This document shows, in pieces, positions 1 to 64,000 of a stretch of DNA of 64,000 nucleotides. The translations under genes and the position numbers were made by a program. The stretch's first letter is position 1; every line of letters starts with the position of its first letter. Source of the stretch: Streptomyces griseoviridis (GTDB taxonomy: Bacteria; Actinomycetota; Actinomycetes; Streptomycetales; Streptomycetaceae); NCBI RefSeq assembly GCF_005222485.1, contig NZ_CP029078.1, forward strand, positions 3,965,501 to 4,029,500, in the 5' to 3' direction. The notes under the pieces were generated by a model, which searched no databases, was not told the DNA's origin, and was given only the letters and a program-made list of their open reading frames with translations.

Positions 1-504
1 ACCGGGTGGGGCGGTGAGGCGCTCGGCAAGGGCAAGGCCGCGATGACCATCGAGGGCAGCTGGCTGACCGGCGCCATGAAGACCGACTACCCCGACACCG
101 GGTACACGGCCGTGCCGCTGCCCGCCGGGCCCGGCGGCAAGGGCACCCTCGCCTTCAGCCAGTGCTGGGGCGTCGCCGCCGAGAGCACCCACCAGTCCGC
201 CGCCGTCGACCTGGTGAAGTACCTGACCTCCGCGAAGCAGCAGCTCGCGAACGCCGACGCGTTCGGTGTGCTGCCCTCCCGCACCAGCGCCCAGACCGAG
301 CTGGCGAAGAAGGACCCGAGCGCGAAGGTGTGGCTCGACGCCAACGCCTACGCGCAGGGCCCGGTGACCGTGGCCGGCTTCGACAAGGTCCTCGGCCAGT
401 TCAACACCGACCTCGCGGCGCTGGCGAGCACCGACCCGAAGACCGTCCTCGGCAACCTCCAGCGCAACGGCGAGCAGGCGCTCACGAAGGCGAAGGACAA
501 CTGA
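1..504 (+). CDS. Sugar ABC transporter substrate-binding protein, C-terminal fragment
   Basis: The reading frame is open from the first base of the window, so only the last 167 residues are present and the start lies upstream. The fragment carries a KGKAAMTIEGSWL stretch typical of the hinge and C-terminal lobe of cluster B (maltose/oligosaccharide type) extracellular binding proteins, and it ends in a helical segment. Family role: lipid-anchored capture of a sugar outside the membrane and delivery to the permease pair. The stop codon lies six bases before the first permease gene, so the three genes form one operon. The sugar cannot be told from this fragment. Confidence 0.85.
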   Translation, partial: TGWGGEALGKGKAAMTIEGSWLTGAMKTDYPDTGYTAVPLPAGPGGKGTLAFSQCWGVAAESTHQSAAVDLVKYLTSAKQQLANADAFGVLPSRTSAQTELAKKDPSAKVWLDANAYAQGPVTVAGFDKVLGQFNTDLAALASTDPKTVLGNLQRNGEQALTKAKDN

Positions 505-510
505 GCCGCC

Positions 511-1698
511 ATGTCCAGTACGTCCAGTACGTCGAACCACCTCAAGCCCGCCCCGCGCACCCGCGCGGGCTCGGGCCCCCGTACGGCCGACCCGGCGGGC
601 GCACCTGACGCGCCCGGCGGGCCCGGCCCGGCCGCGGCGCCCCGCGCCACCCAAGCCCCGCGTGCGGGGCGCCGCGGCGAAGGCGCCTGGGGCTGGCTCT
701 TCGTCAGCCCCATGGTGATCGTGCTCGGTCTCTTCCTCGTCCTGCCGATCCTGATGGCGCTGTGGGTGAGCCTGCTCCACTGGGACGGGCAGTCCAACCC
801 GTTCAGCGGCCAGGCGAAGTTCGTCGGCCTGGACAACTACAAGGCGCTGCTGGTCGACGACGGCCTCGACCGGACGCTGTTCGCGACGTCGCTGCGCAAC
901 AACGCCTACTACGTGCTGCTGACGGTGCCGGTCCAGACCGTGCTCGCGCTCGGGCTGGCGATCATCGTCAACCAGCGGCTGCTGCGGGCCCGTTCCGCGC
1001 TGCGCACGGCGTTCTTCTTCCCGTCGGTGACCAGCTCGATCGCGGTCTCCACGATCTTCCTCTTCCTGTTCCAGGGCAGCGGCGCGGTCAACACGGCGCT
1101 GTCCTGGATCGGGGTGAAGGGACCGAACTGGTTCAACGATCCCCGGGGTGTGCTCAGCATGCTCCTGGGCGGGCTCGGGCTGGTCGACACCGGGCACCCC
1201 ACGGGTCTCCTCGCCGACCACTCGTTCCTCGGCCTGTCCTGGTTCGAGTGGCTGGCCGGGCCGTCCGTCGCGATGTGCACGATCATCCTGCTCGCCGTGT
1301 GGACGACGTCGGGCACCTTCATGCTGATCTTCCTCGCGGCGCTCCAGGACATCCCGCGCGAGCTGGAGGAGGCCGCCGCGATCGAGGGCGTCAACCGGCG
1401 CCAGATGCTGCGGTACGTGACGCTGCCCGCGCTGCGTCCCGTCCTCTTCCTGGTCCTCACCCTGGGGCTGATCTCCACCTGGCAGGTCTTCGACCAGGTG
1501 TACGTCATGAGCCAGGGCGCGCCGGGCAACACCACGCTCACGCCGGCGTTCCTCTCCTACTCGTCCGCGTTCGACGACGCCGACTTCGGGCAGGGCGCGG
1601 CCATCGCGTTCATCCTGCTCGCGCTGATCCTGATCATGACCGGCGCCCAGCGCTACCTGATGCGCGAGCGCACGCCCCGCAACCGGAGGAGCCGATGA
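511..1698 (+). CDS. Carbohydrate ABC transporter permease (MalF type)
   Basis: This 395-residue inner-membrane permease has an unusually long Pro/Ala/Arg-rich cytoplasmic N-terminus of about 60 residues. A first membrane segment follows (LFVSPMVIVLGLFLVLP) and then several more. The EAA loop EEAAAIEGVNRRQMLRYVTLP lies near residues 286-306 and is the docking site for the ATPase subunit. It pairs with the next gene to form the channel. No ATPase gene follows. In Streptomyces such importers are commonly energised by the shared ATPase MsiK encoded elsewhere; that is inference here. The gene ends in an ATGA overlap with the second permease. Confidence 0.9.
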   Translation: MSSTSSTSNHLKPAPRTRAGSGPRTADPAGAPDAPGGPGPAAAPRATQAPRAGRRGEGAWGWLFVSPMVIVLGLFLVLPILMALWVSLLHWDGQSNPFSGQAKFVGLDNYKALLVDDGLDRTLFATSLRNNAYYVLLTVPVQTVLALGLAIIVNQRLLRARSALRTAFFFPSVTSSIAVSTIFLFLFQGSGAVNTALSWIGVKGPNWFNDPRGVLSMLLGGLGLVDTGHPTGLLADHSFLGLSWFEWLAGPSVAMCTIILLAVWTTSGTFMLIFLAALQDIPRELEEAAAIEGVNRRQMLRYVTLPALRPVLFLVLTLGLISTWQVFDQVYVMSQGAPGNTTLTPAFLSYSSAFDDADFGQGAAIAFILLALILIMTGAQRYLMRERTPRNRRSR

Positions 1699-2579
1699 GC
1701 ACCCCGACCCCGGCGTCGCCGGTCCTCCCGCGCTTCGCCCGCCCGCTGCGGGTGCTCGGCTACACGGCCGTGGCGGCGGTGGGGCTGCTGTACCTGCTGC
1801 CGTTCGTGATCCAGTTGGTGACGGGGTTCAAGACCGACCCCGACGCGGCAGCGCACCCGCTCGGGCTGCTGCCCACCACCCCGACCACCGCCGCCTACCA
1901 GCGGCTGTTCGGGCTGAGCCAGTCGGCGAGCGGGGTGCCGTTCCTGCGCTGGCTGGGCAACTCGGCGTTCGTCGCGGTCTTCGTGACGGCGGGCCGGGTG
2001 CTGTTCGACGCGATGGCCGGGTACGCGCTGGCCCGGCTGCGGTTCCGCGGCCGCGGGGTGCTGTTCGGCTTCGTGCTGGCGGTGATGGCGGTGCCGGGCG
2101 TGGCGCTGCTGATCCCCCGGTTCCTGGTGCTGAACACGTTCGGTCTCTTCGACACCTACACCGGCATGATCCTGCCGCTGATGGTCGACGCGGCCGGCAT
2201 CTTCATCATGAAGCAGTTCTTCGAGTCGATCCCGAAGGAGGTCGAGGAGGCGGCGCGGGTGGACGGCGCGGGCGTGTTCCGCACCTTCTGGTCGGTGGTC
2301 CTGCCGATGGCCCGTCCGGCCCTGCTCACCCTGACGATCCTCTCCTTCCAGGGCTCCTGGAACGAGTTCACGCACTTCCTGGTCTCCACCCAGTCGAGCC
2401 AGTACGAGACGCTCACCGTGGGTCTGGCGCGGATGGTCTCGGGCGGTCTCGGCGGGGGCACCCAGTACCCGCTGAAGCTGGCGGCGGCGCTGCTGGCGAC
2501 GATTCCGGTGGCGGCGCTGTTCTTCTGCTTCCAGCGGTACTTCGTGCAGGGAGCCAACGCGGGCGCGGTCAAGGAGTAG
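1695..2579 (+). CDS. Carbohydrate ABC transporter permease (MalG type)
   Basis: The ATG at 1695 overlaps the stop of the upstream permease (ATGA) and lies behind GGAGGAG, which fixes the start although the frame stays open much further upstream. The product is 294 residues with about six membrane helices. Its EAA loop, EEVEEAARVDGAGVFRTFW, begins near residue 181. It is the second half of the sugar import channel. The 3' end overlaps the convergent MFS gene by 11 bases, leaving no room for a conventional terminator between them. Confidence 0.92.
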   Translation: MSTPTPASPVLPRFARPLRVLGYTAVAAVGLLYLLPFVIQLVTGFKTDPDAAAHPLGLLPTTPTTAAYQRLFGLSQSASGVPFLRWLGNSAFVAVFVTAGRVLFDAMAGYALARLRFRGRGVLFGFVLAVMAVPGVALLIPRFLVLNTFGLFDTYTGMILPLMVDAAGIFIMKQFFESIPKEVEEAARVDGAGVFRTFWSVVLPMARPALLTLTILSFQGSWNEFTHFLVSTQSSQYETLTVGLARMVSGGLGGGTQYPLKLAAALLATIPVAALFFCFQRYFVQGANAGAVKE

Positions 2580-3765
2580 CCGAGGGAGCGGGGGCGGGGG
2601 CGGCGGAGCGACGGCGGGTCCCGGCCAACGCCAGCAGGCCCGTCACCGTCAGCGACGCCACCGCCATCGCGGTCATCGCCCGTGCCGGTGAGGTGAGTTG
2701 GGCCACCGTGCCCGCCAGTGTCGCGGCCACGCCCTGCATCGTCAGCATGCCTGCCGAGTGCAACCCTAGGGCGTGGCCGCTCAGTTCGTCGGGGGTGTGC
2801 GCCATCAGCCGCTCCTGCTGGACCAGGCTTGCGCCGAAGCCGACCGAGGCCAGCGTGACCGCGACGGCCGCCACCGGGACCGTCGGGCGCAGCAGGAACA
2901 GCGTGTAGGGAGCGGCGAGGAGCACCAGGAGCGGGGTCGCGAGGCGGCCCCGGACCGAAGGCGGCAGCACCCGGCCGACCAGGACGTCCCCGACGAACAT
3001 GCCGGCCGCGGCGCACGCGAAGAGGGTGCCCGCCGCGTGCGGGGCGTACGCCACGTACAGCGACTCGCAGCCGACGACCAGGCCGTTGGGCAGCCAGAGC
3101 CCGAGGAACGTGAGCCGGCGCGAACGGTGCGACCAGAGCAGGGCGTTGGCCCGCCAGGTCGCGCGGATCGAGGGCCGTCCCGAGGCCCTGGGCGGACGGC
3201 GGCCGAGACCGAGGCGGGTGCCGAGCGCGGCCAGCAGGTACAGCAGCGCCGCGAGGAGCAGGGCGGCGCGCGGCGACACCACGGCCACCAGCACCCCGCC
3301 GACCGCGAACCCGGCGACCTGGGTGAGCCCGTTCGCCATGTTGAAGACCGAACGCCCCAGCAGATAGCCGTCCTTGGGCAGGATCTCGTTCAGCAGTCCC
3401 CACTGGACGCCGCCGCCGAGCGAGGCGACGAGACCGAGGGCGAGGGAGATCCCCAGCAGGGCGGCGACCGGCAGTCCCGGCAGGGTCAGGGCCGCCGTGC
3501 CGACGGCGTACGTCAGCGCGATCAGGGTGAGGGCGGCGCGCGGCGCGATGCGGTCGGCGGCCGACAGGAGCGTCGTCGCGCCCACCACCTGGGCCAGTTG
3601 CGGGGTGAACATGCTGACCGCGGAGAGCAGCGGCGATCCGGTGCCCATCCAGACCAGCGTGCCGAGGGCGGGCCCCGCGACCGTCCCGGCGGCCCAGCGG
3701 AGCGACGTCGACAGGAACAGCGGGGTGAACTCCGGTACCCGGAAGAGGGCTTGGTAGCTGCGCAT
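2569..3765 (-). CDS. MFS transporter
   Basis: The 398-residue, strongly hydrophobic protein has about 12 predicted membrane segments and begins MRSYQALFRVPEFTPLF, the usual start of small actinobacterial MFS exporters. The frame is open far upstream of 3765, but the ATG there is where the membrane protein begins; upstream translation is Arg/Ser-rich shadow sequence. It is divergent from an ArsR-type regulator across 133 bases that contain a repeated CCCACGCGAAA element, so control by that regulator is likely. The substrate is unknown, and drug or metabolite efflux is only a class-level guess. Confidence 0.85.
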   Translation of the reverse strand: MRSYQALFRVPEFTPLFLSTSLRWAAGTVAGPALGTLVWMGTGSPLLSAVSMFTPQLAQVVGATTLLSAADRIAPRAALTLIALTYAVGTAALTLPGLPVAALLGISLALGLVASLGGGVQWGLLNEILPKDGYLLGRSVFNMANGLTQVAGFAVGGVLVAVVSPRAALLLAALLYLLAALGTRLGLGRRPPRASGRPSIRATWRANALLWSHRSRRLTFLGLWLPNGLVVGCESLYVAYAPHAAGTLFACAAAGMFVGDVLVGRVLPPSVRGRLATPLLVLLAAPYTLFLLRPTVPVAAVAVTLASVGFGASLVQQERLMAHTPDELSGHALGLHSAGMLTMQGVAATLAGTVAQLTSPARAMTAMAVASLTVTGLLALAGTRRRSAAPAPAPSATP

Positions 3766-3803
3766 GCGGGGAGTCTGCGGGGCGCACCGGACTGCCGGTA
3801 CTC

Positions 3804-3846
3804 TTTCGCGCCCACGCGAAACGAACACCCGCGAGCCCACGCGAAA
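3804..3846. promoter_or_regulatory. Candidate ArsR-type operator between MFS and regulator genes
   Basis: TTTCGCG-CCCA-CGCGAAA forms a perfect 7-base inverted repeat at 3804-3821. The half CCCACGCGAAA recurs exactly at 3836-3846, 25 bases further on. The elements sit between the divergent MFS and winged-helix genes, as expected for an autoregulated repressor that also controls the exporter. Function is inferred from position and symmetry only. Confidence 0.5.
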
Positions 3847-3898
3847 ACGGATCGGCCCCGCGCCGGGCCCGCGGGGCGGGGGTAGACGGAGGGACTTC

Positions 3899-4918
3899 AT
3901 GGGCTGGTGGCTGCTGGACGCCGACACCCTCGCGCGCGGCCGGTTCGTGGTGTCGCCGTTCGCCGAGACGGTCGCCTGTCTGAAGCTGCTGCACGAGGGG
4001 ACGGGCGCCCACCCGGGCGAACAGGAGTGGCTGCGCCGTGTGTTGCCGGGGCACCGGGCGCGGCTGGCCGCCGATCCGGTCACCGCGCTGCTGGTGCGCG
4101 CCGGGCTCGGGCGGTACTGGACCGCCGACTTCCTCACCCCGACGCCCCGCGACGACGAGCCCTTCGAGGAGACGGTGGCCCGGGTGCGCGCGGTGCGGCC
4201 CGAGGACGCGCACACCCATCTGCGGACCTCCCTCGCCGGAAGCCACCCCGATGTGCTGGCCGCCCTCGCCGACCGCGACGACCTGCCGGAACGGGCCGCC
4301 ACCCTGCTGGAGGCCGTGTGGGAGACCGGTGTGCGGCCCGACTGGGACCGGCGACGGCGGGTCCTGGAGGCCGATGTCGCGGCGCGGACCGCGCGGTTCG
4401 CCCGCGGTGGCCTGGCCGCCGTCCTCGACGCGCTGCGGCCGGGGACGCGCTGGCTCGGCGAGAGCCGGTTGCAGGTCAACGGGCACGAGTATCCGCCCCG
4501 CGCGATCTCGGGCGCCGACCTGCTGCTGATGCCGGTCACCCCGCAGCGGCGCGGCTGGGTCTCCTGGGACGACAGCGCCCGGTACGCGGTGGCCTATCCG
4601 TGTGCGGGCACCCTCGCCGACGCCCCCTCCCGTACGGTGCCCGCGCCGCTCGGCGCGCTGCTCGGACCGGCCCGCGCCACCGTGCTGACCCTGCTCGACT
4701 CCCCTGTCAGCACCAGCCAGTTGGTGGCCGTGACCGGGCTGGCGCTCGGCTCGGTCGGCCGGCACCTGCGGATCCTGCTGGACGCGGGTCTCGTGGAGCG
4801 GCGGCGGGCGGGCCGCTCGGTGCTGTACTCGCGGACGGCGGCGGGCGAGGTCGTCGTCGCGGCGTCCCCGGCGGACGGCGGGCGGCCCGCGCCCCGGCCC
4901 GCGGGCGACCGGAGTTAG
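3899..4918 (+). CDS. ArsR-family winged-helix regulator (DUF5937 type)
   Basis: The ATG at 3899 follows ACGGAGGG with suitable spacing and was preferred to an in-frame start at 3764 that would run through the operator region. The product is 339 residues. A long N-terminal domain begins MGWWLLDADTLARGRF. The C-terminal winged helix lies at about residues 255-320, with a recognition segment LALGSVGRHLRILLDAGLV and a wing GRSVLYSRTAAG. This architecture fits the DUF5937-ArsR regulators common in Streptomyces. It probably represses the divergent MFS gene and itself. The inducer is unknown. Confidence 0.8.
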   Translation: MGWWLLDADTLARGRFVVSPFAETVACLKLLHEGTGAHPGEQEWLRRVLPGHRARLAADPVTALLVRAGLGRYWTADFLTPTPRDDEPFEETVARVRAVRPEDAHTHLRTSLAGSHPDVLAALADRDDLPERAATLLEAVWETGVRPDWDRRRRVLEADVAARTARFARGGLAAVLDALRPGTRWLGESRLQVNGHEYPPRAISGADLLLMPVTPQRRGWVSWDDSARYAVAYPCAGTLADAPSRTVPAPLGALLGPARATVLTLLDSPVSTSQLVAVTGLALGSVGRHLRILLDAGLVERRRAGRSVLYSRTAAGEVVVAASPADGGRPAPRPAGDRS

Positions 4919-4927
4919 CATCCGCTC

Positions 4928-5437
4928 ATGACGACTTCAGACAGCGAAGGCACCGCACCCCTCGACGTACGGATCGACGCCCTCAAGGGCGGTTCCGCGG
5001 ACCTCGGCCAGTACGCCGGCCGGGCCGTGCTCATCGTGAACGTGGCCTCCAAGTGCGGCCTGACCCCGCAGTACTCGGGCCTCGAACGCCTCCAGGAGCG
5101 CTACGCCGACCAGGGTTTCACCGTGCTCGGTGTGCCCTGCAACCAGTTCCTCGGGCAGGAGCCGGGCAGCGCCGAGGAGATCGCCGAGTTCTGCTCGGCG
5201 ACCTACGGCGTGACGTTCCCGCTGACCGAGAAGGTCGAGGTCAACGGCGACGGACGGCACCCGCTGTACGAGCGCCTCGTGGGCTTCGCCGACGCCGAGG
5301 GCCACACCGGCGACATCCGCTGGAACTTCGAGAAGTTCCTCATCGGCCGGGACGGCAGGGTCGTCGCCCGGTTCTCCCCGCAGACCGAGCCGGAGTCCGC
5401 CGAGGTCGTGGCGGCCGTCGAGGGCCAGCTCGGCTGA
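4928..5437 (+). CDS. Glutathione peroxidase family protein (cysteine type)
   Basis: The protein has 169 residues and the full GPx signature. The peroxidatic Cys43 lies in NVASKCGLTPQY, followed by GVPCNQFLGQEP with catalytic Gln77, and WNFEKFLI with Trp132-Asn133. It reduces hydrogen peroxide or lipid peroxides in the cytoplasm. Since actinomycetes lack glutathione, family members of this kind usually draw electrons from thioredoxin; that is family knowledge and is not visible here. Cys71 in the CNQF motif may act as a second redox cysteine. The gene starts nine bases after the ArsR-type gene and may be co-transcribed with it. Confidence 0.93.
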   Translation: MTTSDSEGTAPLDVRIDALKGGSADLGQYAGRAVLIVNVASKCGLTPQYSGLERLQERYADQGFTVLGVPCNQFLGQEPGSAEEIAEFCSATYGVTFPLTEKVEVNGDGRHPLYERLVGFADAEGHTGDIRWNFEKFLIGRDGRVVARFSPQTEPESAEVVAAVEGQLG

Positions 5438-5444
5438 ACGGCCG

Positions 5445-5475
5445 TTGACCTTGCCCCTGGGGCAGGGATGAGCCT
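5445..5475 (+). promoter_or_regulatory. MerR-type promoter/operator
   Basis: A -35-like TTGACC (5445-5450) is followed at once by the near-palindrome CCTTGCCCC/TGGGGCAGGG, where MerR proteins bind in long-spacer promoters. A convincing -10 box is not seen. Position just upstream of the MerR gene suggests autoregulation. A promoter here would place an ATG at 5468 inside the promoter, which argues for a later start codon. Confidence 0.5.
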
Positions 5476-5521
5476 CCTTCTCACCGGGCGGAAGGACCGT
5501 CCGGTGACGGAGGATGCCAGG

Positions 5522-6382
5522 GTGGACGACGAACTGCTCACCATCGGCGCTTTCGCGGCCAGGTCGCGGCTGTCGCCGAAGGCCCTGCGCCTGTACGACC
5601 GCCTCGGGCTGCTCGCGCCCGCCCAGGTCGACGAGGTCAGCGGCTACCGCCGCTACCGCGCGGGGCAGGTGGAGCGGGCCCGTCTGGTGGCGCTGCTGCG
5701 CCGGCTCGACATGCCGCTGGCACGGATCGCCGAGATCCTCGACGCGGCCGACGGGCCCGACGGGGACCGCGCGGCCGGGCTGCTGAACGCCTACTGGGCG
5801 ACCGTGGAGCGCCGGATCGCCGGGCAGCGCACGCTCACCGGGTACCTCCGTGGCCGTCTTTCGGGCAGGAGTCACGAGATGTACGAGAACTACGTGGTGG
5901 AGACGGTGGACGTGCCGGAGCTGGCCGTGCTCACCGAGACCCGGCACACCCTGGCGGACGAGCTGCCTGCCTGGATCGGCGCCTCGCTGACCAGGCTGGA
6001 GGCGGCCGCGGCGGAGTGCGGGGGTGTGGCGGCGGCGCCGTTCGTCGTCTACCACGCCGAGGTGTCCATGGAGAGCGACGGACCGGCCGAGGCGTGCGTG
6101 CCGGTGGCCGACGCGGCGGCGGCCCGCGCGTGGGCCGCGGCGAACGGGCGGTCCCGGCAGACGACGGTGCGGGTGGAGCCCGCCGGGCGGCTGGCGTACA
6201 CCAGGATCACCAAGGCGCAGGTGGCGCATCCGCAGATCCTGGCCGCCTTCGAGGCGGTGGAGCAGTGGCTCGCCGGGCAGGGGCTGCGGCAGGCCGGGCC
6301 GTGCCGCGAGATCTACTTCACGGACTTCGCGGCGGCGGGCCCGGACGACGCGGTGTGCGACATCGCGTTCCCCGTGGAGTGA
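5522..6382 (+). CDS. MerR-family regulator with GyrI-like effector domain
   Basis: The GTG at 5522 follows CGGAGG with eight bases of spacing. The alternatives at 5468 and 5504 lie in the promoter or lack a ribosome binding site. The 286-residue protein opens with a MerR helix-turn-helix (LTIGAFAARSRLSPKALRLY) and its wing (VSGYRRYRAGQ), then a dimerisation helix. From about residue 125 it carries a ligand-binding domain of the AraC/GyrI type (YVVETVDVPELAVLTETRHT). Such proteins bind small hydrophobic or cationic drugs and activate their own promoter. No dedicated target gene is adjacent except the upstream peroxidase. Confidence 0.85.
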   Translation: MDDELLTIGAFAARSRLSPKALRLYDRLGLLAPAQVDEVSGYRRYRAGQVERARLVALLRRLDMPLARIAEILDAADGPDGDRAAGLLNAYWATVERRIAGQRTLTGYLRGRLSGRSHEMYENYVVETVDVPELAVLTETRHTLADELPAWIGASLTRLEAAAAECGGVAAAPFVVYHAEVSMESDGPAEACVPVADAAAARAWAAANGRSRQTTVRVEPAGRLAYTRITKAQVAHPQILAAFEAVEQWLAGQGLRQAGPCREIYFTDFAAAGPDDAVCDIAFPVE

Positions 6383-6420
6383 GGTTCGCCGGGCGGCGTC
6401 GCGTTCCCCGTGGAGTGAGG
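6363..6420. repeat. Duplicated 3' end of the MerR gene
   Basis: A 22-base segment covering the last codons and stop codon of the MerR gene (6363-6384) recurs exactly at 6399-6420, a period of 36 bases. The copy lies in the same frame and repeats the FPVE-stop ending beyond the real stop codon. Confidence 0.85.
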
Positions 6421-6434
6421 GGTGCTCCTGCCCC

Positions 6435-8255
6435 TCACTCCGGCTGCTTCAGTTCGTCGGGGCAGGGGGTGCCGCGGGGCAGCGTGTAGGGGGCCGCCAG
6501 CCGGTAGGTGCCCGCCTTCGGCGCCACCAGCATCGTCCACTTGTCGCCCTTCGCGTCCTTCTCCGTCTCCATCAGGCAGCCGTCGACGTTGTCGTACGTC
6601 TTGGGGGTGCCGTCGTCGCGGTGCTTGGACTCCTCCGTCTCCTGGGGCGGCGGGAGCTTCTTGCCCTCGGCGTCGACGATGCTCAGCCACGGCGAGTACG
6701 GGATGCGGATGAGGACGCGTCCGGCCTTCTTCACGCGCATCGTCATCTCGCCCTGCTCGGCCCGGTCGACGATGGCGTTGGGCTCGGCGAGCGGCGCCGG
6801 GTCGGTGACCTTGAACAGCTGCCAGTTGGCGTCGCCCCAGATCTGCCTGAGGAACGGCATGCCGCGCTGGACGAGCTGCCGTTCGCGTTCGCCGCCGTCG
6901 CCGTCCGGCTGGTCCTTGGGCAGCACGACGAAGTGCACGGCCCACCGCTGCAACCACTCGTGGTAGTTCGCGGAGTTGAGGGTGTCGTCGTAGAAGAGGG
7001 GGTTGCGTTCCATGTCGGCCTGGCGGTTCCAGCCACGGGCCAGGTTGACGTAGGGGGCGAGCGCGGACGCCTCGCGGTGCGAGGCCGCCGGTACCACCTC
7101 GACGCGGCCCTTCTCCGCGCCGACCATCTGCAACTCGTTGACGAGCGGGGCGAGTTCGCGGGCCCAGGAGGCGGTCGGGGTGGTGTGGACGACGTCGTCG
7201 ACGGACTTGAAGCCGATCCAGCCGGTGAAGACGGCGGCGGCGAGCGCGGTCGTGTACCACTTGCGGGAGCCGCGGACCGTGAACGGCAGCGCCGCCACCA
7301 GCGCCACCCCGCCGAACAGCATCGCGAGGCGGGTGATGTTGGAGCCGATCTGGGAGTTGACCACCCAGACCGCGACGACGCCGAGCGCGTAGACCCCGGA
7401 GGTCAGCCGGACCGTCGTCCACTCCTTGGGGACGAGGACCACGACGAGGACCGCGAACAGCAGCGGCAGCACCACCGAGCCGAACTTCATCGGCTGGGTG
7501 CCGGAGAACGGGAACAGCCACGCCGAGACGGCGACGACGGCGGCCGGCGCGAGGCCGAGCGCCCAGGCGCCCGGACGCCGCTTCTGGAGGAACATCGCCA
7601 CCGCGACCAGGCCCACGAAGAGGCCGGCCACCGGGGACGACATCGTGGCGAGCGCGGCGAGCGGGGCCGCGCACAGGGCCTTCGCCCAGCGCTTGTGGCG
7701 CCAGCGGTACGGCCAGCAGAAGACGACGGCGACGGCGCCGAGCGCGAAGACCGTGCCGAGGCCGAAGGTGACCCGGCCCGAGGCCGCGTTGCAGAGGAAG
7801 GCGAAGACTCCGGCGAGGGACGCCCAGAGCGGATTGCGGACCGAGCGGCTGCGGATCAGGATCATCGTCAGCAGCCCGGCGGAGACGGTTCCGGCGATCA
7901 TCATCGTCGTCCGCACGCCGAGCAGCGACATCAGATACGGCGACACCACGCTGTAGGACACCGGGTGCATGCCGCCGTACCAGGCGAGGTTGTACGCGGA
8001 GTCGGGGTGCCTGCCGACGAACTCGGCCCACGCGTCCTGCGCCGCGAGGTCCCCGCCGCTGTTCGCGAACGTGAAGAACCAGACGATGTGCAGGACGCCG
8101 GACAGCGCCGTGATGGAGAGCACCGGGTGTCGCAGCAACCGCTCACGCAGGGCGAGCAGTGCGCGGGTGAAGGGCCCGGCGGGCACGCGTATTCGCGGGC
8201 CGGTTCCCGGGCCCGGTTCGGCGTCGTCGGCACGTGTCGGCTCCGCAGTGGCCAC
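6435..8255 (-). CDS. Polytopic membrane protein, GT-C-like, unknown function
   Basis: The GTG at 8255 has GGGGAG nine bases upstream and is preferred to an in-frame ATG at 8288. The 606-residue protein has a cytoplasmic N-terminus, then about ten to twelve hydrophobic helices up to roughly residue 360. A soluble C-terminal half follows, containing WNRQADMERNPLFYDDTL and ending with a Trp/Pro-rich beta domain. This layout is reminiscent of GT-C glycosyltransferase-like membrane proteins of actinobacteria. I see no clear DD or EXD catalytic motif, so no enzyme activity is claimed. A terminator-like hairpin separates it from the carboxypeptidase gene upstream. Confidence 0.7.
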   Translation of the reverse strand: MATAEPTRADDAEPGPGTGPRIRVPAGPFTRALLALRERLLRHPVLSITALSGVLHIVWFFTFANSGGDLAAQDAWAEFVGRHPDSAYNLAWYGGMHPVSYSVVSPYLMSLLGVRTTMMIAGTVSAGLLTMILIRSRSVRNPLWASLAGVFAFLCNAASGRVTFGLGTVFALGAVAVVFCWPYRWRHKRWAKALCAAPLAALATMSSPVAGLFVGLVAVAMFLQKRRPGAWALGLAPAAVVAVSAWLFPFSGTQPMKFGSVVLPLLFAVLVVVLVPKEWTTVRLTSGVYALGVVAVWVVNSQIGSNITRLAMLFGGVALVAALPFTVRGSRKWYTTALAAAVFTGWIGFKSVDDVVHTTPTASWARELAPLVNELQMVGAEKGRVEVVPAASHREASALAPYVNLARGWNRQADMERNPLFYDDTLNSANYHEWLQRWAVHFVVLPKDQPDGDGGERERQLVQRGMPFLRQIWGDANWQLFKVTDPAPLAEPNAIVDRAEQGEMTMRVKKAGRVLIRIPYSPWLSIVDAEGKKLPPPQETEESKHRDDGTPKTYDNVDGCLMETEKDAKGDKWTMLVAPKAGTYRLAAPYTLPRGTPCPDELKQPE

Positions 8256-8393
8256 CTGTAGGCACTCCCCGTGGTGTCCCGTCTTCATCTGTCACGGGGC
8301 AGTCGCCGCCGTCCGCCCGTTCGCGGGCACGTCCCGGGGGTCACCGGGTCGCGTCCCGTGCGCGACGGCCTGCCCCGTTTCGTGACGCTAGCA

Positions 8394-8439
8394 CGCAGCC
8401 CGCCGGGGGGCGCCGCGGTGGGCGTCCCGGCGGGCTGCG
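8394..8439 (-). terminator. Terminator hairpin downstream of the carboxypeptidase gene
   Basis: CGCAGCCCGCCGGG (8394-8407) and CCCGGCGGGCTGCG (8426-8439) form a perfect 14-base-pair stem with an 18-base loop, seven bases beyond the stop of the carboxypeptidase gene. There is no U-tract, as is common for Streptomyces terminators. Confidence 0.75.
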
Positions 8440-8445
8440 CGACGG

Positions 8446-11130
8446 TCAGGTGATCCGCGTCAGCTTGGCGCCGAGGCCGGGTTCGGCCAGCTCCCGCTGG
8501 AGCTGGACCGGGACCTTGACGGCGCCGCCGTCACCGTCGCCGACGGTGAGCGTGCCCACCGTGGTGCCGGCCTTCGCGGTGTGCGGGATGTCGCCCGCGT
8601 CGAAGGAGAGCTTCACCTTGAGGCCCGACCAGCCGACCGCGCTGACGTCCTTGGTGACGACGATGGGCGTGTGGCCGCCGAGCCGGTCGTCCACGTACCC
8701 GACGACGTCGCCCTTCTTGAGGATCTTCGCCGACTTCAGGGCGTCCTGGGCGGCGACCATCGCGGTCTTGCTGACCGCGTTGACGGTGTCGATGATCGGC
8801 GCGGTGTGCTGGCCGAGGATCGCGCCGACGACGGTGACGGTCTGGCCGTCGACGTCCTTGGTGGCGGCGAAGAGCAGGTTGCCGCCCGCCTTGGTGGTGG
8901 TGCCGGTCTTGATGCCGAGGGCGCCGTTGTAGGGGACCAGGCGGTTGTAGTTCTGCCAGGTCTGGCCCGACGGGTCCTTCCAGCTGGGCAGCCGGGTGAT
9001 CTCCATCAGCGCCGGGATCCGCACCAGCTCGTTGCCCAGCTTCACCTGGTCCTCGGCGGTGGAGACGGTGGTCTCCTTGAGGCCGGAGGCGTCGGTGTAC
9101 GTGGTGTTCTCCATGCCGAGTTCCTTGGCGGTGTCGTTCATCTTCTTGATGAACTCCGCCTCGGAGCCCGCGTCCCAGCGGGCGAGGAGCCGCGCGATGT
9201 TGTTCGCCGACGGGATCATGATGGCCGACAGCGCGTCCCGCTCGGTGAGGACGTCACCGGCCTTGACGGTGTTGAGCGTGGACTCACCGTCCTTGTCGTA
9301 GCCGCCCTCCTTCTCCGCGAGGGCGTCCACCTTGATCTTCTCGCCGTCCGAGCCCGACTTCATCGGGTGGTCCTTGAGGACGATGTACGCCGTCATCGCC
9401 TTCGCGACGGAGCCGATGGCGACCGGCGTCTGCTTGCCGAAGGCGCCCATCGTGCCGATGCCGTTCACGTCCATGCTGCCCTGTCCCTCGGACGGCCAGG
9501 GGAGCTGCGCCTGGCTGCCGTCGAAGGTGTAGGAGTCGGCGGCGGTGAGCGCGAGGGTGGGCGTCGGCAGCGGCCGGAAAGCCTGCGCGATCGCGAACAC
9601 GAGGATCAGGAGCAGGACCAGCGGGGTCCAGATCTTGACCCGCCTGACCAGAGTGCGGACCGGGGTCTGCGGGGGCGGCGGGGTGTTGGTCAGCTCGGCC
9701 AGCAGATCCAGCGGCGGCTTCGGCGGCAGCGGCTGCTGGGTGGTCAGCTCCGGGCCGACCTGCGGCACGGACCTGGTGGCGCCCGCGGCGGGCGGGCGGC
9801 CCTGCGGCTCGTCGAGCGGCTTGAGCGCGACGAACTTGCTGGCCCGCTCGGCACCGGTACCGAGCTTCAGCATCGTGGTCGGCTGATCGACCTCGGGCTT
9901 CGCCGGCCGGGGCGCCTTGAAGACGGTGGTGGGGTGGTCGAGGGGTTCGGGGGCGGGGTCGTCGCCGGGGGCGATGCCTGAGTCCGGGTCGGTGTCGGTG
10001 TCGGTGTCGGCGGCCGGGGCGGTCTTGGCGTCGTCGCCCGGGGTGGCCTCGGTGGGCTCGGGCTTCTTGGCGGCGGCCTTGGGCTGAGACTCGGGCTCAG
10101 GCTCGGACTCGGGCTTCGCGTCCGTGGCGCCGGACTTGGGCGCGGGGGACGGCGCCTTCGGGGCGTCACCGTCACGGTCCCCGTCACCGCGGTCGGCGGA
10201 CTCGTCGGCGGCGGGCTCGGCGGCGGAGGCGGCGGGAGCGGCGGCGCCGGGGGCCGTGGGGGCCGCGGGAGTCGCGGGAGTCGCGGGGGTCTTGGCCGCC
10301 TCGGGCGCCTCAGCGGTCTTGGCCGCCTCGGGAGTTTTGCCGTTCCCGGGAGCCTTGCCGTTCGCGGGAGCCTTGCCGTCCTCGGGGGTGTCGGTGTCGC
10401 CCGGGGCGGGCCCGGTGCCGTCCGTAGCGGGCCTGGTGCCGTCCGTGGCGGGCTCGGAGGGGCTTGACGGGGTCTCGTCACCCTCGGCGGCGTCAGCGGG
10501 CGCTGTGGGCGCCTCCGGGGCCTCTGGTGCCCCGGTGGCTTCGGCGCCGGGGGCGGTGGGTGCGGTGGGGCGCGGCGCGGCCTTCCCCGCGTCGCCCTTG
10601 CCGGCCTTGCCGGCCTGCGTGTCCTCGTCGCCCTTGCCGGCCTGGGTGTCCTCGGCGCCCTTACCGGCCGGCCCGGCGTCGCCCCGCGCGGGGGCGGGGA
10701 CCTTCGCGCGGGCCTCCGCCTTGCCGCCGGCGTCATTGCCGGCCTGGGCGGCCTTGCCGTCGGTGGGCTTCGCGTCGATGGACCCGGGGGCCTCGGCCGG
10801 TTCGGGCGCCTCGGGGTCGGCGCCCCGGCGCACCCACGCGGCGGCGACGGCCTCCGGCACCTCGGCGCCGCCCGCGCCCGTGCCGGTCTCCTCGGGGCGC
10901 TCCTCGTCGGAGGCGGCCATGTCCGCGTCCCGTACCGCGAAGACGCGGGTCGCCGTGTCCACCCCGCCCGTGCGGGCGGCCCCGGATTCCGGTTCCCTCG
11001 TCATGCCGGCGCGCGGATCCTGTGAACCGCGGCCCTCGTTCCTGGATCCGGGAACCGAACCCTTGCTCCCCGACGTCGGTTCTGCCGACGACTCGCGCTG
11101 CTTCGACCTGTCGGGGGACTCGCCCGCCAC
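8446..11130 (-). CDS. D-alanyl-D-alanine carboxypeptidase with long disordered N-terminus
   Basis: The GTG at 11130 lies five bases after AGGAGG, whereas an in-frame ATG at 11151 has no ribosome binding site. The product is 894 residues. The first 460 or so are Ala/Pro/Glu/Lys/Thr-rich low complexity. One membrane segment (LVLLLILVFAIAQAF) follows and then an extracytoplasmic serine peptidase S11 domain. Its active-site motifs are visible: SVAK (SxxK), SANNIARL (SxN) and IKTGTTTKAGG (KTG). Family role: trimming the terminal D-Ala of peptidoglycan pentapeptides. The long Pro/Ala tail is predicted cytosolic. Similar tails occur in Streptomyces PBP5-like proteins, but this one is extreme. The repetitive DNA creates long spurious frames on both strands. 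Confidence 0.9.
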   Translation of the reverse strand: MAGESPDRSKQRESSAEPTSGSKGSVPGSRNEGRGSQDPRAGMTREPESGAARTGGVDTATRVFAVRDADMAASDEERPEETGTGAGGAEVPEAVAAAWVRRGADPEAPEPAEAPGSIDAKPTDGKAAQAGNDAGGKAEARAKVPAPARGDAGPAGKGAEDTQAGKGDEDTQAGKAGKGDAGKAAPRPTAPTAPGAEATGAPEAPEAPTAPADAAEGDETPSSPSEPATDGTRPATDGTGPAPGDTDTPEDGKAPANGKAPGNGKTPEAAKTAEAPEAAKTPATPATPAAPTAPGAAAPAASAAEPAADESADRGDGDRDGDAPKAPSPAPKSGATDAKPESEPEPESQPKAAAKKPEPTEATPGDDAKTAPAADTDTDTDPDSGIAPGDDPAPEPLDHPTTVFKAPRPAKPEVDQPTTMLKLGTGAERASKFVALKPLDEPQGRPPAAGATRSVPQVGPELTTQQPLPPKPPLDLLAELTNTPPPPQTPVRTLVRRVKIWTPLVLLLILVFAIAQAFRPLPTPTLALTAADSYTFDGSQAQLPWPSEGQGSMDVNGIGTMGAFGKQTPVAIGSVAKAMTAYIVLKDHPMKSGSDGEKIKVDALAEKEGGYDKDGESTLNTVKAGDVLTERDALSAIMIPSANNIARLLARWDAGSEAEFIKKMNDTAKELGMENTTYTDASGLKETTVSTAEDQVKLGNELVRIPALMEITRLPSWKDPSGQTWQNYNRLVPYNGALGIKTGTTTKAGGNLLFAATKDVDGQTVTVVGAILGQHTAPIIDTVNAVSKTAMVAAQDALKSAKILKKGDVVGYVDDRLGGHTPIVVTKDVSAVGWSGLKVKLSFDAGDIPHTAKAGTTVGTLTVGDGDGGAVKVPVQLQRELAEPGLGAKLTRIT

Positions 11131-11363
11131 CGATGCCTCCTCATGCCGCACGACGTGTGCGGTCTACCGAACAGTGAACCGCCGCCCGCGACAGCGCTCC
11201 AGCGCGCTGTCCGAACCATGTACCAGTGTCCTGTGTGTGGACCTGGCTGAAGCGGTAGACGAGAACGACATACCTACCGGTTCCCTTACGAACAGGTCAC
11301 GCACCCTCGACAGACCAATGTGAGAGGGGTCACCCTGTCTGTCATCCACGCGGGGAGGCATGG

Positions 11364-12107
11364 ATGGGCAGGAGCCGCAGAACAATTCCGGAAGAGCTTC
11401 TGTTGCTGGCTTTGGACCCGGCCACGGGTACCACCGCACAGCCGCAGTCGCTCGACCTCGGCCTGGCCGGAGCGCAGCTAGTAGAGCTCGCGCTGGCCGG
11501 TCGGATAGCCCCAGACGGGGATCGTATCGCCGTGGTGGCACCACGGCCGACCGGAGATCCGACTCTGGACTGCGCGTTGGAGCTGCTGCGAAGGCGTGGC
11601 GCTCCGGTCCGGGCGGTCCATTGGATCGGCGGGCCCCGACTGGGGCTGCGCCAGACGTACCTCTCGCATCTGGAACGGTGCGGCATGGTTGCCGCCGTGC
11701 CGGGACAGATGTGCGGAGTGCTGCCGACGACTCGTTACCAGGCGACGGACACCGCCATCAGCCGGGAGATCAAGTCCCGGCTGGACTCAGCGATCCGCAC
11801 CGGCGTCCCGCCGGACCCGCGGACCGCGGCGCTCGCCGCCCTGGCCCACGCTGTCGGCCTCGGCAAGCACCTGTATCCGGGCAACGAGGGTCGCTCCTCG
11901 CGCTCCCGGCTACGGGATCTGATCAGGCACGACCCGATGGGCGGCCTCGTGGCGCACGCCGTGATGGACGTCCAGAACGGCGCGGTGGCACAGCCTCGTC
12001 GCAATCCGGCCCCGGCCGGACCGACCAGGCCGTCCGCACCGGAGCCCGCGCGCGGTGTTCCGATGCAGCCGCGCCGGGGTTCGATGGCGCGCGTCGTGGC
12101 TCACTGA
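11364..12107 (+). CDS. GPP34/GOLPH3-family protein
   Basis: The ATG at 11364 follows GGGGAGG. The 247-residue protein begins RTIPEELLLLALDPATG and continues LDLGLAGAQLVELALAGRI, the recognisable N-terminal core of the GPP34 (GOLPH3/Vps74) family. It ends in a basic, Pro-rich tail. Eukaryotic members bind phosphatidylinositol-4-phosphate and sort Golgi enzymes. Streptomyces encode many bacterial homologues with no agreed function, so peripheral membrane binding is only family-level inference. It is divergent from the carboxypeptidase gene over about 230 bases in which I recognise no clear operator. Confidence 0.85.
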   Translation: MGRSRRTIPEELLLLALDPATGTTAQPQSLDLGLAGAQLVELALAGRIAPDGDRIAVVAPRPTGDPTLDCALELLRRRGAPVRAVHWIGGPRLGLRQTYLSHLERCGMVAAVPGQMCGVLPTTRYQATDTAISREIKSRLDSAIRTGVPPDPRTAALAALAHAVGLGKHLYPGNEGRSSRSRLRDLIRHDPMGGLVAHAVMDVQNGAVAQPRRNPAPAGPTRPSAPEPARGVPMQPRRGSMARVVAH

Positions 12108-12268
12108 GCCGCGGTTCAACGACGCACGGCGGCGAGAGCCGTCACACAGTTCCATACGCCGTACCCGAGTCCCCATGATCCGGTTCGGGAGCCGCCGGTC
12201 CGCGCGGGCGGCGGGATCGCACGTCGGCCGTCCACGAGGGCGGCCGGCGGAAGGTCCCGCCGACCCGC

Positions 12269-12306
12269 GCGGCCGCATGGGCGCGGCCGGCCGCCAAGGC
12301 CCTTTT
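12269..12306 (+). terminator. Possible terminator of the GPP34 gene with T-run
   Basis: GCGGCCG (12269-12275) can pair with CGGCCGC (12288-12294), followed after a short gap by CCCTTTTTCC, one of the few T-runs in the window. It lies about 160 bases beyond the GPP34 stop codon. Confidence 0.4.
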
Positions 12307-12410
12307 TCCTCGCGCCTGTTGTCCGGCGGGTGCCCGTCCGGTGCCGTGAACTGGCGTGTACGCACCGCATATCAACCGTTTCCCAGCGGTAGTGAGCACC
12401 TTGGTGGCAG

Positions 12411-12426
12411 TCTGCTCAACAGCAGA
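12411..12426. promoter_or_regulatory. Inverted repeat upstream of the HTH regulator gene
   Basis: TCTGCT-CAAC-AGCAGA is a perfect 6-base inverted repeat about 48 bases before the GTG of the HTH gene. It could be an autoregulatory site. Nothing but position and symmetry supports this. Confidence 0.35.
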
Positions 12427-12473
12427 TACGCAAAGTGGCAGGTATGTGGCACGTAGCCGGAGGTGCACGTCTC

Positions 12474-13331
12474 GTGGCGTCCAATGTCAATCCCACCGTC
12501 CGGCGACGGAGGCTGGGTCAGGAACTTCGTCGGCTCCGCGAGATCAAGGGCATGACGGCGGAAGAGGTCGCCGAACGCCTGCTGGTCTCGCAGTCGAAGA
12601 TCAGCCGGCTGGAGAACGGCCGGCGCAGTATCAGCCAGCGCGACGTGCGCGATCTGTGCGGGGTCTACGAGGTGGAGGACCACCGGATAGTCGACTCCCT
12701 GATGCAGATGGCCAAGGACTCGCGCCAGCAGGGCTGGTGGCACTCGTTCGGTGACATCCCGTACAGCGTCTACATCGGTCTGGAGACGGACGCGGCGAGT
12801 CTGCGGGTGTACGACCCGCAGGTGGTGCCGGGGCTGTTGCAGACCCGGGAGTACGCGGAGGCGCTGATCGCGGGCGCGCTGCCCGAGACGGCGCCCGCGG
12901 ATGTCGAGAAGCGGGTCCAGGTGCGGATGCGTCGGCAGGAGCGGATCACGGCGGTGGACAATCCGCTGCGGCTGTGGACGGTGATGGACGAGGCGGCGCT
13001 GCACCGGAAGGTGGGCAACAACGCGCTGATGCGGGCCCAGTTGGACCTGCTGGTCGAGCACTCGCAGCTGCCGCATGTGACGGTGCAGGTGATCCCGTTC
13101 GACATGGGCGCGCATCCGGGGCTCAACGGGCAGTACGCGATCCTGGAGTTCCCCGACGCGGCGGACTCGAACGTCGTCTACATCGAGGGCGTCACCAGCG
13201 ATCTGTATCTGGAGAAGGCGAACGACGTCCAGAAGTACAGCGTGATGTACGAGCACTTGAGGGCGCAGGCGCTCAACCCGGACCAGTCGCGGCAGTACAT
13301 CGCGGACGTCGCGAAGACGTACACGCGGTGA
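12474..13331 (+). CDS. XRE-family HTH regulator with DUF5753 domain
   Basis: The GTG at 12474 follows GGAGG by ten bases, and the protein then starts ASNVNPTVRRRRLGQEL. It is 285 residues. An XRE helix-turn-helix lies at about residues 12-68 (EEVAERLLVSQSKISRLENG), then a DUF5753 domain with the hallmark VVPGLLQTREYAEAL. Such proteins pair with small DUF397 proteins (as in the whiJ-type developmental loci of Streptomyces). The next gene, 236 bases downstream, is a DUF397 protein. DNA binding follows from the family; the target is unknown. Confidence 0.9.
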   Translation: MASNVNPTVRRRRLGQELRRLREIKGMTAEEVAERLLVSQSKISRLENGRRSISQRDVRDLCGVYEVEDHRIVDSLMQMAKDSRQQGWWHSFGDIPYSVYIGLETDAASLRVYDPQVVPGLLQTREYAEALIAGALPETAPADVEKRVQVRMRRQERITAVDNPLRLWTVMDEAALHRKVGNNALMRAQLDLLVEHSQLPHVTVQVIPFDMGAHPGLNGQYAILEFPDAADSNVVYIEGVTSDLYLEKANDVQKYSVMYEHLRAQALNPDQSRQYIADVAKTYTR

Positions 13332-13566
13332 GGGCCCCCGGCCACCGGGAGGGTCGCGCAAGGTACACCTTCCCGGGCCGGGAGCGGAAGACCCGATTGG
13401 AATATGCCATCCGGTCGAGTGAATAGTCTCTTCGTAGACCAGGGAGTGCGAGTAGCTTCGAATCACGCCAGCGAGCACCGAGGTTGGCGTGAACCGCGGT
13501 GGCGGTTCCGACTCGGACCCGGCACTCGGTGACAAGCAACTCACCAACTGGCAATGCGGAGCAAAA

Positions 13567-13758
13567 ATGGCTATTCGTCAGGGCGCCACGGACACGTGGA
13601 CCAAGTCGTCGTACTCCACCGGAAACGGCGCGTGCGTCGAGATCAAGTCCCCTGTCGTCGCGGCGATGGCCGTGCGCGACTCGAAGGTGACCGACGGGCC
13701 GACGCTGGCCTTCCCGGCGGACGCCTGGAACACCTTCGTCACCTCCGTCAAGGGCTAG
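13567..13758 (+). CDS. DUF397 small protein
   Basis: The ATG at 13567 (MAIRQGATDTWTKSSYS) follows a GCGGAG motif. A longer frame from 13489 exists, but the extra residues do not resemble the family. The 63-residue product has the DUF397 core: WTKSSYSTGNGACVEI, then MAVRDSKVTDGPTLAF and a closing Trp. DUF397 proteins act with the neighbouring XRE regulator, possibly as antagonists or co-regulators, as described for whiJ-type loci. It belongs functionally with the HTH gene just upstream. Confidence 0.85.
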   Translation: MAIRQGATDTWTKSSYSTGNGACVEIKSPVVAAMAVRDSKVTDGPTLAFPADAWNTFVTSVKG

Positions 13759-13821
13759 GCAGACGGCGCTACCGATTCCCGGCCGCCCTTCACGGCGACA
13801 ACTTCACACGCAGCACAGCAT

Positions 13822-13862
13822 GAGCCCTCTCGACCAGCCCGCCGTCCTTGCCGAGGGGGCTC
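13822..13862. terminator. Bidirectional terminator hairpin
   Basis: GAGCCCTCTCG (13822-13832) pairs with CGAGGGGGCTC (13852-13862), an 11-base-pair stem with one G-U pair and a 19-base loop. It lies between the convergent DUF397 gene and the conserved gene ending at 13902, so it can serve both. Confidence 0.6.
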
Positions 13863-13901
13863 GGCCTGTGCCCGCCGACGACGCGTGAGCGGGCGGGTTG
13901 C

Positions 13902-14741
13902 CTAGCGCAGGCGGTCGACGTAGCGGTCGGTGCCCGGCACGGTCGGGATGAACGGTGCCACCAACTCCAGTCTCCCCAGGCCCGTTTCGGCGATCGTCTC
14001 GTCCAGACCGGTGAAGTGGTCGTCCCAGCACTCGCGCGGGTCGCGTTCGAGGAACCACAGCAGGGTCAGCCGGGTGTCGACACCCTCGACCTGCTTCACG
14101 TACGTCATGCGGTCGCCCGGCAGCGGGGTCGGCCGGAAGACGGTCACCATCGCCGCGGGTGAGCCCGCGAGCCGCCTCGGCAGCAGGCGTGAGCGCAGCC
14201 GGTCGAGCAACTCCGGGCGTTTCTCAGGGGTTTCGGCGTCGATCACTTCGAGGACGAGGCCCGCGTAGGGGTGGTCGAGGGCGTGGAGGTCGCGCGGGCC
14301 CGCCGCGCCGTCCCGGTAGAGCGTCGTCTCGCGGTCCTGGAACGCGGTGAAGACGTGGGTGCGCTCCTGGTGGACGCGGGCGTCGCGGTTGAGGCGGCGG
14401 TTGATCGCCACGGTCCACTTCATGTGGTCGGCGTACCGGCCCTCGGTGATCCAGTACGTGGAGAGGTAGCAGCCGGCCGTGACCGGCTGGGCGATCGCCG
14501 ACTTCTCCGGGTAGCGCAGGAGTTGCAGGTCCCTGGTGGCCACCCAGCGGCGTCCCGCGTACATCCAGGGCATGGCCATCGCGCCGGCGTAGTAGTGGTC
14601 GTCCTCGTACCAGCGGTTGTACGCGTACTCGTGGCCCGGGTGCGGTTCGACCAGGGTGATCAGGGCGTGCCCGGGACGCACTCCGTACGGCCCGACGGCG
14701 GCCAGTTCGCCGTAGGTCTCGCTGCGGGTGTCCTCGCTCAT
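13902..14741 (-). CDS. Conserved protein of unknown function in the palindrome regulon
   Basis: The 279-residue soluble protein has no signal peptide. Its N-terminal part (LVEPHPGHEYAYNRWYEDDHYYAG) resembles a dimeric alpha-beta barrel and is rich in aromatic residues. A second similar segment (GVDTRLTLLWFLERDPRECW) suggests two fused barrel repeats. I do not recognise a named family. It is divergent from an SDR gene, and the only shared regulatory element is a perfect 17-base palindrome that also precedes CoA-ester and LLM genes elsewhere in the window. A role in the same catabolic pathway is inferred from that, for example as a small-molecule binding protein, isomerase or monooxygenase-like protein. 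Confidence 0.65.
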   Translation of the reverse strand: MSEDTRSETYGELAAVGPYGVRPGHALITLVEPHPGHEYAYNRWYEDDHYYAGAMAMPWMYAGRRWVATRDLQLLRYPEKSAIAQPVTAGCYLSTYWITEGRYADHMKWTVAINRRLNRDARVHQERTHVFTAFQDRETTLYRDGAAGPRDLHALDHPYAGLVLEVIDAETPEKRPELLDRLRSRLLPRRLAGSPAAMVTVFRPTPLPGDRMTYVKQVEGVDTRLTLLWFLERDPRECWDDHFTGLDETIAETGLGRLELVAPFIPTVPGTDRYVDRLR

Positions 14742-14771
14742 GCGGTTCCCCTTTCTCGCGGTCGCCCATAC

Positions 14772-14788
14772 TCTGACGCTCCGTCAGA
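14772..14788. promoter_or_regulatory. Palindromic operator TCTGACGCTCCGTCAGA (site 1)
   Basis: This is a perfect 7-3-7 palindrome between the divergent conserved gene (start 14741) and SDR gene (start 14833). The identical 17-mer is found at 36081-36097, and close variants precede four more catabolic promoters. Size and symmetry fit a TetR-type repressor site. Confidence 0.75.
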
Positions 14789-14832
14789 TGATTGGCCAGG
14801 GCCGTAGGGCGCCCGATCCGGGGAGGTTTTCG

Positions 14833-15621
14833 ATGTCGCTGCTCACGGGCAGGACGGTCGTGGTGTCGGGGGTCGGGGCGGGGCTCGGCCATCAGGTGGC
14901 GGCGGCCGTGGTGCGCGACGGCGGGAACGCGGTGCTCGGGGCGCGCACGGAGGAGAACCTCGCACGGAGCGCCTCCGCCATCGACCCGCGGGGCGCGCAC
15001 ACCGCGTACCGGCCGACGGACATCACCGACGAGGCGCAGTGCGAGGCGCTGGCGGCGCTCGCCGTGGAGCGGTTCGGGCGGATCGACGCGGTCGTCCAAG
15101 TGGCGGCCTGGGACAGCTATTTCGGTGGTCTCGAGGATGCGGATTTCGCCACCTGGCAGTCGGTGATCGACGTGAATCTGCTGGGGTCGCTGCGGATCGC
15201 GCGGGCGTGTCTGCCGGGGCTGCGGGCGGCGGGCGGCGGGTCGGTGGTGTTCATCGGGACGCAGTCGTCGGTGGCGGCGCCCTCGCAGGTGCGGCAGGCG
15301 GCGTACGCGGCGTCCAAGGGGGCGCTGACGAGCGCGATGTACTCGCTGGCGCGGGAGTTGGGCCCGCACCGGATCCGGGTGAACACGGTGCTGCCGGGCT
15401 GGATGTGGGGGCCGCCGGTACGGGCCTACGTGCAGTTCACCGCGGCGACCGAAGGGGTACCTGAGGAGGAGGTGCTCGGCCGGCTGAGTTCCCGGATGGC
15501 GTTGCCCGACCTGGCGACCGACGGGGACGTGGCGGACGCGGCGGTGTTCCTGGCGTCGGACCGGGCGCGGGCGATCACGGGTCAGTCGTTGCTGGTCAAC
15601 GCGGGGGAGTTGATGCGTTAG
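14833..15621 (+). CDS. SDR-family oxidoreductase (palindrome regulon)
   Basis: The ATG at 14833 follows GGGGAGG. A longer frame from 14728 would cross the operator and is rejected. The product is 262 residues and has a Rossmann nucleotide motif VSGVGAGLGH (residues 11-20). The catalytic set is visible as Ser145 or Ser146 (GTQSS), Tyr158 and Lys162 (YAASK). The usual NNAG motif is replaced by QVAAW, an uncommon variation. It ends with AITGQSLLVNAGELMR, as in FabG-like enzymes. It likely oxidises or reduces a hydroxyl/keto group in the pathway controlled by the shared palindrome. The substrate is unknown. Confidence 0.85.
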   Translation: MSLLTGRTVVVSGVGAGLGHQVAAAVVRDGGNAVLGARTEENLARSASAIDPRGAHTAYRPTDITDEAQCEALAALAVERFGRIDAVVQVAAWDSYFGGLEDADFATWQSVIDVNLLGSLRIARACLPGLRAAGGGSVVFIGTQSSVAAPSQVRQAAYAASKGALTSAMYSLARELGPHRIRVNTVLPGWMWGPPVRAYVQFTAATEGVPEEEVLGRLSSRMALPDLATDGDVADAAVFLASDRARAITGQSLLVNAGELMR

Positions 15622-15780
15622 GCGCTTCGGACGGCATCCTCAGTTCATCCATATCCGTGAACACGGGCCATCGTCCGGAACATTTTTACTGTCTCTTGAC
15701 CTTCCGCTCGGTTGCCGTGAGCACGTCACCCCGCCCAGAGTTCACATGCCCGAACCGGCGGTGAACCTGGAAGGGGACCC

Positions 15781-17352
15781 ATGAACAGTCTCGACTGGGC
15801 TGTGCTCATCGGCTACTTCGGCGTGATGATCGCGATCGGTGTCTGGTCCCACAAGCGGGTCGACGACGTCAGCGACTTCTTCACCGCCGGCGGCAAGATG
15901 CCCTGGTGGCTGTCCGGCATCTCGCACCACATGTCGGGCTACAGCGCGGTGATGTTCACCGGGTACGCCGGTATCGCCTACACCTACGGCGTCACGTCGT
16001 TCATCACCTGGTCCTTCCCGATCGCGCTGGGCATCGCCATCGGGTCGAAGCTGTTCGCGCCGCGCGTCAACCGGCTGCGCTCCCGGCTGCACGTGGCCTC
16101 CCCGCTCGAATACCTCAAGAACCGCTACAACCTCGGCACCCAACAGGCCCTCGCCTGGTCCGGGATGCTGCTGAAGATCGTCGACGTGGGCGCCAAGTGG
16201 GCCGCCATCGCCACCCTGTTGTCGGTCTTCACCGGCATCTCCCTCAACCAGGGCATCCTCATCACCGGCGCAATCACCGCCGTCTACTGCACGATCGGCG
16301 GCCTGTGGGCGGACGCGCTCACCGAACTCGGCCAGTTCGTCATCCAGTTGCTGGCCGGGGTCGCGATGTTCGTCGCCGTCGTGCTGAAGCTGAGCGACAA
16401 GGGCATCGGGTTCCTCGGCGCCTGGGACGAACCCGCCCTGCACGGCCACGGCAAGCCGCTGGTCGGCCCGTACGGCACCGTGTTCCTGCTCGCGTTCCTG
16501 TTCATCAAGCTGTTCGAGTACAACGGCGGCATGCTCAACCAGGCCCAGCGCTACATGGCGACGGGCAGCCCCCGGGAGGCCGAGCGCTCCGCGCGGCTCT
16601 CGGCGATCCTGTGGCTGGTCTGGCCCATCGTGCTGTTCTTCCCGATGTGGATGTCGCCGCTGCTGGTCCAGGCGGAGAAGCCCGACGGCTCCGACGCGTA
16701 CGCCCTGATGACCGAACAGCTGTTGCCGCACGGCCTGTTGGGCCTGGTCATCGTCGGCTTCTTCTCGCACACCATGGCCATGTGCTCCTCCGACGCCAAC
16801 GCCATCGCCGCAGTCTTCACCCGGGACGTGGCACCGGTGCTCTCCCGGCAGGCCCGGGGCTGGAACGCGCGGTCGGGGCTGATCGCGGCCCGCGTCACCA
16901 CCGTCGTCTTCCTCGGTCTGTCGATGGCGGTGGCCACGCAGGTCAACTCCCCCGCGTTCAAGGACATCATCACGGTCGTCATCAAGTGGGTCGCCGGTCT
17001 GATGGGCCCGATCGCCATCCCGATGATGCTCGGCCTGCTGCGCCCCTTCCGCCGCTCGGGACCGACCGCCGCGCTCACCAGCTGGGCCATGGGCCTGCTC
17101 GCGTTCTGGCTGGTGAACTACCCGATCAACTGGAGTGTGGACGGCGGGGTCCCGCTGGAGTACCAGGTGTCGATCCCGCTGGCCGTCTCGCTCGTCCTCT
17201 ACGTCCTGATCGGCTACCTGAAGCCGGAGGACACCCCGGAACGCCTGGCGATCATCGAACGCGTCAACACGGACGGCGACTCGGCCGCGGCGACGGTACC
17301 GGCCCCGGCGGGCGCGGCGGACGGCACGGTGTCCGCGCGGACCCCGGAGTGA
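15781..17352 (+). CDS. Sodium:solute symporter (SSS family)
   Basis: The ATG at 15781 follows GGAAGGGG. The 523-residue membrane protein has about 13 helices and begins with the family signature (IGVWSHKRVDDVSDFFTAGGKMPWW, the region linking helices 1 and 2). It ends with a charged cytoplasmic tail. Members import sugars, organic acids, amino acids or related solutes with sodium. The substrate is not evident. It follows the SDR gene by 159 bases, in which I see no palindrome copy, so membership in the catabolic regulon is open. Tandem 22-base repeats start at its stop codon. Confidence 0.9.
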   Translation: MNSLDWAVLIGYFGVMIAIGVWSHKRVDDVSDFFTAGGKMPWWLSGISHHMSGYSAVMFTGYAGIAYTYGVTSFITWSFPIALGIAIGSKLFAPRVNRLRSRLHVASPLEYLKNRYNLGTQQALAWSGMLLKIVDVGAKWAAIATLLSVFTGISLNQGILITGAITAVYCTIGGLWADALTELGQFVIQLLAGVAMFVAVVLKLSDKGIGFLGAWDEPALHGHGKPLVGPYGTVFLLAFLFIKLFEYNGGMLNQAQRYMATGSPREAERSARLSAILWLVWPIVLFFPMWMSPLLVQAEKPDGSDAYALMTEQLLPHGLLGLVIVGFFSHTMAMCSSDANAIAAVFTRDVAPVLSRQARGWNARSGLIAARVTTVVFLGLSMAVATQVNSPAFKDIITVVIKWVAGLMGPIAIPMMLGLLRPFRRSGPTAALTSWAMGLLAFWLVNYPINWSVDGGVPLEYQVSIPLAVSLVLYVLIGYLKPEDTPERLAIIERVNTDGDSAAATVPAPAGAADGTVSARTPE

Positions 17353-17416
17353 CCGCCGGGTGACCCGAGGACGACCGTCCGGTGACCCGGGGACGACCGC
17401 CGGGTGACCCCTGAGT
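17351..17416. repeat. Three 22-base tandem repeats at the symporter stop codon
   Basis: The units start at 17351, 17373 and 17395. Each carries a GACCG-CGGGTGACCC core, with a few substitutions in units two and three. The first unit overlaps the stop codon of the symporter gene. Confidence 0.8.
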
Positions 17417-17431
17417 GAACCCTGCCAGCCT

Positions 17432-17453
17432 CCGCTATCCCCTCGGATAGCGG
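17432..17453. terminator. Hairpin over the ADP-ribosylglycohydrolase stop codon
   Basis: CCGCTATCC-CCTC-GGATAGCGG is a perfect 9-base-pair stem that includes the stop codon of the minus-strand gene. It lies between convergent genes and could terminate both. Confidence 0.55.
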
Positions 17454-18550
17454 GCGAGCCAGCCGGGAGAGGCGCCCGCGGGGCCGTGCAGGGCGGGCCC
17501 CTGGGTCATCTCCATGGCGAAGTCGTCGGCGAGTTCGAGCATCGTGGGACGGCCCTCCAGTTCGGCCAGCCAGGCCGGTGGGAGGGCCGTCTCGCCGTGC
17601 AGGGCGCCGAGCAGCCCGCCCGCGAGCGCGCCGGTGGCGCCGGAAGGCCCGCCCTGGTTCACGGCGAGGCACAGCCCGTGCCGGACGTCCTCCCCCACCA
17701 GCGCGCAGTAGACGGCGGCGGCGAGCACCCCGTCCGCGGTGCCGTCGCCGACGAGTTCCTCCACCCGGCCCGGGGCCGGCCTGCCCTGCCGGACGGCGCC
17801 CAGCGCGTGCTGGAGGCCGTCGGAGACGATCTGGTGGCCGGGGCGCGCGGACAGCAGCGCCAGGGCCCGCTGCACGGCCCCGTCGAGGCTCTCGCCCCGC
17901 GCCAGCGCGTGCACGATGACGGCGTACGCGCCCGCCGCGAGGAATCCGGTCGGATGACCGTGGGTCTGCGCGGCGCACTCCACCGCCAACTGGACGACGA
18001 GTTGGGGCTCCCAGCCCACCAGCAGCCCGAACGGAGCGGAACGCGTGGTGGCCTCCGGGCCCGGCTCGCCCGGGTTCTTCGGGGACTCCAGGGTGCCCAT
18101 CCGGTCGTCGCCGAACCCCATCAGCAGCGCCCGGGTCGGCTCACGGCGGGCGTACAGCCACTCCTCGCGCGCCAGCCAGCCGTCCTCCTTGCGGCGCTCG
18201 TCGGGTCCCCAGTCGCGCTGGGTGGCCGCCCAGCGCAGATAGGCCCGGTGCAGATCGGTCGGCGGATGCCAGGCGCCGGTGTCCCGGCGGACCTGGGCGC
18301 GGATCAGTCCGTCGACGGTGAACAGGGCGAGCTGCGTGAGATGGGTGACGGCGCCGCGCCGCCCGAACCCCAGGCCGAGATCGACGAGGCCGTCGGCGCC
18401 GTGTGCGGCCCGGATCTCGTCGAGGGTCATCCCGTCGACGGGGGCGCCGAGCGCGTCGCCGACGGCGGCCCCGAGAAGGGTGCCGCGCACCCGGCTGCGG
18501 AAGTCCTGCTGTTCGCTGCGGCCCCAGACGGCGCCGGCTGTCGCACCCAC
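17435..18550 (-). CDS. ADP-ribosylglycohydrolase family protein lacking metal ligands
   Basis: The GTG at 18550 has GGGGAGG five bases upstream. The product is 371 residues and has the DraG-like fold signature GDALGAPVDG (residues 31-40). Active family members bind two magnesium ions through a TDDTQM motif and a GDSDSTG- or GGDTDT-type motif. Here the equivalents read THLTQL (69-74) and GGPSGATG (300-307), so all the acidic ligands are missing. The rest, including ETALPPAWLAELEGR, is intact and the frame is open, so this looks like a maintained pseudoenzyme rather than a decayed gene. It might bind ADP-ribose or ADP-ribosylated proteins without hydrolysis; that is inference. Confidence 0.8.
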   Translation of the reverse strand: MGATAGAVWGRSEQQDFRSRVRGTLLGAAVGDALGAPVDGMTLDEIRAAHGADGLVDLGLGFGRRGAVTHLTQLALFTVDGLIRAQVRRDTGAWHPPTDLHRAYLRWAATQRDWGPDERRKEDGWLAREEWLYARREPTRALLMGFGDDRMGTLESPKNPGEPGPEATTRSAPFGLLVGWEPQLVVQLAVECAAQTHGHPTGFLAAGAYAVIVHALARGESLDGAVQRALALLSARPGHQIVSDGLQHALGAVRQGRPAPGRVEELVGDGTADGVLAAAVYCALVGEDVRHGLCLAVNQGGPSGATGALAGGLLGALHGETALPPAWLAELEGRPTMLELADDFAMEMTQGPALHGPAGASPGWLARYPRG

Positions 18551-18806
18551 CAAGACCTCCCCAACGGCACCGCCCGCCCGCACGACAGCTCAGCACTGTA
18601 ATCGAACGGGGACGGTGAGTTGAGGGGTCCGGAGGGTGGGGGAACTGTGAGGCATGGAGCCCCAACCTGCCCCAACCTGTTCGAAACCGGCGGCTTGGGT
18701 CCCGACCCGGCGGCGCTCCCGCCGTCGCACAGGTGAGGATGGGACGTCAGGAACACTTCCACGCAACCGCGTTGACCTGTCACCCGATCCGACGAGGGAG
18801 AACATC

Positions 18807-18938
18807 ATGTACGGAACGATGAACACGGGCTCCGTGGTGGCGATCGTGCTGGTGGTCGCGCTGATCGCGGCGGGCGTCACCGCGGTGGTCGGCCGCTACC
18901 GGAAGGCCGCCCGCGAGGACGCGCCCAGCGACGAGTAG
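18807..18938 (+). CDS. Small single-pass membrane protein
   Basis: The ATG at 18807 follows GAGGGAG. The 43-residue product has one hydrophobic helix (VVAIVLVVALIAAGVTAVV) flanked by a short polar N-terminus and a charged tail (GRYRKAAREDAPSDE). No family is recognised. It stands alone between the glycohydrolase-like gene and the RsbW-like gene. Confidence 0.6.
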   Translation: MYGTMNTGSVVAIVLVVALIAAGVTAVVGRYRKAAREDAPSDE

Positions 18939-18966
18939 CGGCCGTCACCGGGCGGGGGCCCGGCCG

Positions 18967-19398
18967 TCACGGCCGCCCCCGCTCCGGTACGAGTTCGGCC
19001 CAGACGGTCTTGCCGGGGCCCGGCGCCCGGTCGACTCCCCACCGCTCCGCGTACGCCGCGACGAGCAGCAGCCCGCGCCCCGACTCCGCGCGCGCGTCGA
19101 CCGGGTCCGGGAGACGCGGAATCCGGTCACCCCGGGCGTCGGTCACCTCGATACGGAGGACTCCGTCGCCGTCGAGCCGGAGCGTCAACCTGAAGTCGCG
19201 TCCGGGGACCCGGCCGTGCAGCACGGCGTTGGCGGCGAGTTCCGCGACGACGTGCAGGGCGGCCTCCGACGGTACGCCCCAGTCGACGAGTTGACGTTCG
19301 GTGAGGAGCCGGGCGAGACGGGCGCCCCGTCGCGTCGAGGACAACTGCACGCTGAAGGGCCGCGCCGGGGCGGCAGCGTGGGTGATTTCTCGGTTCAC
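18967..19398 (-). CDS. RsbW/SpoIIAB-like ATP-binding anti-sigma-type kinase
   Basis: The 143-residue protein has a HATPase fold. The N-box is VVAELAANAVLHG, the G1 region is RIEVTDARGD and the G2 region is ESGRGLLLVAAYAERWG. Streptomyces carry dozens of such stand-alone kinases. Those near XRE/DUF397 pairs belong to the abaA/whiJ-type paralogue sets, and this gene is divergent from an XRE gene 104 bases away. It may bind a sigma factor or a DUF397 partner; the partner is not identifiable from sequence. Confidence 0.85.
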   Translation of the reverse strand: MNREITHAAAPARPFSVQLSSTRRGARLARLLTERQLVDWGVPSEAALHVVAELAANAVLHGRVPGRDFRLTLRLDGDGVLRIEVTDARGDRIPRLPDPVDARAESGRGLLLVAAYAERWGVDRAPGPGKTVWAELVPERGRP

Positions 19399-19502
19399 GT
19401 CACTCAGCGTGGCCGCTTCCCCCTACCCTGAACAGCACTGACGTCGGTACGCAGAGCGACTGTCCGGACGCGCTCCGGAGTCGTCCGGCTGGTGCACGGG
19501 AG

Positions 19503-20324
19503 GTGGACGGGGTGGAGGACGAAGAGGCCACGGCCGTACTCAAGGCGGTGGGCCGCCAGATCAAGGCATGGCGGGAGTCGGCGGGGCTGCGCCAGTCGGA
19601 ACTGGGGGCGGCCGTCGGCTACAGCGAGGAGATGGTGTCCTCGGTGGAACGGGGGCGACGGGTCCCGAAGCCCGACTTCCTCGACAAGGCGGACAAGGCA
19701 CTCGGCGCGGGCGGCAAGCTCGCGACGATGAAGGAGGACGTGGAGAAGGCGCGGTACCCGAAGAAGGTCCGTGATCTGAAGCAACTGGAGGACGAGGCGG
19801 TGGAGATGGGGGCGTACGCGAGCCATCACATCCACGGGCTGCTCCAGACCCCTCAGTACGCCAGGGAGTTGTATGTCATGAGACGTCCCGCGTACTCGGA
19901 GGAGGAGATCGACCGCTACGTCACCGCCCGCGTGGCACGGAAGGCGGTCTTCGAGCGAACACCCCTGCCGCTTCTCACCTTTGTCCAGGAAGAGGTGACG
20001 CTACGGCGCCCCCTCGGGGGCAGAATGATTCTGCGGCGGCAACTCGAACACCTTCTGGAGATGAGCAAGTTGCGGCACGTCGAGATTCAGGTGATGCCAA
20101 ACGACCGCGAGGACCACGCAGGCATGGGCGGCTCGCTCCAACTGCTGAAGCTTCAGGACGGCAAAACACTCGGGCACTCGGAGGGTCAACTCGCCAACCG
20201 CCTGATCAGCGACCCCCGAGAAGTCCAGATCCTTGAGATGCGCTATGGCATGATCCGGGCGCAGGCACTCACGCCCCGAGAGTCACTGGCCTTCATCGAG
20301 AAAGTCATGGGAGAAGAGACATGA
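19503..20324 (+). CDS. XRE-family HTH regulator with DUF5753 domain
   Basis: A GTG at 19503 gives 273 residues; an in-frame GTG at 19512 is equally possible. The XRE helix-turn-helix (about residues 12-65) contains QSELGAAVGYSEEMVSSVERG. The DUF5753 domain has the signature HIHGLLQTPQYARELY. The stop codon overlaps the next start (ATGA at 20321), so it is translationally coupled to two successive DUF397 genes. With the divergent RsbW-like gene this forms a complete whiJ-type module. Confidence 0.9.
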   Translation: MDGVEDEEATAVLKAVGRQIKAWRESAGLRQSELGAAVGYSEEMVSSVERGRRVPKPDFLDKADKALGAGGKLATMKEDVEKARYPKKVRDLKQLEDEAVEMGAYASHHIHGLLQTPQYARELYVMRRPAYSEEEIDRYVTARVARKAVFERTPLPLLTFVQEEVTLRRPLGGRMILRRQLEHLLEMSKLRHVEIQVMPNDREDHAGMGGSLQLLKLQDGKTLGHSEGQLANRLISDPREVQILEMRYGMIRAQALTPRESLAFIEKVMGEET

Positions 20325-20572
20325 CCCCCGCGCTGAACTGGTTCAAGAGCAGCTACAGCAGCAACGACGGCCCAGAGTGCGTCGAAGTCGCCCTGGCCTG
20401 GCGCAAGAGCAGCTACAGCGGCAACGACGGTCCCGATTGCGTGGAGATCGCCGTAGCCACCACCTCCGCCACCATCCACGTCCGCGACACCAAGGACCGC
20501 CACGGCCCGCAACTCGCCTTCGGGGAGCGCTCATGGACCGGCTTCATCCAGAGCTGCTCGGCGGCATCATGA
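20321..20572 (+). CDS. DUF397 protein with internally duplicated motif, copy 1
   Basis: The 83-residue product starts in an ATGA overlap with the XRE gene. The DUF397 opening motif occurs twice in a row: NWFKSSYSSNDGPECVEVAL, then AWRKSSYSGNDGPDCVEIAV. These are followed by a single IHVRDTKDRHGPQLAF and the closing Trp. A normal DUF397 protein has one motif. The extra copy therefore looks like a recent in-frame duplication. It overlaps the next gene by four bases. Confidence 0.9.
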   Translation: MTPALNWFKSSYSSNDGPECVEVALAWRKSSYSGNDGPDCVEIAVATTSATIHVRDTKDRHGPQLAFGERSWTGFIQSCSAAS

Positions 20573-20811
20573 CCACCTCACTGACCTGGTTCAAGAGCAG
20601 CTACAGCAGCAATGACGGCCCCGCGTGCGTCGAAGTCGCACTGAACTGGCGCAAGAGCAGCCACAGCAGCAACGACGGCCCCAACTGTGTCGAGGTCGCG
20701 ATAACGCCCGCCGCCGCCACCGTCCACGTCCGCGACACCAAAGACCGCCGTCGCGCGCCGCTCGTCTTCGGGGGGTCGGCCTGGGGCGAGTTCGCCGGTC
20801 AGGTCGGGTAG
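20569..20811 (+). CDS. DUF397 protein with internally duplicated motif, copy 2
   Basis: The ATG at 20569 overlaps the preceding stop (ATGA). The 80-residue product is a close paralogue of its neighbour, with the same doubled motif (TWFKSSYSSNDGPACVEVAL, then NWRKSSHSSNDGPNCVEVAI) and VHVRDTKDRRRAPLVF. The pair clearly arose by tandem gene duplication after the internal duplication. Its last 13 bases overlap the 3' end of the convergent P-loop/TPR gene. Confidence 0.88.
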   Translation: MTTSLTWFKSSYSSNDGPACVEVALNWRKSSHSSNDGPNCVEVAITPAAATVHVRDTKDRRRAPLVFGGSAWGEFAGQVG

Positions 20812-23342
20812 GTCCGCTCCGCCTGGTGGTTCTCCAGGGCGGCCCGCGCTTCTCCGAGGGCGATCAGGGCCTGGGCGTGGCCGGGATCGCGTTCCACCAC
20901 CTGGCGCAGGTCCTCGATCGCGCCCTCGGCGTCGCCCAGCCGCCGTCTGGTCCGTGCCCGGCGCACCAGCGCCCACGTGTAGCCGGGTGACAGTTCCACG
21001 GCCTGGTTCAGGTCGGCCAGCGCCTGCTGGTCGCGGCCCAGTTCGTAGTGGGCGGCGCCCCGGCCCGCGAGGACGGAGGGGTAGTCGGGTTGGAGCGTGA
21101 GGGCTCTGCCGAATTCCGTGACCGCCTCCTCGAAGCGGCCCGCACGGCGGTACGTCTCTCCGCGTTCCGACGCGACCCACGCCGAGCCGGGTGCGGCGCG
21201 GACGGCCCGGTCGAGGTCGGTGAACGCCCGCTCCCAGTCGCCGAGTTCCGCTCGCAGGCGGGCTCGGCGGACCAGCGGCCAGAGGCGGGTCCCGTCGGCG
21301 CCCACGGCTCGGTCGAAGTCGGCGAGTGCCTCGTCGTACCGGCCGAGGGCGTGCAGGCAGACGCCTCTGGACGAGAGGGCGTCGCTGTCGGTCGGGTCGA
21401 GGGCGACGGCCCGGTCGAAGTCGGCGACGGCCTGCGGCAACCGGCCCGCCAGCCGGTGGGTCTCCCCTCGGCCCGCGATGACCCTGGCCATGCCGGGGGT
21501 GAGTTCGTCCGCGCGGTCGAAGGCGGCCAGGGCCGCCGGGAGGTCTCCCAGGAACCGCAGGGTGAGTCCCCGGTTGTGGTGGGCCACGTCCAGGTCGGGG
21601 GCGTTGCCGACGGCCTGGTCGCACTCGCGCAGCGCGCGCTGGTGGTCCCCCGCGTGACGGAGTTCTATGCCCCGCAGGGTGTGGGCGAGGGCCCGGCCGC
21701 GCGCGCTGGTCGCGGGGTGGGCGAGGAGCAGGTCCATCGCGGGGGTCGCCCCGGTGTCGTCGTCCACGAGGAGTCGCGCCAGTCGGCGTCCGAGGTCCTG
21801 GAGGTCGGGCGCGGCGGCGGCGTCTCCCGCCTCCTCCAGCATGCGGGCCCAGCGCCGGCCGGCCGCGCGGTCCGTGCCGCAGACCACGATCAGGTCTTCG
21901 ATCGCCGCCGGGAGCGCGGCCGAGGGGCGGGCGCACAGCGCGTGGTACAGCTCCTCGATCCGCAGCTCGCGCCAGTGCTCCTGATCCCACTCCTGGTGGG
22001 GGCGCAGCCCGTCCGCCGCCTCGGCGCGCCACCGTCCGAACTCCGCGGCGAGCCGCTGGTGCCGCTCGGTCCAGCCGCGGGGGGAGCGGCGCCGTTGCAG
22101 CCGGAGCATCGGGCCGCGGACCAGGCCGTGGTAGCGCAGGCGGTCCCCGCGGTCGTCGACGAACGCCAGTCCGCGCAGCCAGCCGAAGAGGGCGTCCGCC
22201 TCGTCGTCGGGGCACTCGGCGGCGGCCCGGAACACGTCCATGTCCAGGCTGCGGGGCAGGGCGCAGGCGAGGGCGAGGGCGCGGTGTGTCGGGTTCTGCT
22301 CCCACTTCAGGAAGCGTTCGACGGCCGTGGCGCTGAAGTCGCCCACGTCGTCGGGGTCGGTGGGGCGCTGTTCGGCCAGGGTGGAGACCAGGACCGGGAG
22401 GCCACCGGTGAGCCGCAGGACCTCCTCGACGACGGGTTCCGCGACGACGCCTCTGTCGGCGAGCAGGCCGCGCGTCTCCGCCTCGGTGAACGGGCCGAGC
22501 GGCAGGTCGGCGACGAAGTCCGCGAAGCCGCCCCAGCGGGCGGTGTCGAAGGGGTGCTGGCCGGCGGTCACGACGACGACGGTGGCGGGCAGGGCGCCGT
22601 GCCGGTCGGTCGTCATCGTCTCGTGCAGCCAGCCGTCGAGGAACGGCCCGGTCCGCTCGTAGGTGTCGAAGAACAGGACGATCCAGGGGGCGGACGAGGC
22701 CGCGTCGGTGAGTTCGGTGAGCAGCGCCGGGGTGAGCACCCGCTCGGGCGACAGGACCAGTTGGACGTCCTCCTGGTTGCGGAAGCGGGCGCTGAGCCCC
22801 GCCCGCACCCGGTCGGCGTGGTGGGCGAGCCGCTCCGCGTCGAGCGCGCCGGCGAAGGCGCCCACGCCCGGCACCATGCCGAGGCCCACCAGCCCGGCCC
22901 GCGCCACCAGCACGCTGCCCGTGGACGGTCCGTCCGGCTCCGGGTCCGTCGGCCCGGGTCCGGCCGTCACGACGGCCTCCGCCTCGTGCCGTCGGTCGCG
23001 GTGCGCGGCCAGCAGCCGGTCCAGTTCCTTGAACCGTGCTCCCTGGGCGCCGAGTTGGCGGCTGATGGCGCCCATCGCCTCCGCCGCGCTGGCTCCCGCG
23101 CTCTCGTCGACGTAGGCGGTCAGGGCGCCCTTCTCCCGGGCTATCTGCTCCAACTCGCGGACCAGGAAGGTCTTTCCGACGCCCGCGTCGCCGTGCACAT
23201 GGAAGAGGAAGCGGTGCCGTTCGTCCTCGGGCGCGGTCTCCAAGTTGGCGCGGAAGGCGGCGCGTTCGCGACCGCGTCCGACGAATCCGGCGCGGCTGCG
23301 CTGCCGGATCAGCTCCTGCATCGAAGGTCGCGTCGACCCCAT
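20799..23342 (-). CDS. P-loop NTPase with C-terminal TPR repeats (STAND-like)
   Basis: The 847-residue protein has an ORC/AAA-like ATPase module. Walker A is GDAGVGKT at residues 51-58 and a Walker B-like segment (WIVLFFDTYERTG) follows, in a domain extending to about residue 450. From about residue 580 a run of 34-residue TPR units continues to the C-terminus, each with the A-D-F/L-x-x-A-x-x-L-x-P pattern (for example VADFDRAVALDPTDSDALS). No effector domain is visible at either end. Such proteins serve as signal-sensing switches or scaffolds in Streptomyces. Its 3' end overlaps the second DUF397 gene in convergent orientation. Confidence 0.8.
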   Translation of the reverse strand: MGSTRPSMQELIRQRSRAGFVGRGRERAAFRANLETAPEDERHRFLFHVHGDAGVGKTFLVRELEQIAREKGALTAYVDESAGASAAEAMGAISRQLGAQGARFKELDRLLAAHRDRRHEAEAVVTAGPGPTDPEPDGPSTGSVLVARAGLVGLGMVPGVGAFAGALDAERLAHHADRVRAGLSARFRNQEDVQLVLSPERVLTPALLTELTDAASSAPWIVLFFDTYERTGPFLDGWLHETMTTDRHGALPATVVVVTAGQHPFDTARWGGFADFVADLPLGPFTEAETRGLLADRGVVAEPVVEEVLRLTGGLPVLVSTLAEQRPTDPDDVGDFSATAVERFLKWEQNPTHRALALACALPRSLDMDVFRAAAECPDDEADALFGWLRGLAFVDDRGDRLRYHGLVRGPMLRLQRRRSPRGWTERHQRLAAEFGRWRAEAADGLRPHQEWDQEHWRELRIEELYHALCARPSAALPAAIEDLIVVCGTDRAAGRRWARMLEEAGDAAAAPDLQDLGRRLARLLVDDDTGATPAMDLLLAHPATSARGRALAHTLRGIELRHAGDHQRALRECDQAVGNAPDLDVAHHNRGLTLRFLGDLPAALAAFDRADELTPGMARVIAGRGETHRLAGRLPQAVADFDRAVALDPTDSDALSSRGVCLHALGRYDEALADFDRAVGADGTRLWPLVRRARLRAELGDWERAFTDLDRAVRAAPGSAWVASERGETYRRAGRFEEAVTEFGRALTLQPDYPSVLAGRGAAHYELGRDQQALADLNQAVELSPGYTWALVRRARTRRRLGDAEGAIEDLRQVVERDPGHAQALIALGEARAALENHQAERTYPT

Positions 23343-23485
23343 CCCGGCCCCACCCCCGCGGTTCGCCCGCTCAGAGTCTGGCAGAGTCCGCGGGGCGGGG
23401 AGAGGCCGGAACGCGCACCCACCCGCCGGTGGTCTGGCCTGAAGTCGATGGGGAGGGTGGTGGGGCCAGTGGGCAGGACCACCTC

Positions 23486-24034
23486 ATGACGCCCACCACC
23501 CCCACCGCCCGCACCACCACGACCGCCCCCGCCGCTCCGCCCGTCTCGCGTGCCCTGGTGCTCTGCGCCGGGGTGCTCACCGGCGTCCTCGCGCTGTACA
23601 TCGCGCTCGTGGCGTTCGGGAACGTCACCGACTTCGGGACCAATCAGCAGTTCGTCCGGCATGTGCTGGCCATGGACACCACGTTCAGGGACGACGACGT
23701 GATGTGGCGGGCGATCACCAGCCGTCCGGTGCAGGACGCCGTGTACGTCGCGATCATCGGGTGGGAGGCCGTCGCCGCGCTGGCGCTCGCCGCCGGGACC
23801 TGGTTCTGGGGGCGGCGGGACGTCGCGCGGGCCCGGCGGTGGTCGACGGGCGGGCTGCTCATGCTGATGCTGCTGTTCGGCGCCGGGTTCATCGCCGTCG
23901 GCGGGGAGTGGTTCTCGATGTGGCAGTCCAAGGACTGGAACGGGCTGGAGGCCGCGACCCGGGTCTTCCTGCTCAGCGGGGTCGCGCTGCTCTTCGTCCA
24001 GCTCCCCGAGGGGTTCGGGCGCGCGCGGTCCTGA
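23486..24034 (+). CDS. DUF2165-type small integral membrane protein
   Basis: The ATG at 23486 gives MTPTTPTARTTTT, and a longer frame from 23429 adds unlikely residues. The 182-residue product has a Thr/Pro-rich cytoplasmic start, then four hydrophobic helices. Between helices 1 and 2 is the NVTDFGTNQQFVRHVLAMDT stretch characteristic of DUF2165 proteins. The GGEWFSMWQS segment lies before the last helix. Function is unknown in this family. It is divergent from the P-loop/TPR gene. Confidence 0.8.
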   Translation: MTPTTPTARTTTTAPAAPPVSRALVLCAGVLTGVLALYIALVAFGNVTDFGTNQQFVRHVLAMDTTFRDDDVMWRAITSRPVQDAVYVAIIGWEAVAALALAAGTWFWGRRDVARARRWSTGGLLMLMLLFGAGFIAVGGEWFSMWQSKDWNGLEAATRVFLLSGVALLFVQLPEGFGRARS

Positions 24035-24162
24035 CGCGCGGTCCATCCCCTCCGTCGCGTGGCGCCACTCGTGTGGGTGAGACGCCGTGTCCGCGCTCCC
24101 GGGCGCGCGGGTCGGGCCGCGAGACTGGTCGGACCTATAAGCCGCATAACCGAAGGAACGTC

Positions 24163-24690
24163 ATGGCGGAAGAGCTGTACGCGACCTTGAAGACCAACCA
24201 GGGCGACATCGTGGTCCGGCTGCTGCCGGAGCACGCCCCCAAGACGGTGCGCAACTTCGTGGATCTCGCGACCGGCGCCCGCGAGTGGATCGACCCGAAC
24301 ACCGGCCGGCCGAGCAGCGAGCCCCTCTACGACGGGACGGTGTTCCACCGGGTCATCGAGGGTTTCATGATCCAGGGCGGTGACCCGCTGGGGAACGGAT
24401 CGGGTGGGCCCGGGTACAAGTTCGCCGACGAGTTCCACCCGGAGCTGGCCTTCACCAAGCCCTATCTGCTCGCCATGGCCAACGCGGGCCCCGGCACCAA
24501 CGGTTCGCAGTTCTTCATCACTCTCGCGCCCACCACCTGGCTCACCAACAAGCACACCATCTTCGGCGAGGTCGCCGACGACGCCGGCCGCAAGGTCGTC
24601 GACGCGATCGGTACGACGGCCACCAACCCGCGCAACGACCGCCCGGTGCGGGACGTGATCGTCGAGAAGGTGACCGTCGAGAAGCGATGA
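24163..24690 (+). CDS. Cyclophilin-type peptidyl-prolyl cis-trans isomerase
   Basis: The ATG at 24163 follows GAAGGAA. The 175-residue cytoplasmic protein has the cyclophilin core. The active-site Arg lies in TVFHRVIEGFMIQGGDP, then LAMANAGPGTNGSQFFIT, and the Trp of the cyclosporin contact loop is in TTWLTNKHTIFGEV. It catalyses proline isomerisation during protein folding. The absence of a signal peptide marks the cytosolic form. Confidence 0.95.
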   Translation: MAEELYATLKTNQGDIVVRLLPEHAPKTVRNFVDLATGAREWIDPNTGRPSSEPLYDGTVFHRVIEGFMIQGGDPLGNGSGGPGYKFADEFHPELAFTKPYLLAMANAGPGTNGSQFFITLAPTTWLTNKHTIFGEVADDAGRKVVDAIGTTATNPRNDRPVRDVIVEKVTVEKR

Positions 24691-24722
24691 GCCGCCGACC
24701 GGCCGGCCCGCGCGCCGTCCAG

Positions 24723-24771
24723 GCGCCGGAGGACGGCGGTCGTGCTGGTCGAGCGCCGGGACGGCGGTCGT
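24723..24771. repeat. Imperfect direct repeat after the cyclophilin gene
   Basis: A 21-base segment starting GCGCCGGAGGACGGCG at 24723 recurs at 24753 with two bases deleted, a period of 30. It fills the short gap between the convergent cyclophilin and transpeptidase-like genes. Confidence 0.6.
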
Positions 24772-24772
24772 C

Positions 24773-25342
24773 CTAGTCGACCACGGCCACCTTCGTGCCC
24801 GTCGTCCCGAACGCCCACAGTGCCGTCCCGTCCGCCGTGCGCAGGCGGATGCCGCCGGTCCCGGTGCCCGCCGGGGCCGGCGGCGGGGACGAGCCGTCCA
24901 CCGCGTTGGAGAAGGCGAGGTTCACGCCCGCCTTCTTGCCGAAGTAGAGGATGTGCTCGATCTTCACGCCGTCCGAGCCGGTGATCACGCCCGGATTGCG
25001 CAGGGAGACCGTGTAGCTGCCCGCGTCGGGGGCGATCGTGCCCGGCCACACCGCGAAGGTGCGGCGGGCCGCGTCGCTCGCGTCGACGAGCCAGACGCGG
25101 TGCTGCGCCACCGAGTAGACGATCCTGCGGCCCACCCCTGAGCCGTCCGGCACCACCGTCGGCGTCGGCTTCGGGGACGCCGGGGCCGACACGCTGGGGC
25201 GCGGGGTCGGGCTCGCGGCGGCCGTGGGGGCCGGGTGCGGGCCCCGGTCCGCCTGTACGGCCAGGGCGGCGACCGCCGCGACCGCTCCCACGGTCAGACC
25301 GGTGACCCAGACCCACGAAGGCAGTCGGGCTGGCACGGGCAC
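24773..25342 (-). CDS. Membrane-anchored protein resembling an inactive L,D-transpeptidase
   Basis: The GTG at 25342 lies behind GAGGAG. The 189-residue product has an N-terminal membrane anchor (VWVTGLTVGAVAAVAALAVQ), a Pro/Ser/Thr linker and an extracytoplasmic domain of about 120 residues. The domain pattern resembles YkuD/L,D-transpeptidases: IVYSVAQHRVWLVD at its start and GIRLRTADGTALWAFGTTGT at its end. The catalytic HGCVR segment, however, is represented by TGGIRL, without His or Cys. The fold assignment is tentative. If right, it is a non-catalytic relative that may bind peptidoglycan. Confidence 0.6.
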   Translation of the reverse strand: MPVPARLPSWVWVTGLTVGAVAAVAALAVQADRGPHPAPTAAASPTPRPSVSAPASPKPTPTVVPDGSGVGRRIVYSVAQHRVWLVDASDAARRTFAVWPGTIAPDAGSYTVSLRNPGVITGSDGVKIEHILYFGKKAGVNLAFSNAVDGSSPPPAPAGTGTGGIRLRTADGTALWAFGTTGTKVAVVD

Positions 25343-25392
25343 GCAACTCCTCAGCTACACGTCCTCGTCAAACAGAGGTCGGATCATCGTAC

Positions 25393-27978
25393 TCACTCCA
25401 GCACGGGCAGAAGTTCCGGCAGATGCCCGTCGGAGGCGGCGGCGGCCCGCTGCCGCTCCTCGGAGACCTCGCCGTACAGCGTCGTGCGGGGCTTCGCCGG
25501 GCGTCCCGCCGCGTCCGCCACCGCGATCAGGTCCCGCACCGACTTGTAGGAGCCGTAGGAGGAGCCCGCCATCCGGGAGATCGTCTCCTCCATCAGCGTG
25601 CCGCCCAGGTCGTTCGCGCCGGAGCGCAGCATCTCCGCCGCGCCCTCGGTGCCGAGCTTCACCCAGCTCGTCTGGATGTTGGGGATCCAGGGGTGCAGCA
25701 GGAGGCGGGCCATCGCCGTCACCGCCCGGTTGTCCCTGATCGTGGGGCCGGGCCTGGCGATGCCCGCGAGGTACACGGGCGCGTTGGTGTGGATGAACGG
25801 CAGGGTCACGAACTCCGTGAAGCCGCCGGTGCGTTGCTGGATGCCGGCCAGCGTGCGCAGATGGCCGAGCCAGTGCCTGGGCTGGTCGACATGGCCGTAC
25901 ATCATCGTGGACGACGAGCGGATGCCCAGCTCGTGGGCGGTCGTGATGACCTCGATCCAGGTCGCGGCGGGCAGCTTGCCCTTGGTGAGGATCCAGCGGA
26001 CCTCGTCGTCGAGGATCTCGGCCGCGGTGCCGGGCACCGAGTCGAGGCCCGCCTCCTTGGCCGCCGTCAGCCACTCCCTGATCGACAGGCCGGTCCTGGT
26101 CGCGCCGTTGACGACCTCCATCGGCGAGAACGCGTGCACGTGCATGCCGGGGACGCGTTCCTTGACGGCCTTCGCGATGTCGAAGTAGGCGGTGCCCGGC
26201 AGGTCCGGGTGGATGCCGCCCTGCATGCACACCTCGACCGCGCCGACCTCCCACGCCTGCTGGGCGCGGTCGGCGACCTGGTCGAGGGAGAGGGTGTAGG
26301 CGTCGGCGTCGGTGCGGCGCTGGGCGAACGCGCAGAACCGGCAGCCGGTGTAGCAGACGTTGGTGAAGTTGATGTTGCGGGTCACGATGTACGTGACGTC
26401 GTCGCCGACGGCCGCCCTGCGCACGTCGTCCGCGATGCCGGTCAGCGCGTCGAGGGCCGGGCCGTCCGCGTGCAGCAGGGCGAGCGCCTCGGCGTCCGTC
26501 AGCTTCGTCGGGTCGTCGGCCGCCGTCGCGAGGGCGGCCCGGACGTCGGTGTCGATGCGCTCGGGCGCCATGCCGGGCACGGCCGCCTCGCGCAGCGCCT
26601 CCCAGTCGCCGTACACCTCGTCGAAGTCGTCGCGCCGGTCGCCGGTGCGGCCCTCGGTGTCGATGGACGTGTGCAGGTCGGTGCGGCCCGAGGAGACGAA
26701 CGCCTCCTCGGGTTCCTGCCACGGGTGGCCCTCGACCACCGCGTCCGGGCGGGCGAGCCCGGTCTCCGGGTCGGCGAGGGCGGCCACGTGCGGGCGCAGC
26801 CTCGGGTCGAGCCACGGCTCGCCCCGGCGCACGAACTCCGGGTAGACGCAGAGCCGTTCGCGCAGTTCGAAGCCGGCCGCGCGGGAGCGTTCGGTGAGTT
26901 CCTCGATCTGCGGCCAGGGGCGTTCGGGGTTGACGTGGTCGATGGTGAGCGGGGAGACCCCGCCCCAGTCGTCGATGCCCGCGCCGATGAGCCGCTCGTA
27001 CTCGGAGTCGACCAGGTTGGGCGGCGCCTGGAGGCAGGCGGCGGGGCCCATGATGAGCCGGGCGACGGCCACCGCGGCGACCAGGTCGTCGAGTTCGGCG
27101 TCGGGCATGCCGCGCATCGCGGTGTCGGGCTTGGCGCGGAAGTTCTGGATGATGAGTTCCTGGACGCCGTGGTAGGCGCGCGCCACCCGGCGCAGCGCGA
27201 ACAGGGAGTCGGCGCGCTCCTCGTACGTCTCCCCGATGCCGAGCAGGATGCCGGAGGTGAAGGGGACGGAGGAGCGCCCCGCGTCCTCCAGGACCCGCAG
27301 CCGGACGGCGGGTTCCTTGTCGGGGGAGCCGTGGTGCGGGCCGCCCGGCTCGGACCAGAGGCGGGTGGCGGTCGTCTCCAGCATCATGCCCATGGACGGC
27401 GCGACCGGCTTCAGCCGCTGGAAGTCGGTCCAGGACAGCACCCCGGGGTTGAGGTGCGGCAGCAGGCCGGTCTCCTCCAGGATGCGGACGGAGATGGCGC
27501 GGACGTAGGCGATGGTGTCGTCGTAGCCGTGCGCGTCGAGCCATTCGCGCGCCTCGGGCCAGCGCTCCTCAGGCTTGTCGCCGAGGGTGATGAGGGCTTC
27601 CTTGCAGCCGAGGGCCGCGCCCTTGCGGGCGATGTCGAGGACCTCGTCGGGGGACATGAACATGCCGTGCCCGTCCCTGCGGAGCTTGCCGGGGACGGTG
27701 ACGAAGGTGCAGTAGTGGCACTTGTCGCGGCAGAGCCGGGTGAGGGGGATGAAGACGCTCTTGGAGTAGGTGATGACGCCGGGCCGGCCGGCCGCTTCGA
27801 GGCCCGCGTCGCGCACCCTGGCGGCGGAGGCGGTGAGGTCGTCGAGTGCCTCGCCGCGCGCCTGGAGCAGGACGGCGGCCTCGGTGGCGTCGAGGGCCAC
27901 GCCGTCCCTGGCTCGTTTGAGGGCGCGACGCATGGAGTTCTCGGTGGGGCCGGTTCCGGAGGTCGCGGAAGTCGTCAT
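25393..27978 (-). CDS. fbiC: Bifunctional FO synthase (CofG-CofH fusion)
   Basis: The 861-residue fusion of two radical SAM enzymes makes 7,8-didemethyl-8-hydroxy-5-deazariboflavin (FO), the chromophore of coenzyme F420, from tyrosine and a ribityl-diaminouracil. The N-terminal CofG half has its cluster motif [10 protein letters not shown] (about residues 83-92). The C-terminal CofH half has [10 protein letters not shown] (about residues 546-555). The actinobacterial enzyme is normally fused as here. An F420-type LLM oxidoreductase gene follows on the same strand only 69 bases upstream of its start, which ties cofactor supply to cofactor use in this region. Confidence 0.96.
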
Positions 27979-28047
27979 CCTTCGAGCATACGAGCGCCCT
28001 GAACTGCGCAGACAGGCGCCGTCCGATTCGTCCCCGCGCGGCGGGCG

Positions 28048-28914
28048 TTACACGGTGCCCCTGGCAGCGGGCAGGAAGGCCGCGTACCCGTCCAGGGCGC
28101 GCAGCACCTCGCTCTCGCCGGCCGGCGGCAGCTGTACGACGACCTCCTCGATGCCGAGGCCCGCGTAGTGGTCGAGCTTGCCCGCGGTGGGGAAGACGGC
28201 GTACGGGACGACCTGGAGGGCGGCCGGGTCGCGGCCCGCGTCGGCCCAGGCGGCGCGCAGCGCGGGCAGTGACTCGCCGAGTCCGCGCCCGCCGATGGGC
28301 AGCCAGCCGTCGGCGTATTCGCAGATGTGGGCGAAGAGGCGGGGTCCGGCCGCGCCGCCGACGAGGGTGCGCGGGCCGACCACGGGACCGCGCGGCTTCT
28401 GGGCGGGCTTGGGGTGCGCGAAGCTGGCCCGTACGCTCCCGAACTCGCCCTGGTGGGCGGTGGGTTCCTCGTTCCACAGGGCGCGCATCAGCGCCATCCG
28501 GTCGCGGACCAGCTCCCGCCTGCCGCGCCAGGCGACGCCGTGGTCGGCGGCCTCCTCGACGTTCCAGCCGTAGCCGAGGCCGAGGGTGAACCGGCCGCCG
28601 GAGAGGTGGTCGAGGGTGGCGACCTGCTTGGCGAGGTCGATCGCGTCGTGCTGGGCGACCAGGGTGATGCCGGTGCCGAGGCCGAGGCGTTCGGTGACGG
28701 CGGCGGCCTGGCCGAGGGCGACGAACGGGTCGAGAGTGCGGCCGTACTCGCGCGGCAGGTCGCCGCCGGCCGGGTAGGGGGAGGTGCGTTCGGTGGGGAT
28801 GTGCGTGTGCTCGGGCAGATAGAGGCCCGCGAAACCGCGCTGTTCCAGCTCACGGGCGAGCCGGGTCGGAGTGATCGTCTCGTCGGTGAGGAAGATCGTT
28901 ACGGCGATACGCAT
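28048..28914 (-). CDS. LLM-class F420-dependent oxidoreductase
   Basis: The 288-residue protein has a luciferase-like TIM barrel. It starts MRIAVTIFLTDETITPTRLA and contains GFAGLYLPEHTHIPTERTSPYP, LDHLSGGRFTLGLGYGWNVEE and YADGWLPIGGRGLGE, the hallmarks of F420-dependent LLM enzymes (TIGR03619 type). It would use F420H2 as hydride donor or acceptor. It lies directly upstream of fbiC and is probably co-transcribed with it. A palindrome at 28952-28963 precedes it. The substrate is unknown. Confidence 0.88.
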   Translation of the reverse strand: MRIAVTIFLTDETITPTRLARELEQRGFAGLYLPEHTHIPTERTSPYPAGGDLPREYGRTLDPFVALGQAAAVTERLGLGTGITLVAQHDAIDLAKQVATLDHLSGGRFTLGLGYGWNVEEAADHGVAWRGRRELVRDRMALMRALWNEEPTAHQGEFGSVRASFAHPKPAQKPRGPVVGPRTLVGGAAGPRLFAHICEYADGWLPIGGRGLGESLPALRAAWADAGRDPAALQVVPYAVFPTAGKLDHYAGLGIEEVVVQLPPAGESEVLRALDGYAAFLPAARGTV

Positions 28915-28951
28915 GCCCCTTCTCTACCGCTCCCCCGGCCAGATGTCCATA

Positions 28952-28963
28952 CCGACCGGTCGG
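28952..28963. promoter_or_regulatory. Palindrome CCGACCGGTCGG upstream of the LLM-fbiC pair
   Basis: This perfect 12-base palindrome, extending to ACCGACCGGTCGGG, lies 38 bases upstream of the LLM start. The form resembles TetR-family operators. It differs from the TCTGACG palindrome used by the other catabolic genes, so it should answer to another regulator. Confidence 0.45.
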
Positions 28964-29081
28964 GATCGCCGGCGTCGCGCTGGCGTGAAAGAGGGCTGCC
29001 CGGGGTGCGTACATGCCCTATCGTCACGCCGATCCCCTCTCTGACGACGGGAGTTCACCCCCGTACCGGAAGGTGGCCCGC

Positions 29082-30614
29082 ATGTGTGACGACGCCCAGG
29101 ACACCCCCGAGGACCCGGCCCGCGGCATCGGGCGGCGCGCGCTGTTCGTGACGGGTGCCGCCGCCGCCCTCACCGCGGGGAGCGTGACCTTCGCCGCGGC
29201 CGCGGGCGGGGACCGGCAGACCCGCACGATCCGCGGCACCCTGCCCGCCGGAGCCCCGGACTTCGTCTATGTGCCCGTCGAAGTCCCCACCGGGGTGCGG
29301 GAGTTCAGGGTCTCCTACCGCTACGACCGGCCCGCGGTACCGGCCGGGACCGCGGGCAACGCCCTCGACATCGGACTCTTCGACGAGCGCGGCACCGCCC
29401 TCGGCGGCCGGGGGTTCAGGGGCTGGTCGGGCGGCGCCCGCACGGAGTTCCTCGTCCGGGCCGACGACGCGACGCCCGGCTATCTGCCGGGACCGGTGCG
29501 GGCCGGCACCTGGCACATCGCGCTCGGCCCCTACACGGTCGCCCCGCAGGGCCTGGCGTACGAGCTGACGGTGACCCTCGAACACGGCGAGCCCGGCACC
29601 ACCCCGTCGCCGCGCTACCCGCCCGAGCGGGCCGGCGGCCGGGGGCGCGCCTGGTACCGGGGCGACTGCCATCTGCACTCCTGGTACTCCGACGGCCGCC
29701 GCACCCCGGCCGAGATCGCGGCCCTGGCCCGTGCCGCCGGGCTCGACTTCATCAACTCCTCCGACCACAACACGCACGCGGCGCACCCGCACTGGGCCGA
29801 CGCGGCGGGCGAGGACCTGCTGATCCTGCTCGGTGAGGAGATCACCACCCGCAACGGCCATGTGGTGGCCCTCGGCACCGACCCCGGCACCTTCGTGGAC
29901 TGGCGCTACCGGGCCCGCGACCACCGGTTCGGGGCGTTCGCGCGGCAGATCCGCCGGGCCGGCGGACTGGTGGTGCCGGCCCATCCGCACGCCACCTGCG
30001 TCGGCTGCGGCTGGAAGTTCGGCTTCGGCGAGGCGGACGCGGTGGAGGTGTGGAACGGCCCGTTCACCGCCGACGACGAGGTGACGCTCGCCGCGTGGGA
30101 CAACCTGCTCGTCGCGGCGGCCCGCGGCGGACGGCGGGAGTGGCTGCCCGCGATGGGCGGCAGCGACGCGCACCGCGACCCGGACGTGGTGGGGCTGCCG
30201 CAGACGGTGGTGCTCGCCGACGACCTGACCCGGCGGGCGATCCAGGACGGCATCCGCGCGGGCCGCTCCTACGTCGCCGAGTCCAAGGACGTCTCCCTGT
30301 CGTTCACCGCCACCGGCGGCCGGGGCCTGCGCGCGGGCATCGGCGAACGGCTCCCGGTCGCGCCCGACGCGCCGGTCACCGTCCGCCTCGACGTCCGCGG
30401 CGCCCCCGGCTGCGTCCCGCGCCTGGTGACCGACGAGGGCGTCCTGCTGACCGGCGATCCGCTGCCCGCCGACGGGGCGGGCACCCTGGAGTGGCGGACG
30501 ACGGCGGCCTACGCGGCGTACGTGCGCGCGGAGGTCCGCCACCCGCAGGCGGTCCCGCAACTCCCGGGCGCACCAGCCGCGTTCACCAACCCGATCTTCC
30601 TGGGCGAAGGCTAG
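29082..30614 (+). CDS. Tat-exported PHP-domain metallohydrolase (CehA/McbA type)
   Basis: The ATG at 29082 follows CCGGAAGG. The 510-residue product has a twin-arginine signal (GRRALFVTGAAAALTAGSV), a beta-rich domain of about 150 residues and a PHP domain. The metal ligands can be seen in GDCHLHSWYSDGRRTPAE, FINSSDHNTHAAH, GEEITTRNGHVVALG, VPAHPHATC and MGGSDAHRDPD. CehA/McbA relatives hydrolyse carbamate or phosphoester bonds outside the cytoplasm. The true substrate here is unknown. It is divergent from the LLM-fbiC pair. Confidence 0.87.
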   Translation: MCDDAQDTPEDPARGIGRRALFVTGAAAALTAGSVTFAAAAGGDRQTRTIRGTLPAGAPDFVYVPVEVPTGVREFRVSYRYDRPAVPAGTAGNALDIGLFDERGTALGGRGFRGWSGGARTEFLVRADDATPGYLPGPVRAGTWHIALGPYTVAPQGLAYELTVTLEHGEPGTTPSPRYPPERAGGRGRAWYRGDCHLHSWYSDGRRTPAEIAALARAAGLDFINSSDHNTHAAHPHWADAAGEDLLILLGEEITTRNGHVVALGTDPGTFVDWRYRARDHRFGAFARQIRRAGGLVVPAHPHATCVGCGWKFGFGEADAVEVWNGPFTADDEVTLAAWDNLLVAAARGGRREWLPAMGGSDAHRDPDVVGLPQTVVLADDLTRRAIQDGIRAGRSYVAESKDVSLSFTATGGRGLRAGIGERLPVAPDAPVTVRLDVRGAPGCVPRLVTDEGVLLTGDPLPADGAGTLEWRTTAAYAAYVRAEVRHPQAVPQLPGAPAAFTNPIFLGEG

Positions 30615-30652
30615 GGACGTCCGGCGATTCCCGTCGAGCTGCCGGGCCCTCG

Positions 30653-31492
30653 TCAGGGCCGCCGCTCCGGTGCCGTCGTCCCCAGGTCGGCGACGACCGC
30701 CGTGTGGTCGGAGGGCCAGACGCCGTCGACCGGGCCGTGGCCCGCCCGGCGCACCCGCAGGACCGTGCCGAGGCCGCCGGGGCCCGCCGGGCCGCCGACG
30801 TGGATGTAGTCGATGCGGGCGCTGGGGCCGAGGCCGGGGTGGACGTACGGGTTGTCGTGGTCCCAGGTCGCGGCGGGCGCCGTCGGGTCCGCGTACTCCC
30901 AGGCGTCGAAGAAGACCTGGCCGGGCACGGCGGGCGCGGTGCGCACACCGCCGAAGAGGCGGATCTCGTCGGAGTCCGGCGGGGCGTTGAAGTCGCCGGT
31001 GACGACGGGCGGGAAGCCGGTGCCGTCCCGGTGGGCGGCGACGAAGGCGGCGAGGGCGGCGACCTGGTCGCGGCGGACGGCCGAGGCGTGCGGCGGCGAG
31101 GTGAGGTGCGCGGTGAAGAACGGCACCGGGGCGCCAGGGGCGTCGAGGCGGGCGTACAGGGCGAGCCTGCCGTCGTCGAGGTCCGCCGGGGCGGGGAGCC
31201 TGAGCACCGCGCGGTCGGTGACCGGCCAGCGGCTGAGCACCGCGTTGCCTACCTCCACGCCGCCGCGCCCTATCCGGCGCTGCCAGCGCTCGGAGGCGTC
31301 GGAGGCGGCCCAGGTCCAGTGCAGGCCGAGTTCGTCGGCGAGCCACTCGGCGAGGTTGACGCCGTCCGCCGACCACACCTCCTGGAGGCCGACGACGTCG
31401 GGGCGCAGCTCGCGCAGGACCGTGAGGACGGCTTTCTGCCGCTCCTCCCACGGGCCGAAACGCCACCACAGATTCCAGGTCACGATCCGCAT
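30653..31492 (-). CDS. Endonuclease/exonuclease/phosphatase (EEP) family protein
   Basis: The ATG at 31492 (MRIVTWNLWWRFGPW) matches the usual start of the EEP fold, and an upstream ATG at 31546 adds unrelated residues. The 279-residue enzyme has all catalytic motifs: TWNLWW, GLQEVW, TAHLTSPPH, VTGDFNAPPDSDEI, IDYIHVGG and PSDHTAVVADL. It is a metal-dependent phosphoesterase without a visible signal peptide. It could cleave nucleic acids, sphingomyelin-like lipids or phosphoinositides. It lies 126 bases downstream of the aldehyde dehydrogenase gene on the same strand and may be read through from that operon. Confidence 0.85.
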   Translation of the reverse strand: MRIVTWNLWWRFGPWEERQKAVLTVLRELRPDVVGLQEVWSADGVNLAEWLADELGLHWTWAASDASERWQRRIGRGGVEVGNAVLSRWPVTDRAVLRLPAPADLDDGRLALYARLDAPGAPVPFFTAHLTSPPHASAVRRDQVAALAAFVAAHRDGTGFPPVVTGDFNAPPDSDEIRLFGGVRTAPAVPGQVFFDAWEYADPTAPAATWDHDNPYVHPGLGPSARIDYIHVGGPAGPGGLGTVLRVRRAGHGPVDGVWPSDHTAVVADLGTTAPERRP

Positions 31493-31618
31493 CGGCCACC
31501 GTCCCCCGTCGTCGCTCGGCGAAGCGCCCGCCCCGTCCGCGCGCACCGGCGCGGAAGGTCATGAACGGGCACAGACGTCGTCCCCTGACCGGGGTCGGGG
31601 AAAACCCGGCAGGTCGGG

Positions 31619-33073
31619 TCAGCCGGGCCAGACGATCGACTGGACCTCCCCGTAGGCGTGCAGGGCGTAGGAGCCCACGTCCCGGCCGACGCCGCTGCGC
31701 TTGAAGCCGCCGAAGGGCGCCTCCATGTTGCGGCCCACGGTGTTGACGCCGACCCCGCCGGCCCGCAGGCGGCGGGCGGTGCGGAAGGCGCGGGCGACGT
31801 CGCCGGACCAGACGTAGTCGATCAGGCCGTAGTCGCTGTCGTTGGCGAGGGCGACGCCCTCCTCGTCGTCGTCGAAGGGGATGACGACCACGACCGGGCC
31901 GAAGATCTCCTCGCGGGCCACCCGCATGTCGTTGGTGCAGCCGGCCAGCAGGGTGGGCGCCACATAGAACCCGCTCGCGTGGGGAGGCCGTTCGCCGCCG
32001 GTGACGACCGTCGCGCCTTCCTCGCGGCCGAGTTCGACGTACGCCTCGACGCGGTCGCGGTGGGCGGCGGAGATGACCGGCCCGACGACCGTGTCCCGCT
32101 CCCTCGGGTCGCCCACCTTCAACCGGCTCGCGTAGGCGGCCAGTTGCTCCACCAGCTGGTCGTGGACGGCGCGCTGGGCGAGCACCCGGGTGGGGGCCGT
32201 GCAGATCTGGCCGCTGTAGAAGGAGAAGGTGGTGCCGATGCCGGCCACCGCCGACGCGAGGTCGGCGTCGTCGTGGACGACGGCCGCGCCCTTGCCGCCC
32301 AGCTCCATCAGCTGGCGTTTCATCGACCGCCCGCACACCTCCGCGATGCGCTGTCCGACGGCGGTGGAGCCGGTGAAGCTCACCATGTCGACGTCCGCCG
32401 AGGCGACGGCCGCCTCGCCGACGGCGACGTCCCGCCCGGAGACGACGTTCACGACCCCGGGCGGCGCCCCGGCCGCCTCCAGGGCCGCCGCCATCCGGTA
32501 CACCGACAGCGGGTCCTGCGGCGCCGGTTTCACCACCACCGTGTTGCCCATGGCGAGCGCGGGCGCGACCTTGCCCGCCGGGTTGGCCCACGGGTTGTTG
32601 TACGAGGTGACGCAGGTGACGACGCCGACCGGACGGCGGGCGGCGAGCGCGCCGAGCACCCCGGCCCGGCCCATCGGGCCCGCCTCGTTGATCTGCGGCT
32701 CGATCGCCCACTCGTGGCGCTCCACCCGCGCGTAGCGCCGGAACCGGGCGGCGGCCACCGCGACCTGCATGCCGCGCGCGGTGGCGAGGGTGGCGCCGGT
32801 CTCCGCGGCGGCGAGGTCGGCGTACGGGCCGGCCTGGGCGCGGATCAGGTCGGCGGCCCGGCCGAGGACGGCGGCCCGCTCCTCGGGCGGGGTCCGCGAC
32901 CAGGGCCCGAACGCCTCCTTGGCGGCGGCGCAGGCGGCGCGCGCCTGCGCGGGCGACGCCTCGGGGGCGAGGCCCACGGTCCGTTCGGTCGCCGGGTCGA
33001 CGACGTCGTAGAAGCCGCCGTCGGGCTCGGTCCAGGCGCCGCCGACGAAGAGGCGCTGCGGTGGCTCGGTCAC
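31619..33073 (-). CDS. NAD(P)-dependent aldehyde dehydrogenase
   Basis: The GTG at 33073 overlaps the stop of the upstream amidohydrolase (GTGA), which fixes the start; the frame is open well beyond. The 484-residue enzyme has VTSYNNPWANPAGKVAPALAMGN near the cofactor site, then FTGSTAVGQ, the general base Glu in MELGGKG, and the nucleophile Cys near residue 291 in GQICTAP. The C-terminal NTVGRNMEAPFGGFKRSG is standard. It would oxidise an aldehyde produced by the upstream LLM or amidohydrolase enzymes to an acid suitable for CoA activation. The pathway placement is inference. Confidence 0.92.
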   Translation of the reverse strand: MTEPPQRLFVGGAWTEPDGGFYDVVDPATERTVGLAPEASPAQARAACAAAKEAFGPWSRTPPEERAAVLGRAADLIRAQAGPYADLAAAETGATLATARGMQVAVAAARFRRYARVERHEWAIEPQINEAGPMGRAGVLGALAARRPVGVVTCVTSYNNPWANPAGKVAPALAMGNTVVVKPAPQDPLSVYRMAAALEAAGAPPGVVNVVSGRDVAVGEAAVASADVDMVSFTGSTAVGQRIAEVCGRSMKRQLMELGGKGAAVVHDDADLASAVAGIGTTFSFYSGQICTAPTRVLAQRAVHDQLVEQLAAYASRLKVGDPRERDTVVGPVISAAHRDRVEAYVELGREEGATVVTGGERPPHASGFYVAPTLLAGCTNDMRVAREEIFGPVVVVIPFDDDEEGVALANDSDYGLIDYVWSGDVARAFRTARRLRAGGVGVNTVGRNMEAPFGGFKRSGVGRDVGSYALHAYGEVQSIVWPG

Positions 33074-34806
33074 CGGGTGCTCACCGTCCTGGTGTCCCGC
33101 CCCGAGCGCAGCACCCGGCCGGGCACCGCGCCGCTGACCGCGTCGTCGCGGATGGCCTCGACGCCGTTGACCCAGACGGCCCGCACGCCGAGCGCCCTGG
33201 CGTCCAGGCGGGGGCTGTCGCCGGGCAGGTCGTGCACCAGGGTGGCCTGGCCCGCGTCGATCCGCTCCGGGTCGAACAGCACCAGGTCGGCGTGGAACCC
33301 GGCCTCGATCCGGCCCCGTTCGCGCAGTCCGAACAGTTGGGCGGGGTCGTCGGTGAGCATCTTCACGGCCTGTTCGACGCCGACCAGCCGGCGCCCGCGC
33401 AGGCAGTCCCCGAGGAAGCGGGTGGTGTACGGCGCCCCGCACATCCGGTCGAGGTGGGCGCCCGCGTCGGAGCCGCCGAGCAGGACGTCCTCGTGGCGCC
33501 AGGTCTCGGCGCGCAGCGCCCAGGAGGCGGGGTCGTTGTCGGTGGGCATGGGCCACAGCACGGTGCGCAGCCGGTCGGCGGCGCAGATCTCGACCAGGCA
33601 GGCGAAGGGGTCCTGGCCGCGTTCGGCGGCGATGTCCTCGACGACCCGGCCGGACAGCCCGCGGTTGGCGTCGCTGTAGGTGTCGCCGATGACGTACCGG
33701 CCGAAGTGCGCGAGCCGCCGGAAGACGCCCGCCTCCTTGGAGTCGGCCCGGCGCAGCATCTCGGCCCGCACCTCGGGGTCGCGCAGCCTGGCGATGCGCT
33801 CGGGCACCGGCAGCGCGAGGATCGGCCCCCACCCGGGGATCAGGTTCAGGGCGCAGAAGGTGCCGAGGGACATGTTCATGGGGGTGAGGATCGGCATGGT
33901 GAGGGCGACGACCCTGCCGCCCGCCTTCCTGGCCCGTTCGCTCGCGTACAGCTGCCGGGGGACGCGTTCGGGTACGGCGGCGTCGACGGTCAGGACGTTC
34001 CAGTTCAGCGGGCGTCCGGCGACCGCGCTCAGCTCGGCGAACAGGTCGATCTCGGCGTCGCTGAACTGGTCGAGGCAGCCGGCCGTGATCGCCTCGATCT
34101 GGGTGCCCTCGTGCTCGCCCACCGCCCGTGCCAGCGCGAGGAGTTCGGCGGGCCTGGCGTGCCGGGAGGCGACGGGCTGTCCGTCGCCGTCGGTGTGGGT
34201 GCTCGACTGGGTGGTGGAGAAGCCCCAGGCGCCCGCGTCCATGGCCGCGTGCAACAGCCGCAGCATCTGGTCGAGTTGCTCGTCGCTCGGCTGTCCGCCG
34301 ACGGCGTCGGCGCCCATCACGTACCGGCGCAGCGCGCAGTGCCCCACCATGAAGCCGGCGTTGACGGCGATGCGCCCCTCCAGGGCGTCGAGGTACTCCC
34401 CGAAGCCGTGCCAGTTCCAGGGCGCCCCCTCTTCGAGGGCGACCAGCGACATGCCCTCGACCTTGGACATCATGCGGCGGGTGTAGTCGGCGTCCTCGGG
34501 GCGGTCGGGGTTCAGGGGCGCGAGGGTGAAGCCGCAGTTGCCCGCGGCGACGGTGGTCACCCCGTGGTTGAGGGACGGGGTGGCGTACGGGTCCCAGAAC
34601 AGCTGGGCGTCGTAGTGGGTGTGCGGGTCGACGAACCCGGGGGCGAGCATGAGCCCGGTGCCGTCCTCCCGGCTCCGGGACTCCTCGTCGGCCCCGATCG
34701 TCCCGATCCTCGCGATGCGCCCGCCGCGCGTCCCGACATCGGCGACGAAGGCGGGCCCTCCGGTCCCGTCGACGACGGTGACCCCGGCAATCACATGATC
34801 AAACAT
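33070..34806 (-). CDS. Amidohydrolase family protein, N-acyl-D-amino-acid deacylase type
   Basis: The ATG at 34806 follows AGGAGG, and an upstream ATG at 34890 lies inside a hairpin. The 578-residue product opens MFDHVIAGVTVVDGTGG. The metal-binding HTH (His62, His64) is in APGFVDPHTHYDAQLFWDP, further metal-site His candidates lie in VGHCALRRYV, and the catalytic Asp is in LGGSDAGAHLDRM. COG3653 members hydrolyse amides, hydantoin-like rings or related bonds with zinc. Here the enzyme lies between an LLM oxidoreductase and an aldehyde dehydrogenase and so probably acts on a pathway intermediate. Substrate unknown. Confidence 0.87.
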   Translation of the reverse strand: MFDHVIAGVTVVDGTGGPAFVADVGTRGGRIARIGTIGADEESRSREDGTGLMLAPGFVDPHTHYDAQLFWDPYATPSLNHGVTTVAAGNCGFTLAPLNPDRPEDADYTRRMMSKVEGMSLVALEEGAPWNWHGFGEYLDALEGRIAVNAGFMVGHCALRRYVMGADAVGGQPSDEQLDQMLRLLHAAMDAGAWGFSTTQSSTHTDGDGQPVASRHARPAELLALARAVGEHEGTQIEAITAGCLDQFSDAEIDLFAELSAVAGRPLNWNVLTVDAAVPERVPRQLYASERARKAGGRVVALTMPILTPMNMSLGTFCALNLIPGWGPILALPVPERIARLRDPEVRAEMLRRADSKEAGVFRRLAHFGRYVIGDTYSDANRGLSGRVVEDIAAERGQDPFACLVEICAADRLRTVLWPMPTDNDPASWALRAETWRHEDVLLGGSDAGAHLDRMCGAPYTTRFLGDCLRGRRLVGVEQAVKMLTDDPAQLFGLRERGRIEAGFHADLVLFDPERIDAGQATLVHDLPGDSPRLDARALGVRAVWVNGVEAIRDDAVSGAVPGRVLRSGRDTRTVSTR

Positions 34807-34849
34807 CCGGAAACCTCCTGACCGGCAGACGGCGGACACGCTCCGAAGG

Positions 34850-34899
34850 GGCCGCGGGGTACGGCACGAGCGACCGTGCCGCACCGGCACCCCGCGGCC
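34850..34899 (-). terminator. Large bipartite hairpin inside the LLM-amidohydrolase operon
   Basis: The outer stem GGCCGCGGGGT/ACCCCGCGGCC (34850-34860 with 34889-34899) encloses the inner stem CGGCACG/CGTGCCG (34862-34868 with 34875-34881). There is a 7-base bulge on one side. It lies between the LLM stop and the amidohydrolase start, so it may attenuate, process or protect the polycistronic message rather than end it. Confidence 0.6.
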
Positions 34900-34930
34900 G
34901 GGCTGACCCTGGGGACGGAACCCGGCGCGC

Positions 34931-36049
34931 CTACACCGCCGCGCGGAACCGCGAGGTCCGGTGGACGGGGTCCGTGTCGATCTTCGGAATCACGTGCTCG
35001 CCGATCAGCCGGATCGTCCGCAGCGTCTCCTCCTTCGGCACCCCCACCGGCAGCCCGAAGCTCAGCTGGTCCGCGCCCGCCTGCTCCCACCGCTTGCACT
35101 GGGTGAGCACCTCGTCCGGGTCGCCGCAGATCAGCAGCTCCTCCTCGATGAGCAGCTCCACGAACTCGGGCGTGTACTGCGGCAGCGTCTCCGGCCACTC
35201 GGGGAACCCCTCGGGCCTGGGGAAGGTGTCGTGGTAGCGGAAGACGAGCGACGGCAGGTAGTGCAGGCCGCCCGCGACGGCGGTCGCGATGGCCTCGTCG
35301 TGGGTCGGCGCGCAGATCGCCGTCGTCGTCACCATCACGTTGTCGTTGACGAAGTCGCCGATGGGTTCGGCGTTCACGATGGCGCTCTTGTACTGGTCGA
35401 GCACCCACTCCATGTCGGAGACCTTCTGGATGCTGAAGCCGAGCACGCCGAGCCCCTTGCGCGCGGCCATCGCGTACGACGGCGGCGACCCGGCCGCGTA
35501 CCACATCGCCGGGTGCGACTTCCCGTACGGCTTGGGCAGGATCTTGCGCGGCGGGAGCTGCCAGTGGGTGCCCTGGAAGCCGACGTACTCGTCCTGGAGC
35601 CACATCTTGGGGAACTCCGCGATGGTCTCCTCCCAGATCTCCTTCGTGTGGTTCATGTCGGTGATGCCCGGCAGGAACCCGAGGATCTCGTGGGAGCCGG
35701 CGCCGCGTCCGCTGCCGAACTCGAAGCGGTTGCCGGTGAGATGGTCGAGCATGGCGACCTTCTCTGCGACCTTCACCGGGTGGTTGACCTGGGCCAGCGG
35801 GTTGAAGATCCCGGAGCCGAGGTGGATGCGTTCGGTGGCGTGGGCGAGGTAGCCGAGGTAGACGTCGTTGGCGGAGAGGTGCGAGTACTCCTCCAGGAAG
35901 TGGTGCTCGGACGCCCACGCGTACTTGAAGCCCGAGCGGTCCGCCTGGATGACGTACTCGGTCTCCTCCATCAGCGCCTTGTGCTCGGCGAGCGGGTCGG
36001 TCTCGGCGCGCTTGCCCACGTATCCCTGTACAAAGAGCCCGAATTCCAA
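34931..36049 (-). CDS. LLM-class flavin-dependent oxidoreductase, LuxA-like
   Basis: The 372-residue protein is longer than most LLM enzymes and close to bacterial luciferase alpha chains in layout. It has MEFGLFVQGYVGKRAETDP at the start, YAWASEHHFLEEYSHLSAND and MLDHLTGNRFEFGSGRGAGSHE (flavin or F420 phosphate region). Family members insert oxygen with reduced flavin or transfer hydride with F420H2. Two palindromic operator sites precede it. It heads the LLM-amidohydrolase-aldehyde dehydrogenase unit and may perform the oxygenation whose product feeds the dehydrogenase. Confidence 0.88.
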   Translation of the reverse strand: MEFGLFVQGYVGKRAETDPLAEHKALMEETEYVIQADRSGFKYAWASEHHFLEEYSHLSANDVYLGYLAHATERIHLGSGIFNPLAQVNHPVKVAEKVAMLDHLTGNRFEFGSGRGAGSHEILGFLPGITDMNHTKEIWEETIAEFPKMWLQDEYVGFQGTHWQLPPRKILPKPYGKSHPAMWYAAGSPPSYAMAARKGLGVLGFSIQKVSDMEWVLDQYKSAIVNAEPIGDFVNDNVMVTTTAICAPTHDEAIATAVAGGLHYLPSLVFRYHDTFPRPEGFPEWPETLPQYTPEFVELLIEEELLICGDPDEVLTQCKRWEQAGADQLSFGLPVGVPKEETLRTIRLIGEHVIPKIDTDPVHRTSRFRAAV

Positions 36050-36080
36050 GGAGGTTCACCGTCCCCTGTCGTCCGCAGTT

Positions 36081-36097
36081 TCTGACGCTCCGTCAGA
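36081..36097. promoter_or_regulatory. Palindromic operator TCTGACGCTCCGTCAGA (site 2)
   Basis: This 17-mer is identical to site 1 at 14772 and lies 32-48 bases upstream of the LuxA-like gene. Two exact copies of a perfect 17-base palindrome 21 kb apart, both in front of catabolic genes, are strong evidence of a shared regulator. Confidence 0.78.
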
Positions 36098-36145
36098 TAC
36101 GGTCTGCCGCCCGACTGTGGCACCGGCCGCATGCACCGTCAATAC

Positions 36146-36160
36146 CTGATGGGCGGTCAG
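36146..36160. promoter_or_regulatory. Degenerate operator CTGATGGGCGGTCAG (site 3)
   Basis: This 15-base element matches the CTGACG-NNN-CGTCAG pattern with two mismatches. It lies 49-63 bases beyond site 2, in the same upstream region of the LuxA-like gene and close to the 3' end of the SDR gene. A second, weaker repressor site is possible. Confidence 0.45.
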
Positions 36161-36168
36161 CTATGGGT

Positions 36169-36939
36169 TCACAAGATCGAGACGCCGGCCAGCCAGCCGC
36201 CGTCGATGACGAACGGCTGCCCGGTGACGTACGAGGAGTCCTCGGCGGTGAGGAACAGCGCGAGCCTCGCCACCTCCTCGGGCCGTCCGACCCGGCCGAG
36301 CGGCACGAGCTTGCGGTACAGCTCCTCCAGCGCCCGGCCCATCTCCTCGGGGTCCGCGTCCGGGTCGAGCCTGGCCGGGTTGGACATCGCCGTGTCGATC
36401 GCGCCGGGGCAGACCGCGTTGACCCGGATCCGCCGGTGCGCCAGCTCCAGCGCGGCCACCCGGGTCAGCCCGAGGATCGCGTGTTTGGTCGCGGCGTACG
36501 CGCCCACCGCGGCCATGCCGGTGACGGCCGTGTAGGACGCGGTGTTGACGATGGTGGCGCCGTCCTCAAGGGCGGGCGCGACGGTCCTGATGCCGAGGAA
36601 GCAGCCGACCTGGTTGACCCGCACCACCCGCATGAACTCGTCGAGCGGGGTGTCCACGAGGGCGTTGAAGCGCAGGATGCCCGCGTTGTTGACGAGCCCG
36701 TCGAGGTGGCCGTACCGCTCCCTGGCGGTGTCGACCGCCGCCCGCCAGTCGTCCTCCTCCCCCACGTCGAGGTGGACGTACAGCGCGTCCAGCTCCTCGG
36801 CCAGCGCCCGCCCCTGGTCGTCGAGGACGTCGGCGACGACGACGTCGGCGCCCTCCGCCCGGAAGAGGCGGGCCTCCTGCTCGCCCTGCCCGCGTGCCGC
36901 GCCGGTGACGAGCACCACGCGGCCGTCCAGCTTGCCCAT
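36169..36939 (-). CDS. SDR-family hydroxysteroid-dehydrogenase-like oxidoreductase
   Basis: The 256-residue classical SDR has nucleotide motif TGAARGQGE (12-20), NNAG (84-87), Asn109, and the catalytic Ser135, Tyr148 and Lys152 (ASY...YAATK). The TGAARGQGE variant and the ending [15 protein letters not shown] are typical of 3-alpha/20-beta-hydroxysteroid dehydrogenase-like enzymes, which oxidise secondary alcohols of bulky ring substrates with NAD(H). It is third in a unit after an amidohydrolase and an LLM oxidoreductase, nine bases downstream of the latter. The steroid link is a family resemblance only. Confidence 0.88.
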
Positions 36940-36948
36940 GCCTGACTC

Positions 36949-37872
36949 CTAGAGGTGGGGGGCCACGTCGGCGCCGAACGCGGCCATCTGGTCGATGAGT
37001 TCGGCCCGCCCGCGGCTGCGGAAGCGCACCTGGATCTGGTCGACGCCCATCTCCCGGTAGGCGCGCAGGGAGGCGGCGAGCGCCTGCGGCGGGCCGCTGA
37101 GCGTGCGCCGGCCGACGTCGTGCGCCGGGGTGCCGACGTACAGCGGCTCGGTGATCGCGCCGGTGGTGAACGGCCCCTCGACGCCCGCCCGTTCGCGCAG
37201 CTCGCGGATGCGGGCGAGCTGGGCCGGCAGCCGGTCGCGGGGGTCGCCCTGCGGGAGCCAGCCGTCGCCCTTGAGGGCGGCCCGGCGGACGGCCGCGGGC
37301 GAGGAGCCGCCGACCCAGAGCGGGACCCGGCTCTGGGCGGGCCGGGGGCGCTGGCCCAGGCCCTCGAAGTCGTAGTGCTCGCCGTGGTGTTCGGGGAACT
37401 CCTCGGGGCCGAGGGCGGCGCGCAGGGCGTCCACGCACTCGTCGAGGACCTGACCGCGCCGCGCGAAGTCCGCGCCGAGCGCGTCGAACTCCTCCCGGAC
37501 GTGCCCGGCGCCGACCCCGAGGACCAGCCGGCCGCCGCTGAGGTGGTCGAGGGTGGCGTACTGCTTGGCGGTGAGCAGTGGGTGGCGCAGGCCGACCACG
37601 GCGACATGGCTGAGCAGCCTGACCCGTCCGGTCACCCCGGCCAGGTAGCCGAGGGTGGCGACGGGGTCGTACCAGACGGTGCTCATCGCGGCGGCGAGGC
37701 GGCGCGGGATCGCCACGTGGTCGCAGCAGGCGACGTAGTCGAAGCCGGACCGGTCGGCGGCGCGGGCGATCTCCGCGAGGTCCTCGGGACCGGCCGACGC
37801 CTCCCACGGCTCCGCGTACAGGGCGCTCTGCGACTGGACGGGCAACTGGATGCCGTACGCCGGCGCGCTCAC
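36949..37872 (-). CDS. LLM-class F420-dependent oxidoreductase (TIGR03619 type)
   Basis: The GTG at 37872 overlaps the amidohydrolase stop (GTGA). The 307-residue product starts SAPAYGIQLPVQSQS. It contains SGFDYVACCDHVAIP, LDHLSGGRLVLGVGAGHVREEF and GWLPQGDPRDRL, the signature blocks of the F420-dependent branch. It would use F420H2 to reduce or oxidise a pathway intermediate. It is encoded between the amidohydrolase and the SDR as one transcription unit. Confidence 0.88.
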   Translation of the reverse strand: MSAPAYGIQLPVQSQSALYAEPWEASAGPEDLAEIARAADRSGFDYVACCDHVAIPRRLAAAMSTVWYDPVATLGYLAGVTGRVRLLSHVAVVGLRHPLLTAKQYATLDHLSGGRLVLGVGAGHVREEFDALGADFARRGQVLDECVDALRAALGPEEFPEHHGEHYDFEGLGQRPRPAQSRVPLWVGGSSPAAVRRAALKGDGWLPQGDPRDRLPAQLARIRELRERAGVEGPFTTGAITEPLYVGTPAHDVGRRTLSGPPQALAASLRAYREMGVDQIQVRFRSRGRAELIDQMAAFGADVAPHL

Positions 37873-39101
37873 CGCCACAGCCCCTCGGGGGTGAGCCCGA
37901 GCAGGTCGATCGCGTTGCCGCGCACGATGCGCTCCACCACGTCGGGCGCCAGGTGGCCCATCTGCGCCTCGCCGACCTCGCGTGACCTGGGCCAGGTGGA
38001 GTCGGAGTGCGGGTAGTCGGTCTCGTACAGGACGTTGCCGACGCCGATCGCGTCGAGGTTGCGCAGGCCGAACGCGTCGTCGAAGAAGCAGCCGTACACA
38101 TGGTCGGCGAACAGCTCGGACGGCGGGCGGTGGACCTTGTCGGCGACCCCGCCCCAGCCGCGGTTCTCCTCCCAGACCACGTCGGCGCGTTCCAGGATGT
38201 AGGGGATCCAGCCGATCTGGCCCTCGGCGTACATCACCTTGAGGTTCGGGAAGCGCTCGAACTTGCCGCTCATCAGCCAGTCGACCATGGAGAAGCAGCA
38301 GTTGGCGAAGGTGATGGTGGAGCCGACCGCGGGGGGCGCGTCCTCGGAGGTGGACGGCATCCGGCTGCTGGAGCCGATGTGCATGGCGACGACCGTGCCG
38401 GTCTCGTCGCAGGCGGCGAGGAAGGGGTCCCAGTCGTCGGTGTGCACGGAGGGCAGCCCGAGGTGCGGGGGTATCTCGGAGAAGGCGACCGCGCGCACCC
38501 CGCGGGCCGCGTTGCGGCGGACCTCGGCGGCGGCCGACTCGGCGTCCCAGAGCGGGATGAGGGTGAGCGGGATCAGCCGTCCGCGGGCGTCGGGCCCGCA
38601 CCACTCCTCGACCATCCAGTCGTTGTAGGCGCGCACCGACAGCAGCCCCAGCTCCCGGTCGGCGGCCTCGGTGAAGGTCTGGCCGCAGAAGCGCGGGAAG
38701 GTCGGGAAGCAGAGGGCGGACTGCACGTGGTTGACGTCCATGTCGGCCAGCCGCCGCTTCACGTCGAAGGAGCCCGGCCGCATCTGCTCGTAGGTGATGA
38801 CCTCCAGGCGGATCTCGTCCCGGTCGTAGCCGACGGCGGTGTCGAGGCGGGTGAGCGGGCGGTGCAGGTCCTCGTAGACCCACCAGTCGCCGACCGGCCC
38901 CTCGTCTCCCGGGCGCCCCATCACCGGCTTGAACCGGCCGCCGAGGAACGTCATGTCCTTCAGCGGGGCGCGGACGATCCGCGGACCGGTGTCCAGGTAC
39001 TTCCTCGGCAGCCGGTCCTGCCACACGGTCGGGGGCTCCACCGTGTGGTCGTCGACGGAGATGATCAGCGGAAACGCGGCGTCGGTGTCCATGGCCTTCA
39101 C
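37869..39101 (-). CDS. Amidohydrolase family protein (ACMSD/decarboxylase-like, COG2159)
   Basis: A GTG at 39101 gives 410 residues; an ATG three codons later (39092) is also possible. Motifs: IISVDDHTVEPPTVW at the N-terminus (the HxH position reads DDH), VVAMHIGSSS with a metal His, and NVLYETDYPHSDSTWP near the C-terminus with the metal-binding Asp. COG2159 members are zinc enzymes performing decarboxylation or C-C and C-N hydrolysis, often in ring degradation. It is the first gene of an operon with the F420-type LLM enzyme and the SDR. A palindromic operator lies 12 bases upstream. Confidence 0.87.
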   Translation of the reverse strand: MKAMDTDAAFPLIISVDDHTVEPPTVWQDRLPRKYLDTGPRIVRAPLKDMTFLGGRFKPVMGRPGDEGPVGDWWVYEDLHRPLTRLDTAVGYDRDEIRLEVITYEQMRPGSFDVKRRLADMDVNHVQSALCFPTFPRFCGQTFTEAADRELGLLSVRAYNDWMVEEWCGPDARGRLIPLTLIPLWDAESAAAEVRRNAARGVRAVAFSEIPPHLGLPSVHTDDWDPFLAACDETGTVVAMHIGSSSRMPSTSEDAPPAVGSTITFANCCFSMVDWLMSGKFERFPNLKVMYAEGQIGWIPYILERADVVWEENRGWGGVADKVHRPPSELFADHVYGCFFDDAFGLRNLDAIGVGNVLYETDYPHSDSTWPRSREVGEAQMGHLAPDVVERIVRGNAIDLLGLTPEGLWR

Positions 39102-39112
39102 GGTAGCGCCGA

Positions 39113-39129
39113 TCTGACGACCCGTCAGC
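39113..39129. promoter_or_regulatory. Palindromic operator TCTGACGACCCGTCAGC (site 4)
   Basis: This site matches sites 1 and 2 in both heptamer arms except the last base. It lies 12 bases upstream of the amidohydrolase start and about 160 bases before the divergent afsR. The closeness to the start codon fits repression of the amidohydrolase operon. Confidence 0.7.
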
Positions 39130-39286
39130 TACGCGGACGGCCCGCTCCCCACCCGCCAGGCGCGGACCGTGTGAGGGGTTGGTGACATCCCGCGGGCCCG
39201 CGTGTGATTGCGCTCTCCAGAGCTGACGCATCTCCCGCGGACAAGGCAAACTGGCGGAGTTGCTCACAGTGTTTAGGGGGACGGCG

Positions 39287-42256
39287 ATGGACGTACCGCG
39301 GGAGCCAGAGGTACCGCGCGTACCCGAGCAGAGGCGTCCAGGCCCGTCGGCCCCGACCGCTGCGACCGGCTTCGGGGTGCTCGGGCCGGTACGCGCCTGG
39401 CGCGACGGGGAACAGCTGAACACCGGATCGCCGCAGCAACGCGCCCTGCTCGCCGCGCTGTTGCTGCGTGAGGGCCGCACCGCGACCTCGGCCGAACTGA
39501 TCGACGCCCTGTGGGGCGAGGAGTCGCCCTCGCAGGCGCTGGCCGCGGTGCGCACCTACGCCTCCAGACTGCGCAAGGCGCTCGGACCCGACGTCCTGGT
39601 CAGCGAGTCCGGCGGCTACGCGGTGCGCGGCCTCGGTGACGGCGCGCTCGACCTGACCGTCGCCCAGGACCTCGCCGCCGGGGCGGAGAAGGCGCGCGGC
39701 GCGGGCGATCTGCACCGGGCCAGGCAGGCGCTCGGCCGGGCGCTCGCGCTCTGGGACGGCGAGGCACTCGCCGGAGTGCCCGGACCGTACGCGGAGGCGC
39801 AGCGGGTCCGCCTCGAGGAGTGGCGGCTCCAACTCCTGGAGACCCGGCTCGACATGGACCTCGAACAGGGCTTCCACGCCGAGGCGGTCTCGGAGCTGAC
39901 CGCGCTCACCGCCGAGCACCCGCTGCGCGAACGCCCGCGCGAGCTGCTGATGCTGGCCCTGTACCGCAGCGGACGGCAGGCCGAGGCGCTCGCCGTGTAC
40001 ACGGACACCCGGCGGCTGCTCGCCGAGGAGCTGGGCGTCGACCCGCGCCCGGGGCTCAGGGAGCTGCAGCAGCGCATCCTGCGCGCCGACCCGGACCTCG
40101 CCGACCCGCCCACGCCCCGCGCCGCTCCGCCGCCCGCCCCGACCCGGCCCGCGCAACTCCCGGCGAACGTGCCCGACTTCACCGGACGGGACGCCCATGT
40201 GCGGGAGCTGGCGCAGATGCTGACGTCGGTGGAGGGCCGGGTGATGGCGGTGTCGGCCCTCGCGGGCATCGGCGGCGTCGGCAAGACCACCCTCGCCGTG
40301 CATGTCGCCCACCGGACCAGGGCCGCCTTCCCCGACGGCCAGCTCTACGTCGACCTCCAGGGCGCCGGGGGCCGCTCCGCCGAGCCGGAGGCCGTCCTCG
40401 GCTCCTTCCTGCGCGCCCTCGGCACCCCCGACACCGCGATCCCCGACTCCCTCGACGACCGGGCCGCCCTGTACCGCTCGACCCTGGACGGGCGCCGGGT
40501 GCTGGTGCTCCTGGACAACGCGCGGGACGCGGCGCAGGTGCGGCCGCTGCTGCCGGGCACCGACGGCTGCGCCGCGCTCGTCACCTCCCGGGTGCGGATG
40601 GTCGACCTCGCGGGCGCCCACCTGGTCGACCTGGACGTGATGTCCCCCGACGAGGCGCTGGCCCTCTTCACGAAGATCGTCGGCGCGGAACGGGTGGCCG
40701 CCGAGCGGGAAGCGGCCCTGGACACCGTCGCGGCCTGCGGTTTCCTGCCGTTGGCGATCCGGATCGCCGCGTCCAGGCTGGCCGCGAGGCGGACCTGGAC
40801 CGTCTCGGTGCTGGCGGCCAAGCTCGCCGACGAGCGCCGCCGCCTGGACGAGTTGCAGGCCGGCGACCTCGCCGTCAAGGCCACCTTCGAGCTGGGCTAC
40901 GGGCAGTTGGAGCCCGCGCAGGCGCGCGCGTTCCGGCTGCTGGGGCTCGCCGACGGCCCGGACATCTCGCTGGCCGCCGCGGCCGCCGTCCTCGATCTGC
41001 CGGACGAGGAGACCGAGGACCTCCTCGAAGCGCTCGTCGACACCTCGCTCCTGGAGTCGGCGGCGCCCGGCCGCTACCGGTACCACGACCTGGTCAGGCT
41101 CTACGCGCGTGCGTGCGCCGAACGCGACGAGTGGCCGCCCGACGAGCCGGCCGCCGCGCTCTCCCGGCTCCTCGGCTTCTATCTGGCGAGCGCCGCCGCC
41201 GTCTACGCGATCGAGCGGCCCGGCGACCGCCTGGTGGACCACCTGGCGCCCGCCGACCACCCCGGGCTCGCCTTCACCGACCGGCACTCGGCGCAGGACT
41301 GGCTGTACGCGGAGGCGATCTGCCTGCTGGCCTGCGTCCGGCAGTGCGCCACCAGGACCGGCGGTCTGACCCGCGCCGTCGACCTGCTGTGGGCGGCGCA
41401 CGACCTCTCCGAGTCGGGCGCCAACGCGCGGGCGTACGAGGCCACCGCCGAGGCCCTGGTGGAGGCCGCGCGCCTGGCGGGCGACCCGCGCGCCGAGGCC
41501 CGCGCCCTCACCACCCTCGTCAACGTCCGCCATGTCAGCGGCCGGTTCGAGCAGGCCGACCGGGACGCGGAGCGCGCCACCCGGCTCGCCCTCGCCGCCG
41601 ACGACCTGCTGCCGGTGTGCTGGACCCGCAACGCGCGCGGCATCATCGCGCTCTACCAGAACCGGCACGACGACGGCGAGGAGCACCTCTCCGGCGCCAT
41701 CGAGCACTTCCGCACCCTCGGCGACCGACCCGGCGAGGCCAGCGCCCTGTGCAACCTCTCCCGCATCCACCTCGCCACCGGCCGCACGGCGAGCGCCGTC
41801 GCGCTGGCCCGGCAGGGCATCTCCGTCTACGACGCGATGGACAACGCCCTGCGCGGCGCCAACGCCCGCTACGCGCTCGGGCTCGCGCTCACCCAGAGCG
41901 GCGAGCTGACGGCGGCGGCCGACCGGCTCCAGGAGGCGCTGGAGGTGTTCCGGGACAGCAGGCAGCGGCTGTGGGAGGGGATGAGCCTGTTCCGGCTCGC
42001 CGAGGTCGACCTGGCGGCCAGGCGCCCCGCGCAGGCGGCGTCCAACGCGGAGATGGCGCTGACCGTGCTGCGCGGGATCGGCGGCGCGTGGCGGCGCGGC
42101 AACGTCCTGACGGTGCTCGGCCGGGCGCTCGCGCTGATCGGGCAGACCGGGCGGGCGCAGGTGTGCTGGCAGGACGCGGCCCGCATCTACGAGGAGCTGG
42201 GCTCACCCGAACTCGCCCAGGTGCGGGCCCTGTTGGCCCCTGCGCGCGCGGCCTGA
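39287..42256 (+). CDS. afsR: SARP-family global regulator AfsR
   Basis: The ATG at 39287 follows AGGGGG. The 989-residue protein has the AfsR layout. It starts with an OmpR-like winged-helix domain (FGVLGPVRAWRDGEQL), followed by a bacterial transcriptional activator domain to about residue 260. An NB-ARC NTPase domain carries Walker A GIGGVGKTT near residue 326 and LVLLDNARDA near 404. TPR units run from about residue 700 to the end. In S. coelicolor AfsR (993 residues) is phosphorylated by AfsK and activates afsS, stimulating antibiotic production. The identity is supported by the AfsS-like gene immediately downstream and AfsK and KbpA-like genes 8-11 kb away. Confidence 0.93.
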   Translation: MDVPREPEVPRVPEQRRPGPSAPTAATGFGVLGPVRAWRDGEQLNTGSPQQRALLAALLLREGRTATSAELIDALWGEESPSQALAAVRTYASRLRKALGPDVLVSESGGYAVRGLGDGALDLTVAQDLAAGAEKARGAGDLHRARQALGRALALWDGEALAGVPGPYAEAQRVRLEEWRLQLLETRLDMDLEQGFHAEAVSELTALTAEHPLRERPRELLMLALYRSGRQAEALAVYTDTRRLLAEELGVDPRPGLRELQQRILRADPDLADPPTPRAAPPPAPTRPAQLPANVPDFTGRDAHVRELAQMLTSVEGRVMAVSALAGIGGVGKTTLAVHVAHRTRAAFPDGQLYVDLQGAGGRSAEPEAVLGSFLRALGTPDTAIPDSLDDRAALYRSTLDGRRVLVLLDNARDAAQVRPLLPGTDGCAALVTSRVRMVDLAGAHLVDLDVMSPDEALALFTKIVGAERVAAEREAALDTVAACGFLPLAIRIAASRLAARRTWTVSVLAAKLADERRRLDELQAGDLAVKATFELGYGQLEPAQARAFRLLGLADGPDISLAAAAAVLDLPDEETEDLLEALVDTSLLESAAPGRYRYHDLVRLYARACAERDEWPPDEPAAALSRLLGFYLASAAAVYAIERPGDRLVDHLAPADHPGLAFTDRHSAQDWLYAEAICLLACVRQCATRTGGLTRAVDLLWAAHDLSESGANARAYEATAEALVEAARLAGDPRAEARALTTLVNVRHVSGRFEQADRDAERATRLALAADDLLPVCWTRNARGIIALYQNRHDDGEEHLSGAIEHFRTLGDRPGEASALCNLSRIHLATGRTASAVALARQGISVYDAMDNALRGANARYALGLALTQSGELTAAADRLQEALEVFRDSRQRLWEGMSLFRLAEVDLAARRPAQAASNAEMALTVLRGIGGAWRRGNVLTVLGRALALIGQTGRAQVCWQDAARIYEELGSPELAQVRALLAPARAA

Positions 42257-42342
42257 CGGCAGCCGCCCGGGGGCGCGGGCGGCGATCCGCCGTGGAGTCC
42301 CAGGGGGTCGGGCGGGGAGCAGGTGACCGTCCCGTGGGGGGC

Positions 42343-42364
42343 GTTCATCATTCGTTTATGCACG
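42343..42364 (+). promoter_or_regulatory. AfsR/PhoP-type direct repeat in the afsS promoter
   Basis: Two adjacent 11-base units, GTTCATCATTC and GTTTATGCACG, form a direct repeat about 180 bases before afsS. PhoP boxes and AfsR sites are direct repeats of GTTCA-like 11-mers, and in S. coelicolor both proteins bind overlapping sites at the afsS promoter. Recognition rests on pattern and position. Confidence 0.65.
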
Positions 42365-42460
42365 TGAGGCATGCTTTTCCCAGTCGATCCGTCGCGTCGG
42401 GGGGCAGACGGATCGCCGCAGGGACGTCACGCGCACGCAGGCGGTGAACGGCCCGAAAGG

Positions 42461-42496
42461 CCCGCCTGGTCACCCCCGGGGGAGTGACCAGGCGGG
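42461..42496 (+). terminator. Strong hairpin in the afsR-afsS gap (afsS leader)
   Basis: CCCGCCTGGTCAC (42461-42473) pairs perfectly with GTGACCAGGCGGG (42484-42496) around a 10-base loop. The stem lies downstream of the presumed afsS promoter and 45 bases before the afsS start. It could terminate read-through from afsR or act as an attenuator or stabiliser in the afsS leader. Confidence 0.65.
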
Positions 42497-42541
42497 TGCT
42501 GTCCCACCGGCCCCCTGGACGAATTCAAGGGGAGTTGACCC

Positions 42542-42754
42542 ATGAGCGAGACGATCGAGCCCCAGGATCTGCACGCCACCGACAAGTCCGCCGACGCCGC
42601 CGCGGCCAAGGCCGCCGTCGAGTCGAAGGACCTGCACGCCACGTCGGAGCCGGCCGCGCTCGGCCTGCACGCCGTGCCGAAGCCGGACGCCGAGGAGCAG
42701 GTGGAGACGGAGGACCTGCATGCCACGTCGGAGCCGTTCAAGCCGACCAGGTGA
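42542..42754 (+). CDS. afsS: AfsS-like small repeat protein
   Basis: The ATG at 42542 follows AAGGGGAG. The 70-residue acidic protein contains three exact DLHAT repeats (residues 9-13, 30-34, 58-62) and a degenerate LHAV (42-45), spaced by Ala/Glu/Pro-rich linkers. AfsS of S. coelicolor (63 residues) is built of repeats around an Asp-x-His-Ala core and lies next to afsR. Size, repeat type and position identify this gene. AfsS is the output of the AfsK-AfsR cascade and stimulates antibiotic production by an unknown mechanism. Hairpins lie on both sides of the gene. Confidence 0.85.
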   Translation: MSETIEPQDLHATDKSADAAAAKAAVESKDLHATSEPAALGLHAVPKPDAEEQVETEDLHATSEPFKPTR

Positions 42755-42778
42755 CCAGCACGTCGTCGGGGGACGACC

Positions 42779-42812
42779 GGCCGCGACAGCCCGGAGGGGA
42801 GCTGTCGCGGCC
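42779..42812. terminator. Bidirectional terminator between afsS and the acyl-CoA ligase gene
   Basis: GGCCGCGACAGC (42779-42790) pairs perfectly with GCTGTCGCGGCC (42801-42812) around a 10-base loop. The 12-base-pair stem lies between the convergent stop codons of afsS (42754) and the ligase (42821). Confidence 0.8.
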
Positions 42813-42820
42813 GTGGTGCG

Positions 42821-44461
42821 TCACAGGCCGCCGCGCCCGCGCAGCTCGCCCTTGACGACCTTGCCGCTCGCGTTGCGCGGCAGCCGGGCCACGAACTCCA
42901 CCTGCCGGGGCACCTTGTAGTTGGCCATCTCGCGGCGCGACCAGGCGATCAGGTCGTCCGCCGTGCTGCGCGCGCCCGGCCTGCGCACCACGTACGCCCT
43001 GCCGACCTCGCCGAGCCGGTCGTCGGGCACCCCGACGACCGCGATGTCCGCCACGTCCGGGTGCAGGCCGAGGAGTTGCTCGATCTCCGCCGGGTACGCG
43101 TTGAAGCCGCCGACGATGAACATGTCCTTGATCCGGTCGGTGATCCGGAGGTTGCCCGCCGGGTCCAGGATGCCCACGTCCCCGGTGCGCAGCCAGCCGT
43201 CACCGCTGACGGCGTCCGCCGCCGCCCCCTCGGCCGCCTCGCCGTCGCCGCCGTCCCCGCCGTCCCCTCCTTCGTAACCCCGCATCACGTTGAAGCCCCG
43301 CACCAGCACCTCGCCGGGGCGGCCGGGCGGCAGCGGGGTGCCCTCCGGGTCGACGACTTGTACCTCGGTGCCCGGGATGGCGCGGCCCGACGTCGACGCC
43401 ACGACCTCCGGCGGATCGCCCCTGCGGCACATCGTGACGATGCCGCTCGCCTCGGAGAGGCCGTAGGCCGTCAGGACCGTGCCGACGCCGAGTTCGCCGC
43501 GCAGCCGCTCCACGAGACGCAGCGGGACCACGGCCGCGCCGGTCACCACCAGGCGCAGCGCCGACAGGTCGTGCGCCTGCCTCGCCGGGTGGTCGAGGAG
43601 CGACTGGTGCAGGGTCGGCGGTCCCGGCAGCACCGACACCCGCTCCGCCGCGATGTTCGCGAGCACGGCGTCGACGTCGAAGACCGGCTGCGGGATCATC
43701 GTCGCGCCCCGCATGAGGCAGGCCAGGACGCCCGCCTTGTAGCCGAAGGTGTGGAAGAACGGGTTGACGATCAGATAGCGGTCGCCGCGGCGCAGCCCCG
43801 CGAGGTCGCTCCAGATCTCGTACGCCCGCAGCGTCTGCGCGTGGGTGATCGCCACGCCCTTGGGGCGGCCGGTGGTCCCCGAGGTGAAGACGAGGTCCGA
43901 CGGCCGGTCGCCGCGCACCGCCGCCGCCCGCGCCCGCACCTCGCCCGCCGCGACCGTGCCGCCGCCGGCCAGGAACTCCTGCCAGGTGCGGAAACCGGCG
44001 GGCGCGTCCCCCGACAGCACCACCACCTCGCGCAGCTCGGGCAGTCCCGGCAACGGCCCCCGGCCGGGCCCCGCACCGGCCGCGCGGCGCAGCGCCGCCA
44101 CGTACGAGGTGCCCAGGAACGCCCCCGTCACGAACAGCAGCCTGGCCCGGCTCGCGCGCAGCGCGTAGGCCGCCTCGGCGCCCTTGAAGCGGGTGTTGAG
44201 CGGCACCAGGACCGCACCGGCCGAGACCGCGCCGAGCGCGGCGACGATCCAGTCGAGCGAGTTGGGCGCCCAGACCGCGACCCGGTCGCCCGGCGCGAGG
44301 CCGTGGGCGACGCAGGCCGCCGCCGCGCGCTCGACGCGGGCGCCGAGTTCGCCGTAGGAGATCCGGGTCCTTCCCTCGACGACCGCCTCGGTGTCGGCGT
44401 ACCGCTCGGCCGCCGCGCGGACCAGTCCGGGGATGCTGCCCCACTCCACGTCACCACGCAC
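42821..44461 (-). CDS. Acyl-CoA synthetase, FadD3-like
   Basis: The 546-residue AMP-forming ligase has the phosphate loop TSGTTGRPKG, NPFFHTFGYKAG, YGLSEASG, the hinge-region LRTGDVG, TDRIKDMFIVGGFNAYPAEIE and the catalytic Lys in NASGKVVKGEL. It converts a carboxylic acid to its CoA thioester. The FNVMRGYE segment and overall layout resemble FadD3, which activates the last two rings in steroid degradation (HIP), but specificity cannot be read from sequence. A Gly/Asp/Glu-rich insertion lies near residue 405. It is divergent from the Ltp2-like thiolase gene, with two operator copies between. Confidence 0.9.
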   Translation of the reverse strand: MRGDVEWGSIPGLVRAAAERYADTEAVVEGRTRISYGELGARVERAAAACVAHGLAPGDRVAVWAPNSLDWIVAALGAVSAGAVLVPLNTRFKGAEAAYALRASRARLLFVTGAFLGTSYVAALRRAAGAGPGRGPLPGLPELREVVVLSGDAPAGFRTWQEFLAGGGTVAAGEVRARAAAVRGDRPSDLVFTSGTTGRPKGVAITHAQTLRAYEIWSDLAGLRRGDRYLIVNPFFHTFGYKAGVLACLMRGATMIPQPVFDVDAVLANIAAERVSVLPGPPTLHQSLLDHPARQAHDLSALRLVVTGAAVVPLRLVERLRGELGVGTVLTAYGLSEASGIVTMCRRGDPPEVVASTSGRAIPGTEVQVVDPEGTPLPPGRPGEVLVRGFNVMRGYEGGDGGDGGDGEAAEGAAADAVSGDGWLRTGDVGILDPAGNLRITDRIKDMFIVGGFNAYPAEIEQLLGLHPDVADIAVVGVPDDRLGEVGRAYVVRRPGARSTADDLIAWSRREMANYKVPRQVEFVARLPRNASGKVVKGELRGRGGL

Positions 44462-44492
44462 GACCGGCCTCCAGCCCTCCGCACACCCGTAG

Positions 44493-44507
44493 CTGACGGA
44501 CCATCAG
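44493..44507. promoter_or_regulatory. Palindromic operator CTGACGGACCATCAG (site 5)
   Basis: This element matches CTGACG-NNN-CGTCAG with one mismatch. It lies 32 bases upstream of the ligase start. Its centre is 27 bases from that of site 6. Confidence 0.65.
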
Positions 44508-44519
44508 ATTAGCTGTAGC

Positions 44520-44534
44520 CTGACGACCTGTCAG
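44520..44534. promoter_or_regulatory. Palindromic operator CTGACGACCTGTCAG (site 6)
   Basis: This element matches CTGACG-NNN-CGTCAG with one mismatch. It lies 33 bases upstream of the thiolase start, nearly mirroring site 5 relative to the ligase. Each divergent gene thus has its own copy. Confidence 0.65.
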
Positions 44535-44566
44535 CACACGGTGCACGGCACGGAGGTGGGCACAGC

Positions 44567-45727
44567 ATGGCCGCAGCGGGCATCAAGGACGCGACCGCCG
44601 TCGTCGGCATCGGACAGACCGCCTTCGCCAGACACCTCCCCGAGGACGAACGCACCCTCGCCTGCCGCGCGGTGCTCGCCGCCCTCGACGACGCCGGGAT
44701 CGCGCCGGGCGAGGTCGACGCGCTCGCCTCCTACACGATGGAGGAGACCGACGAGGTCGAGCTGGCCAAGGCGGTGGGGTTCGGCGACCTCACCTGGTTC
44801 GGCAGGATCGGCTACGGCGGCGGCGGTTCGTGCGCGACGGTCGCGCAGCTCGCCGCCGCGATAGCGAGCGGGCAGGCCAGTGTCGGCGTCGCCTGGCGCT
44901 CCCGCAAACGCGGCAGCGGCGCCCGCCCCTGGACCGACACCGTCCGCCAACTCCCCACGCCCGCCCAGTGGACGCGCCCCTTCGGGCTGCTCAGACCCGT
45001 CGACGAGATCGCCATGCTGACCCGGCGCTATCTGCACGAGTACGGCGCCACCCGCGACCACCTCTTCAACGTCGCGCTCGCCTGCCGCAACCGGGCCAAC
45101 CAGAACCCGGACGCGATGATGTACGACCGGCCGCTGACCCGCGAGATGTACATGACGTCCCGGTGGATCAGCGAGCCGCTCTGCCTCTTCGACAACTGCC
45201 TGGAGACGGACGGGGCGTTGGCGTGCGTGGTGGTCGGAGCCGAGCGGGCGAGGGACTGCCGGCGCCGGCCGGTGCTGATCCACGCCGCCGCCCAGGGCCT
45301 GCCCGCCCAGCACCACGGCATGGTCAACTACTGGAACGACGACCCGCTCACCGGACCCGCCTGGGCCGCCGCCCGGCACCTGTGGAAGCACGCCGACCTG
45401 ACCCCCGAGGACGTCGACGTGGCGCAGATCTACGACGCGTTCACCGCCCTGGTCCCGCTCTCCCTGGAGGGCTACGGCTTCTGCGGGCGCGGCGAGGGCG
45501 GCGCGTTCACCGAGCAGGGCGCCCTGGAGACCGGCGGCCGGCTGCCCCTCAACACGGGCGGCGGCGGCCTCAGCGAGGCGTACGTGCACGGCTTCAACCT
45601 CATCACCGAGGGAGTGAAACAGCTCCGCGGCACCAGCACCGCTCAGGTGCCGGGGGCGACGACGTGCCTGGTGACGGCGGGCGAGGGGGTGCCGACCTCG
45701 GCGCTGCTGCTGCGCGCGGGGGACTGA
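44567..45727 (+). CDS. Ltp2-like thiolase-fold aldolase (lipid-transfer family)
   Basis: The 386-residue thiolase-fold protein belongs to the lipid-transfer (SCP-x/Ltp) branch. Tyr289 (IYDAFTAL) and Tyr339 (LSEAYVHG) are 50 residues apart, the same spacing as the two catalytic tyrosines reported for the steroid retro-aldolase Ltp2. A Cys is also present at the usual nucleophile position (GGGGSCATVAQ, Cys89), whereas the His-Pro motif of true thiolases is absent. Together with the next gene, a DUF35 protein, it probably forms a retro-aldolase that cleaves a beta-hydroxyacyl-CoA. It is first of three coupled genes. Confidence 0.85.
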   Translation: MAAAGIKDATAVVGIGQTAFARHLPEDERTLACRAVLAALDDAGIAPGEVDALASYTMEETDEVELAKAVGFGDLTWFGRIGYGGGGSCATVAQLAAAIASGQASVGVAWRSRKRGSGARPWTDTVRQLPTPAQWTRPFGLLRPVDEIAMLTRRYLHEYGATRDHLFNVALACRNRANQNPDAMMYDRPLTREMYMTSRWISEPLCLFDNCLETDGALACVVVGAERARDCRRRPVLIHAAAQGLPAQHHGMVNYWNDDPLTGPAWAAARHLWKHADLTPEDVDVAQIYDAFTALVPLSLEGYGFCGRGEGGAFTEQGALETGGRLPLNTGGGGLSEAYVHGFNLITEGVKQLRGTSTAQVPGATTCLVTAGEGVPTSALLLRAGD

Positions 45728-45782
45728 CCGTGGCCGCGGTCACCACACGGAGGTCCAACAGCACGTTCACGGAGAGGAGTTG

Positions 45783-46205
45783 ATGGCGTTGCTGACCCCG
45801 GTCGTCGACCCCGACGGCGCCCCCTTCTGGGAGCACGCCCGCGCGGGCCGGCTGCACATCCAGGCGTGCGCGGACTGCGGCACGTTCCGCTTCCCGCCGC
45901 GCCCCTGCTGCCCGCACTGCCAGTCGTTCGGCCAGGAGTGGCGCCGGGTGAGCGGCCACGGCCGGATCTGGTCGTACGTCGTCCCGCACCCGCCCCTGCT
46001 GCCCGACTACGCCGCGCAGGCCCCCTACAACGTGATCGTCGTCGAACTCGACGACGCCCCGCGGGTGCGGCTGGTCGGCAACCTCGTCACGGAGGCCGGG
46101 GCGCGGCTCGACTCGGTACCGCCCGAGCAGATCAGGATCGGGGCCAGGGTGCGGGTGGTGTTCGACGGCACGGGCCTGCCGCAATGGGTGCGGGAGCGGC
46201 CGTGA
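45783..46205 (+). CDS. DUF35 OB-fold protein, acyl-CoA-binding partner of the thiolase
   Basis: The ATG at 45783 follows GGAGAGGAG. The 140-residue product has an N-terminal rubredoxin-like zinc knuckle (CADCGTFRFPPRPCCPHC), then an OB fold (GRIWSYVVPHPPLLP and IGARVRVVFDGT). In the Ltp2-ChsH2 complex the DUF35 domain binds the CoA moiety and is needed for aldolase activity. The gene order here predicts the same partnership. Its stop overlaps the next start (GTGA). Confidence 0.9.
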   Translation: MALLTPVVDPDGAPFWEHARAGRLHIQACADCGTFRFPPRPCCPHCQSFGQEWRRVSGHGRIWSYVVPHPPLLPDYAAQAPYNVIVVELDDAPRVRLVGNLVTEAGARLDSVPPEQIRIGARVRVVFDGTGLPQWVRERP

Positions 46206-46972
46206 CGGTACGGCTGGACACCGACGCCTCGACCGGCGTGGCCGTCGTCACCCTGGACCGGCCGGACCGCCTCAACGCGATCGACCTCGCGGCCCGTGAC
46301 GAACTGCGGTCCGTGTGGCGGGCGTTGCGGTTCGACGCGGCGGTGCGGGCGATCGTCCTCACCGGGGCGGGGGACCGGGCGTTCTGCACGGGCATCGACC
46401 GGAGCACCGAGGTCCCGCAGCCCGACTCGCCCTACATGACGGACGATCCGCTGCTGCGGGCGGGCCCGAAATCCAACGACCTGTGGAAACCGGTGATCGC
46501 CGCGGTGACCGGCATGGCCTGCGGCGGGGCCTTCTACCTGCTGGGCGAGGCCGAGTTCGTGGTCGCCGACCCCGGCGCCACGTTCTTCGACCCGCACACC
46601 ACGTACGGGATGGTCAGCGCGTACGAGTCGATGCTGATGGCGGCGCGGATGCCGTACGGGGAGGTGGCGCGGATGGCGCTGCTCGGCACGGCGGAACGGA
46701 TCGGCGCGGCCCGCGCCCACCAGATCGGCCTGGTCTCCGAAGTGACGTCGCCAGGAGGCGCGTTGGCCGCCGCGGTGCGGAGCGCGACCGTCGTCGCCGG
46801 GTACCCGACGGTGGCCGTGCAGGGCACGGTGCGGGCGCTGTGGGCGGCCAGGGAGACGGCCCTCGCCGCCGGCTTCGCCCAGGCCCCGCACCTGATCGCA
46901 CTGGGCAACCTGCCGGCGCGGGAGCAGTCGGCGCTGTTCGGCGCGCGGGGCACGGAGTTCGAGGTGCGCTGA
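46202..46972 (+). CDS. Crotonase-fold enoyl-CoA hydratase/hydrolase family protein
   Basis: The GTG at 46202 overlaps the DUF35 stop. The 256-residue protein starts VRLDTDASTGVAVVTLDRPD and has both oxyanion-hole segments (RAFCTGIDRS and GMACGGAFYLLGE). The two catalytic glutamates of true enoyl-CoA hydratases are not at their usual places: the loop reads FFDPHTTYGMVSAYESMLM. The reaction may therefore be an isomerisation or C-C hydrolysis, as seen in some ring-opening crotonases, rather than simple hydration. It is the last gene of the thiolase-DUF35 operon. Confidence 0.82.
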   Translation: MTVRLDTDASTGVAVVTLDRPDRLNAIDLAARDELRSVWRALRFDAAVRAIVLTGAGDRAFCTGIDRSTEVPQPDSPYMTDDPLLRAGPKSNDLWKPVIAAVTGMACGGAFYLLGEAEFVVADPGATFFDPHTTYGMVSAYESMLMAARMPYGEVARMALLGTAERIGAARAHQIGLVSEVTSPGGALAAAVRSATVVAGYPTVAVQGTVRALWAARETALAAGFAQAPHLIALGNLPAREQSALFGARGTEFEVR

Positions 46973-46989
46973 GGCGGCGTCCGGGGGAC

Positions 46990-47070
46990 CTGAGCGGCGC
47001 GGCGCGGCGCAGATCGGAGCGGAGCGGAGCGGGGCGGCGCGGATCGGAGCGGCGCGACGGCGACCGGAGC
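46990..47070. repeat. Short GGAGC/GCGGC repeat array after the crotonase stop
   Basis: Irregular GGAGC and GGCGC pentamers fill the gap. GATCGGAGCGG occurs exactly at 47012 and 47042, a period of 30. No gene is visible here. Confidence 0.7.
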
Positions 47071-47098
47071 GCTTTCCTCCGCGCATAGGGTCGACGGT

Positions 47099-47851
47099 AT
47101 GAAGATCGCAACGGGGAGGGTCGCGGTGGCGGCGGCTTCAGGGGCGGTGTTCGGGGCGGCGACCTCGCTGGCGAACGCGCTGTCGTCGCCGTACTCCCGG
47201 CTGGGAGCGCCACTGACGGGCACCGTCCCCGGCCGGACGGCCAAGGTACTGAGTCTGCTGCTGGACGCCGGCTGGTCCTGGGCAGCGCTCGCGGTCCTGG
47301 CGGGGGCGGGAGCGGCAGCGGGGCTGGGGGTAGCAGGTTCGGTCCGGGGCGCGGGGGCGGGGACGGGGTTGAGAGCCGCAGGGCCCGCCCGGGGCACGGT
47401 GGCGGGGACGGGGGCGGGGGCGGGGGCGGGGCTGGGGATCGCCGGTCTCGTCCGGGGCGCGGCGGCGGGAGTGGTGTCGCTGGCGGTCGCCTCGACGGCG
47501 TACTACGCCATGGACACGGTGGTCTTCGACGGCGGCACGGACACCCTCCTCTGGGTGATGGTGTCGGTGCCGTTCGGCTCGGTCCTCGGCGCGATCGGCG
47601 CGGCGGCCCGACGCCCGGGAGCGGTCGGTCTGCTCGCCGCGCTGACGGTGCCTGCGGGCGCGGCGGCCCAGATGCTGCTGATACCACCCAGGCCGCACCT
47701 CACCGTGACGGCGTCCATCGTGGTCGCGGAGACCGTCGTCTGGACCGGGGCCGCGCTGGGCACGGCCCTGGCGGTCCGCCAGTTCCTGCTCCAGCGGCGC
47801 ACCTCACGGACCACCACCCCGGCCGACGCCACGGCGCTCCCGACCCTGTGA
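47099..47851 (+). CDS. Gly/Ala-rich membrane protein, unknown function
   Basis: The 250-residue product has an N-terminal hydrophobic segment, a Gly/Ala/Arg-rich middle (about residues 60-125) encoded by repetitive G-tracts, and three to four further helices (for example LLWVMVSVPFGSVLGAIGAA). The polar C-terminus ends in Thr/Arg-rich residues. I recognise no family. It lies between the crotonase operon and an XRE-type regulator. A strong ribosome binding site is not evident. Confidence 0.6.
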   Translation: MKIATGRVAVAAASGAVFGAATSLANALSSPYSRLGAPLTGTVPGRTAKVLSLLLDAGWSWAALAVLAGAGAAAGLGVAGSVRGAGAGTGLRAAGPARGTVAGTGAGAGAGLGIAGLVRGAAAGVVSLAVASTAYYAMDTVVFDGGTDTLLWVMVSVPFGSVLGAIGAAARRPGAVGLLAALTVPAGAAAQMLLIPPRPHLTVTASIVVAETVVWTGAALGTALAVRQFLLQRRTSRTTTPADATALPTL

Positions 47852-48015
47852 GACACACCCCAGGGGGCCGGGCCCGGGACCGCCGTCACGGAGGCGGCCG
47901 GGGTGGGGACACCCGATGGCGGGGCGGACGGAGCGGACGGCGCGCCTGACGGTGTGGCCGACGGGGGCCCTGGCAGGGACTCTCTCCGCGGGCGGGCCAC
48001 GCCTACCCTGACGGT

Positions 48016-48936
48016 ATGGACAACCGGGCCGAAATCCGCGCTTTCCTGAAGTCCCGCCGCGACCGGGTCACGCCGGAGCAGGCCGGTCTGCCCGTGTACG
48101 GCAACCGCCGGGTGACGGGACTGCGCCGCAACGAGGTCGCCCTGCTCGCCGGGATGAGCGTGGAGTACTACACCCGGCTGGAGCGAGGCGGTCTCGGCGG
48201 CGCCTCGGACGCCGTCCTGGACGCGCTCGGCCGAGCGCTGCGCCTCGACGACACGGAGCGGGCGCACCTGTACGACCTGCGCGCCACCGCCTCGGGCTCC
48301 GCGCGGGCGCGGCGGGGCGCCCCGGCGCGTCCGGCGGTCCGGGCGGGGGTGCGGCGGATGCTGGACGCGATGCCGACGCTGCCGGTGCTGGTGACGGACC
48401 AGCGTTTCGACGTCCTGCTGGCGAACCCGCTCGCGCGGGCCCTGTACGCGCCGGCCTTCGAGGACGCCTCGGGCAAGGCGGCCAACACGGCCCGCTTCTG
48501 CTTCCTCAGCCCGGCGGCCCGGCAGTACTACGTCGACTGGGAGCAGATCGCCCGGACGGCGGTGGGCGCGCTGCGGGTGGCCGCCGCGAAGGACCCCTAC
48601 GACCGCGCGCTGTCCGACCTGATCGGCGAGCTGTCCACGCGCAGCGACACCTTCCGGGTGCTGTGGGGCGCGCAGGACGTACGCGTCTTCCGGGACGGGA
48701 CGAAGCGGTTCCGGCATCCGGTGGTGGGGCGCCTCGACCTGGACCACGAGACGATGTTCCTGGCCGCCGACGACCAGGTGTGCGTGGCCGTCTACAGCGC
48801 GGCGCCCGGCAGCGCGTCGGAGGACGGCCTGAAGCTGCTGGCGTCCTGGGCGGCGACGACGGGCGACCGGGCGTCAGAGGGATCAGAGGGATCAGGGCAG
48901 TCGGAGGCGCCCGAGGAGACGGACGCGGAAGGCTGA
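48016..48936 (+). CDS. MmyB-like HTH transcriptional regulator
   Basis: The 306-residue protein starts MDNRAEIRAFLKSRRDRVTPEQAGLPVYG, the conserved opening of the family. The XRE helix-turn-helix follows (RRNEVALLAGMSVEYYTRLERG, about residues 37-58). The C-terminal MmyB ligand-binding domain (about 110-280) includes PVLVTDQRFDVLLANPLARAL. This domain is PAS-like and may bind a fatty acid or other small molecule. It precedes the aldo/keto reductase gene by 243 bases and could control it. Confidence 0.87.
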   Translation: MDNRAEIRAFLKSRRDRVTPEQAGLPVYGNRRVTGLRRNEVALLAGMSVEYYTRLERGGLGGASDAVLDALGRALRLDDTERAHLYDLRATASGSARARRGAPARPAVRAGVRRMLDAMPTLPVLVTDQRFDVLLANPLARALYAPAFEDASGKAANTARFCFLSPAARQYYVDWEQIARTAVGALRVAAAKDPYDRALSDLIGELSTRSDTFRVLWGAQDVRVFRDGTKRFRHPVVGRLDLDHETMFLAADDQVCVAVYSAAPGSASEDGLKLLASWAATTGDRASEGSEGSGQSEAPEETDAEG

Positions 48937-49179
48937 CCCGGCACCCGGCACCCGGCCCCCAGAGCCGCCCGTCCCCAACGGGACAGAGCAGAGCAGGGCA
49001 CTGAACTGCATGGATGCCGATCGGACACCGAACCGATGGGAGTCCCCGCGGGTACCCCTCACGGCGTGGACTCCCACATCCCCGCGGCCCCCGGTTGCAT
49101 GGTGAGGGCGCGGTGCCTCTCCCCTGAGGCGCCGGATCGCCCGCACACCCCACCCGCACCCCTGGAAGGAACGGAAGCG

Positions 49180-50274
49180 ATGAAGTACCGCACGCTCGGT
49201 CGTTCCGGTGTCGCCGTGTCCAAGCTGGCCCTCGGCACCATGTACTTCGGCACCGAGAACACCGAGGAGGAGTCGTTCGCGCTGCTCGACGCCTTCGTCG
49301 AGGCAGGCGGCAACCTGGTCGACACCTCGGACGTCTACTCCGGCAGCGTCTCGGAGCGGATCATCGGCCGCTGGCTGGCGGCCCGGCCCGCCGACGTCAC
49401 CGACCGCGTCGTCCTCACCTCCAAGGGCCGCTTCCCGACCGGCCCGGACGTCAACGACCTCGGCCTCTCCCGCCGTCACCTGAGCCGCGCCCTCGACGCC
49501 TCCCTGCGCCGCCTCGGTGTGGAGACGATCGACCTGTACCAGTTGCACGGCTGGGACGCGCACACCCCGGTCGAGGAGACGCTGTCCTTCCTGGACGACG
49601 CGATCCGCGCCGGGAAAGTGCACTACGCCGGGCTGTCCAACTTCACCGGCTGGCAGCTCCAGTTGACCGTCTCCACGGCCAGGGCGATGGGCGTCCACGT
49701 CCCGCTCACGCTCACGCTCCAGCAGCAGTACAGCCTGCTGTCCCGGGAGAGTGAGTTCGAGATGGTCCCCGCCGCCCTGCACAACGGCATCGGCCTGCTG
49801 CCCTGGTCCCCGCTGGCGGGCGGCTTCCTCACCGGCAAGTACCAGCGCGGCACCACGCCCGCCCCCGACACCCGGGCCGGCTCGGCCAACGAGCTGTACC
49901 AGTACGTGTCGGCCGAGTACGCGTCCCTCGACCGCAACTGGGCCACCATCGGCGAGGTCGTGCGCGTCGCGGGAGAGAGCGGCGCCACCCCCGCCCAGGT
50001 GGCCCTGAGTTGGATCGCCGACCGGCCCGGCGTCACCGCACCGATCTTCGGCGCGCGCACCCTGGCCCAGCTGCACGACAGCGTCGCAGCCGCCGACCTC
50101 ACCCTCGACGACGAGGCCGGCGCCGCACTCGAGAAGGTCAGCGCCCCCGCGCCGGGCGGCTACCCGTACGGCGCGTTCGGCACCACCCAGCGCGACCGCC
50201 GCCTGCGGGGCGGCTCCCAGGCCCAGGGAGAACTCGTCGCCGAGGGTTCCGACCATCCACTGGGCCGCGCCTGA
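49180..50274 (+). CDS. Aldo/keto reductase
   Basis: The ATG at 49180 follows GGAAGGAACGGAAG, so the longer frame from 49036 is not used. The 364-residue enzyme shows the catalytic tetrad in order: Asp in NLVDTSD, Tyr in VYSGSVSERI, Lys in VLTSKGRFP and His in YQLHGWD. The NADPH-binding end is APIFGARTLAQL. It is a KefF/YhdN-like beta-subunit AKR that reduces aldehydes or ketones. The position after an MmyB-like regulator suggests control by it. The substrate is unknown. Confidence 0.92.
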   Translation: MKYRTLGRSGVAVSKLALGTMYFGTENTEEESFALLDAFVEAGGNLVDTSDVYSGSVSERIIGRWLAARPADVTDRVVLTSKGRFPTGPDVNDLGLSRRHLSRALDASLRRLGVETIDLYQLHGWDAHTPVEETLSFLDDAIRAGKVHYAGLSNFTGWQLQLTVSTARAMGVHVPLTLTLQQQYSLLSRESEFEMVPAALHNGIGLLPWSPLAGGFLTGKYQRGTTPAPDTRAGSANELYQYVSAEYASLDRNWATIGEVVRVAGESGATPAQVALSWIADRPGVTAPIFGARTLAQLHDSVAAADLTLDDEAGAALEKVSAPAPGGYPYGAFGTTQRDRRLRGGSQAQGELVAEGSDHPLGRA

Positions 50275-50294
50275 GCGGGAACGCCCACGTCCAC

Positions 50295-50876
50295 CTACCT
50301 GATCTCCGCCCGCCGTTCGACGACGCAGTGGTCGACGGCCGCGACCAGGTCGTCCGGGGCCTTCACCCGGACGGTCGCCGTGTCCTTCGCGGCGACCGTG
50401 ATCGTGGCCGAGCGGGTGGCGAACGCCAGGTCCGCGGAGTTCTCGAAGTCGACCCGGACCGCGAAGGTGCCCTTGCGGCCGTTCGGGTTGGTGACGGCGA
50501 CCGTGGTGTACGGGTCGCGGGTGGTGGCGCAGCTGACCAGCTTCGCGGTGCCGTCCGCCTGTCCGCTGCCGCCGGTCGCGGAGGAGGCGGTGGGGGTGGA
50601 GCGGTATCCGGGACGGCGGTTCGTGGGATCGGTGGGGGCGCCGGCGCCCCCGGTGCCGTAGCTGTCGCCGTAGCCGTAGTCGTCGTCAGCCGTGGCGCTG
50701 CGGCCCGCGCTCGTGGAACTGTCGTGGTCCTGGCGTGAGTTGCTGCATCCGCCGCCGGTGCTGTCGCCGTGGCCGTGGTGCCGGCTCCCGTGCCGGCCGG
50801 TGGAGAACCCGGTCAGCGCGAGAACCGTGAGCGCGGCGACCGCCGTGTACTTGATCGTGCTTCCCCGTGTGTGCAT
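50295..50876 (-). CDS. Secreted protein of unknown function
   Basis: The ATG at 50876 gives a signal peptide (MHTRGSTIKYTAVAALTVLALTG). No good ribosome binding site precedes either this ATG or the one at 50909. The 193-residue product then has a His/Gly/Ser/Asp-rich low-complexity stretch and a C-terminal domain of about 95 residues. This domain reads LVSCATTRDPYTTVAVTNPNGR through VDHCVVERRAEIR, with two Cys that could form a disulphide and a beta-sandwich look (FxxAM82-like proteins). It is convergent with the aldo/keto reductase gene and lies just downstream of afsK. Confidence 0.7.
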   Translation of the reverse strand: MHTRGSTIKYTAVAALTVLALTGFSTGRHGSRHHGHGDSTGGGCSNSRQDHDSSTSAGRSATADDDYGYGDSYGTGGAGAPTDPTNRRPGYRSTPTASSATGGSGQADGTAKLVSCATTRDPYTTVAVTNPNGRKGTFAVRVDFENSADLAFATRSATITVAAKDTATVRVKAPDDLVAAVDHCVVERRAEIR

Positions 50877-50957
50877 GGGGGCACTGTAGGGACCGACTGT
50901 CACGGTCATGTCACCGTGATGGGGGCACCTGGAGGAGATCCCGGCGGCCGCTCCCCC

Positions 50958-53315
50958 TCACGCCGTCCTGGCTGTTCCCGTCCCCTTCTCCGCGTCCAGC
51001 GCGTACACGCAGCGGTCCTTGCTGCAGGCGTAGACGACGCCGTCGCGGACGACAGGGGAGCCGGTGATCTCGCCGCCCGTGGCCAGTTTCCAGCGGAGGC
51101 GGCCGTCGTCGGCCTTCAGGGTGTAGAGGAGGTGGTCGGTGGAGCCGAAGTGGATACGGCCCTCCGCGACCGCCGGGGCGCCCACGATGTCGCCGCCCGA
51201 CTGGAACCGCCATTTGGGTGTTCCGGTGACCGCGTCCAGGGTGTAGAGGCCCTTGCCGCTGCCGACGTGGACATGGCCAGCGGCGACCAGGACGGGGTCG
51301 ATGGAGGCGCGGGACTCGGTGGCGATGCGCCAGCGGTCGCGGCCGTCGGCGGCGTCGAGGGCGTAGACGGTGCCGAGGTAGTCGGCGAGGTAGACCCCGC
51401 CGCCGGTGACGGCCGGGCCCGGCACGAAGGCGGGCGGCGAGAGGAACGCCGCCGGGGCCTCGAAGTGCCACTTCACATGGCCGCCCGCGACCTCGATGGC
51501 GAGCACCCGGGTGCCGGCCGAGACGTAGACGTAGCCGTCGGGGGCGTGCGTGAGGCGGACCGGTACGCCGCCGCAGGAGGCCGCGTCGCCGATCGGGTAG
51601 GACCAGCGTTCGTCGCCGGTGCGGGCGTCAAGCGCGCGCAGCCGGGCGTCCTGCCAGATGTAGACGGTGCCCTCGTGGACGGCGGGTCCCGCCTCGGGCG
51701 ACTCGAAGTCGGTCTGGCAGCCGGTGGCCTCCCACAGCTTCTGGCCGCTGGACGCCTCCCACGCCTGGACCCCGCCGCCGCGGCTGCCGGTGACGACCGT
51801 GCCGCGGTCCGCCTGGATGGAGTACACCCACGCGTCGGTGGACAGCCGCCACAGGTCGGCGCCCTCGCGGGCCTCCAGGGCGAAGAGGGTGGGGCCGTCG
51901 GAGGCGTGGATACGGCCGTCGGCGACCGCCATCGACCAGGCGACGTCGCGGGTCTTGAAGCGGCGGCGGCCGGTGGCGACGTCCAGGGCGTGCACCTCGA
52001 AGGAGGTGACGTAGACGAGGTCGCCGTCGACGGACGGGGTGCCCCAGACGTCGTTCGACATCCGGAACCGCCAGGGGCGCCAGGCGCCGTTGACGGTCTC
52101 CGGGGGGAGCGCGGGAGGCGCGGGGACGACGGGGTCGGCGCCGTTCACGCCGGGGCGCGGTTTGGACCAGGAGGCGGCGAGCGCCGACTCCGGGGGCGGC
52201 GCCTTGACGGCGGCGGCGCGGACGTCCGAGACCCGGGGTCCTGGGCCGATCGGCACCTGGGCGCCGGCCAGCCTGACCGGTCCCGGCGCGGGGGCGCCGA
52301 CCGGGACCGGGGGCGCAGGGACGACCGGGTCGTGGGAGGGCGGGGGCGGGATGGGCAGCGGCGCGGGTCTGGCCGCGCCGGCGCCGCGGGCGGGCGGCTG
52401 GCCCGGCTTCGGGGCGGGACGGCCGTTGCGGCGGGCCTCGATCAGTCCGACCGCGCGCTCGGGCAGCCACGCGGACGCGGTGCCGCTGTCGTCGGAGCCC
52501 GACCCGAACAGGTGCGGGGCGAGCTGGGACTGGAGGTCGGCCGGGTTGGGGCGGCCGGTGGCCTCCATCTGCATGCAGGAGTCGATCAGCGGGCGCAGTT
52601 CGTCCGGCAGGCCCTCCAGGTCGGGCTCCTCACGCAGCAGCATGAAGACCGTCTCGACCGGGTTGGCGCCGTGGAACGGCGGGTGGCCGGTGGCGGCGAA
52701 GACCAGCATCGAGCCCAGCGAGAAGACGTCGCTCGCGCCGGTCACGCTGCGCGAGTCCTTGGCCTGCTCGGGGGACATGTAGGCGGGGGTGCCGACCGCG
52801 ACGTTCGTCATCGTCAGACGGGTGTTCGAGACGCCGGAGGCGATGCCGAAGTCGATGACGCGCGGGCCGTCCTCGACGACCAGCACGTTGGACGGCTTCA
52901 GGTCACGGTGCACGAGACCGGCGCCGTGGATCGACTGGAGCGCCTCGGCGACCCCCGCGGCGAGCCAGCGCACGGCCTGCGCCGGCATCGGCCCGCACTC
53001 GTTCACTATCTCCTCGAGCGACGGCGCCGGCACGTACGCGGTGGCCAGCCAGGGCACGGCGGCGCGGGGATCGGCGTCGACCACGGCCGCCGTGTAGAAA
53101 CCCGAGACCGCGCGGGCCGCCTCCACCTCGCGGGTGAAGCGGACCCGGAACAGCTGGTCCTCGGCGAGTTCCGTACGGACCGTCTTGATCGCCACGCGGC
53201 GCCCGGACGCCGAGCGCGCGAGATAGACCAGCCCCATGCCGCCCGCACCCAGCCGTCCCAGCACCTCGAACGGCCCGATCCGCCGCGGATCGTGCTGCGT
53301 CAGCTGATCCACCAC
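50958..53315 (-). CDS. afsK: Serine/threonine protein kinase AfsK with PQQ-repeat sensor domain
   Basis: The GTG at 53315 follows GGGGAGG and gives MVDQLTQHDPRRIGPFEVLG, 785 residues (S. coelicolor AfsK has 799). This start puts the ATP-binding Lys at 44 (VAIKTV) and Thr168 in the activation loop, a reported AfsK autophosphorylation position. Kinase motifs: GRLGAGGMGLVY, VHRDLKPSN, VIDFGIAS and GTPAYMSPEQ. A Pro/Ala-rich linker (about 280-395) leads to a C-terminal beta-propeller of PQQ-type repeats (for example GRIHFGSTDHLLYTLKADDG). AfsK phosphorylates AfsR and affects hyphal branching. No transmembrane helix is seen. Confidence 0.92.
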   Translation of the reverse strand: MVDQLTQHDPRRIGPFEVLGRLGAGGMGLVYLARSASGRRVAIKTVRTELAEDQLFRVRFTREVEAARAVSGFYTAAVVDADPRAAVPWLATAYVPAPSLEEIVNECGPMPAQAVRWLAAGVAEALQSIHGAGLVHRDLKPSNVLVVEDGPRVIDFGIASGVSNTRLTMTNVAVGTPAYMSPEQAKDSRSVTGASDVFSLGSMLVFAATGHPPFHGANPVETVFMLLREEPDLEGLPDELRPLIDSCMQMEATGRPNPADLQSQLAPHLFGSGSDDSGTASAWLPERAVGLIEARRNGRPAPKPGQPPARGAGAARPAPLPIPPPPSHDPVVPAPPVPVGAPAPGPVRLAGAQVPIGPGPRVSDVRAAAVKAPPPESALAASWSKPRPGVNGADPVVPAPPALPPETVNGAWRPWRFRMSNDVWGTPSVDGDLVYVTSFEVHALDVATGRRRFKTRDVAWSMAVADGRIHASDGPTLFALEAREGADLWRLSTDAWVYSIQADRGTVVTGSRGGGVQAWEASSGQKLWEATGCQTDFESPEAGPAVHEGTVYIWQDARLRALDARTGDERWSYPIGDAASCGGVPVRLTHAPDGYVYVSAGTRVLAIEVAGGHVKWHFEAPAAFLSPPAFVPGPAVTGGGVYLADYLGTVYALDAADGRDRWRIATESRASIDPVLVAAGHVHVGSGKGLYTLDAVTGTPKWRFQSGGDIVGAPAVAEGRIHFGSTDHLLYTLKADDGRLRWKLATGGEITGSPVVRDGVVYACSKDRCVYALDAEKGTGTARTA

Positions 53316-53494
53316 TTGCCTGCCACCTCCCCGTACGGGCCGCGCCACCGACTTATGGGCGCGACCCCGTGCAGCGTCTCACCACCGCACCGCCATGGCG
53401 GCACGCACCCTGATTCTTCCTGTCCTGGCCACAGGTTGCGAACCCGGGCACGAATCTGGGTGCCTGCCCCCATACCGAGACAAAAGATGCCTGG

Positions 53495-54355
53495 TCAGCG
53501 CTGGAGGACGGCGAACGACGCCCCTTGATTGTCGATGACGACCGCCACTTTTCCGTACGACGTCTCGAACGGCGGCACCTGGACCCGCCCGCCGAGCCTG
53601 ACGACGGTGCGCACGGCGGCCTCGCACTCCTCGACCCGGAAGTGGACGACGAAGTGCGGGGGCATCTCGGCCGCGAACGCCTCCCCGACCGAGGCCCGCC
53701 CGAAGTCGGGCTCCGCGCCGGGACCGAACAGGGCGTCGTGGAAGAGGCCGCCGTAGAAGTCGTTGGCGGTCTCGGTGTCCCGCGCGTACAGCTCGGCCCA
53801 GGCGAACGTGCCCGGCTCGTGCCGCCGCCCGAAACCGGGGTGCCGGTTGGGCTGCCAGAGCCCGAAGACGGCGCCCTCCGGATCCGCCACCAGGGCGGTG
53901 ACGCCGAGGTCGGCGACCGGCAGCGGCGCGGTGACGACCTGCCCGCCGGCCGCCCAGACCCGGTCGGCGAGCGCCTCGGCGTCCGGGGTGGCGAAGTACA
54001 CCGTCCAGACGGTGGGCATCCGCCCGTCCTTCTTCGGCGCGAGCGAGGCGACGGGTTCCCCGCCGAGCCGGGCCACGACCGGACCGCCGGGACTCCCGAA
54101 GCCCGCCGAGGCCCCAGCGGCCCCAGCAGCCCCAGCGGTCCCAGCGCGCCCAGCGCCCGGAGCACCCTCGGCGCCCGGAACGCCCTCGGCTCCCCCAGAG
54201 CCCTCGGCGCCGCCCCCAGGGCCCTCGGTGGCCTCGGGGAACGTCCACCCGAAGAGATCACCGTAGAACCGCTTGCCCGCGGCGACGTCGGGAAGCTGCG
54301 CGTCCACCCAGCAGGGGACGCCCTCTCCGTATGCGGATGCCCTATTTTCGGCCAT
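53495..54355 (-). CDS. kbpA: VOC-family protein, likely KbpA (AfsK-binding protein)
   Basis: The 286-residue protein has two glyoxalase-fold halves: CWVDAQLPDVAAGKRFYGDLFGW at the start and FAWAELYARDTETANDFYGGLF in the second half. They are separated near residues 44-90 by a Gly/Ala/Glu-rich insertion. It lies directly upstream of afsK on the same strand. In S. coelicolor the gene beside afsK encodes KbpA, which binds the kinase and inhibits its autophosphorylation. The name is assigned on this position and on size (KbpA is about 250 residues), so it is less certain than afsK itself. Confidence 0.75.
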   Translation of the reverse strand: MAENRASAYGEGVPCWVDAQLPDVAAGKRFYGDLFGWTFPEATEGPGGGAEGSGGAEGVPGAEGAPGAGRAGTAGAAGAAGASAGFGSPGGPVVARLGGEPVASLAPKKDGRMPTVWTVYFATPDAEALADRVWAAGGQVVTAPLPVADLGVTALVADPEGAVFGLWQPNRHPGFGRRHEPGTFAWAELYARDTETANDFYGGLFHDALFGPGAEPDFGRASVGEAFAAEMPPHFVVHFRVEECEAAVRTVVRLGGRVQVPPFETSYGKVAVVIDNQGASFAVLQR

Positions 54356-54477
54356 AGCGCCAAAGTAACGGCGACGCGCGCACCCCGCAGACCAGGCACA
54401 GCCCCCTCCGGGACCTCGTGCACCCCATTTGCAGTCGGCCGAATCGCGCTCCCATCACCCCTCGGTAAGCTGACGGC

Positions 54478-55125
54478 ATGACAGGACAAGTGCGTACCGT
54501 CGACGGCCGCGTGGCCGGCCGACGTGGGCAGGCGACCCGGCAGAAGCTGCTCGACTGCCTCAGCGAGATGCTCAGCTCCTCCCCCTACCGGGACGTCAAG
54601 GTCATCGATGTCGCCCGGAAGGCGGGGACTTCGCCCGCGACCTTCTACCAGTACTTCCCGGACGTCGAGGGTGCCGTCCTGGAGATCGCCGATCAAATGG
54701 CCGCCGAAGGAGCCGGGTTGACCGAGCTGCTGGCCGGCCGCAGCTGGGTGGGAAAGGCCGGCTGGCAGACAGCGCAGGAACTCGTGGACGGTTTCCTGGA
54801 GTTCTGGCGGAAGAACGACGCGATCCTCAGGGTCGTCGATCTCGGCGCGGCCGAGGGTGACAAGCGGTTCTACAAGATCCGGATGAAGATCCTCAACTCC
54901 GTCAACAACTCCTTGGCCGACTCCGTCGCGGAGTTGCAGTCCAAGGGCAGGGTCGACAAGGACGTGAACCCGGCGGCGGTCGCCGGTTCGCTGGTCGCGA
55001 TGCTCGCGGCGGTCGCCTCGCACCAGAAGGGATTCCAGAGCTGGGGTGTGAAGCAGGCCGAACTGAAGCCGAACCTGGCCTTGTTGGTTCATCTGGGCGT
55101 GACCGGAAAGAAGCCGACCAAGTAG
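54478..55125 (+). CDS. TetR-family transcriptional regulator
   Basis: The 215-residue product has a TetR helix-turn-helix (about residues 18-62): TRQKLLDCLSEML, then DVARKAGTSPATFYQYF. An all-helical ligand domain follows. It is divergent from the kbpA-like gene, an arrangement I recall as conserved in S. coelicolor, so it probably belongs to the afs locus rather than to the catabolic genes. Its start region has a CTGACG half-site but no full palindrome. It is the only TetR gene in the window and therefore the local candidate, though not a compelling one, for binding the shared TCTGACG palindrome. Confidence 0.88.
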   Translation: MTGQVRTVDGRVAGRRGQATRQKLLDCLSEMLSSSPYRDVKVIDVARKAGTSPATFYQYFPDVEGAVLEIADQMAAEGAGLTELLAGRSWVGKAGWQTAQELVDGFLEFWRKNDAILRVVDLGAAEGDKRFYKIRMKILNSVNNSLADSVAELQSKGRVDKDVNPAAVAGSLVAMLAAVASHQKGFQSWGVKQAELKPNLALLVHLGVTGKKPTK

Positions 55126-55300
55126 CCGTGCGGACGGCTACTGGCCCGAGTCCTGTCAGGCAGGCGGCGGTTGTCCCCGAAACGGGCCGCCGCCTGCCGC
55201 GCTGTCCGTGCGGCCGACTCGACACCGGGGACCCGTTCTCTCCCCAGGGCGCCGTCGGGACGCCTCAACCCCTCGCGGACCCGCGCCGACGAGGACGGGC

Positions 55301-55874
55301 TCACCCCTCCGCGGGGACGGCCCAGACCTCACCCTGCGGCCCGTCGAACCAGACGCGCTGCCCTGACCGGTCGACGGCGAGCCCGAACCGGCCGACCTCG
55401 GGGGCGCCGCGCTCCCGCCACCCCAGGTAGGCGGCCAGCACCTCGCCCCACAGCCGCCGCGGCCCCGACTGCCACACGGAGGCGAGCCGCTGCCCGTACC
55501 GGTGACCAACTTCTCCTCGGTGACGTCCGTGACGCCGCGCTCCGCGTCCTCGAAAGGGCCCGCCAGAAGATGTCCGTCATGGTGGACGCCCGGACCCCGC
55601 TCCGCCCTGGCCTTCATGAACTCCACGGCACGCAGGAACGGCCCCTCGGCGATGTCCCCCTGACCGTCAGGCGCAGGACGGCGTCCGCGTTCCCGTAGGA
55701 CGTGCCCCAGGGCACGAGGATCACCCCGCCCGACCGGGTCTGCCCGATCCACGCGGGAGGCACCCGGCGCACCCCGGCGGTCGCCATGACGCGGTCGTAG
55801 GGACCCGAGTCCGCGCAGCTGAGCAGCCCGTCACCCACGACGACGCGACGCGCTTCGCCCCGGCGAAGGAACAC
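55301..55874 (-). pseudogene. Remnant of a protein-L-isoaspartate-type methyltransferase
   Basis: Three consecutive fragments in three frames together spell the C-terminal half of a PCMT-like methyltransferase (the FxLD-system kind is the best match I know). Fragment 1 (55874 down to about 55680) reads VVVGDGLLSCADSGPYDRV and then VRRVPPAWIGQTRSGGVILV. Fragment 2 (about 55660-55510) reads EGPFLRAVEFMKARAERG. Fragment 3 (55499-55301) reads RYGQRLASVWQSGPRRLWGE and ends GQRVWFDGPQGEVWAVPAEG. The SAM-binding N-terminal half is absent. At least two frameshifts and a truncation make it a pseudogene unless the sequence has errors. Confidence 0.65.
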
Positions 55875-55883
55875 GAAGGCCGC

Positions 55884-56231
55884 TCAGCATGCCCCGCGCC
55901 CCGCGCACGACCGGCATGCCCCGAGTTCCCACGAGTGCCCCGGCTCGTGACCGTCGAAGAGATGGCACACCGTGTCCTCGCGGGGGCCGCGCGCGGGACA
56001 GGGCGGCAGCAGGGCGTACGTGAACCCGGCCGCGTCCCACAGCACCCACAGTTGCGTGTCGGGGTCGATCTCGCACAGGTAGGCGGCATGGCTTCCGCCG
56101 TGCCCCGCCACCGGCTCGCACGCGACCTCCCCCTCGTACGCGTGCGGTTCCCCGAGGTCCTCCCCGACGCGACGGAGCTGCCGGAGCAGTTCGTCGAGCG
56201 GGGGCCGTCCGACTGCGTCACAGGGCCTCAT
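55884..56231 (-). CDS. Small protein of unknown function
   Basis: The ATG at 56231 follows GGAGG by seven bases and overlaps the stop of the upstream small gene (ATGA). The 115-residue product includes LDELLRQLRRVGEDLGEP, AYLCEIDPDTQLWVLWDAAG and a C-terminal CRSCAGRGAC. Composition and codon use look genic, but no family is recognised. It ends ten bases before the methyltransferase remnant, suggesting that a deletion joined the two. Confidence 0.5.
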   Translation of the reverse strand: MRPCDAVGRPPLDELLRQLRRVGEDLGEPHAYEGEVACEPVAGHGGSHAAYLCEIDPDTQLWVLWDAAGFTYALLPPCPARGPREDTVCHLFDGHEPGHSWELGACRSCAGRGAC

Positions 56232-56503
56232 GACGCGTCCTCCAAGGCCCCGGGGAAGGCAGGCCCGACGAGGTGGACCCCGTGCGCCCGCCCCCACCCC
56301 GCGCCGGCCACCCGAAGACGCGGCGCGAGGTCGACGGGATCAACGTCCCTCTCCCTGGCGCCCGTTACGGGACACAGGCACCAGCGACCGCACAACTCGC
56401 CCCGGATCCTCCCGACCCGCTCCCGCGTGTGCACCAAGAGGGCACCGAGGGCCGGGGCGGTCGAAAGAGCTTGCCGCTCGGCGGAAACACCGTCGACAGA
56501 CAT
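56228..56503 (-). CDS. Small protein of unknown function, coupled to the next gene
   Basis: The 91-residue frame begins MSVDGVSAERQALSTAPALG and contains LLVHTRERVGRIRGELCGRW. Its stop overlaps the next start (ATGA at 56231-56228), which supports translation of both. It is divergent from the XRE gene at 56597. Small variable genes of this kind commonly lie opposite HTH-DUF397 pairs in Streptomyces. No function can be proposed. Confidence 0.45.
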   Translation of the reverse strand: MSVDGVSAERQALSTAPALGALLVHTRERVGRIRGELCGRWCLCPVTGARERDVDPVDLAPRLRVAGAGWGRAHGVHLVGPAFPGALEDAS

Positions 56504-56596
56504 GATCAGCTCCGCTCTGTAGTCGTTCCACTACTGGGAGCGCTCAGAGTGACCTAGAGTCAGCGTGTCTTCAACGTTCTGAAATCGGAGGACACG

Positions 56597-57436
56597 TTGG
56601 TAAACCGTAGGGAGTTGAATCCAGAAGCAAGTCCGCGAGCAGCCTTCGGCGCCCGCGTACGCACGGCACGCGAAGAACATGGCTGGCTGCAGGACGAACT
56701 GGCCGAGGTGGTCGGCTACTCCGGCCGACATATCTCTGCGATCGAAACTGGCCGCAAGCCGCCAACTCTCCGTTTTTCGCGCAGCCTGGACGCGGCACTG
56801 GGCCTCGCAGGAACGCCCGAATCATTCGAACGCGCCTGGAGGGAACTGCGGAACGGCAGCTTGCTGGAGGGTTTCCCGGAGTACCTGGCACACGAGGTCC
56901 GTGCCGCAGAGATCCGACTCTTCGACGTGGGAGTGATCCCAGGGCTGCTTCAGACACCTGAGTACGCGAGAACCATTGAAGAGGGACACGTGAGGCGGGG
57001 CACACTCACTACCGAACAAGCCCTGGAGCGTGTGGAGTCCCTGGCGGAACGGCAAGCAGCTCTGACGCGGCGCATCGCGCCCATAGTGATCGTGGTCCTG
57101 GACGAGAGCTGCATCCATCGCTCGATCGGAGGCGCGGAGGTCATGCGACGGCAGTTGGCGCATCTGATCGAGTTCGCCGAACAGCCGCACACCGTCCTCC
57201 AACTGGCCCCTTTCGCCATAGGCGAGCGCCGTCCGTTCAACAGGCTGGTGAACCTCTTGACTCTGCCCGACCGCTCCGTGATGTCCTACGTCGAGTCCGA
57301 GACCAACGGCCATCTGGACAGGGAGATCACTTCCGTATTGCCACTGGTGAGGGCCTACCATCAGCTACAGGCCGAAGCACTCTCCCAAGCGGCCTCCGTC
57401 GCCGCGATCAACGAGGCACGAAAGGGCACACCGTGA
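56597..57436 (+). CDS. XRE-family HTH regulator with DUF5753 domain
   Basis: A TTG at 56597 follows GGAGGA closely and gives VNRRELNPEASPRAAFGARV, 279 residues. The helix-turn-helix (about residues 17-70) contains QDELAEVVGYSGRHISAIETG. The DUF5753 domain has VIPGLLQTPEYARTIEEG. The gene and its upstream region are visibly less GC-rich than their surroundings, with many A- or T-ending codons, which suggests later acquisition. It is coupled to the following DUF397 gene (GTGA overlap). This is the third such module in the window. Confidence 0.9.
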   Translation: MVNRRELNPEASPRAAFGARVRTAREEHGWLQDELAEVVGYSGRHISAIETGRKPPTLRFSRSLDAALGLAGTPESFERAWRELRNGSLLEGFPEYLAHEVRAAEIRLFDVGVIPGLLQTPEYARTIEEGHVRRGTLTTEQALERVESLAERQAALTRRIAPIVIVVLDESCIHRSIGGAEVMRRQLAHLIEFAEQPHTVLQLAPFAIGERRPFNRLVNLLTLPDRSVMSYVESETNGHLDREITSVLPLVRAYHQLQAEALSQAASVAAINEARKGTP

Positions 57437-57648
57437 TGATCGACACTCCCTCCTCCCCATGGATCAGGTCCTCGTACAGTGGCAGCGGCGGCTCCTGCGT
57501 CGAATGGGCCCCAGCGCACACGACCAGCACCGGCATAGTCCCCGTCCGCGACTCGAAAGACCCGCGCGGACCCGTGCTCGCCCTCCCGATCACCGCGTTC
57601 GCCGCCTTCGTCGCAGGCGTCAGAGACGGGGAGTTCGGCGCCGTCTGA
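57433..57648 (+). CDS. DUF397 small protein
   Basis: A GTG at 57433 overlaps the XRE stop codon; an ATG immediately follows at 57436 and may be the true start. The 71-residue product has PWIRSSYSGSGGSCVEWAPA, then IVPVRDSKDPRGPVLALP and a Phe-rich end. It is the normal single-motif form of DUF397, unlike the doubled copies at 20.3-20.8 kb. Confidence 0.88.
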   Translation: MMIDTPSSPWIRSSYSGSGGSCVEWAPAHTTSTGIVPVRDSKDPRGPVLALPITAFAAFVAGVRDGEFGAV

Positions 57649-57678
57649 GTATCGGGGCGTGGTTCGGTGCCCGTCCGT

Positions 57679-58989
57679 TCACACCGTGACCTCTCCTCCC
57701 TCGAAGAGACGCGCGCTGTCCGCCGCGTGCGCCCGCAGTCGGTGGGCAGGTCCGAACAGCAGCTCGTCGCCCGCCGCGCGCTTGAAGTACAGATGCGCCT
57801 CGTGCTCCCAGGTGAACCCGATCCCGCCGTGCAGCTGGATCCCCTCGGCGGCGGCGCACCGCAGCGCGTCGAGCCCCTGCGCGAGCGCCAGCCCCCCGAC
57901 CCGCCCCACGCCTCCCCCGGCAGGCGCGGCGGACCCGCCGTCCACGTCCGACGCCCCGGCCGGCCTCCCCGGCGTCCCGGCAACGCCCTCCGGCGCCCCT
58001 TCCGGCCTCCCCTTCGTTCCGGTCGCGCCCTCCGGCCGTCCGCTCGCCCACGCCGCGTAGTAGGCCGCCGAGCGGGCTGATTGCAGGCGGACGTACACGT
58101 CGGCCAGGCGGTGCTTGACGGCCTGGAAGGAGCCGATCGGGCGGCCGAACTGTTCGCGGCGGGCCACGTGTTCGACCGTGGTCTCCAGCGCGCGCCCGGC
58201 GGCTCCGACGGCCTCGCAGGCGAGCACCGTCGCCGCCCGGTCCCCGACGGCGGCCAGCGCCCCGAGCACATCGGCGTCCTCCTCGCCCAGCAACTCGCCC
58301 TCCACATCGCGCAGTTGCACCCGCCCCTGGGGCCGGGTCGCGTCGAGCGCGGTGCGCCGGGCGCGGGTGACGCCCCGCGCGTCCCCGCGGACCAGGAAGA
58401 TCAGCGTCCGGGACCGGGCGAAGCCGCCGCTGTGCGCGGCGACCAGCAGCAGCGCCGCGCTGTGCCCGTCGAGCACCTGGTCGACCTCCCCGTACAGCCG
58501 CCACCCGGTGCCCGTCCGGCGGGCCTGCACGCCCCCCGCGCGGCCACCGCCGGCCCACTCGTCGCCGGCCGCGCCGGTCAGCGCGAGGGCGGTGGCGAGC
58601 GCCGGTCCCGGCACCGCGAGGGCGGCGGTGAGGCTCCCCTCCGCCAGCCGGGGCAGCAGCCCCGCGCGCTGCGCCTCGGTGCCGAGGGCCAGCAGCAGCG
58701 GAGCGGCGAGGACGGTGGTGGCGAGCAGCGGGGACGGCGCGAGGGCGCGGCCGGTCTCCTCGCAGGCCAGGGCGAGGTCGGCGAAGGGGCAGCCGACACC
58801 GCCGTACCGCTCGGGGAGGGCGAGCGCGGGCAGGCCGAGCTGTCCGGCGAGGGCGGCCCACAGGGCGGGGTCGTGGCCGGACGGCCGGTCGACGGCGGCG
58901 CGCAGCTCCTCGGGGCCGCAGCGGCTGCGCAGGAGTTCGCGCAGGGTACGGCGGATCTCGTCCTGTTCGGCGGTGAAGCTGGCGTCCAT
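57679..58989 (-). CDS. Acyl-CoA dehydrogenase family protein with Gly/Pro insertion
   Basis: The 436-residue FadE-type protein starts MDASFTAEQDEIRRTLRELL, then LGLPALALPERYGGVGCPFA in the N-terminal helical domain. The C-terminal domain contains REQFGRPIGSFQAVKHRLAD and GIQLHGGIGFTWEHEAHLYF. An insertion of about 40 Gly/Pro/Ala-rich residues splits two C-terminal helices after YYAAWASGRPEG. The usual YEGT-type catalytic glutamate segment is not visible. In alpha2-beta2 enzymes of steroid degradation such subunits work with a partner, but no partner is encoded here. It would desaturate the acyl-CoA formed by the ligase. The operator at 59006 lies 17 bases upstream. Confidence 0.85.
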   Translation of the reverse strand: MDASFTAEQDEIRRTLRELLRSRCGPEELRAAVDRPSGHDPALWAALAGQLGLPALALPERYGGVGCPFADLALACEETGRALAPSPLLATTVLAAPLLLALGTEAQRAGLLPRLAEGSLTAALAVPGPALATALALTGAAGDEWAGGGRAGGVQARRTGTGWRLYGEVDQVLDGHSAALLLVAAHSGGFARSRTLIFLVRGDARGVTRARRTALDATRPQGRVQLRDVEGELLGEEDADVLGALAAVGDRAATVLACEAVGAAGRALETTVEHVARREQFGRPIGSFQAVKHRLADVYVRLQSARSAAYYAAWASGRPEGATGTKGRPEGAPEGVAGTPGRPAGASDVDGGSAAPAGGGVGRVGGLALAQGLDALRCAAAEGIQLHGGIGFTWEHEAHLYFKRAAGDELLFGPAHRLRAHAADSARLFEGGEVTV

Positions 58990-59005
58990 GGCACTTCCCT
59001 CCGGA

Positions 59006-59022
59006 TCTGACGGTCCGTCATA
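59006..59022. promoter_or_regulatory. Palindromic operator TCTGACGGTCCGTCATA (site 7)
   Basis: TGACG-GTC-CGTCA is perfectly symmetrical, and the element matches sites 1 and 2 except at the distal end. It lies between the divergent acyl-CoA dehydrogenase (start 58989) and thiolase (start 59073) genes. Confidence 0.72.
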
Positions 59023-59072
59023 TTAGGAGCCGGGGCACGAGTTGGACAGAGGAGAGCGGGAGGTGACCGCGC

Positions 59073-60254
59073 ATGGCCGAGGTCGGGACGTCGGGCGGCC
59101 GTAAGGTCGCGGTGGTGGGGGCGGCGCTGTCCGACTGCGGGCGTCTGGACGACGCGACCCCGTACGGGCTGCACGCGCAGGCGGCCCGCAGGGCGCTGGC
59201 GGACGCGGGCCTCGACCCCCGCCAGGTGAACGGGTTCGGCTCGGCGGGCCTCGGCACGCTGGCCCCGGTCGAGGTGGCCGAGTATCTGGGCCTGCGTCCC
59301 ACCTGGGTCGACTCCACGGCGGTCGGCGGCTCGACCTGGGAGGTGATGGCCGCGCACGCCGCGGACGCCATCGCCGCCGGCCACGCCGACGCGGTGCTGC
59401 TGGTCTACGGCTCCACGGCCCGCGCCGACATCAGGGCGGGCCGGCGCACCGGTGACCTCTCCTTCGGCGCCCGCGGCCCGCTCCAGTTCGAGGTCCCCTA
59501 CGGGCACACGCTGATCGCCAAGTACGCGATGGCGGCCCGCCGGCACATGGTCGAACACGGCACTACGATCGAGCAGTTGGCGCAGGTCGCGGTGCAGGCG
59601 CGGGCGAACGCGGCACTGAACCCCGAGGCGATGTTCCGCACCCCGCTCACCGTGGACGAGGTGCTGGCCGGGCCGATGATCGCCGATCCGTTCACGAAGC
59701 TGCACTGCTGTCTGCGCTCGGACGGCGGGGCGGCGGTGCTGCTGGCGGCCGAGGAGTACGTACGGGACTGCCGGACCGCGCCGGTGTGGGTGCTGGGCAC
59801 CGGCGAGCACGTCTCGCACGCGGCGATGTCCCAGTGGCCGGACTTCACGGTCTCCCCCGCGGCGGTGAGCGGCCGGCTGGCCTTCGAGCGGGCCGGGGTG
59901 CGCCCCGAGGAGATGGACTTCGCCGAACTGTACGACGCCTTCACGTACATGACCCTGGTGACGCTGGAGGATCTCGGGTTCTGCGCGAAGGGCGAGGGCG
60001 GCGCGTTCGTGGAGCGGGGACGGCTGCGGGTGGCGGGCGGTGAGCTGCCCGTGAACACCGACGGCGGCGGTCTCTCCTGCCAACACCCCGGGATGCGGGG
60101 CCTGTTCCTGCTGGTGGAGGCGGTGCGGCAACTGCGCGGCGAGGCCGGGGAACGCCAAGTGCGGGGACGGGACGGACAGATCGCGCGCCTCGGGGTGGCG
60201 TCGGGGACCGGAGGGTGGTTCTGCTCGTCGGGGACGGTGGTGCTGGGCCGGTGA
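59073..60254 (+). CDS. Thiolase-fold lipid-transfer protein (SCP-x/Ltp family)
   Basis: The 393-residue product starts MAEVGTSGGRKVAVVGAALS. The residue at the nucleophile position is Thr/Ser (AVGGSTWEVM) rather than Cys. A Tyr is kept in ELYDAFTYMTL near residue 287. The second tyrosine of Ltp2 is replaced by a GGLSCQHPGM segment with Cys and His. It is thus a different subtype from the thiolase at 44567 and may perform thiolytic or another aldol-type cleavage. No DUF35 gene is adjacent; it might share the partner from the 45.8 kb operon. Tandem 21-base repeats begin at its stop codon. Confidence 0.85.
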   Translation: MAEVGTSGGRKVAVVGAALSDCGRLDDATPYGLHAQAARRALADAGLDPRQVNGFGSAGLGTLAPVEVAEYLGLRPTWVDSTAVGGSTWEVMAAHAADAIAAGHADAVLLVYGSTARADIRAGRRTGDLSFGARGPLQFEVPYGHTLIAKYAMAARRHMVEHGTTIEQLAQVAVQARANAALNPEAMFRTPLTVDEVLAGPMIADPFTKLHCCLRSDGGAAVLLAAEEYVRDCRTAPVWVLGTGEHVSHAAMSQWPDFTVSPAAVSGRLAFERAGVRPEEMDFAELYDAFTYMTLVTLEDLGFCAKGEGGAFVERGRLRVAGGELPVNTDGGGLSCQHPGMRGLFLLVEAVRQLRGEAGERQVRGRDGQIARLGVASGTGGWFCSSGTVVLGR

Positions 60255-60333
60255 GGGGGTGGCGGTCCTGGGTGAGGGGGTGGCCGGGCCCGGTGAGGGG
60301 GTGGCCGGGCCCGATAAGGGGGTGCGGCTGCCC
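60250..60333. repeat. Four 21-base tandem repeats at the thiolase stop codon
   Basis: GGTGAGGGGGTGGC recurs at 60250, 60271 and 60292, and a degenerate copy (GATAAGGGGGTGCGG) starts at 60313, an exact 21-base period. The array includes the stop codon of the thiolase gene and is very G-rich on the plus strand. Confidence 0.85.
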
Positions 60334-60430
60334 CTCCCCACCCGCCGCTCCGTGGACAGGGCCCGCGCCGGTCGGCGGAAGGTCATTCACAGGTCTGTCG
60401 GCCGTCATCCCGGCCCTGCACAATCGCCGT

Positions 60431-61516
60431 ATGACGACCACCCCGGTCACGCAGCCCGCGCGCGTCACGCCCGCCTCCGCCGCCCTGGGCTTCCTCACGA
60501 GCGGTGTGGTCGCGGCGTCGCTGACCGCTCTCGTCGTGGGTGTGGTCCTGGAGCGGGTGCCGCTGATCCTCTCGGGACTCTGCGCCCCCGTGGTGTACGG
60601 GCTGCTGTACCTCCTCGCGGGGGCGCCGCGGCGGGCCAGGGAGGCGGCGATCCCGCCGGCGACGGCCCTCGCGGTGATCGAGAGCCTGGAGGCCGTCGGG
60701 GGCGAGTCGGGTGACGTGCCGGTGCGGTTCGTTCTCACCGTCGCGCCCGACGACGCCCCGGCCTACCGGGTCGAGACCAGGCAGGACATCAACCTCGTCG
60801 ACCTGCCCGACTACCGTCCGGGCGGTGTCCTGGTGGTCCAGTACCCGACCCAACGGCCCTGGCGGGTGAGGATCGTGAAGCGTCCCACCCCCGAGTGGGA
60901 GGAACGGGCGGCGGGCGCCCGGATCGACTCGGTGCCCGGCCCCGCCCTGGTGCGCGACCCGTCACCGACCAGGGCGCCGTGCCTGGTGGTGCTCCTCGGC
61001 CTGGTGTGCGGTGCGGCCGCCGTGCTGATGCCCTTCCGCGCCGACCTGTCCGACGCGGGCAGCGCCGAGCCCTCCGCCGCGCCGCCGTCCGTGTCGTCCA
61101 CGACGTCGAGCACGGTCGTCTCGTCGTCGTCCGGCACCGTCACCCTCGGCCCCGGCCAGTCGTTCCTCGACGAGGGTGAGCTGGGCCGGGCCGTCGACGG
61201 GCTCACCGGGGACGGCGGGAGCCACGACGCGCTCACCGTCGTCGTGCAGGAGCGCCTGCTCACGGTCGTGTTCGCGCCCACCGGCAGCCGCGCTCCCGGG
61301 TTCGACCCGCGCTCCCTGCCCGCCGCGCGCGTGCCCGCCCTGGTCGAGGAGGCCACCGGCACGCTCGGCGTGCGCACCGCGCGGACCTGGCAGGTCGTCG
61401 TGGACGGCGTGGGCGGCTCGGTCAGGATCAGGGTCCTGGTGAGCGGGTCCGAGGGCACGGCCTCGCTTGAGGCGGACGGGGACGGCCACGTGGTGCGGCG
61501 CACCCGGGCGGGCTGA
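60431..61516 (+). CDS. Membrane protein with DUF3592-like domain, copy 1
   Basis: The ATG at 60431 starts MTTTPVTQPARVTPASAALG. The 361-residue protein has two hydrophobic helices near residues 17-60, a soluble beta domain containing ETRQDINLVDLPDYRPGGVL (a DUF3592-like pattern), another helix near residue 185 and a Ser/Thr-rich linker. The C-terminal domain (about 235-360) is probably extracytoplasmic. No function is known. It stands next to a second, shorter protein of similar type. Confidence 0.6.
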   Translation: MTTTPVTQPARVTPASAALGFLTSGVVAASLTALVVGVVLERVPLILSGLCAPVVYGLLYLLAGAPRRAREAAIPPATALAVIESLEAVGGESGDVPVRFVLTVAPDDAPAYRVETRQDINLVDLPDYRPGGVLVVQYPTQRPWRVRIVKRPTPEWEERAAGARIDSVPGPALVRDPSPTRAPCLVVLLGLVCGAAAVLMPFRADLSDAGSAEPSAAPPSVSSTTSSTVVSSSSGTVTLGPGQSFLDEGELGRAVDGLTGDGGSHDALTVVVQERLLTVVFAPTGSRAPGFDPRSLPAARVPALVEEATGTLGVRTARTWQVVVDGVGGSVRIRVLVSGSEGTASLEADGDGHVVRRTRAG

Positions 61517-61577
61517 CCTCCGTCACGGGACCGGCGCGGGAGGGCGGCGGCATCGCGGACACGGCGGGAGAGGGCAC

Positions 61578-62438
61578 ATGGACCGGTACGGGTATCTGGC
61601 GCTGTGGTGCGCGGTGTTCGGCGTGGCGGCGCTCGTCGGGTACGGGAGGTCGCTGACCGGGACCAGCGGGGCGCAGCGCGCGGTGCGGGTCATGGGCCGG
61701 ATCGAGCGGGTGCGCGAGCCCCGGCACGGGGGGTCGCCAGGCGACGGGATACCGGTCGTCGTCTCCTTCCACGACCCGTCCAGCGGGCGGGAGTTCACCG
61801 TGACGAACGACGGTGACCACGGCGACACGGTCACCGCTGCCTGGGTGGGCCGGGAGATCGGCGTCCGCTACCCGCCGGGCCGCCCGCACGCCTTCCGCTT
61901 CACCGACGACCCGGACGAGAACCGGCGCGGGCTCGCCCGGCCGAACCTCGCGGTCCTCCTCGCCTACGTCGGCGTGGTCGTCGTCGTGTCGGTCGACCGG
62001 GGCCGGCCCTGGGCGCTGCTCGGCGCCGGGGTGCCGTGGACCGTCCTGATCCTCTGCCACCTGCCGGGGAACATCCGTGGGACGCGGCGCGGGCTGGCGC
62101 GGCCGGCCGCGATGGCGGCCGTCCCCGGCCGGGTCGTCGCCGTGCTGAAGCGGGCCGGCACCGACGGCGACGGCAACACCTTCACCACCCTGGTGCCGGT
62201 CGTCGCCTTCACCACGCGCGAGGACACGGCCGTCCTCGCCTGCTGCCCCACCGGGCTGCCCGACCCCGGGGACGCGCGGGGCCGGGACGTCACGGTCCAC
62301 TACGCGCCCGACGACCCGGCCGTCCTCACCATGGATCCGGCCGCCCAACTCCGAGCCGCAAGGCTGGACTTCGTCCTCAACGCGGTGGCCCTGGCCATCG
62401 GGACCTGCCTGGTGGTCGCGGGGGCGCTGGCGCTGTGA
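61578..62438 (+). CDS. DUF3592-type membrane protein, copy 2
   Basis: The ATG at 61578 follows GGGAGAGGG. The 286-residue product has an N-terminal helix (YLALWCAVFGVAALVGYG), then a beta domain with VVVSFHDPSSGREFTV and VGREIGVRYPPGRPHAF. A central pair of helices follows, then a second copy of the beta domain (GRDVTVHYAPDDPAVLTMD) and a final helix. The doubled V-x-V-x-Y-x-P-x-x-P pattern is characteristic of DUF3592. Function unknown. Confidence 0.72.
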   Translation: MDRYGYLALWCAVFGVAALVGYGRSLTGTSGAQRAVRVMGRIERVREPRHGGSPGDGIPVVVSFHDPSSGREFTVTNDGDHGDTVTAAWVGREIGVRYPPGRPHAFRFTDDPDENRRGLARPNLAVLLAYVGVVVVVSVDRGRPWALLGAGVPWTVLILCHLPGNIRGTRRGLARPAAMAAVPGRVVAVLKRAGTDGDGNTFTTLVPVVAFTTREDTAVLACCPTGLPDPGDARGRDVTVHYAPDDPAVLTMDPAAQLRAARLDFVLNAVALAIGTCLVVAGALAL

Positions 62439-62472
62439 CGGGCGCGACGGCGGCCCCGGTGTCCCGTCCCGG

Positions 62473-63171
62473 TCACGGCCACAGCAGCACCCGTCGCCAG
62501 CCGCCGGTGCCGGCACCGCCGTCGTCGGCGCCTTCGCCTGTGTCCTCGTAGCGGAGCCGGACGTGGCGGCGGTCCGGGTCGCCCTGGAAGAACTCGACCT
62601 CGGTGGGGCGCAGCCGGTACAGGGTCCAGGTGGGCGACGGGGTGCCCGGCTCGGCCCTGGCCCGCTCCCACGCCTCCCGCGAGCGTCTCTCCAACTCGCT
62701 GAGGGAGGCGAGGGGTTCGCTCTGCCGACCGGTGAGGGCCGCCGCGAGCGCGCCCGTCGTCCTGGCGTGCAGATCGGCCTGGCCCTCCTCGGACGGCGCC
62801 GCGACGACGGGCCCGCGCACCCGCACCTGGCGGCCGAGTACCGGCCAGTACAGGACGAGGGCCGCGTGCGGCTGGGCGGCCAGTTGACGGCCCTTGCGGC
62901 TGGTGGCGTGGGTGGCGAAGGCCCAGCCGTCGGCGTCCGCGCCGTGCAGCATCACGATCCGGGCGTCGGGGCGGCCGTCGGCGTCGGTCGTGGCGAGCGA
63001 CATGGTGTGCGGCTCGGGCTGCCCGGCCGCGACCGCGTCCGCGAACCAGCGGGTGAAGAGGGCGAGCGGGGTCGCGGGGGCCACCGCCGGGTCGAAGGGG
63101 CGCAGCTCGGTGGCGTCGGGGGCCCAGACGCGCACGGATCTCAGCAGGGTGTGGAGGTCGGTTTCCGGCAT
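62473..63171 (-). CDS. pdxH: Pyridoxamine 5'-phosphate oxidase-type flavoprotein
   Basis: The ATG at 63171 (MPETDLHTLLRSVRVW) begins a 232-residue FMN-binding split-barrel protein. It shows LATTDADGRPDARIVMLHGAD, GWAFATHATSRKGRQLAAQP, ALVLYWPVLGRQVRVRGPV and the closing WTLYRLRPTEVEFFQGDPDR. This order is that of PdxH, which oxidises pyridoxamine or pyridoxine phosphate to pyridoxal phosphate. The last residues (RRVLLWP) deviate from the usual RLxP ending, so a related oxidase is possible. Confidence 0.82.
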   Translation of the reverse strand: MPETDLHTLLRSVRVWAPDATELRPFDPAVAPATPLALFTRWFADAVAAGQPEPHTMSLATTDADGRPDARIVMLHGADADGWAFATHATSRKGRQLAAQPHAALVLYWPVLGRQVRVRGPVVAAPSEEGQADLHARTTGALAAALTGRQSEPLASLSELERRSREAWERARAEPGTPSPTWTLYRLRPTEVEFFQGDPDRRHVRLRYEDTGEGADDGGAGTGGWRRVLLWP

Positions 63172-63455
63172 GCGCCCGAGTATCACTCGGGGCCTGGCGG
63201 AAACCGCGCCATCAGCACGCCGTGCGGCACGCGTCCACGAACCGGCAGGCCGACGGCGGGCCCGAGCGCCGGCTCGGCGGGCGGGCCCGGTGAGCTTCGC
63301 CCGCGCGCACCCGGCGTGACCGGTCGGACGCGGCCCACATCGCCGTCCGCGGGGAGGGTGGTGGGGTGCGGCGGGGCGAACGGTGACGTTCCCGTGGGCG
63401 GCGCCGGGCGCGCACGGCGCGTTCGTCGGCGTCGATGGGGCGCGCGCCGGTGGTG

Positions 63456-64000
63456 TCACGCCCCCTGGGCGGGCCCGCCGTCCCCGCCGCCGTCCCCGTC
63501 CCCTCCCCCGTCCTCGACGTACGGCTTCAGCTCGGGCTCCGGGTCCTGGGCGGTCCGCCCGTGCAGGTGCATGTCCCGGAACCGGTCGACCCGGCCCGCC
63601 TCGAACATCGCGCCGCGCAGTGTCCCCTCGTACGGGTACCCGCACCGCTCGGCGACCCGGCAGGACGCCTCGTGCCCGATGGCGTGCCCCAACTCAAGTC
63701 GCTGAAGCCCCAGTTCGGTCAGCGCCCAGCGGGAGACGATGGCCAGGGCGCGGCTGGCGACCCCGCGTCCGCGCGCCTCGGGCAGCACCCAGTACCCGAT
63801 CCGGCCGGTCCGCATGACGGGGTTGATCGCCTCGACCGATATGTGTCCGAGGGTCGCGCCGGTGGCCGCGTCCGTCACGCAGTACGTGGCCGCGGTGCGC
63901 TCGGCGGCGGCCAGCGCCTTCTCGGCGAGCGACGCGCGGGCGTCGACGAGGTCGTTCATCTCCTTGAGCGGGGTGTTCCAGCGCTGGAACTCCGGATCGG
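63456..64000 (-). CDS. GNAT-family N-acetyltransferase, N-terminus beyond the window
   Basis: The frame stays open past an ATG at 63959 to the window edge, reading DPEFQRWNTPLKEMNDLV, which is typical N-terminal sequence of RimJ/RimL-type acetyltransferases. The real start is therefore outside. Visible motifs: GHISVEAINPVMRTGRIGYW and the acetyl-CoA loop LPEARGRGVASRAL, then GHEASCRVAERCGYPYEGTL. The tail after HLHGRTAQDPEPELKPYVED is Gly/Asp-rich low complexity. Substrate unknown. Confidence 0.88.
   Translation of the reverse strand, partial: DPEFQRWNTPLKEMNDLVDARASLAEKALAAAERTAATYCVTDAATGATLGHISVEAINPVMRTGRIGYWVLPEARGRGVASRALAIVSRWALTELGLQRLELGHAIGHEASCRVAERCGYPYEGTLRGAMFEAGRVDRFRDMHLHGRTAQDPEPELKPYVEDGGGDGDGGGDGGPAQGA

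Follow-up and report, generated by a model that had tools for sequence, protein, structure and literature searches.

A palindrome at promoters of dispersed acyl-CoA catabolism genes in Streptomyces griseoviridis and its likely TetR-family regulator

KstR and KstR2, repressors of steroid-type catabolism, are the precedent for control by acyl-CoA ligands, and the KstR2 regulon comprises FadD3, IpdAB, IpdC, EchA20, FadE and FadA6. Among Streptomyces regulators, SCO3201 of Streptomyces coelicolor binds TGGCAGATTCTGCCA, as given in an excerpt of PMC7324645. Here we describe a 17-base palindrome found at the promoters of numerous genes for fat- and steroid-like degradation in soil bacteria of the Streptomyces type. 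The window is the whole 64,000-nt stretch analysed, positions 3965501-4029500 of the 8.96-Mb source genome. An earlier note had placed scattered catabolic units in it under one shared operator and a TetR-type regulator, a view now supported by genome counts, promoter position, orthologous promoters, Frankiales-type stretches and a co-occurring TetR gene. Judging from the sequences, the palindrome very probably serves as operator for a TetR-family protein whose gene lies at 54478-55125; a dimer of this protein most likely represses dispersed acyl-CoA catabolism genes until a ligand binds. A large acyl-CoA catabolism block that is widespread in Streptomyces thereby acquires a named candidate regulator, an operator and a list of targets. 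The control circuit is apparently undescribed; the literature titles and abstract openings listed contain no description of this operator or of TetR_C_38, which leaves absence unproven.

The palindrome in the window and in the genome

A 17-base search of the window finds exact copies of TCTGACGNNNCGTCAGA at 14772 and 36081, just where they had been reported. Of the variants proposed alongside them, those at 39113 and 59006 have one mismatch each among 14 arm positions, that at 44492 has two and that at 44519 three; the one at 36146 is weak, matching at 10 of 14 arm positions and falling outside the window's list of matches with up to three mismatches. Both members of the 44492/44519 pair are present; their 17-base starts lie one base to the left of the earlier 44493 and 44520, which number a 15-base core. 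The features are as follows.

13902..14741, minus strand: conserved 279-aa protein; homologs in several families, 40-82% identical
14772..14788, no strand: putative operator from the motif search, exact (14/14), between the 279-aa protein (minus) and an SDR gene (plus)
14833..15621, plus strand: SDR (adh_short_C2)
31619..33073, minus strand: aldehyde dehydrogenase, same strand as the LLM at 34931..36019
33070..34794, minus strand: amidohydrolase, between that LLM and the aldehyde dehydrogenase
34931..36019, minus strand: luciferase-like monooxygenase (LLM), followed by the amidohydrolase and the aldehyde dehydrogenase
36081..36097, no strand: putative operator from the motif search, exact, upstream of the LLM gene 34931..36019
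36145..36161, no strand: weak second site, 10/14
36169..36939, minus strand: SDR, gene 3 of an amidohydrolase-LLM-SDR run
36949..37878, minus strand: LLM, TIGR03619 family, 242.7 bits (cut-off 166.9)
37869..39101, minus strand: PF04909 amidohydrolase, first gene past site 39113
39113..39129, no strand: putative operator, 13/14, immediately upstream of the amidohydrolase start
42821..44461, minus strand: FadD3-family acyl-CoA ligase, 761.7 bits (cut-off 657)
44492..44508, no strand: putative operator, 12/14, member 1 of a pair kept in related loci
44519..44535, no strand: putative operator, 11/14, member 2 of the pair
44567..45727, plus strand: Ltp2-like lipid-transfer protein/thiolase, PRK07855, 571.7 bits (cut-off 469)
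45783..46205, plus strand: ChsH2/DUF35-type OB-fold protein (PF01796, PF12172)
46202..46972, plus strand: crotonase-family enoyl-CoA hydratase; best NCBIfam matches under cut-off
54469..54485, no strand: degenerate site across the TetR start codon, left half CTGACG complete, 10/14 counted by hand
54478..55125, plus strand: TetR-family regulator, TetR_N + TetR_C_38, 215 aa; putative operator binder
57679..58989, minus strand: acyl-CoA dehydrogenase (ACAD)
59006..59022, no strand: putative operator, 13/14, between the acyl-CoA dehydrogenase and the thiolase
59073..60254, plus strand: thiolase-fold protein, PRK06158-like, 413.2 bits, slightly under the cut-off of 421

Some neighbours of these sites recur elsewhere. 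The 279-aa protein, which adjoins the exact site at 14772 and has zero Pfam or NCBIfam matches, is kept at 40-82% identity in f1, f3, f16 and f20 loci. Site 39113 also adjoins a 959-aa protein (39377-42256) that reads as a SARP/AfsR-type regulator, and genes resembling it adjoin sites in genomes G307 (846139) and G026 (6171080). At the place equivalent to 36081/36145, G307, a Streptomyces-type genome, carries a pair of 12/14 sites with a spacing of 60 bp.

Short palindromes may arise by chance in a GC-rich genome, and the window alone stays within that expectation: six matches with up to three mismatches were found against a shuffle mean of 4.30, a non-significant count that 26 of 100 shuffles reached. 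Genome-wide, with the reversed pattern as control, TCTGACGNNNCGTCAGA occurs 19 times with at most one mismatch (control, 0) and 84 times with at most two (control, 10), and the 15-base core 144 times with at most one (control, 20). The scan thus places the motif above background, as the regulon proposed earlier would have it. Matches with two mismatches are mixed, and this set, of which 31 of 65 places were viewed, is partly noise: the 32 sites of 12/14 in the fetched stretches comprise 17 in promoter position, 10 in coding sequence and 5 elsewhere. The control counts, together with the retention of sites in orthologous promoters described below, refute a chance origin of the sites with at most one mismatch, and we give chance practically no weight as an account of the palindrome.

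We defined promoter position as lying outside genes and no more than 300 bp upstream of a start codon, with genes called by a custom script. By this measure 17 of the 19 sites of at least 13/14 in the source genome are in promoter position, compared with 10.6% of random positions, so that the comparison with random expectation also comes out in favour of the regulon. Sites of 12-14/14 continue past the window end (4030833, 4032737, 4035948, 4047313, 4050526, 4056128 and 4056217); the unbroken 144 kb surrounding the window holds 12 sites of at least 12/14, 11 of them in promoter position and 7 past the window end. The stretches were picked around sites, and their site densities are therefore not those of the genome as a whole. 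Fourteen of the 19 face catabolic-type genes when neighbours are judged by reading, many homologs having been identified by eye from gene starts and models run on part of them. These genes encode FadD ligases, acyl-CoA dehydrogenases, Ltp/ChsH2-type proteins, LLMs, PF04909 amidohydrolases and SDRs, and also a flavin reductase, an isochorismatase/PPOX pair and a nitronate monooxygenase. The other five (4047313, which is 3' of an ADH gene; 2208193; 5870718; 6626343, in coding sequence; and 8882101) do not, by this reading, precede catabolic-type genes, and the idea that sites stand only before catabolic enzyme genes fails at the scale of the genome.

Sites in orthologous promoters of relatives

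Of 41 genomes in the relatives search, counting the source genome, 40 contain matches with at most one mismatch; the 24 same-genus relatives carry between 1 and 32 (control, 0 or 1). Across 80 TetR-centred loci there are 179 sites against 0 for the control. In two site alignments the central triplet varies among species and adjacent bases such as TTAGG are kept; conservation of the arms is circular there, since the search pattern fixes them, and a test on upstream regions of orthologs replaces it. For this we used 73 named TetR-centred loci (67 Streptomyces, 4 Actinomadura, Yinghuangia and one MAG), found orthologs by tblastn regardless of the motif, and scored 200 bp upstream for a site of at least 12/14. 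Such a site precedes the thiolase gene in 44/49 cases, the ACAD gene in 45/46, FadD3 in 26/27 and Ltp2 in 26/28, with 0 for control arms. As thiolase and ACAD share one intergenic region and FadD3 and Ltp2 another, these amount to two independent cases rather than four.

Other genomes show similar arrangements. G307, of the same genus, keeps the cluster content and has 14 of 15 sites in promoter position (background 10.5%), and in family f3, of the same order, sites lie in a cluster with FadD, LLM, paired ACADs, cyclase, SDR/ADH and Ltp2-DUF35-crotonase. In stretches picked around the sites of the Frankiales-type (f16) genomes G074 and G147, all 42 sites of at least 12/14 are in promoter position (background 7.5%), mostly before gene kinds similar to those in the source genome. 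G074 is a Frankiales MAG, and its TetR is 100% identical to that of JAICXJ010000001.1.

Family f15 presents an anomaly. Its genomes of 4.3-5.5 Mb (G051, G073, G091, G107 and G123) each contain 51-177 near-perfect copies (control, 0), which lie mostly outside promoters as judged from stretches of G051, where 11 of 38 are in promoter position, 16 in coding sequence and 11 otherwise intergenic; the promoter share still exceeds the 7.5% background (p 7.5e-5). Some f15 copies precede repeated genes that look DUF222/HNH-like, and others lie just past stop codons. The f15 relative of the TetR protein has a shorter C-terminus. Either these copies are a different element or the shorter relative works differently, and a chromosome-organising role is conceivable. 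Given the 11/38 in G051, we set the f15 counts aside as support for the regulon and prepared tables with and without this family.

The f15 copies also bear on whether the palindrome might work in RNA, for example as the hairpin of an intrinsic terminator, instead of binding a protein. Several of the 11 intergenic non-promoter copies in G051 are 3-20 bp from stop codons, and some 2-mismatch matches in the source genome are similarly placed. Against this stand the promoter positions in the source genome (17/19), f16 (42/42) and G307 (14/15), and a pairing that stops at the arms, with 0.11-0.39 per position beyond them. Neither a position after genes nor an extended stem, as expected of intrinsic terminators, characterizes the source-genome and f16 sites. 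We consider an RNA element highly improbable and a protein-bound operator the better account.

A candidate TetR-family regulator

The gene at 54478-55125 lies within the window, where the earlier note had left it unnamed. Its product matches PF00440 TetR_N at the N-terminus (26.7 bits, cut-off 24) and PF19352 TetR_C_38 at the C-terminus (246.8 bits, cut-off 23.9), and equivalents lie within the cluster in the source genome, G307, and f3 and f16 genomes. In a class-wide sample of 296 Actinomycetes genomes, we called the regulator at E<=1e-30 and took as motif-rich the 40 genomes with at least four matches of at most one mismatch, a threshold set after the counts were known, in species that are related. 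The TetR_C_38 regulator is present in 38/40 motif-rich and 11/256 motif-poor genomes (Fisher 1.6e-35, kinship ignored), and with f15 left out in 33/35 motif-rich genomes. The motif-rich genomes without it are G188, which is 68% complete, and G190; those with it and only 1 to 3 matches are seven same-genus genomes (1 or 2 matches), G050, G060, G069 and G094. Within f16, motif and TetR occur together in 7 genomes, both are missing from 4, and the motif is found without the TetR in 1 (G188).

Any gene inherited with the regulon would co-occur likewise, and the regulators compared cover 3 of 146 TetR_N places in the genome, all within the TetR family. Another protein might bind the operator, such as one of two further TetRs (the KstR-like one at genome 2787587 and that at 4044213), with the window TetR merely travelling along. 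The KstR-like gene sits in a second run of sites and occurs in 29/40 motif-rich genomes; it is a poorer fit, as 11 motif-rich genomes lack it and 68 of the 256 others have it, and the mycobacterial KstR site, TnnAACnnGTTnnA in an excerpt of PMC1995591, is unlike the operator. The TetR at 4044213 was dropped, as it occurs in 1/40 motif-rich and 5/256 other genomes. In the motif cluster of the source genome and of the f3 genomes G026 and G030, the window TetR is the sole TetR noticed by eye from gene starts. On the three TetRs compared, a different reader of the operator is unlikely, and the window TetR remains our candidate. A transporter-type operon at genome 4036841-4044896, inside a run of sites, ends in a TetR gene found in only 6/296 genomes.

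The regulator may also act on its own gene. A site of at least 12/14 lies directly upstream of the TetR gene in 5/6 fetched f16 loci, and 6/6 f20 genomes have such a site 230-290 bp before the conserved N-terminus. No site of at least 12/14 was found at the TetR gene in Streptomyces-type genomes; 68 aligned Streptomyces loci have a half-site with a degenerate partner over the TetR ATG, where flanking bases are equally conserved, and 4 Actinomadura loci have a better copy there (11/14 by hand). The helix residues T-S-x-A-T-F-Y-Q-Y-F do not vary in alignments of 16 and of 19 relatives.

On the model of other TetR repressors, a dimer of this protein would occupy the palindrome and prevent transcription, acting as a repressor rather than an activator. 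Its putative targets are genes for acyl-CoA ligases, acyl-CoA dehydrogenases, Ltp2/ChsH2-type retro-aldolases, thiolases, hydratases, LLMs, SDRs and amidohydrolases across the chromosome. The dimer would be released once its C-terminal domain bound an intermediate, acyl-CoA or acid, from the breakdown of a branched-ring or side-chain substrate, an acyl-CoA being the likely ligand because of the target genes and the behaviour of KstR and KstR2. Collectively, our data point to a genuine regulon and to a likely regulator that belongs with the catabolic repressors of the TetR family.

Comparison with known systems

Like the KstR regulon of mycobacterial sterol catabolism, this system pairs a regulator of the TetR type with a palindrome that recurs beside numerous lipid- or steroid-type degradation genes. 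The operators differ, as had been claimed from the window: TnnAACnnGTTnnA for KstR (PMC1995591, excerpt) and TCTGACGnnnCGTCAGA here. The window TetR has no match to the KstR model NF033703 at E<=1e-5, and its matches to FabR, SlmA and ScbR are under cut-off; the source genome encodes a separate KstR-like TetR (199 bits, under the cut-off of 280). It also has a steroid 3-ketoacyl-CoA thiolase (PRK07850, 686.5 bits, cut-off 515) beside a 12/14 site, and in G074 a KstR-like TetR (C11:80322-80870) lies within a contig bearing the f16 regulon. SCO3201 resembles our candidate as a TetR regulator affecting fatty acid genes and differs in its site, TGGCAGATTCTGCCA in the excerpt of PMC7324645. The nearest solved relatives by sequence are EthR structures, which share the TetR fold (E 2.3e-10 with profile A2), a remote likeness mostly in the DNA-binding half.

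The KstR2 site also differs from the operator, and the window shares with the KstR2 regulon a FadD3-family ligase. The corresponding Ipd-type module of the source genome (2433046-2444405; EchA20, IpdA, IpdB, IpdC, thiolase and an ACAD pair, by reading) has its own TetR, read by eye as KstR2-like, and is without this operator; no site above 10/14 was found at 2425001-2445000, around this Ipd-type (HIP) module. In G074, a run resembling EchA20/IpdA/IpdB/IpdC follows a 13/14 site that adjoins the TetR gene; the Ipd names are assigned by reading, Pfam giving CoA_trans and FabK-like matches. On contig C99 a thiolase/ACAD-pair region carries an exact site. The Ipd-type module has apparently exchanged its regulator (for the Ipd genes, see PMC5380842, excerpt).

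The source genome has an IpdA homolog. Among same-genus genomes 21/25 have one; those 21 carry 11-32 matches, and those without it 14 (in a genome 79% complete), 7, 1 and 7 (p 0.002). The steroid pathway is nonetheless scarce in Streptomyces, missing from 55/57 genomes according to an excerpt of PMC4810484, and an inducer could reveal the substrate. We tentatively raise the possibility, which we hold at somewhat less than even, that alongside KstR and KstR2 the TetR_C_38 protein forms a third master repressor, one that governs steroid/isoprenoid-type catabolism in actinobacteria lacking mycolic acids. On this reading it would have captured, in Frankiales, the Ipd (ring C/D) module, which in Streptomyces retains a TetR of its own.
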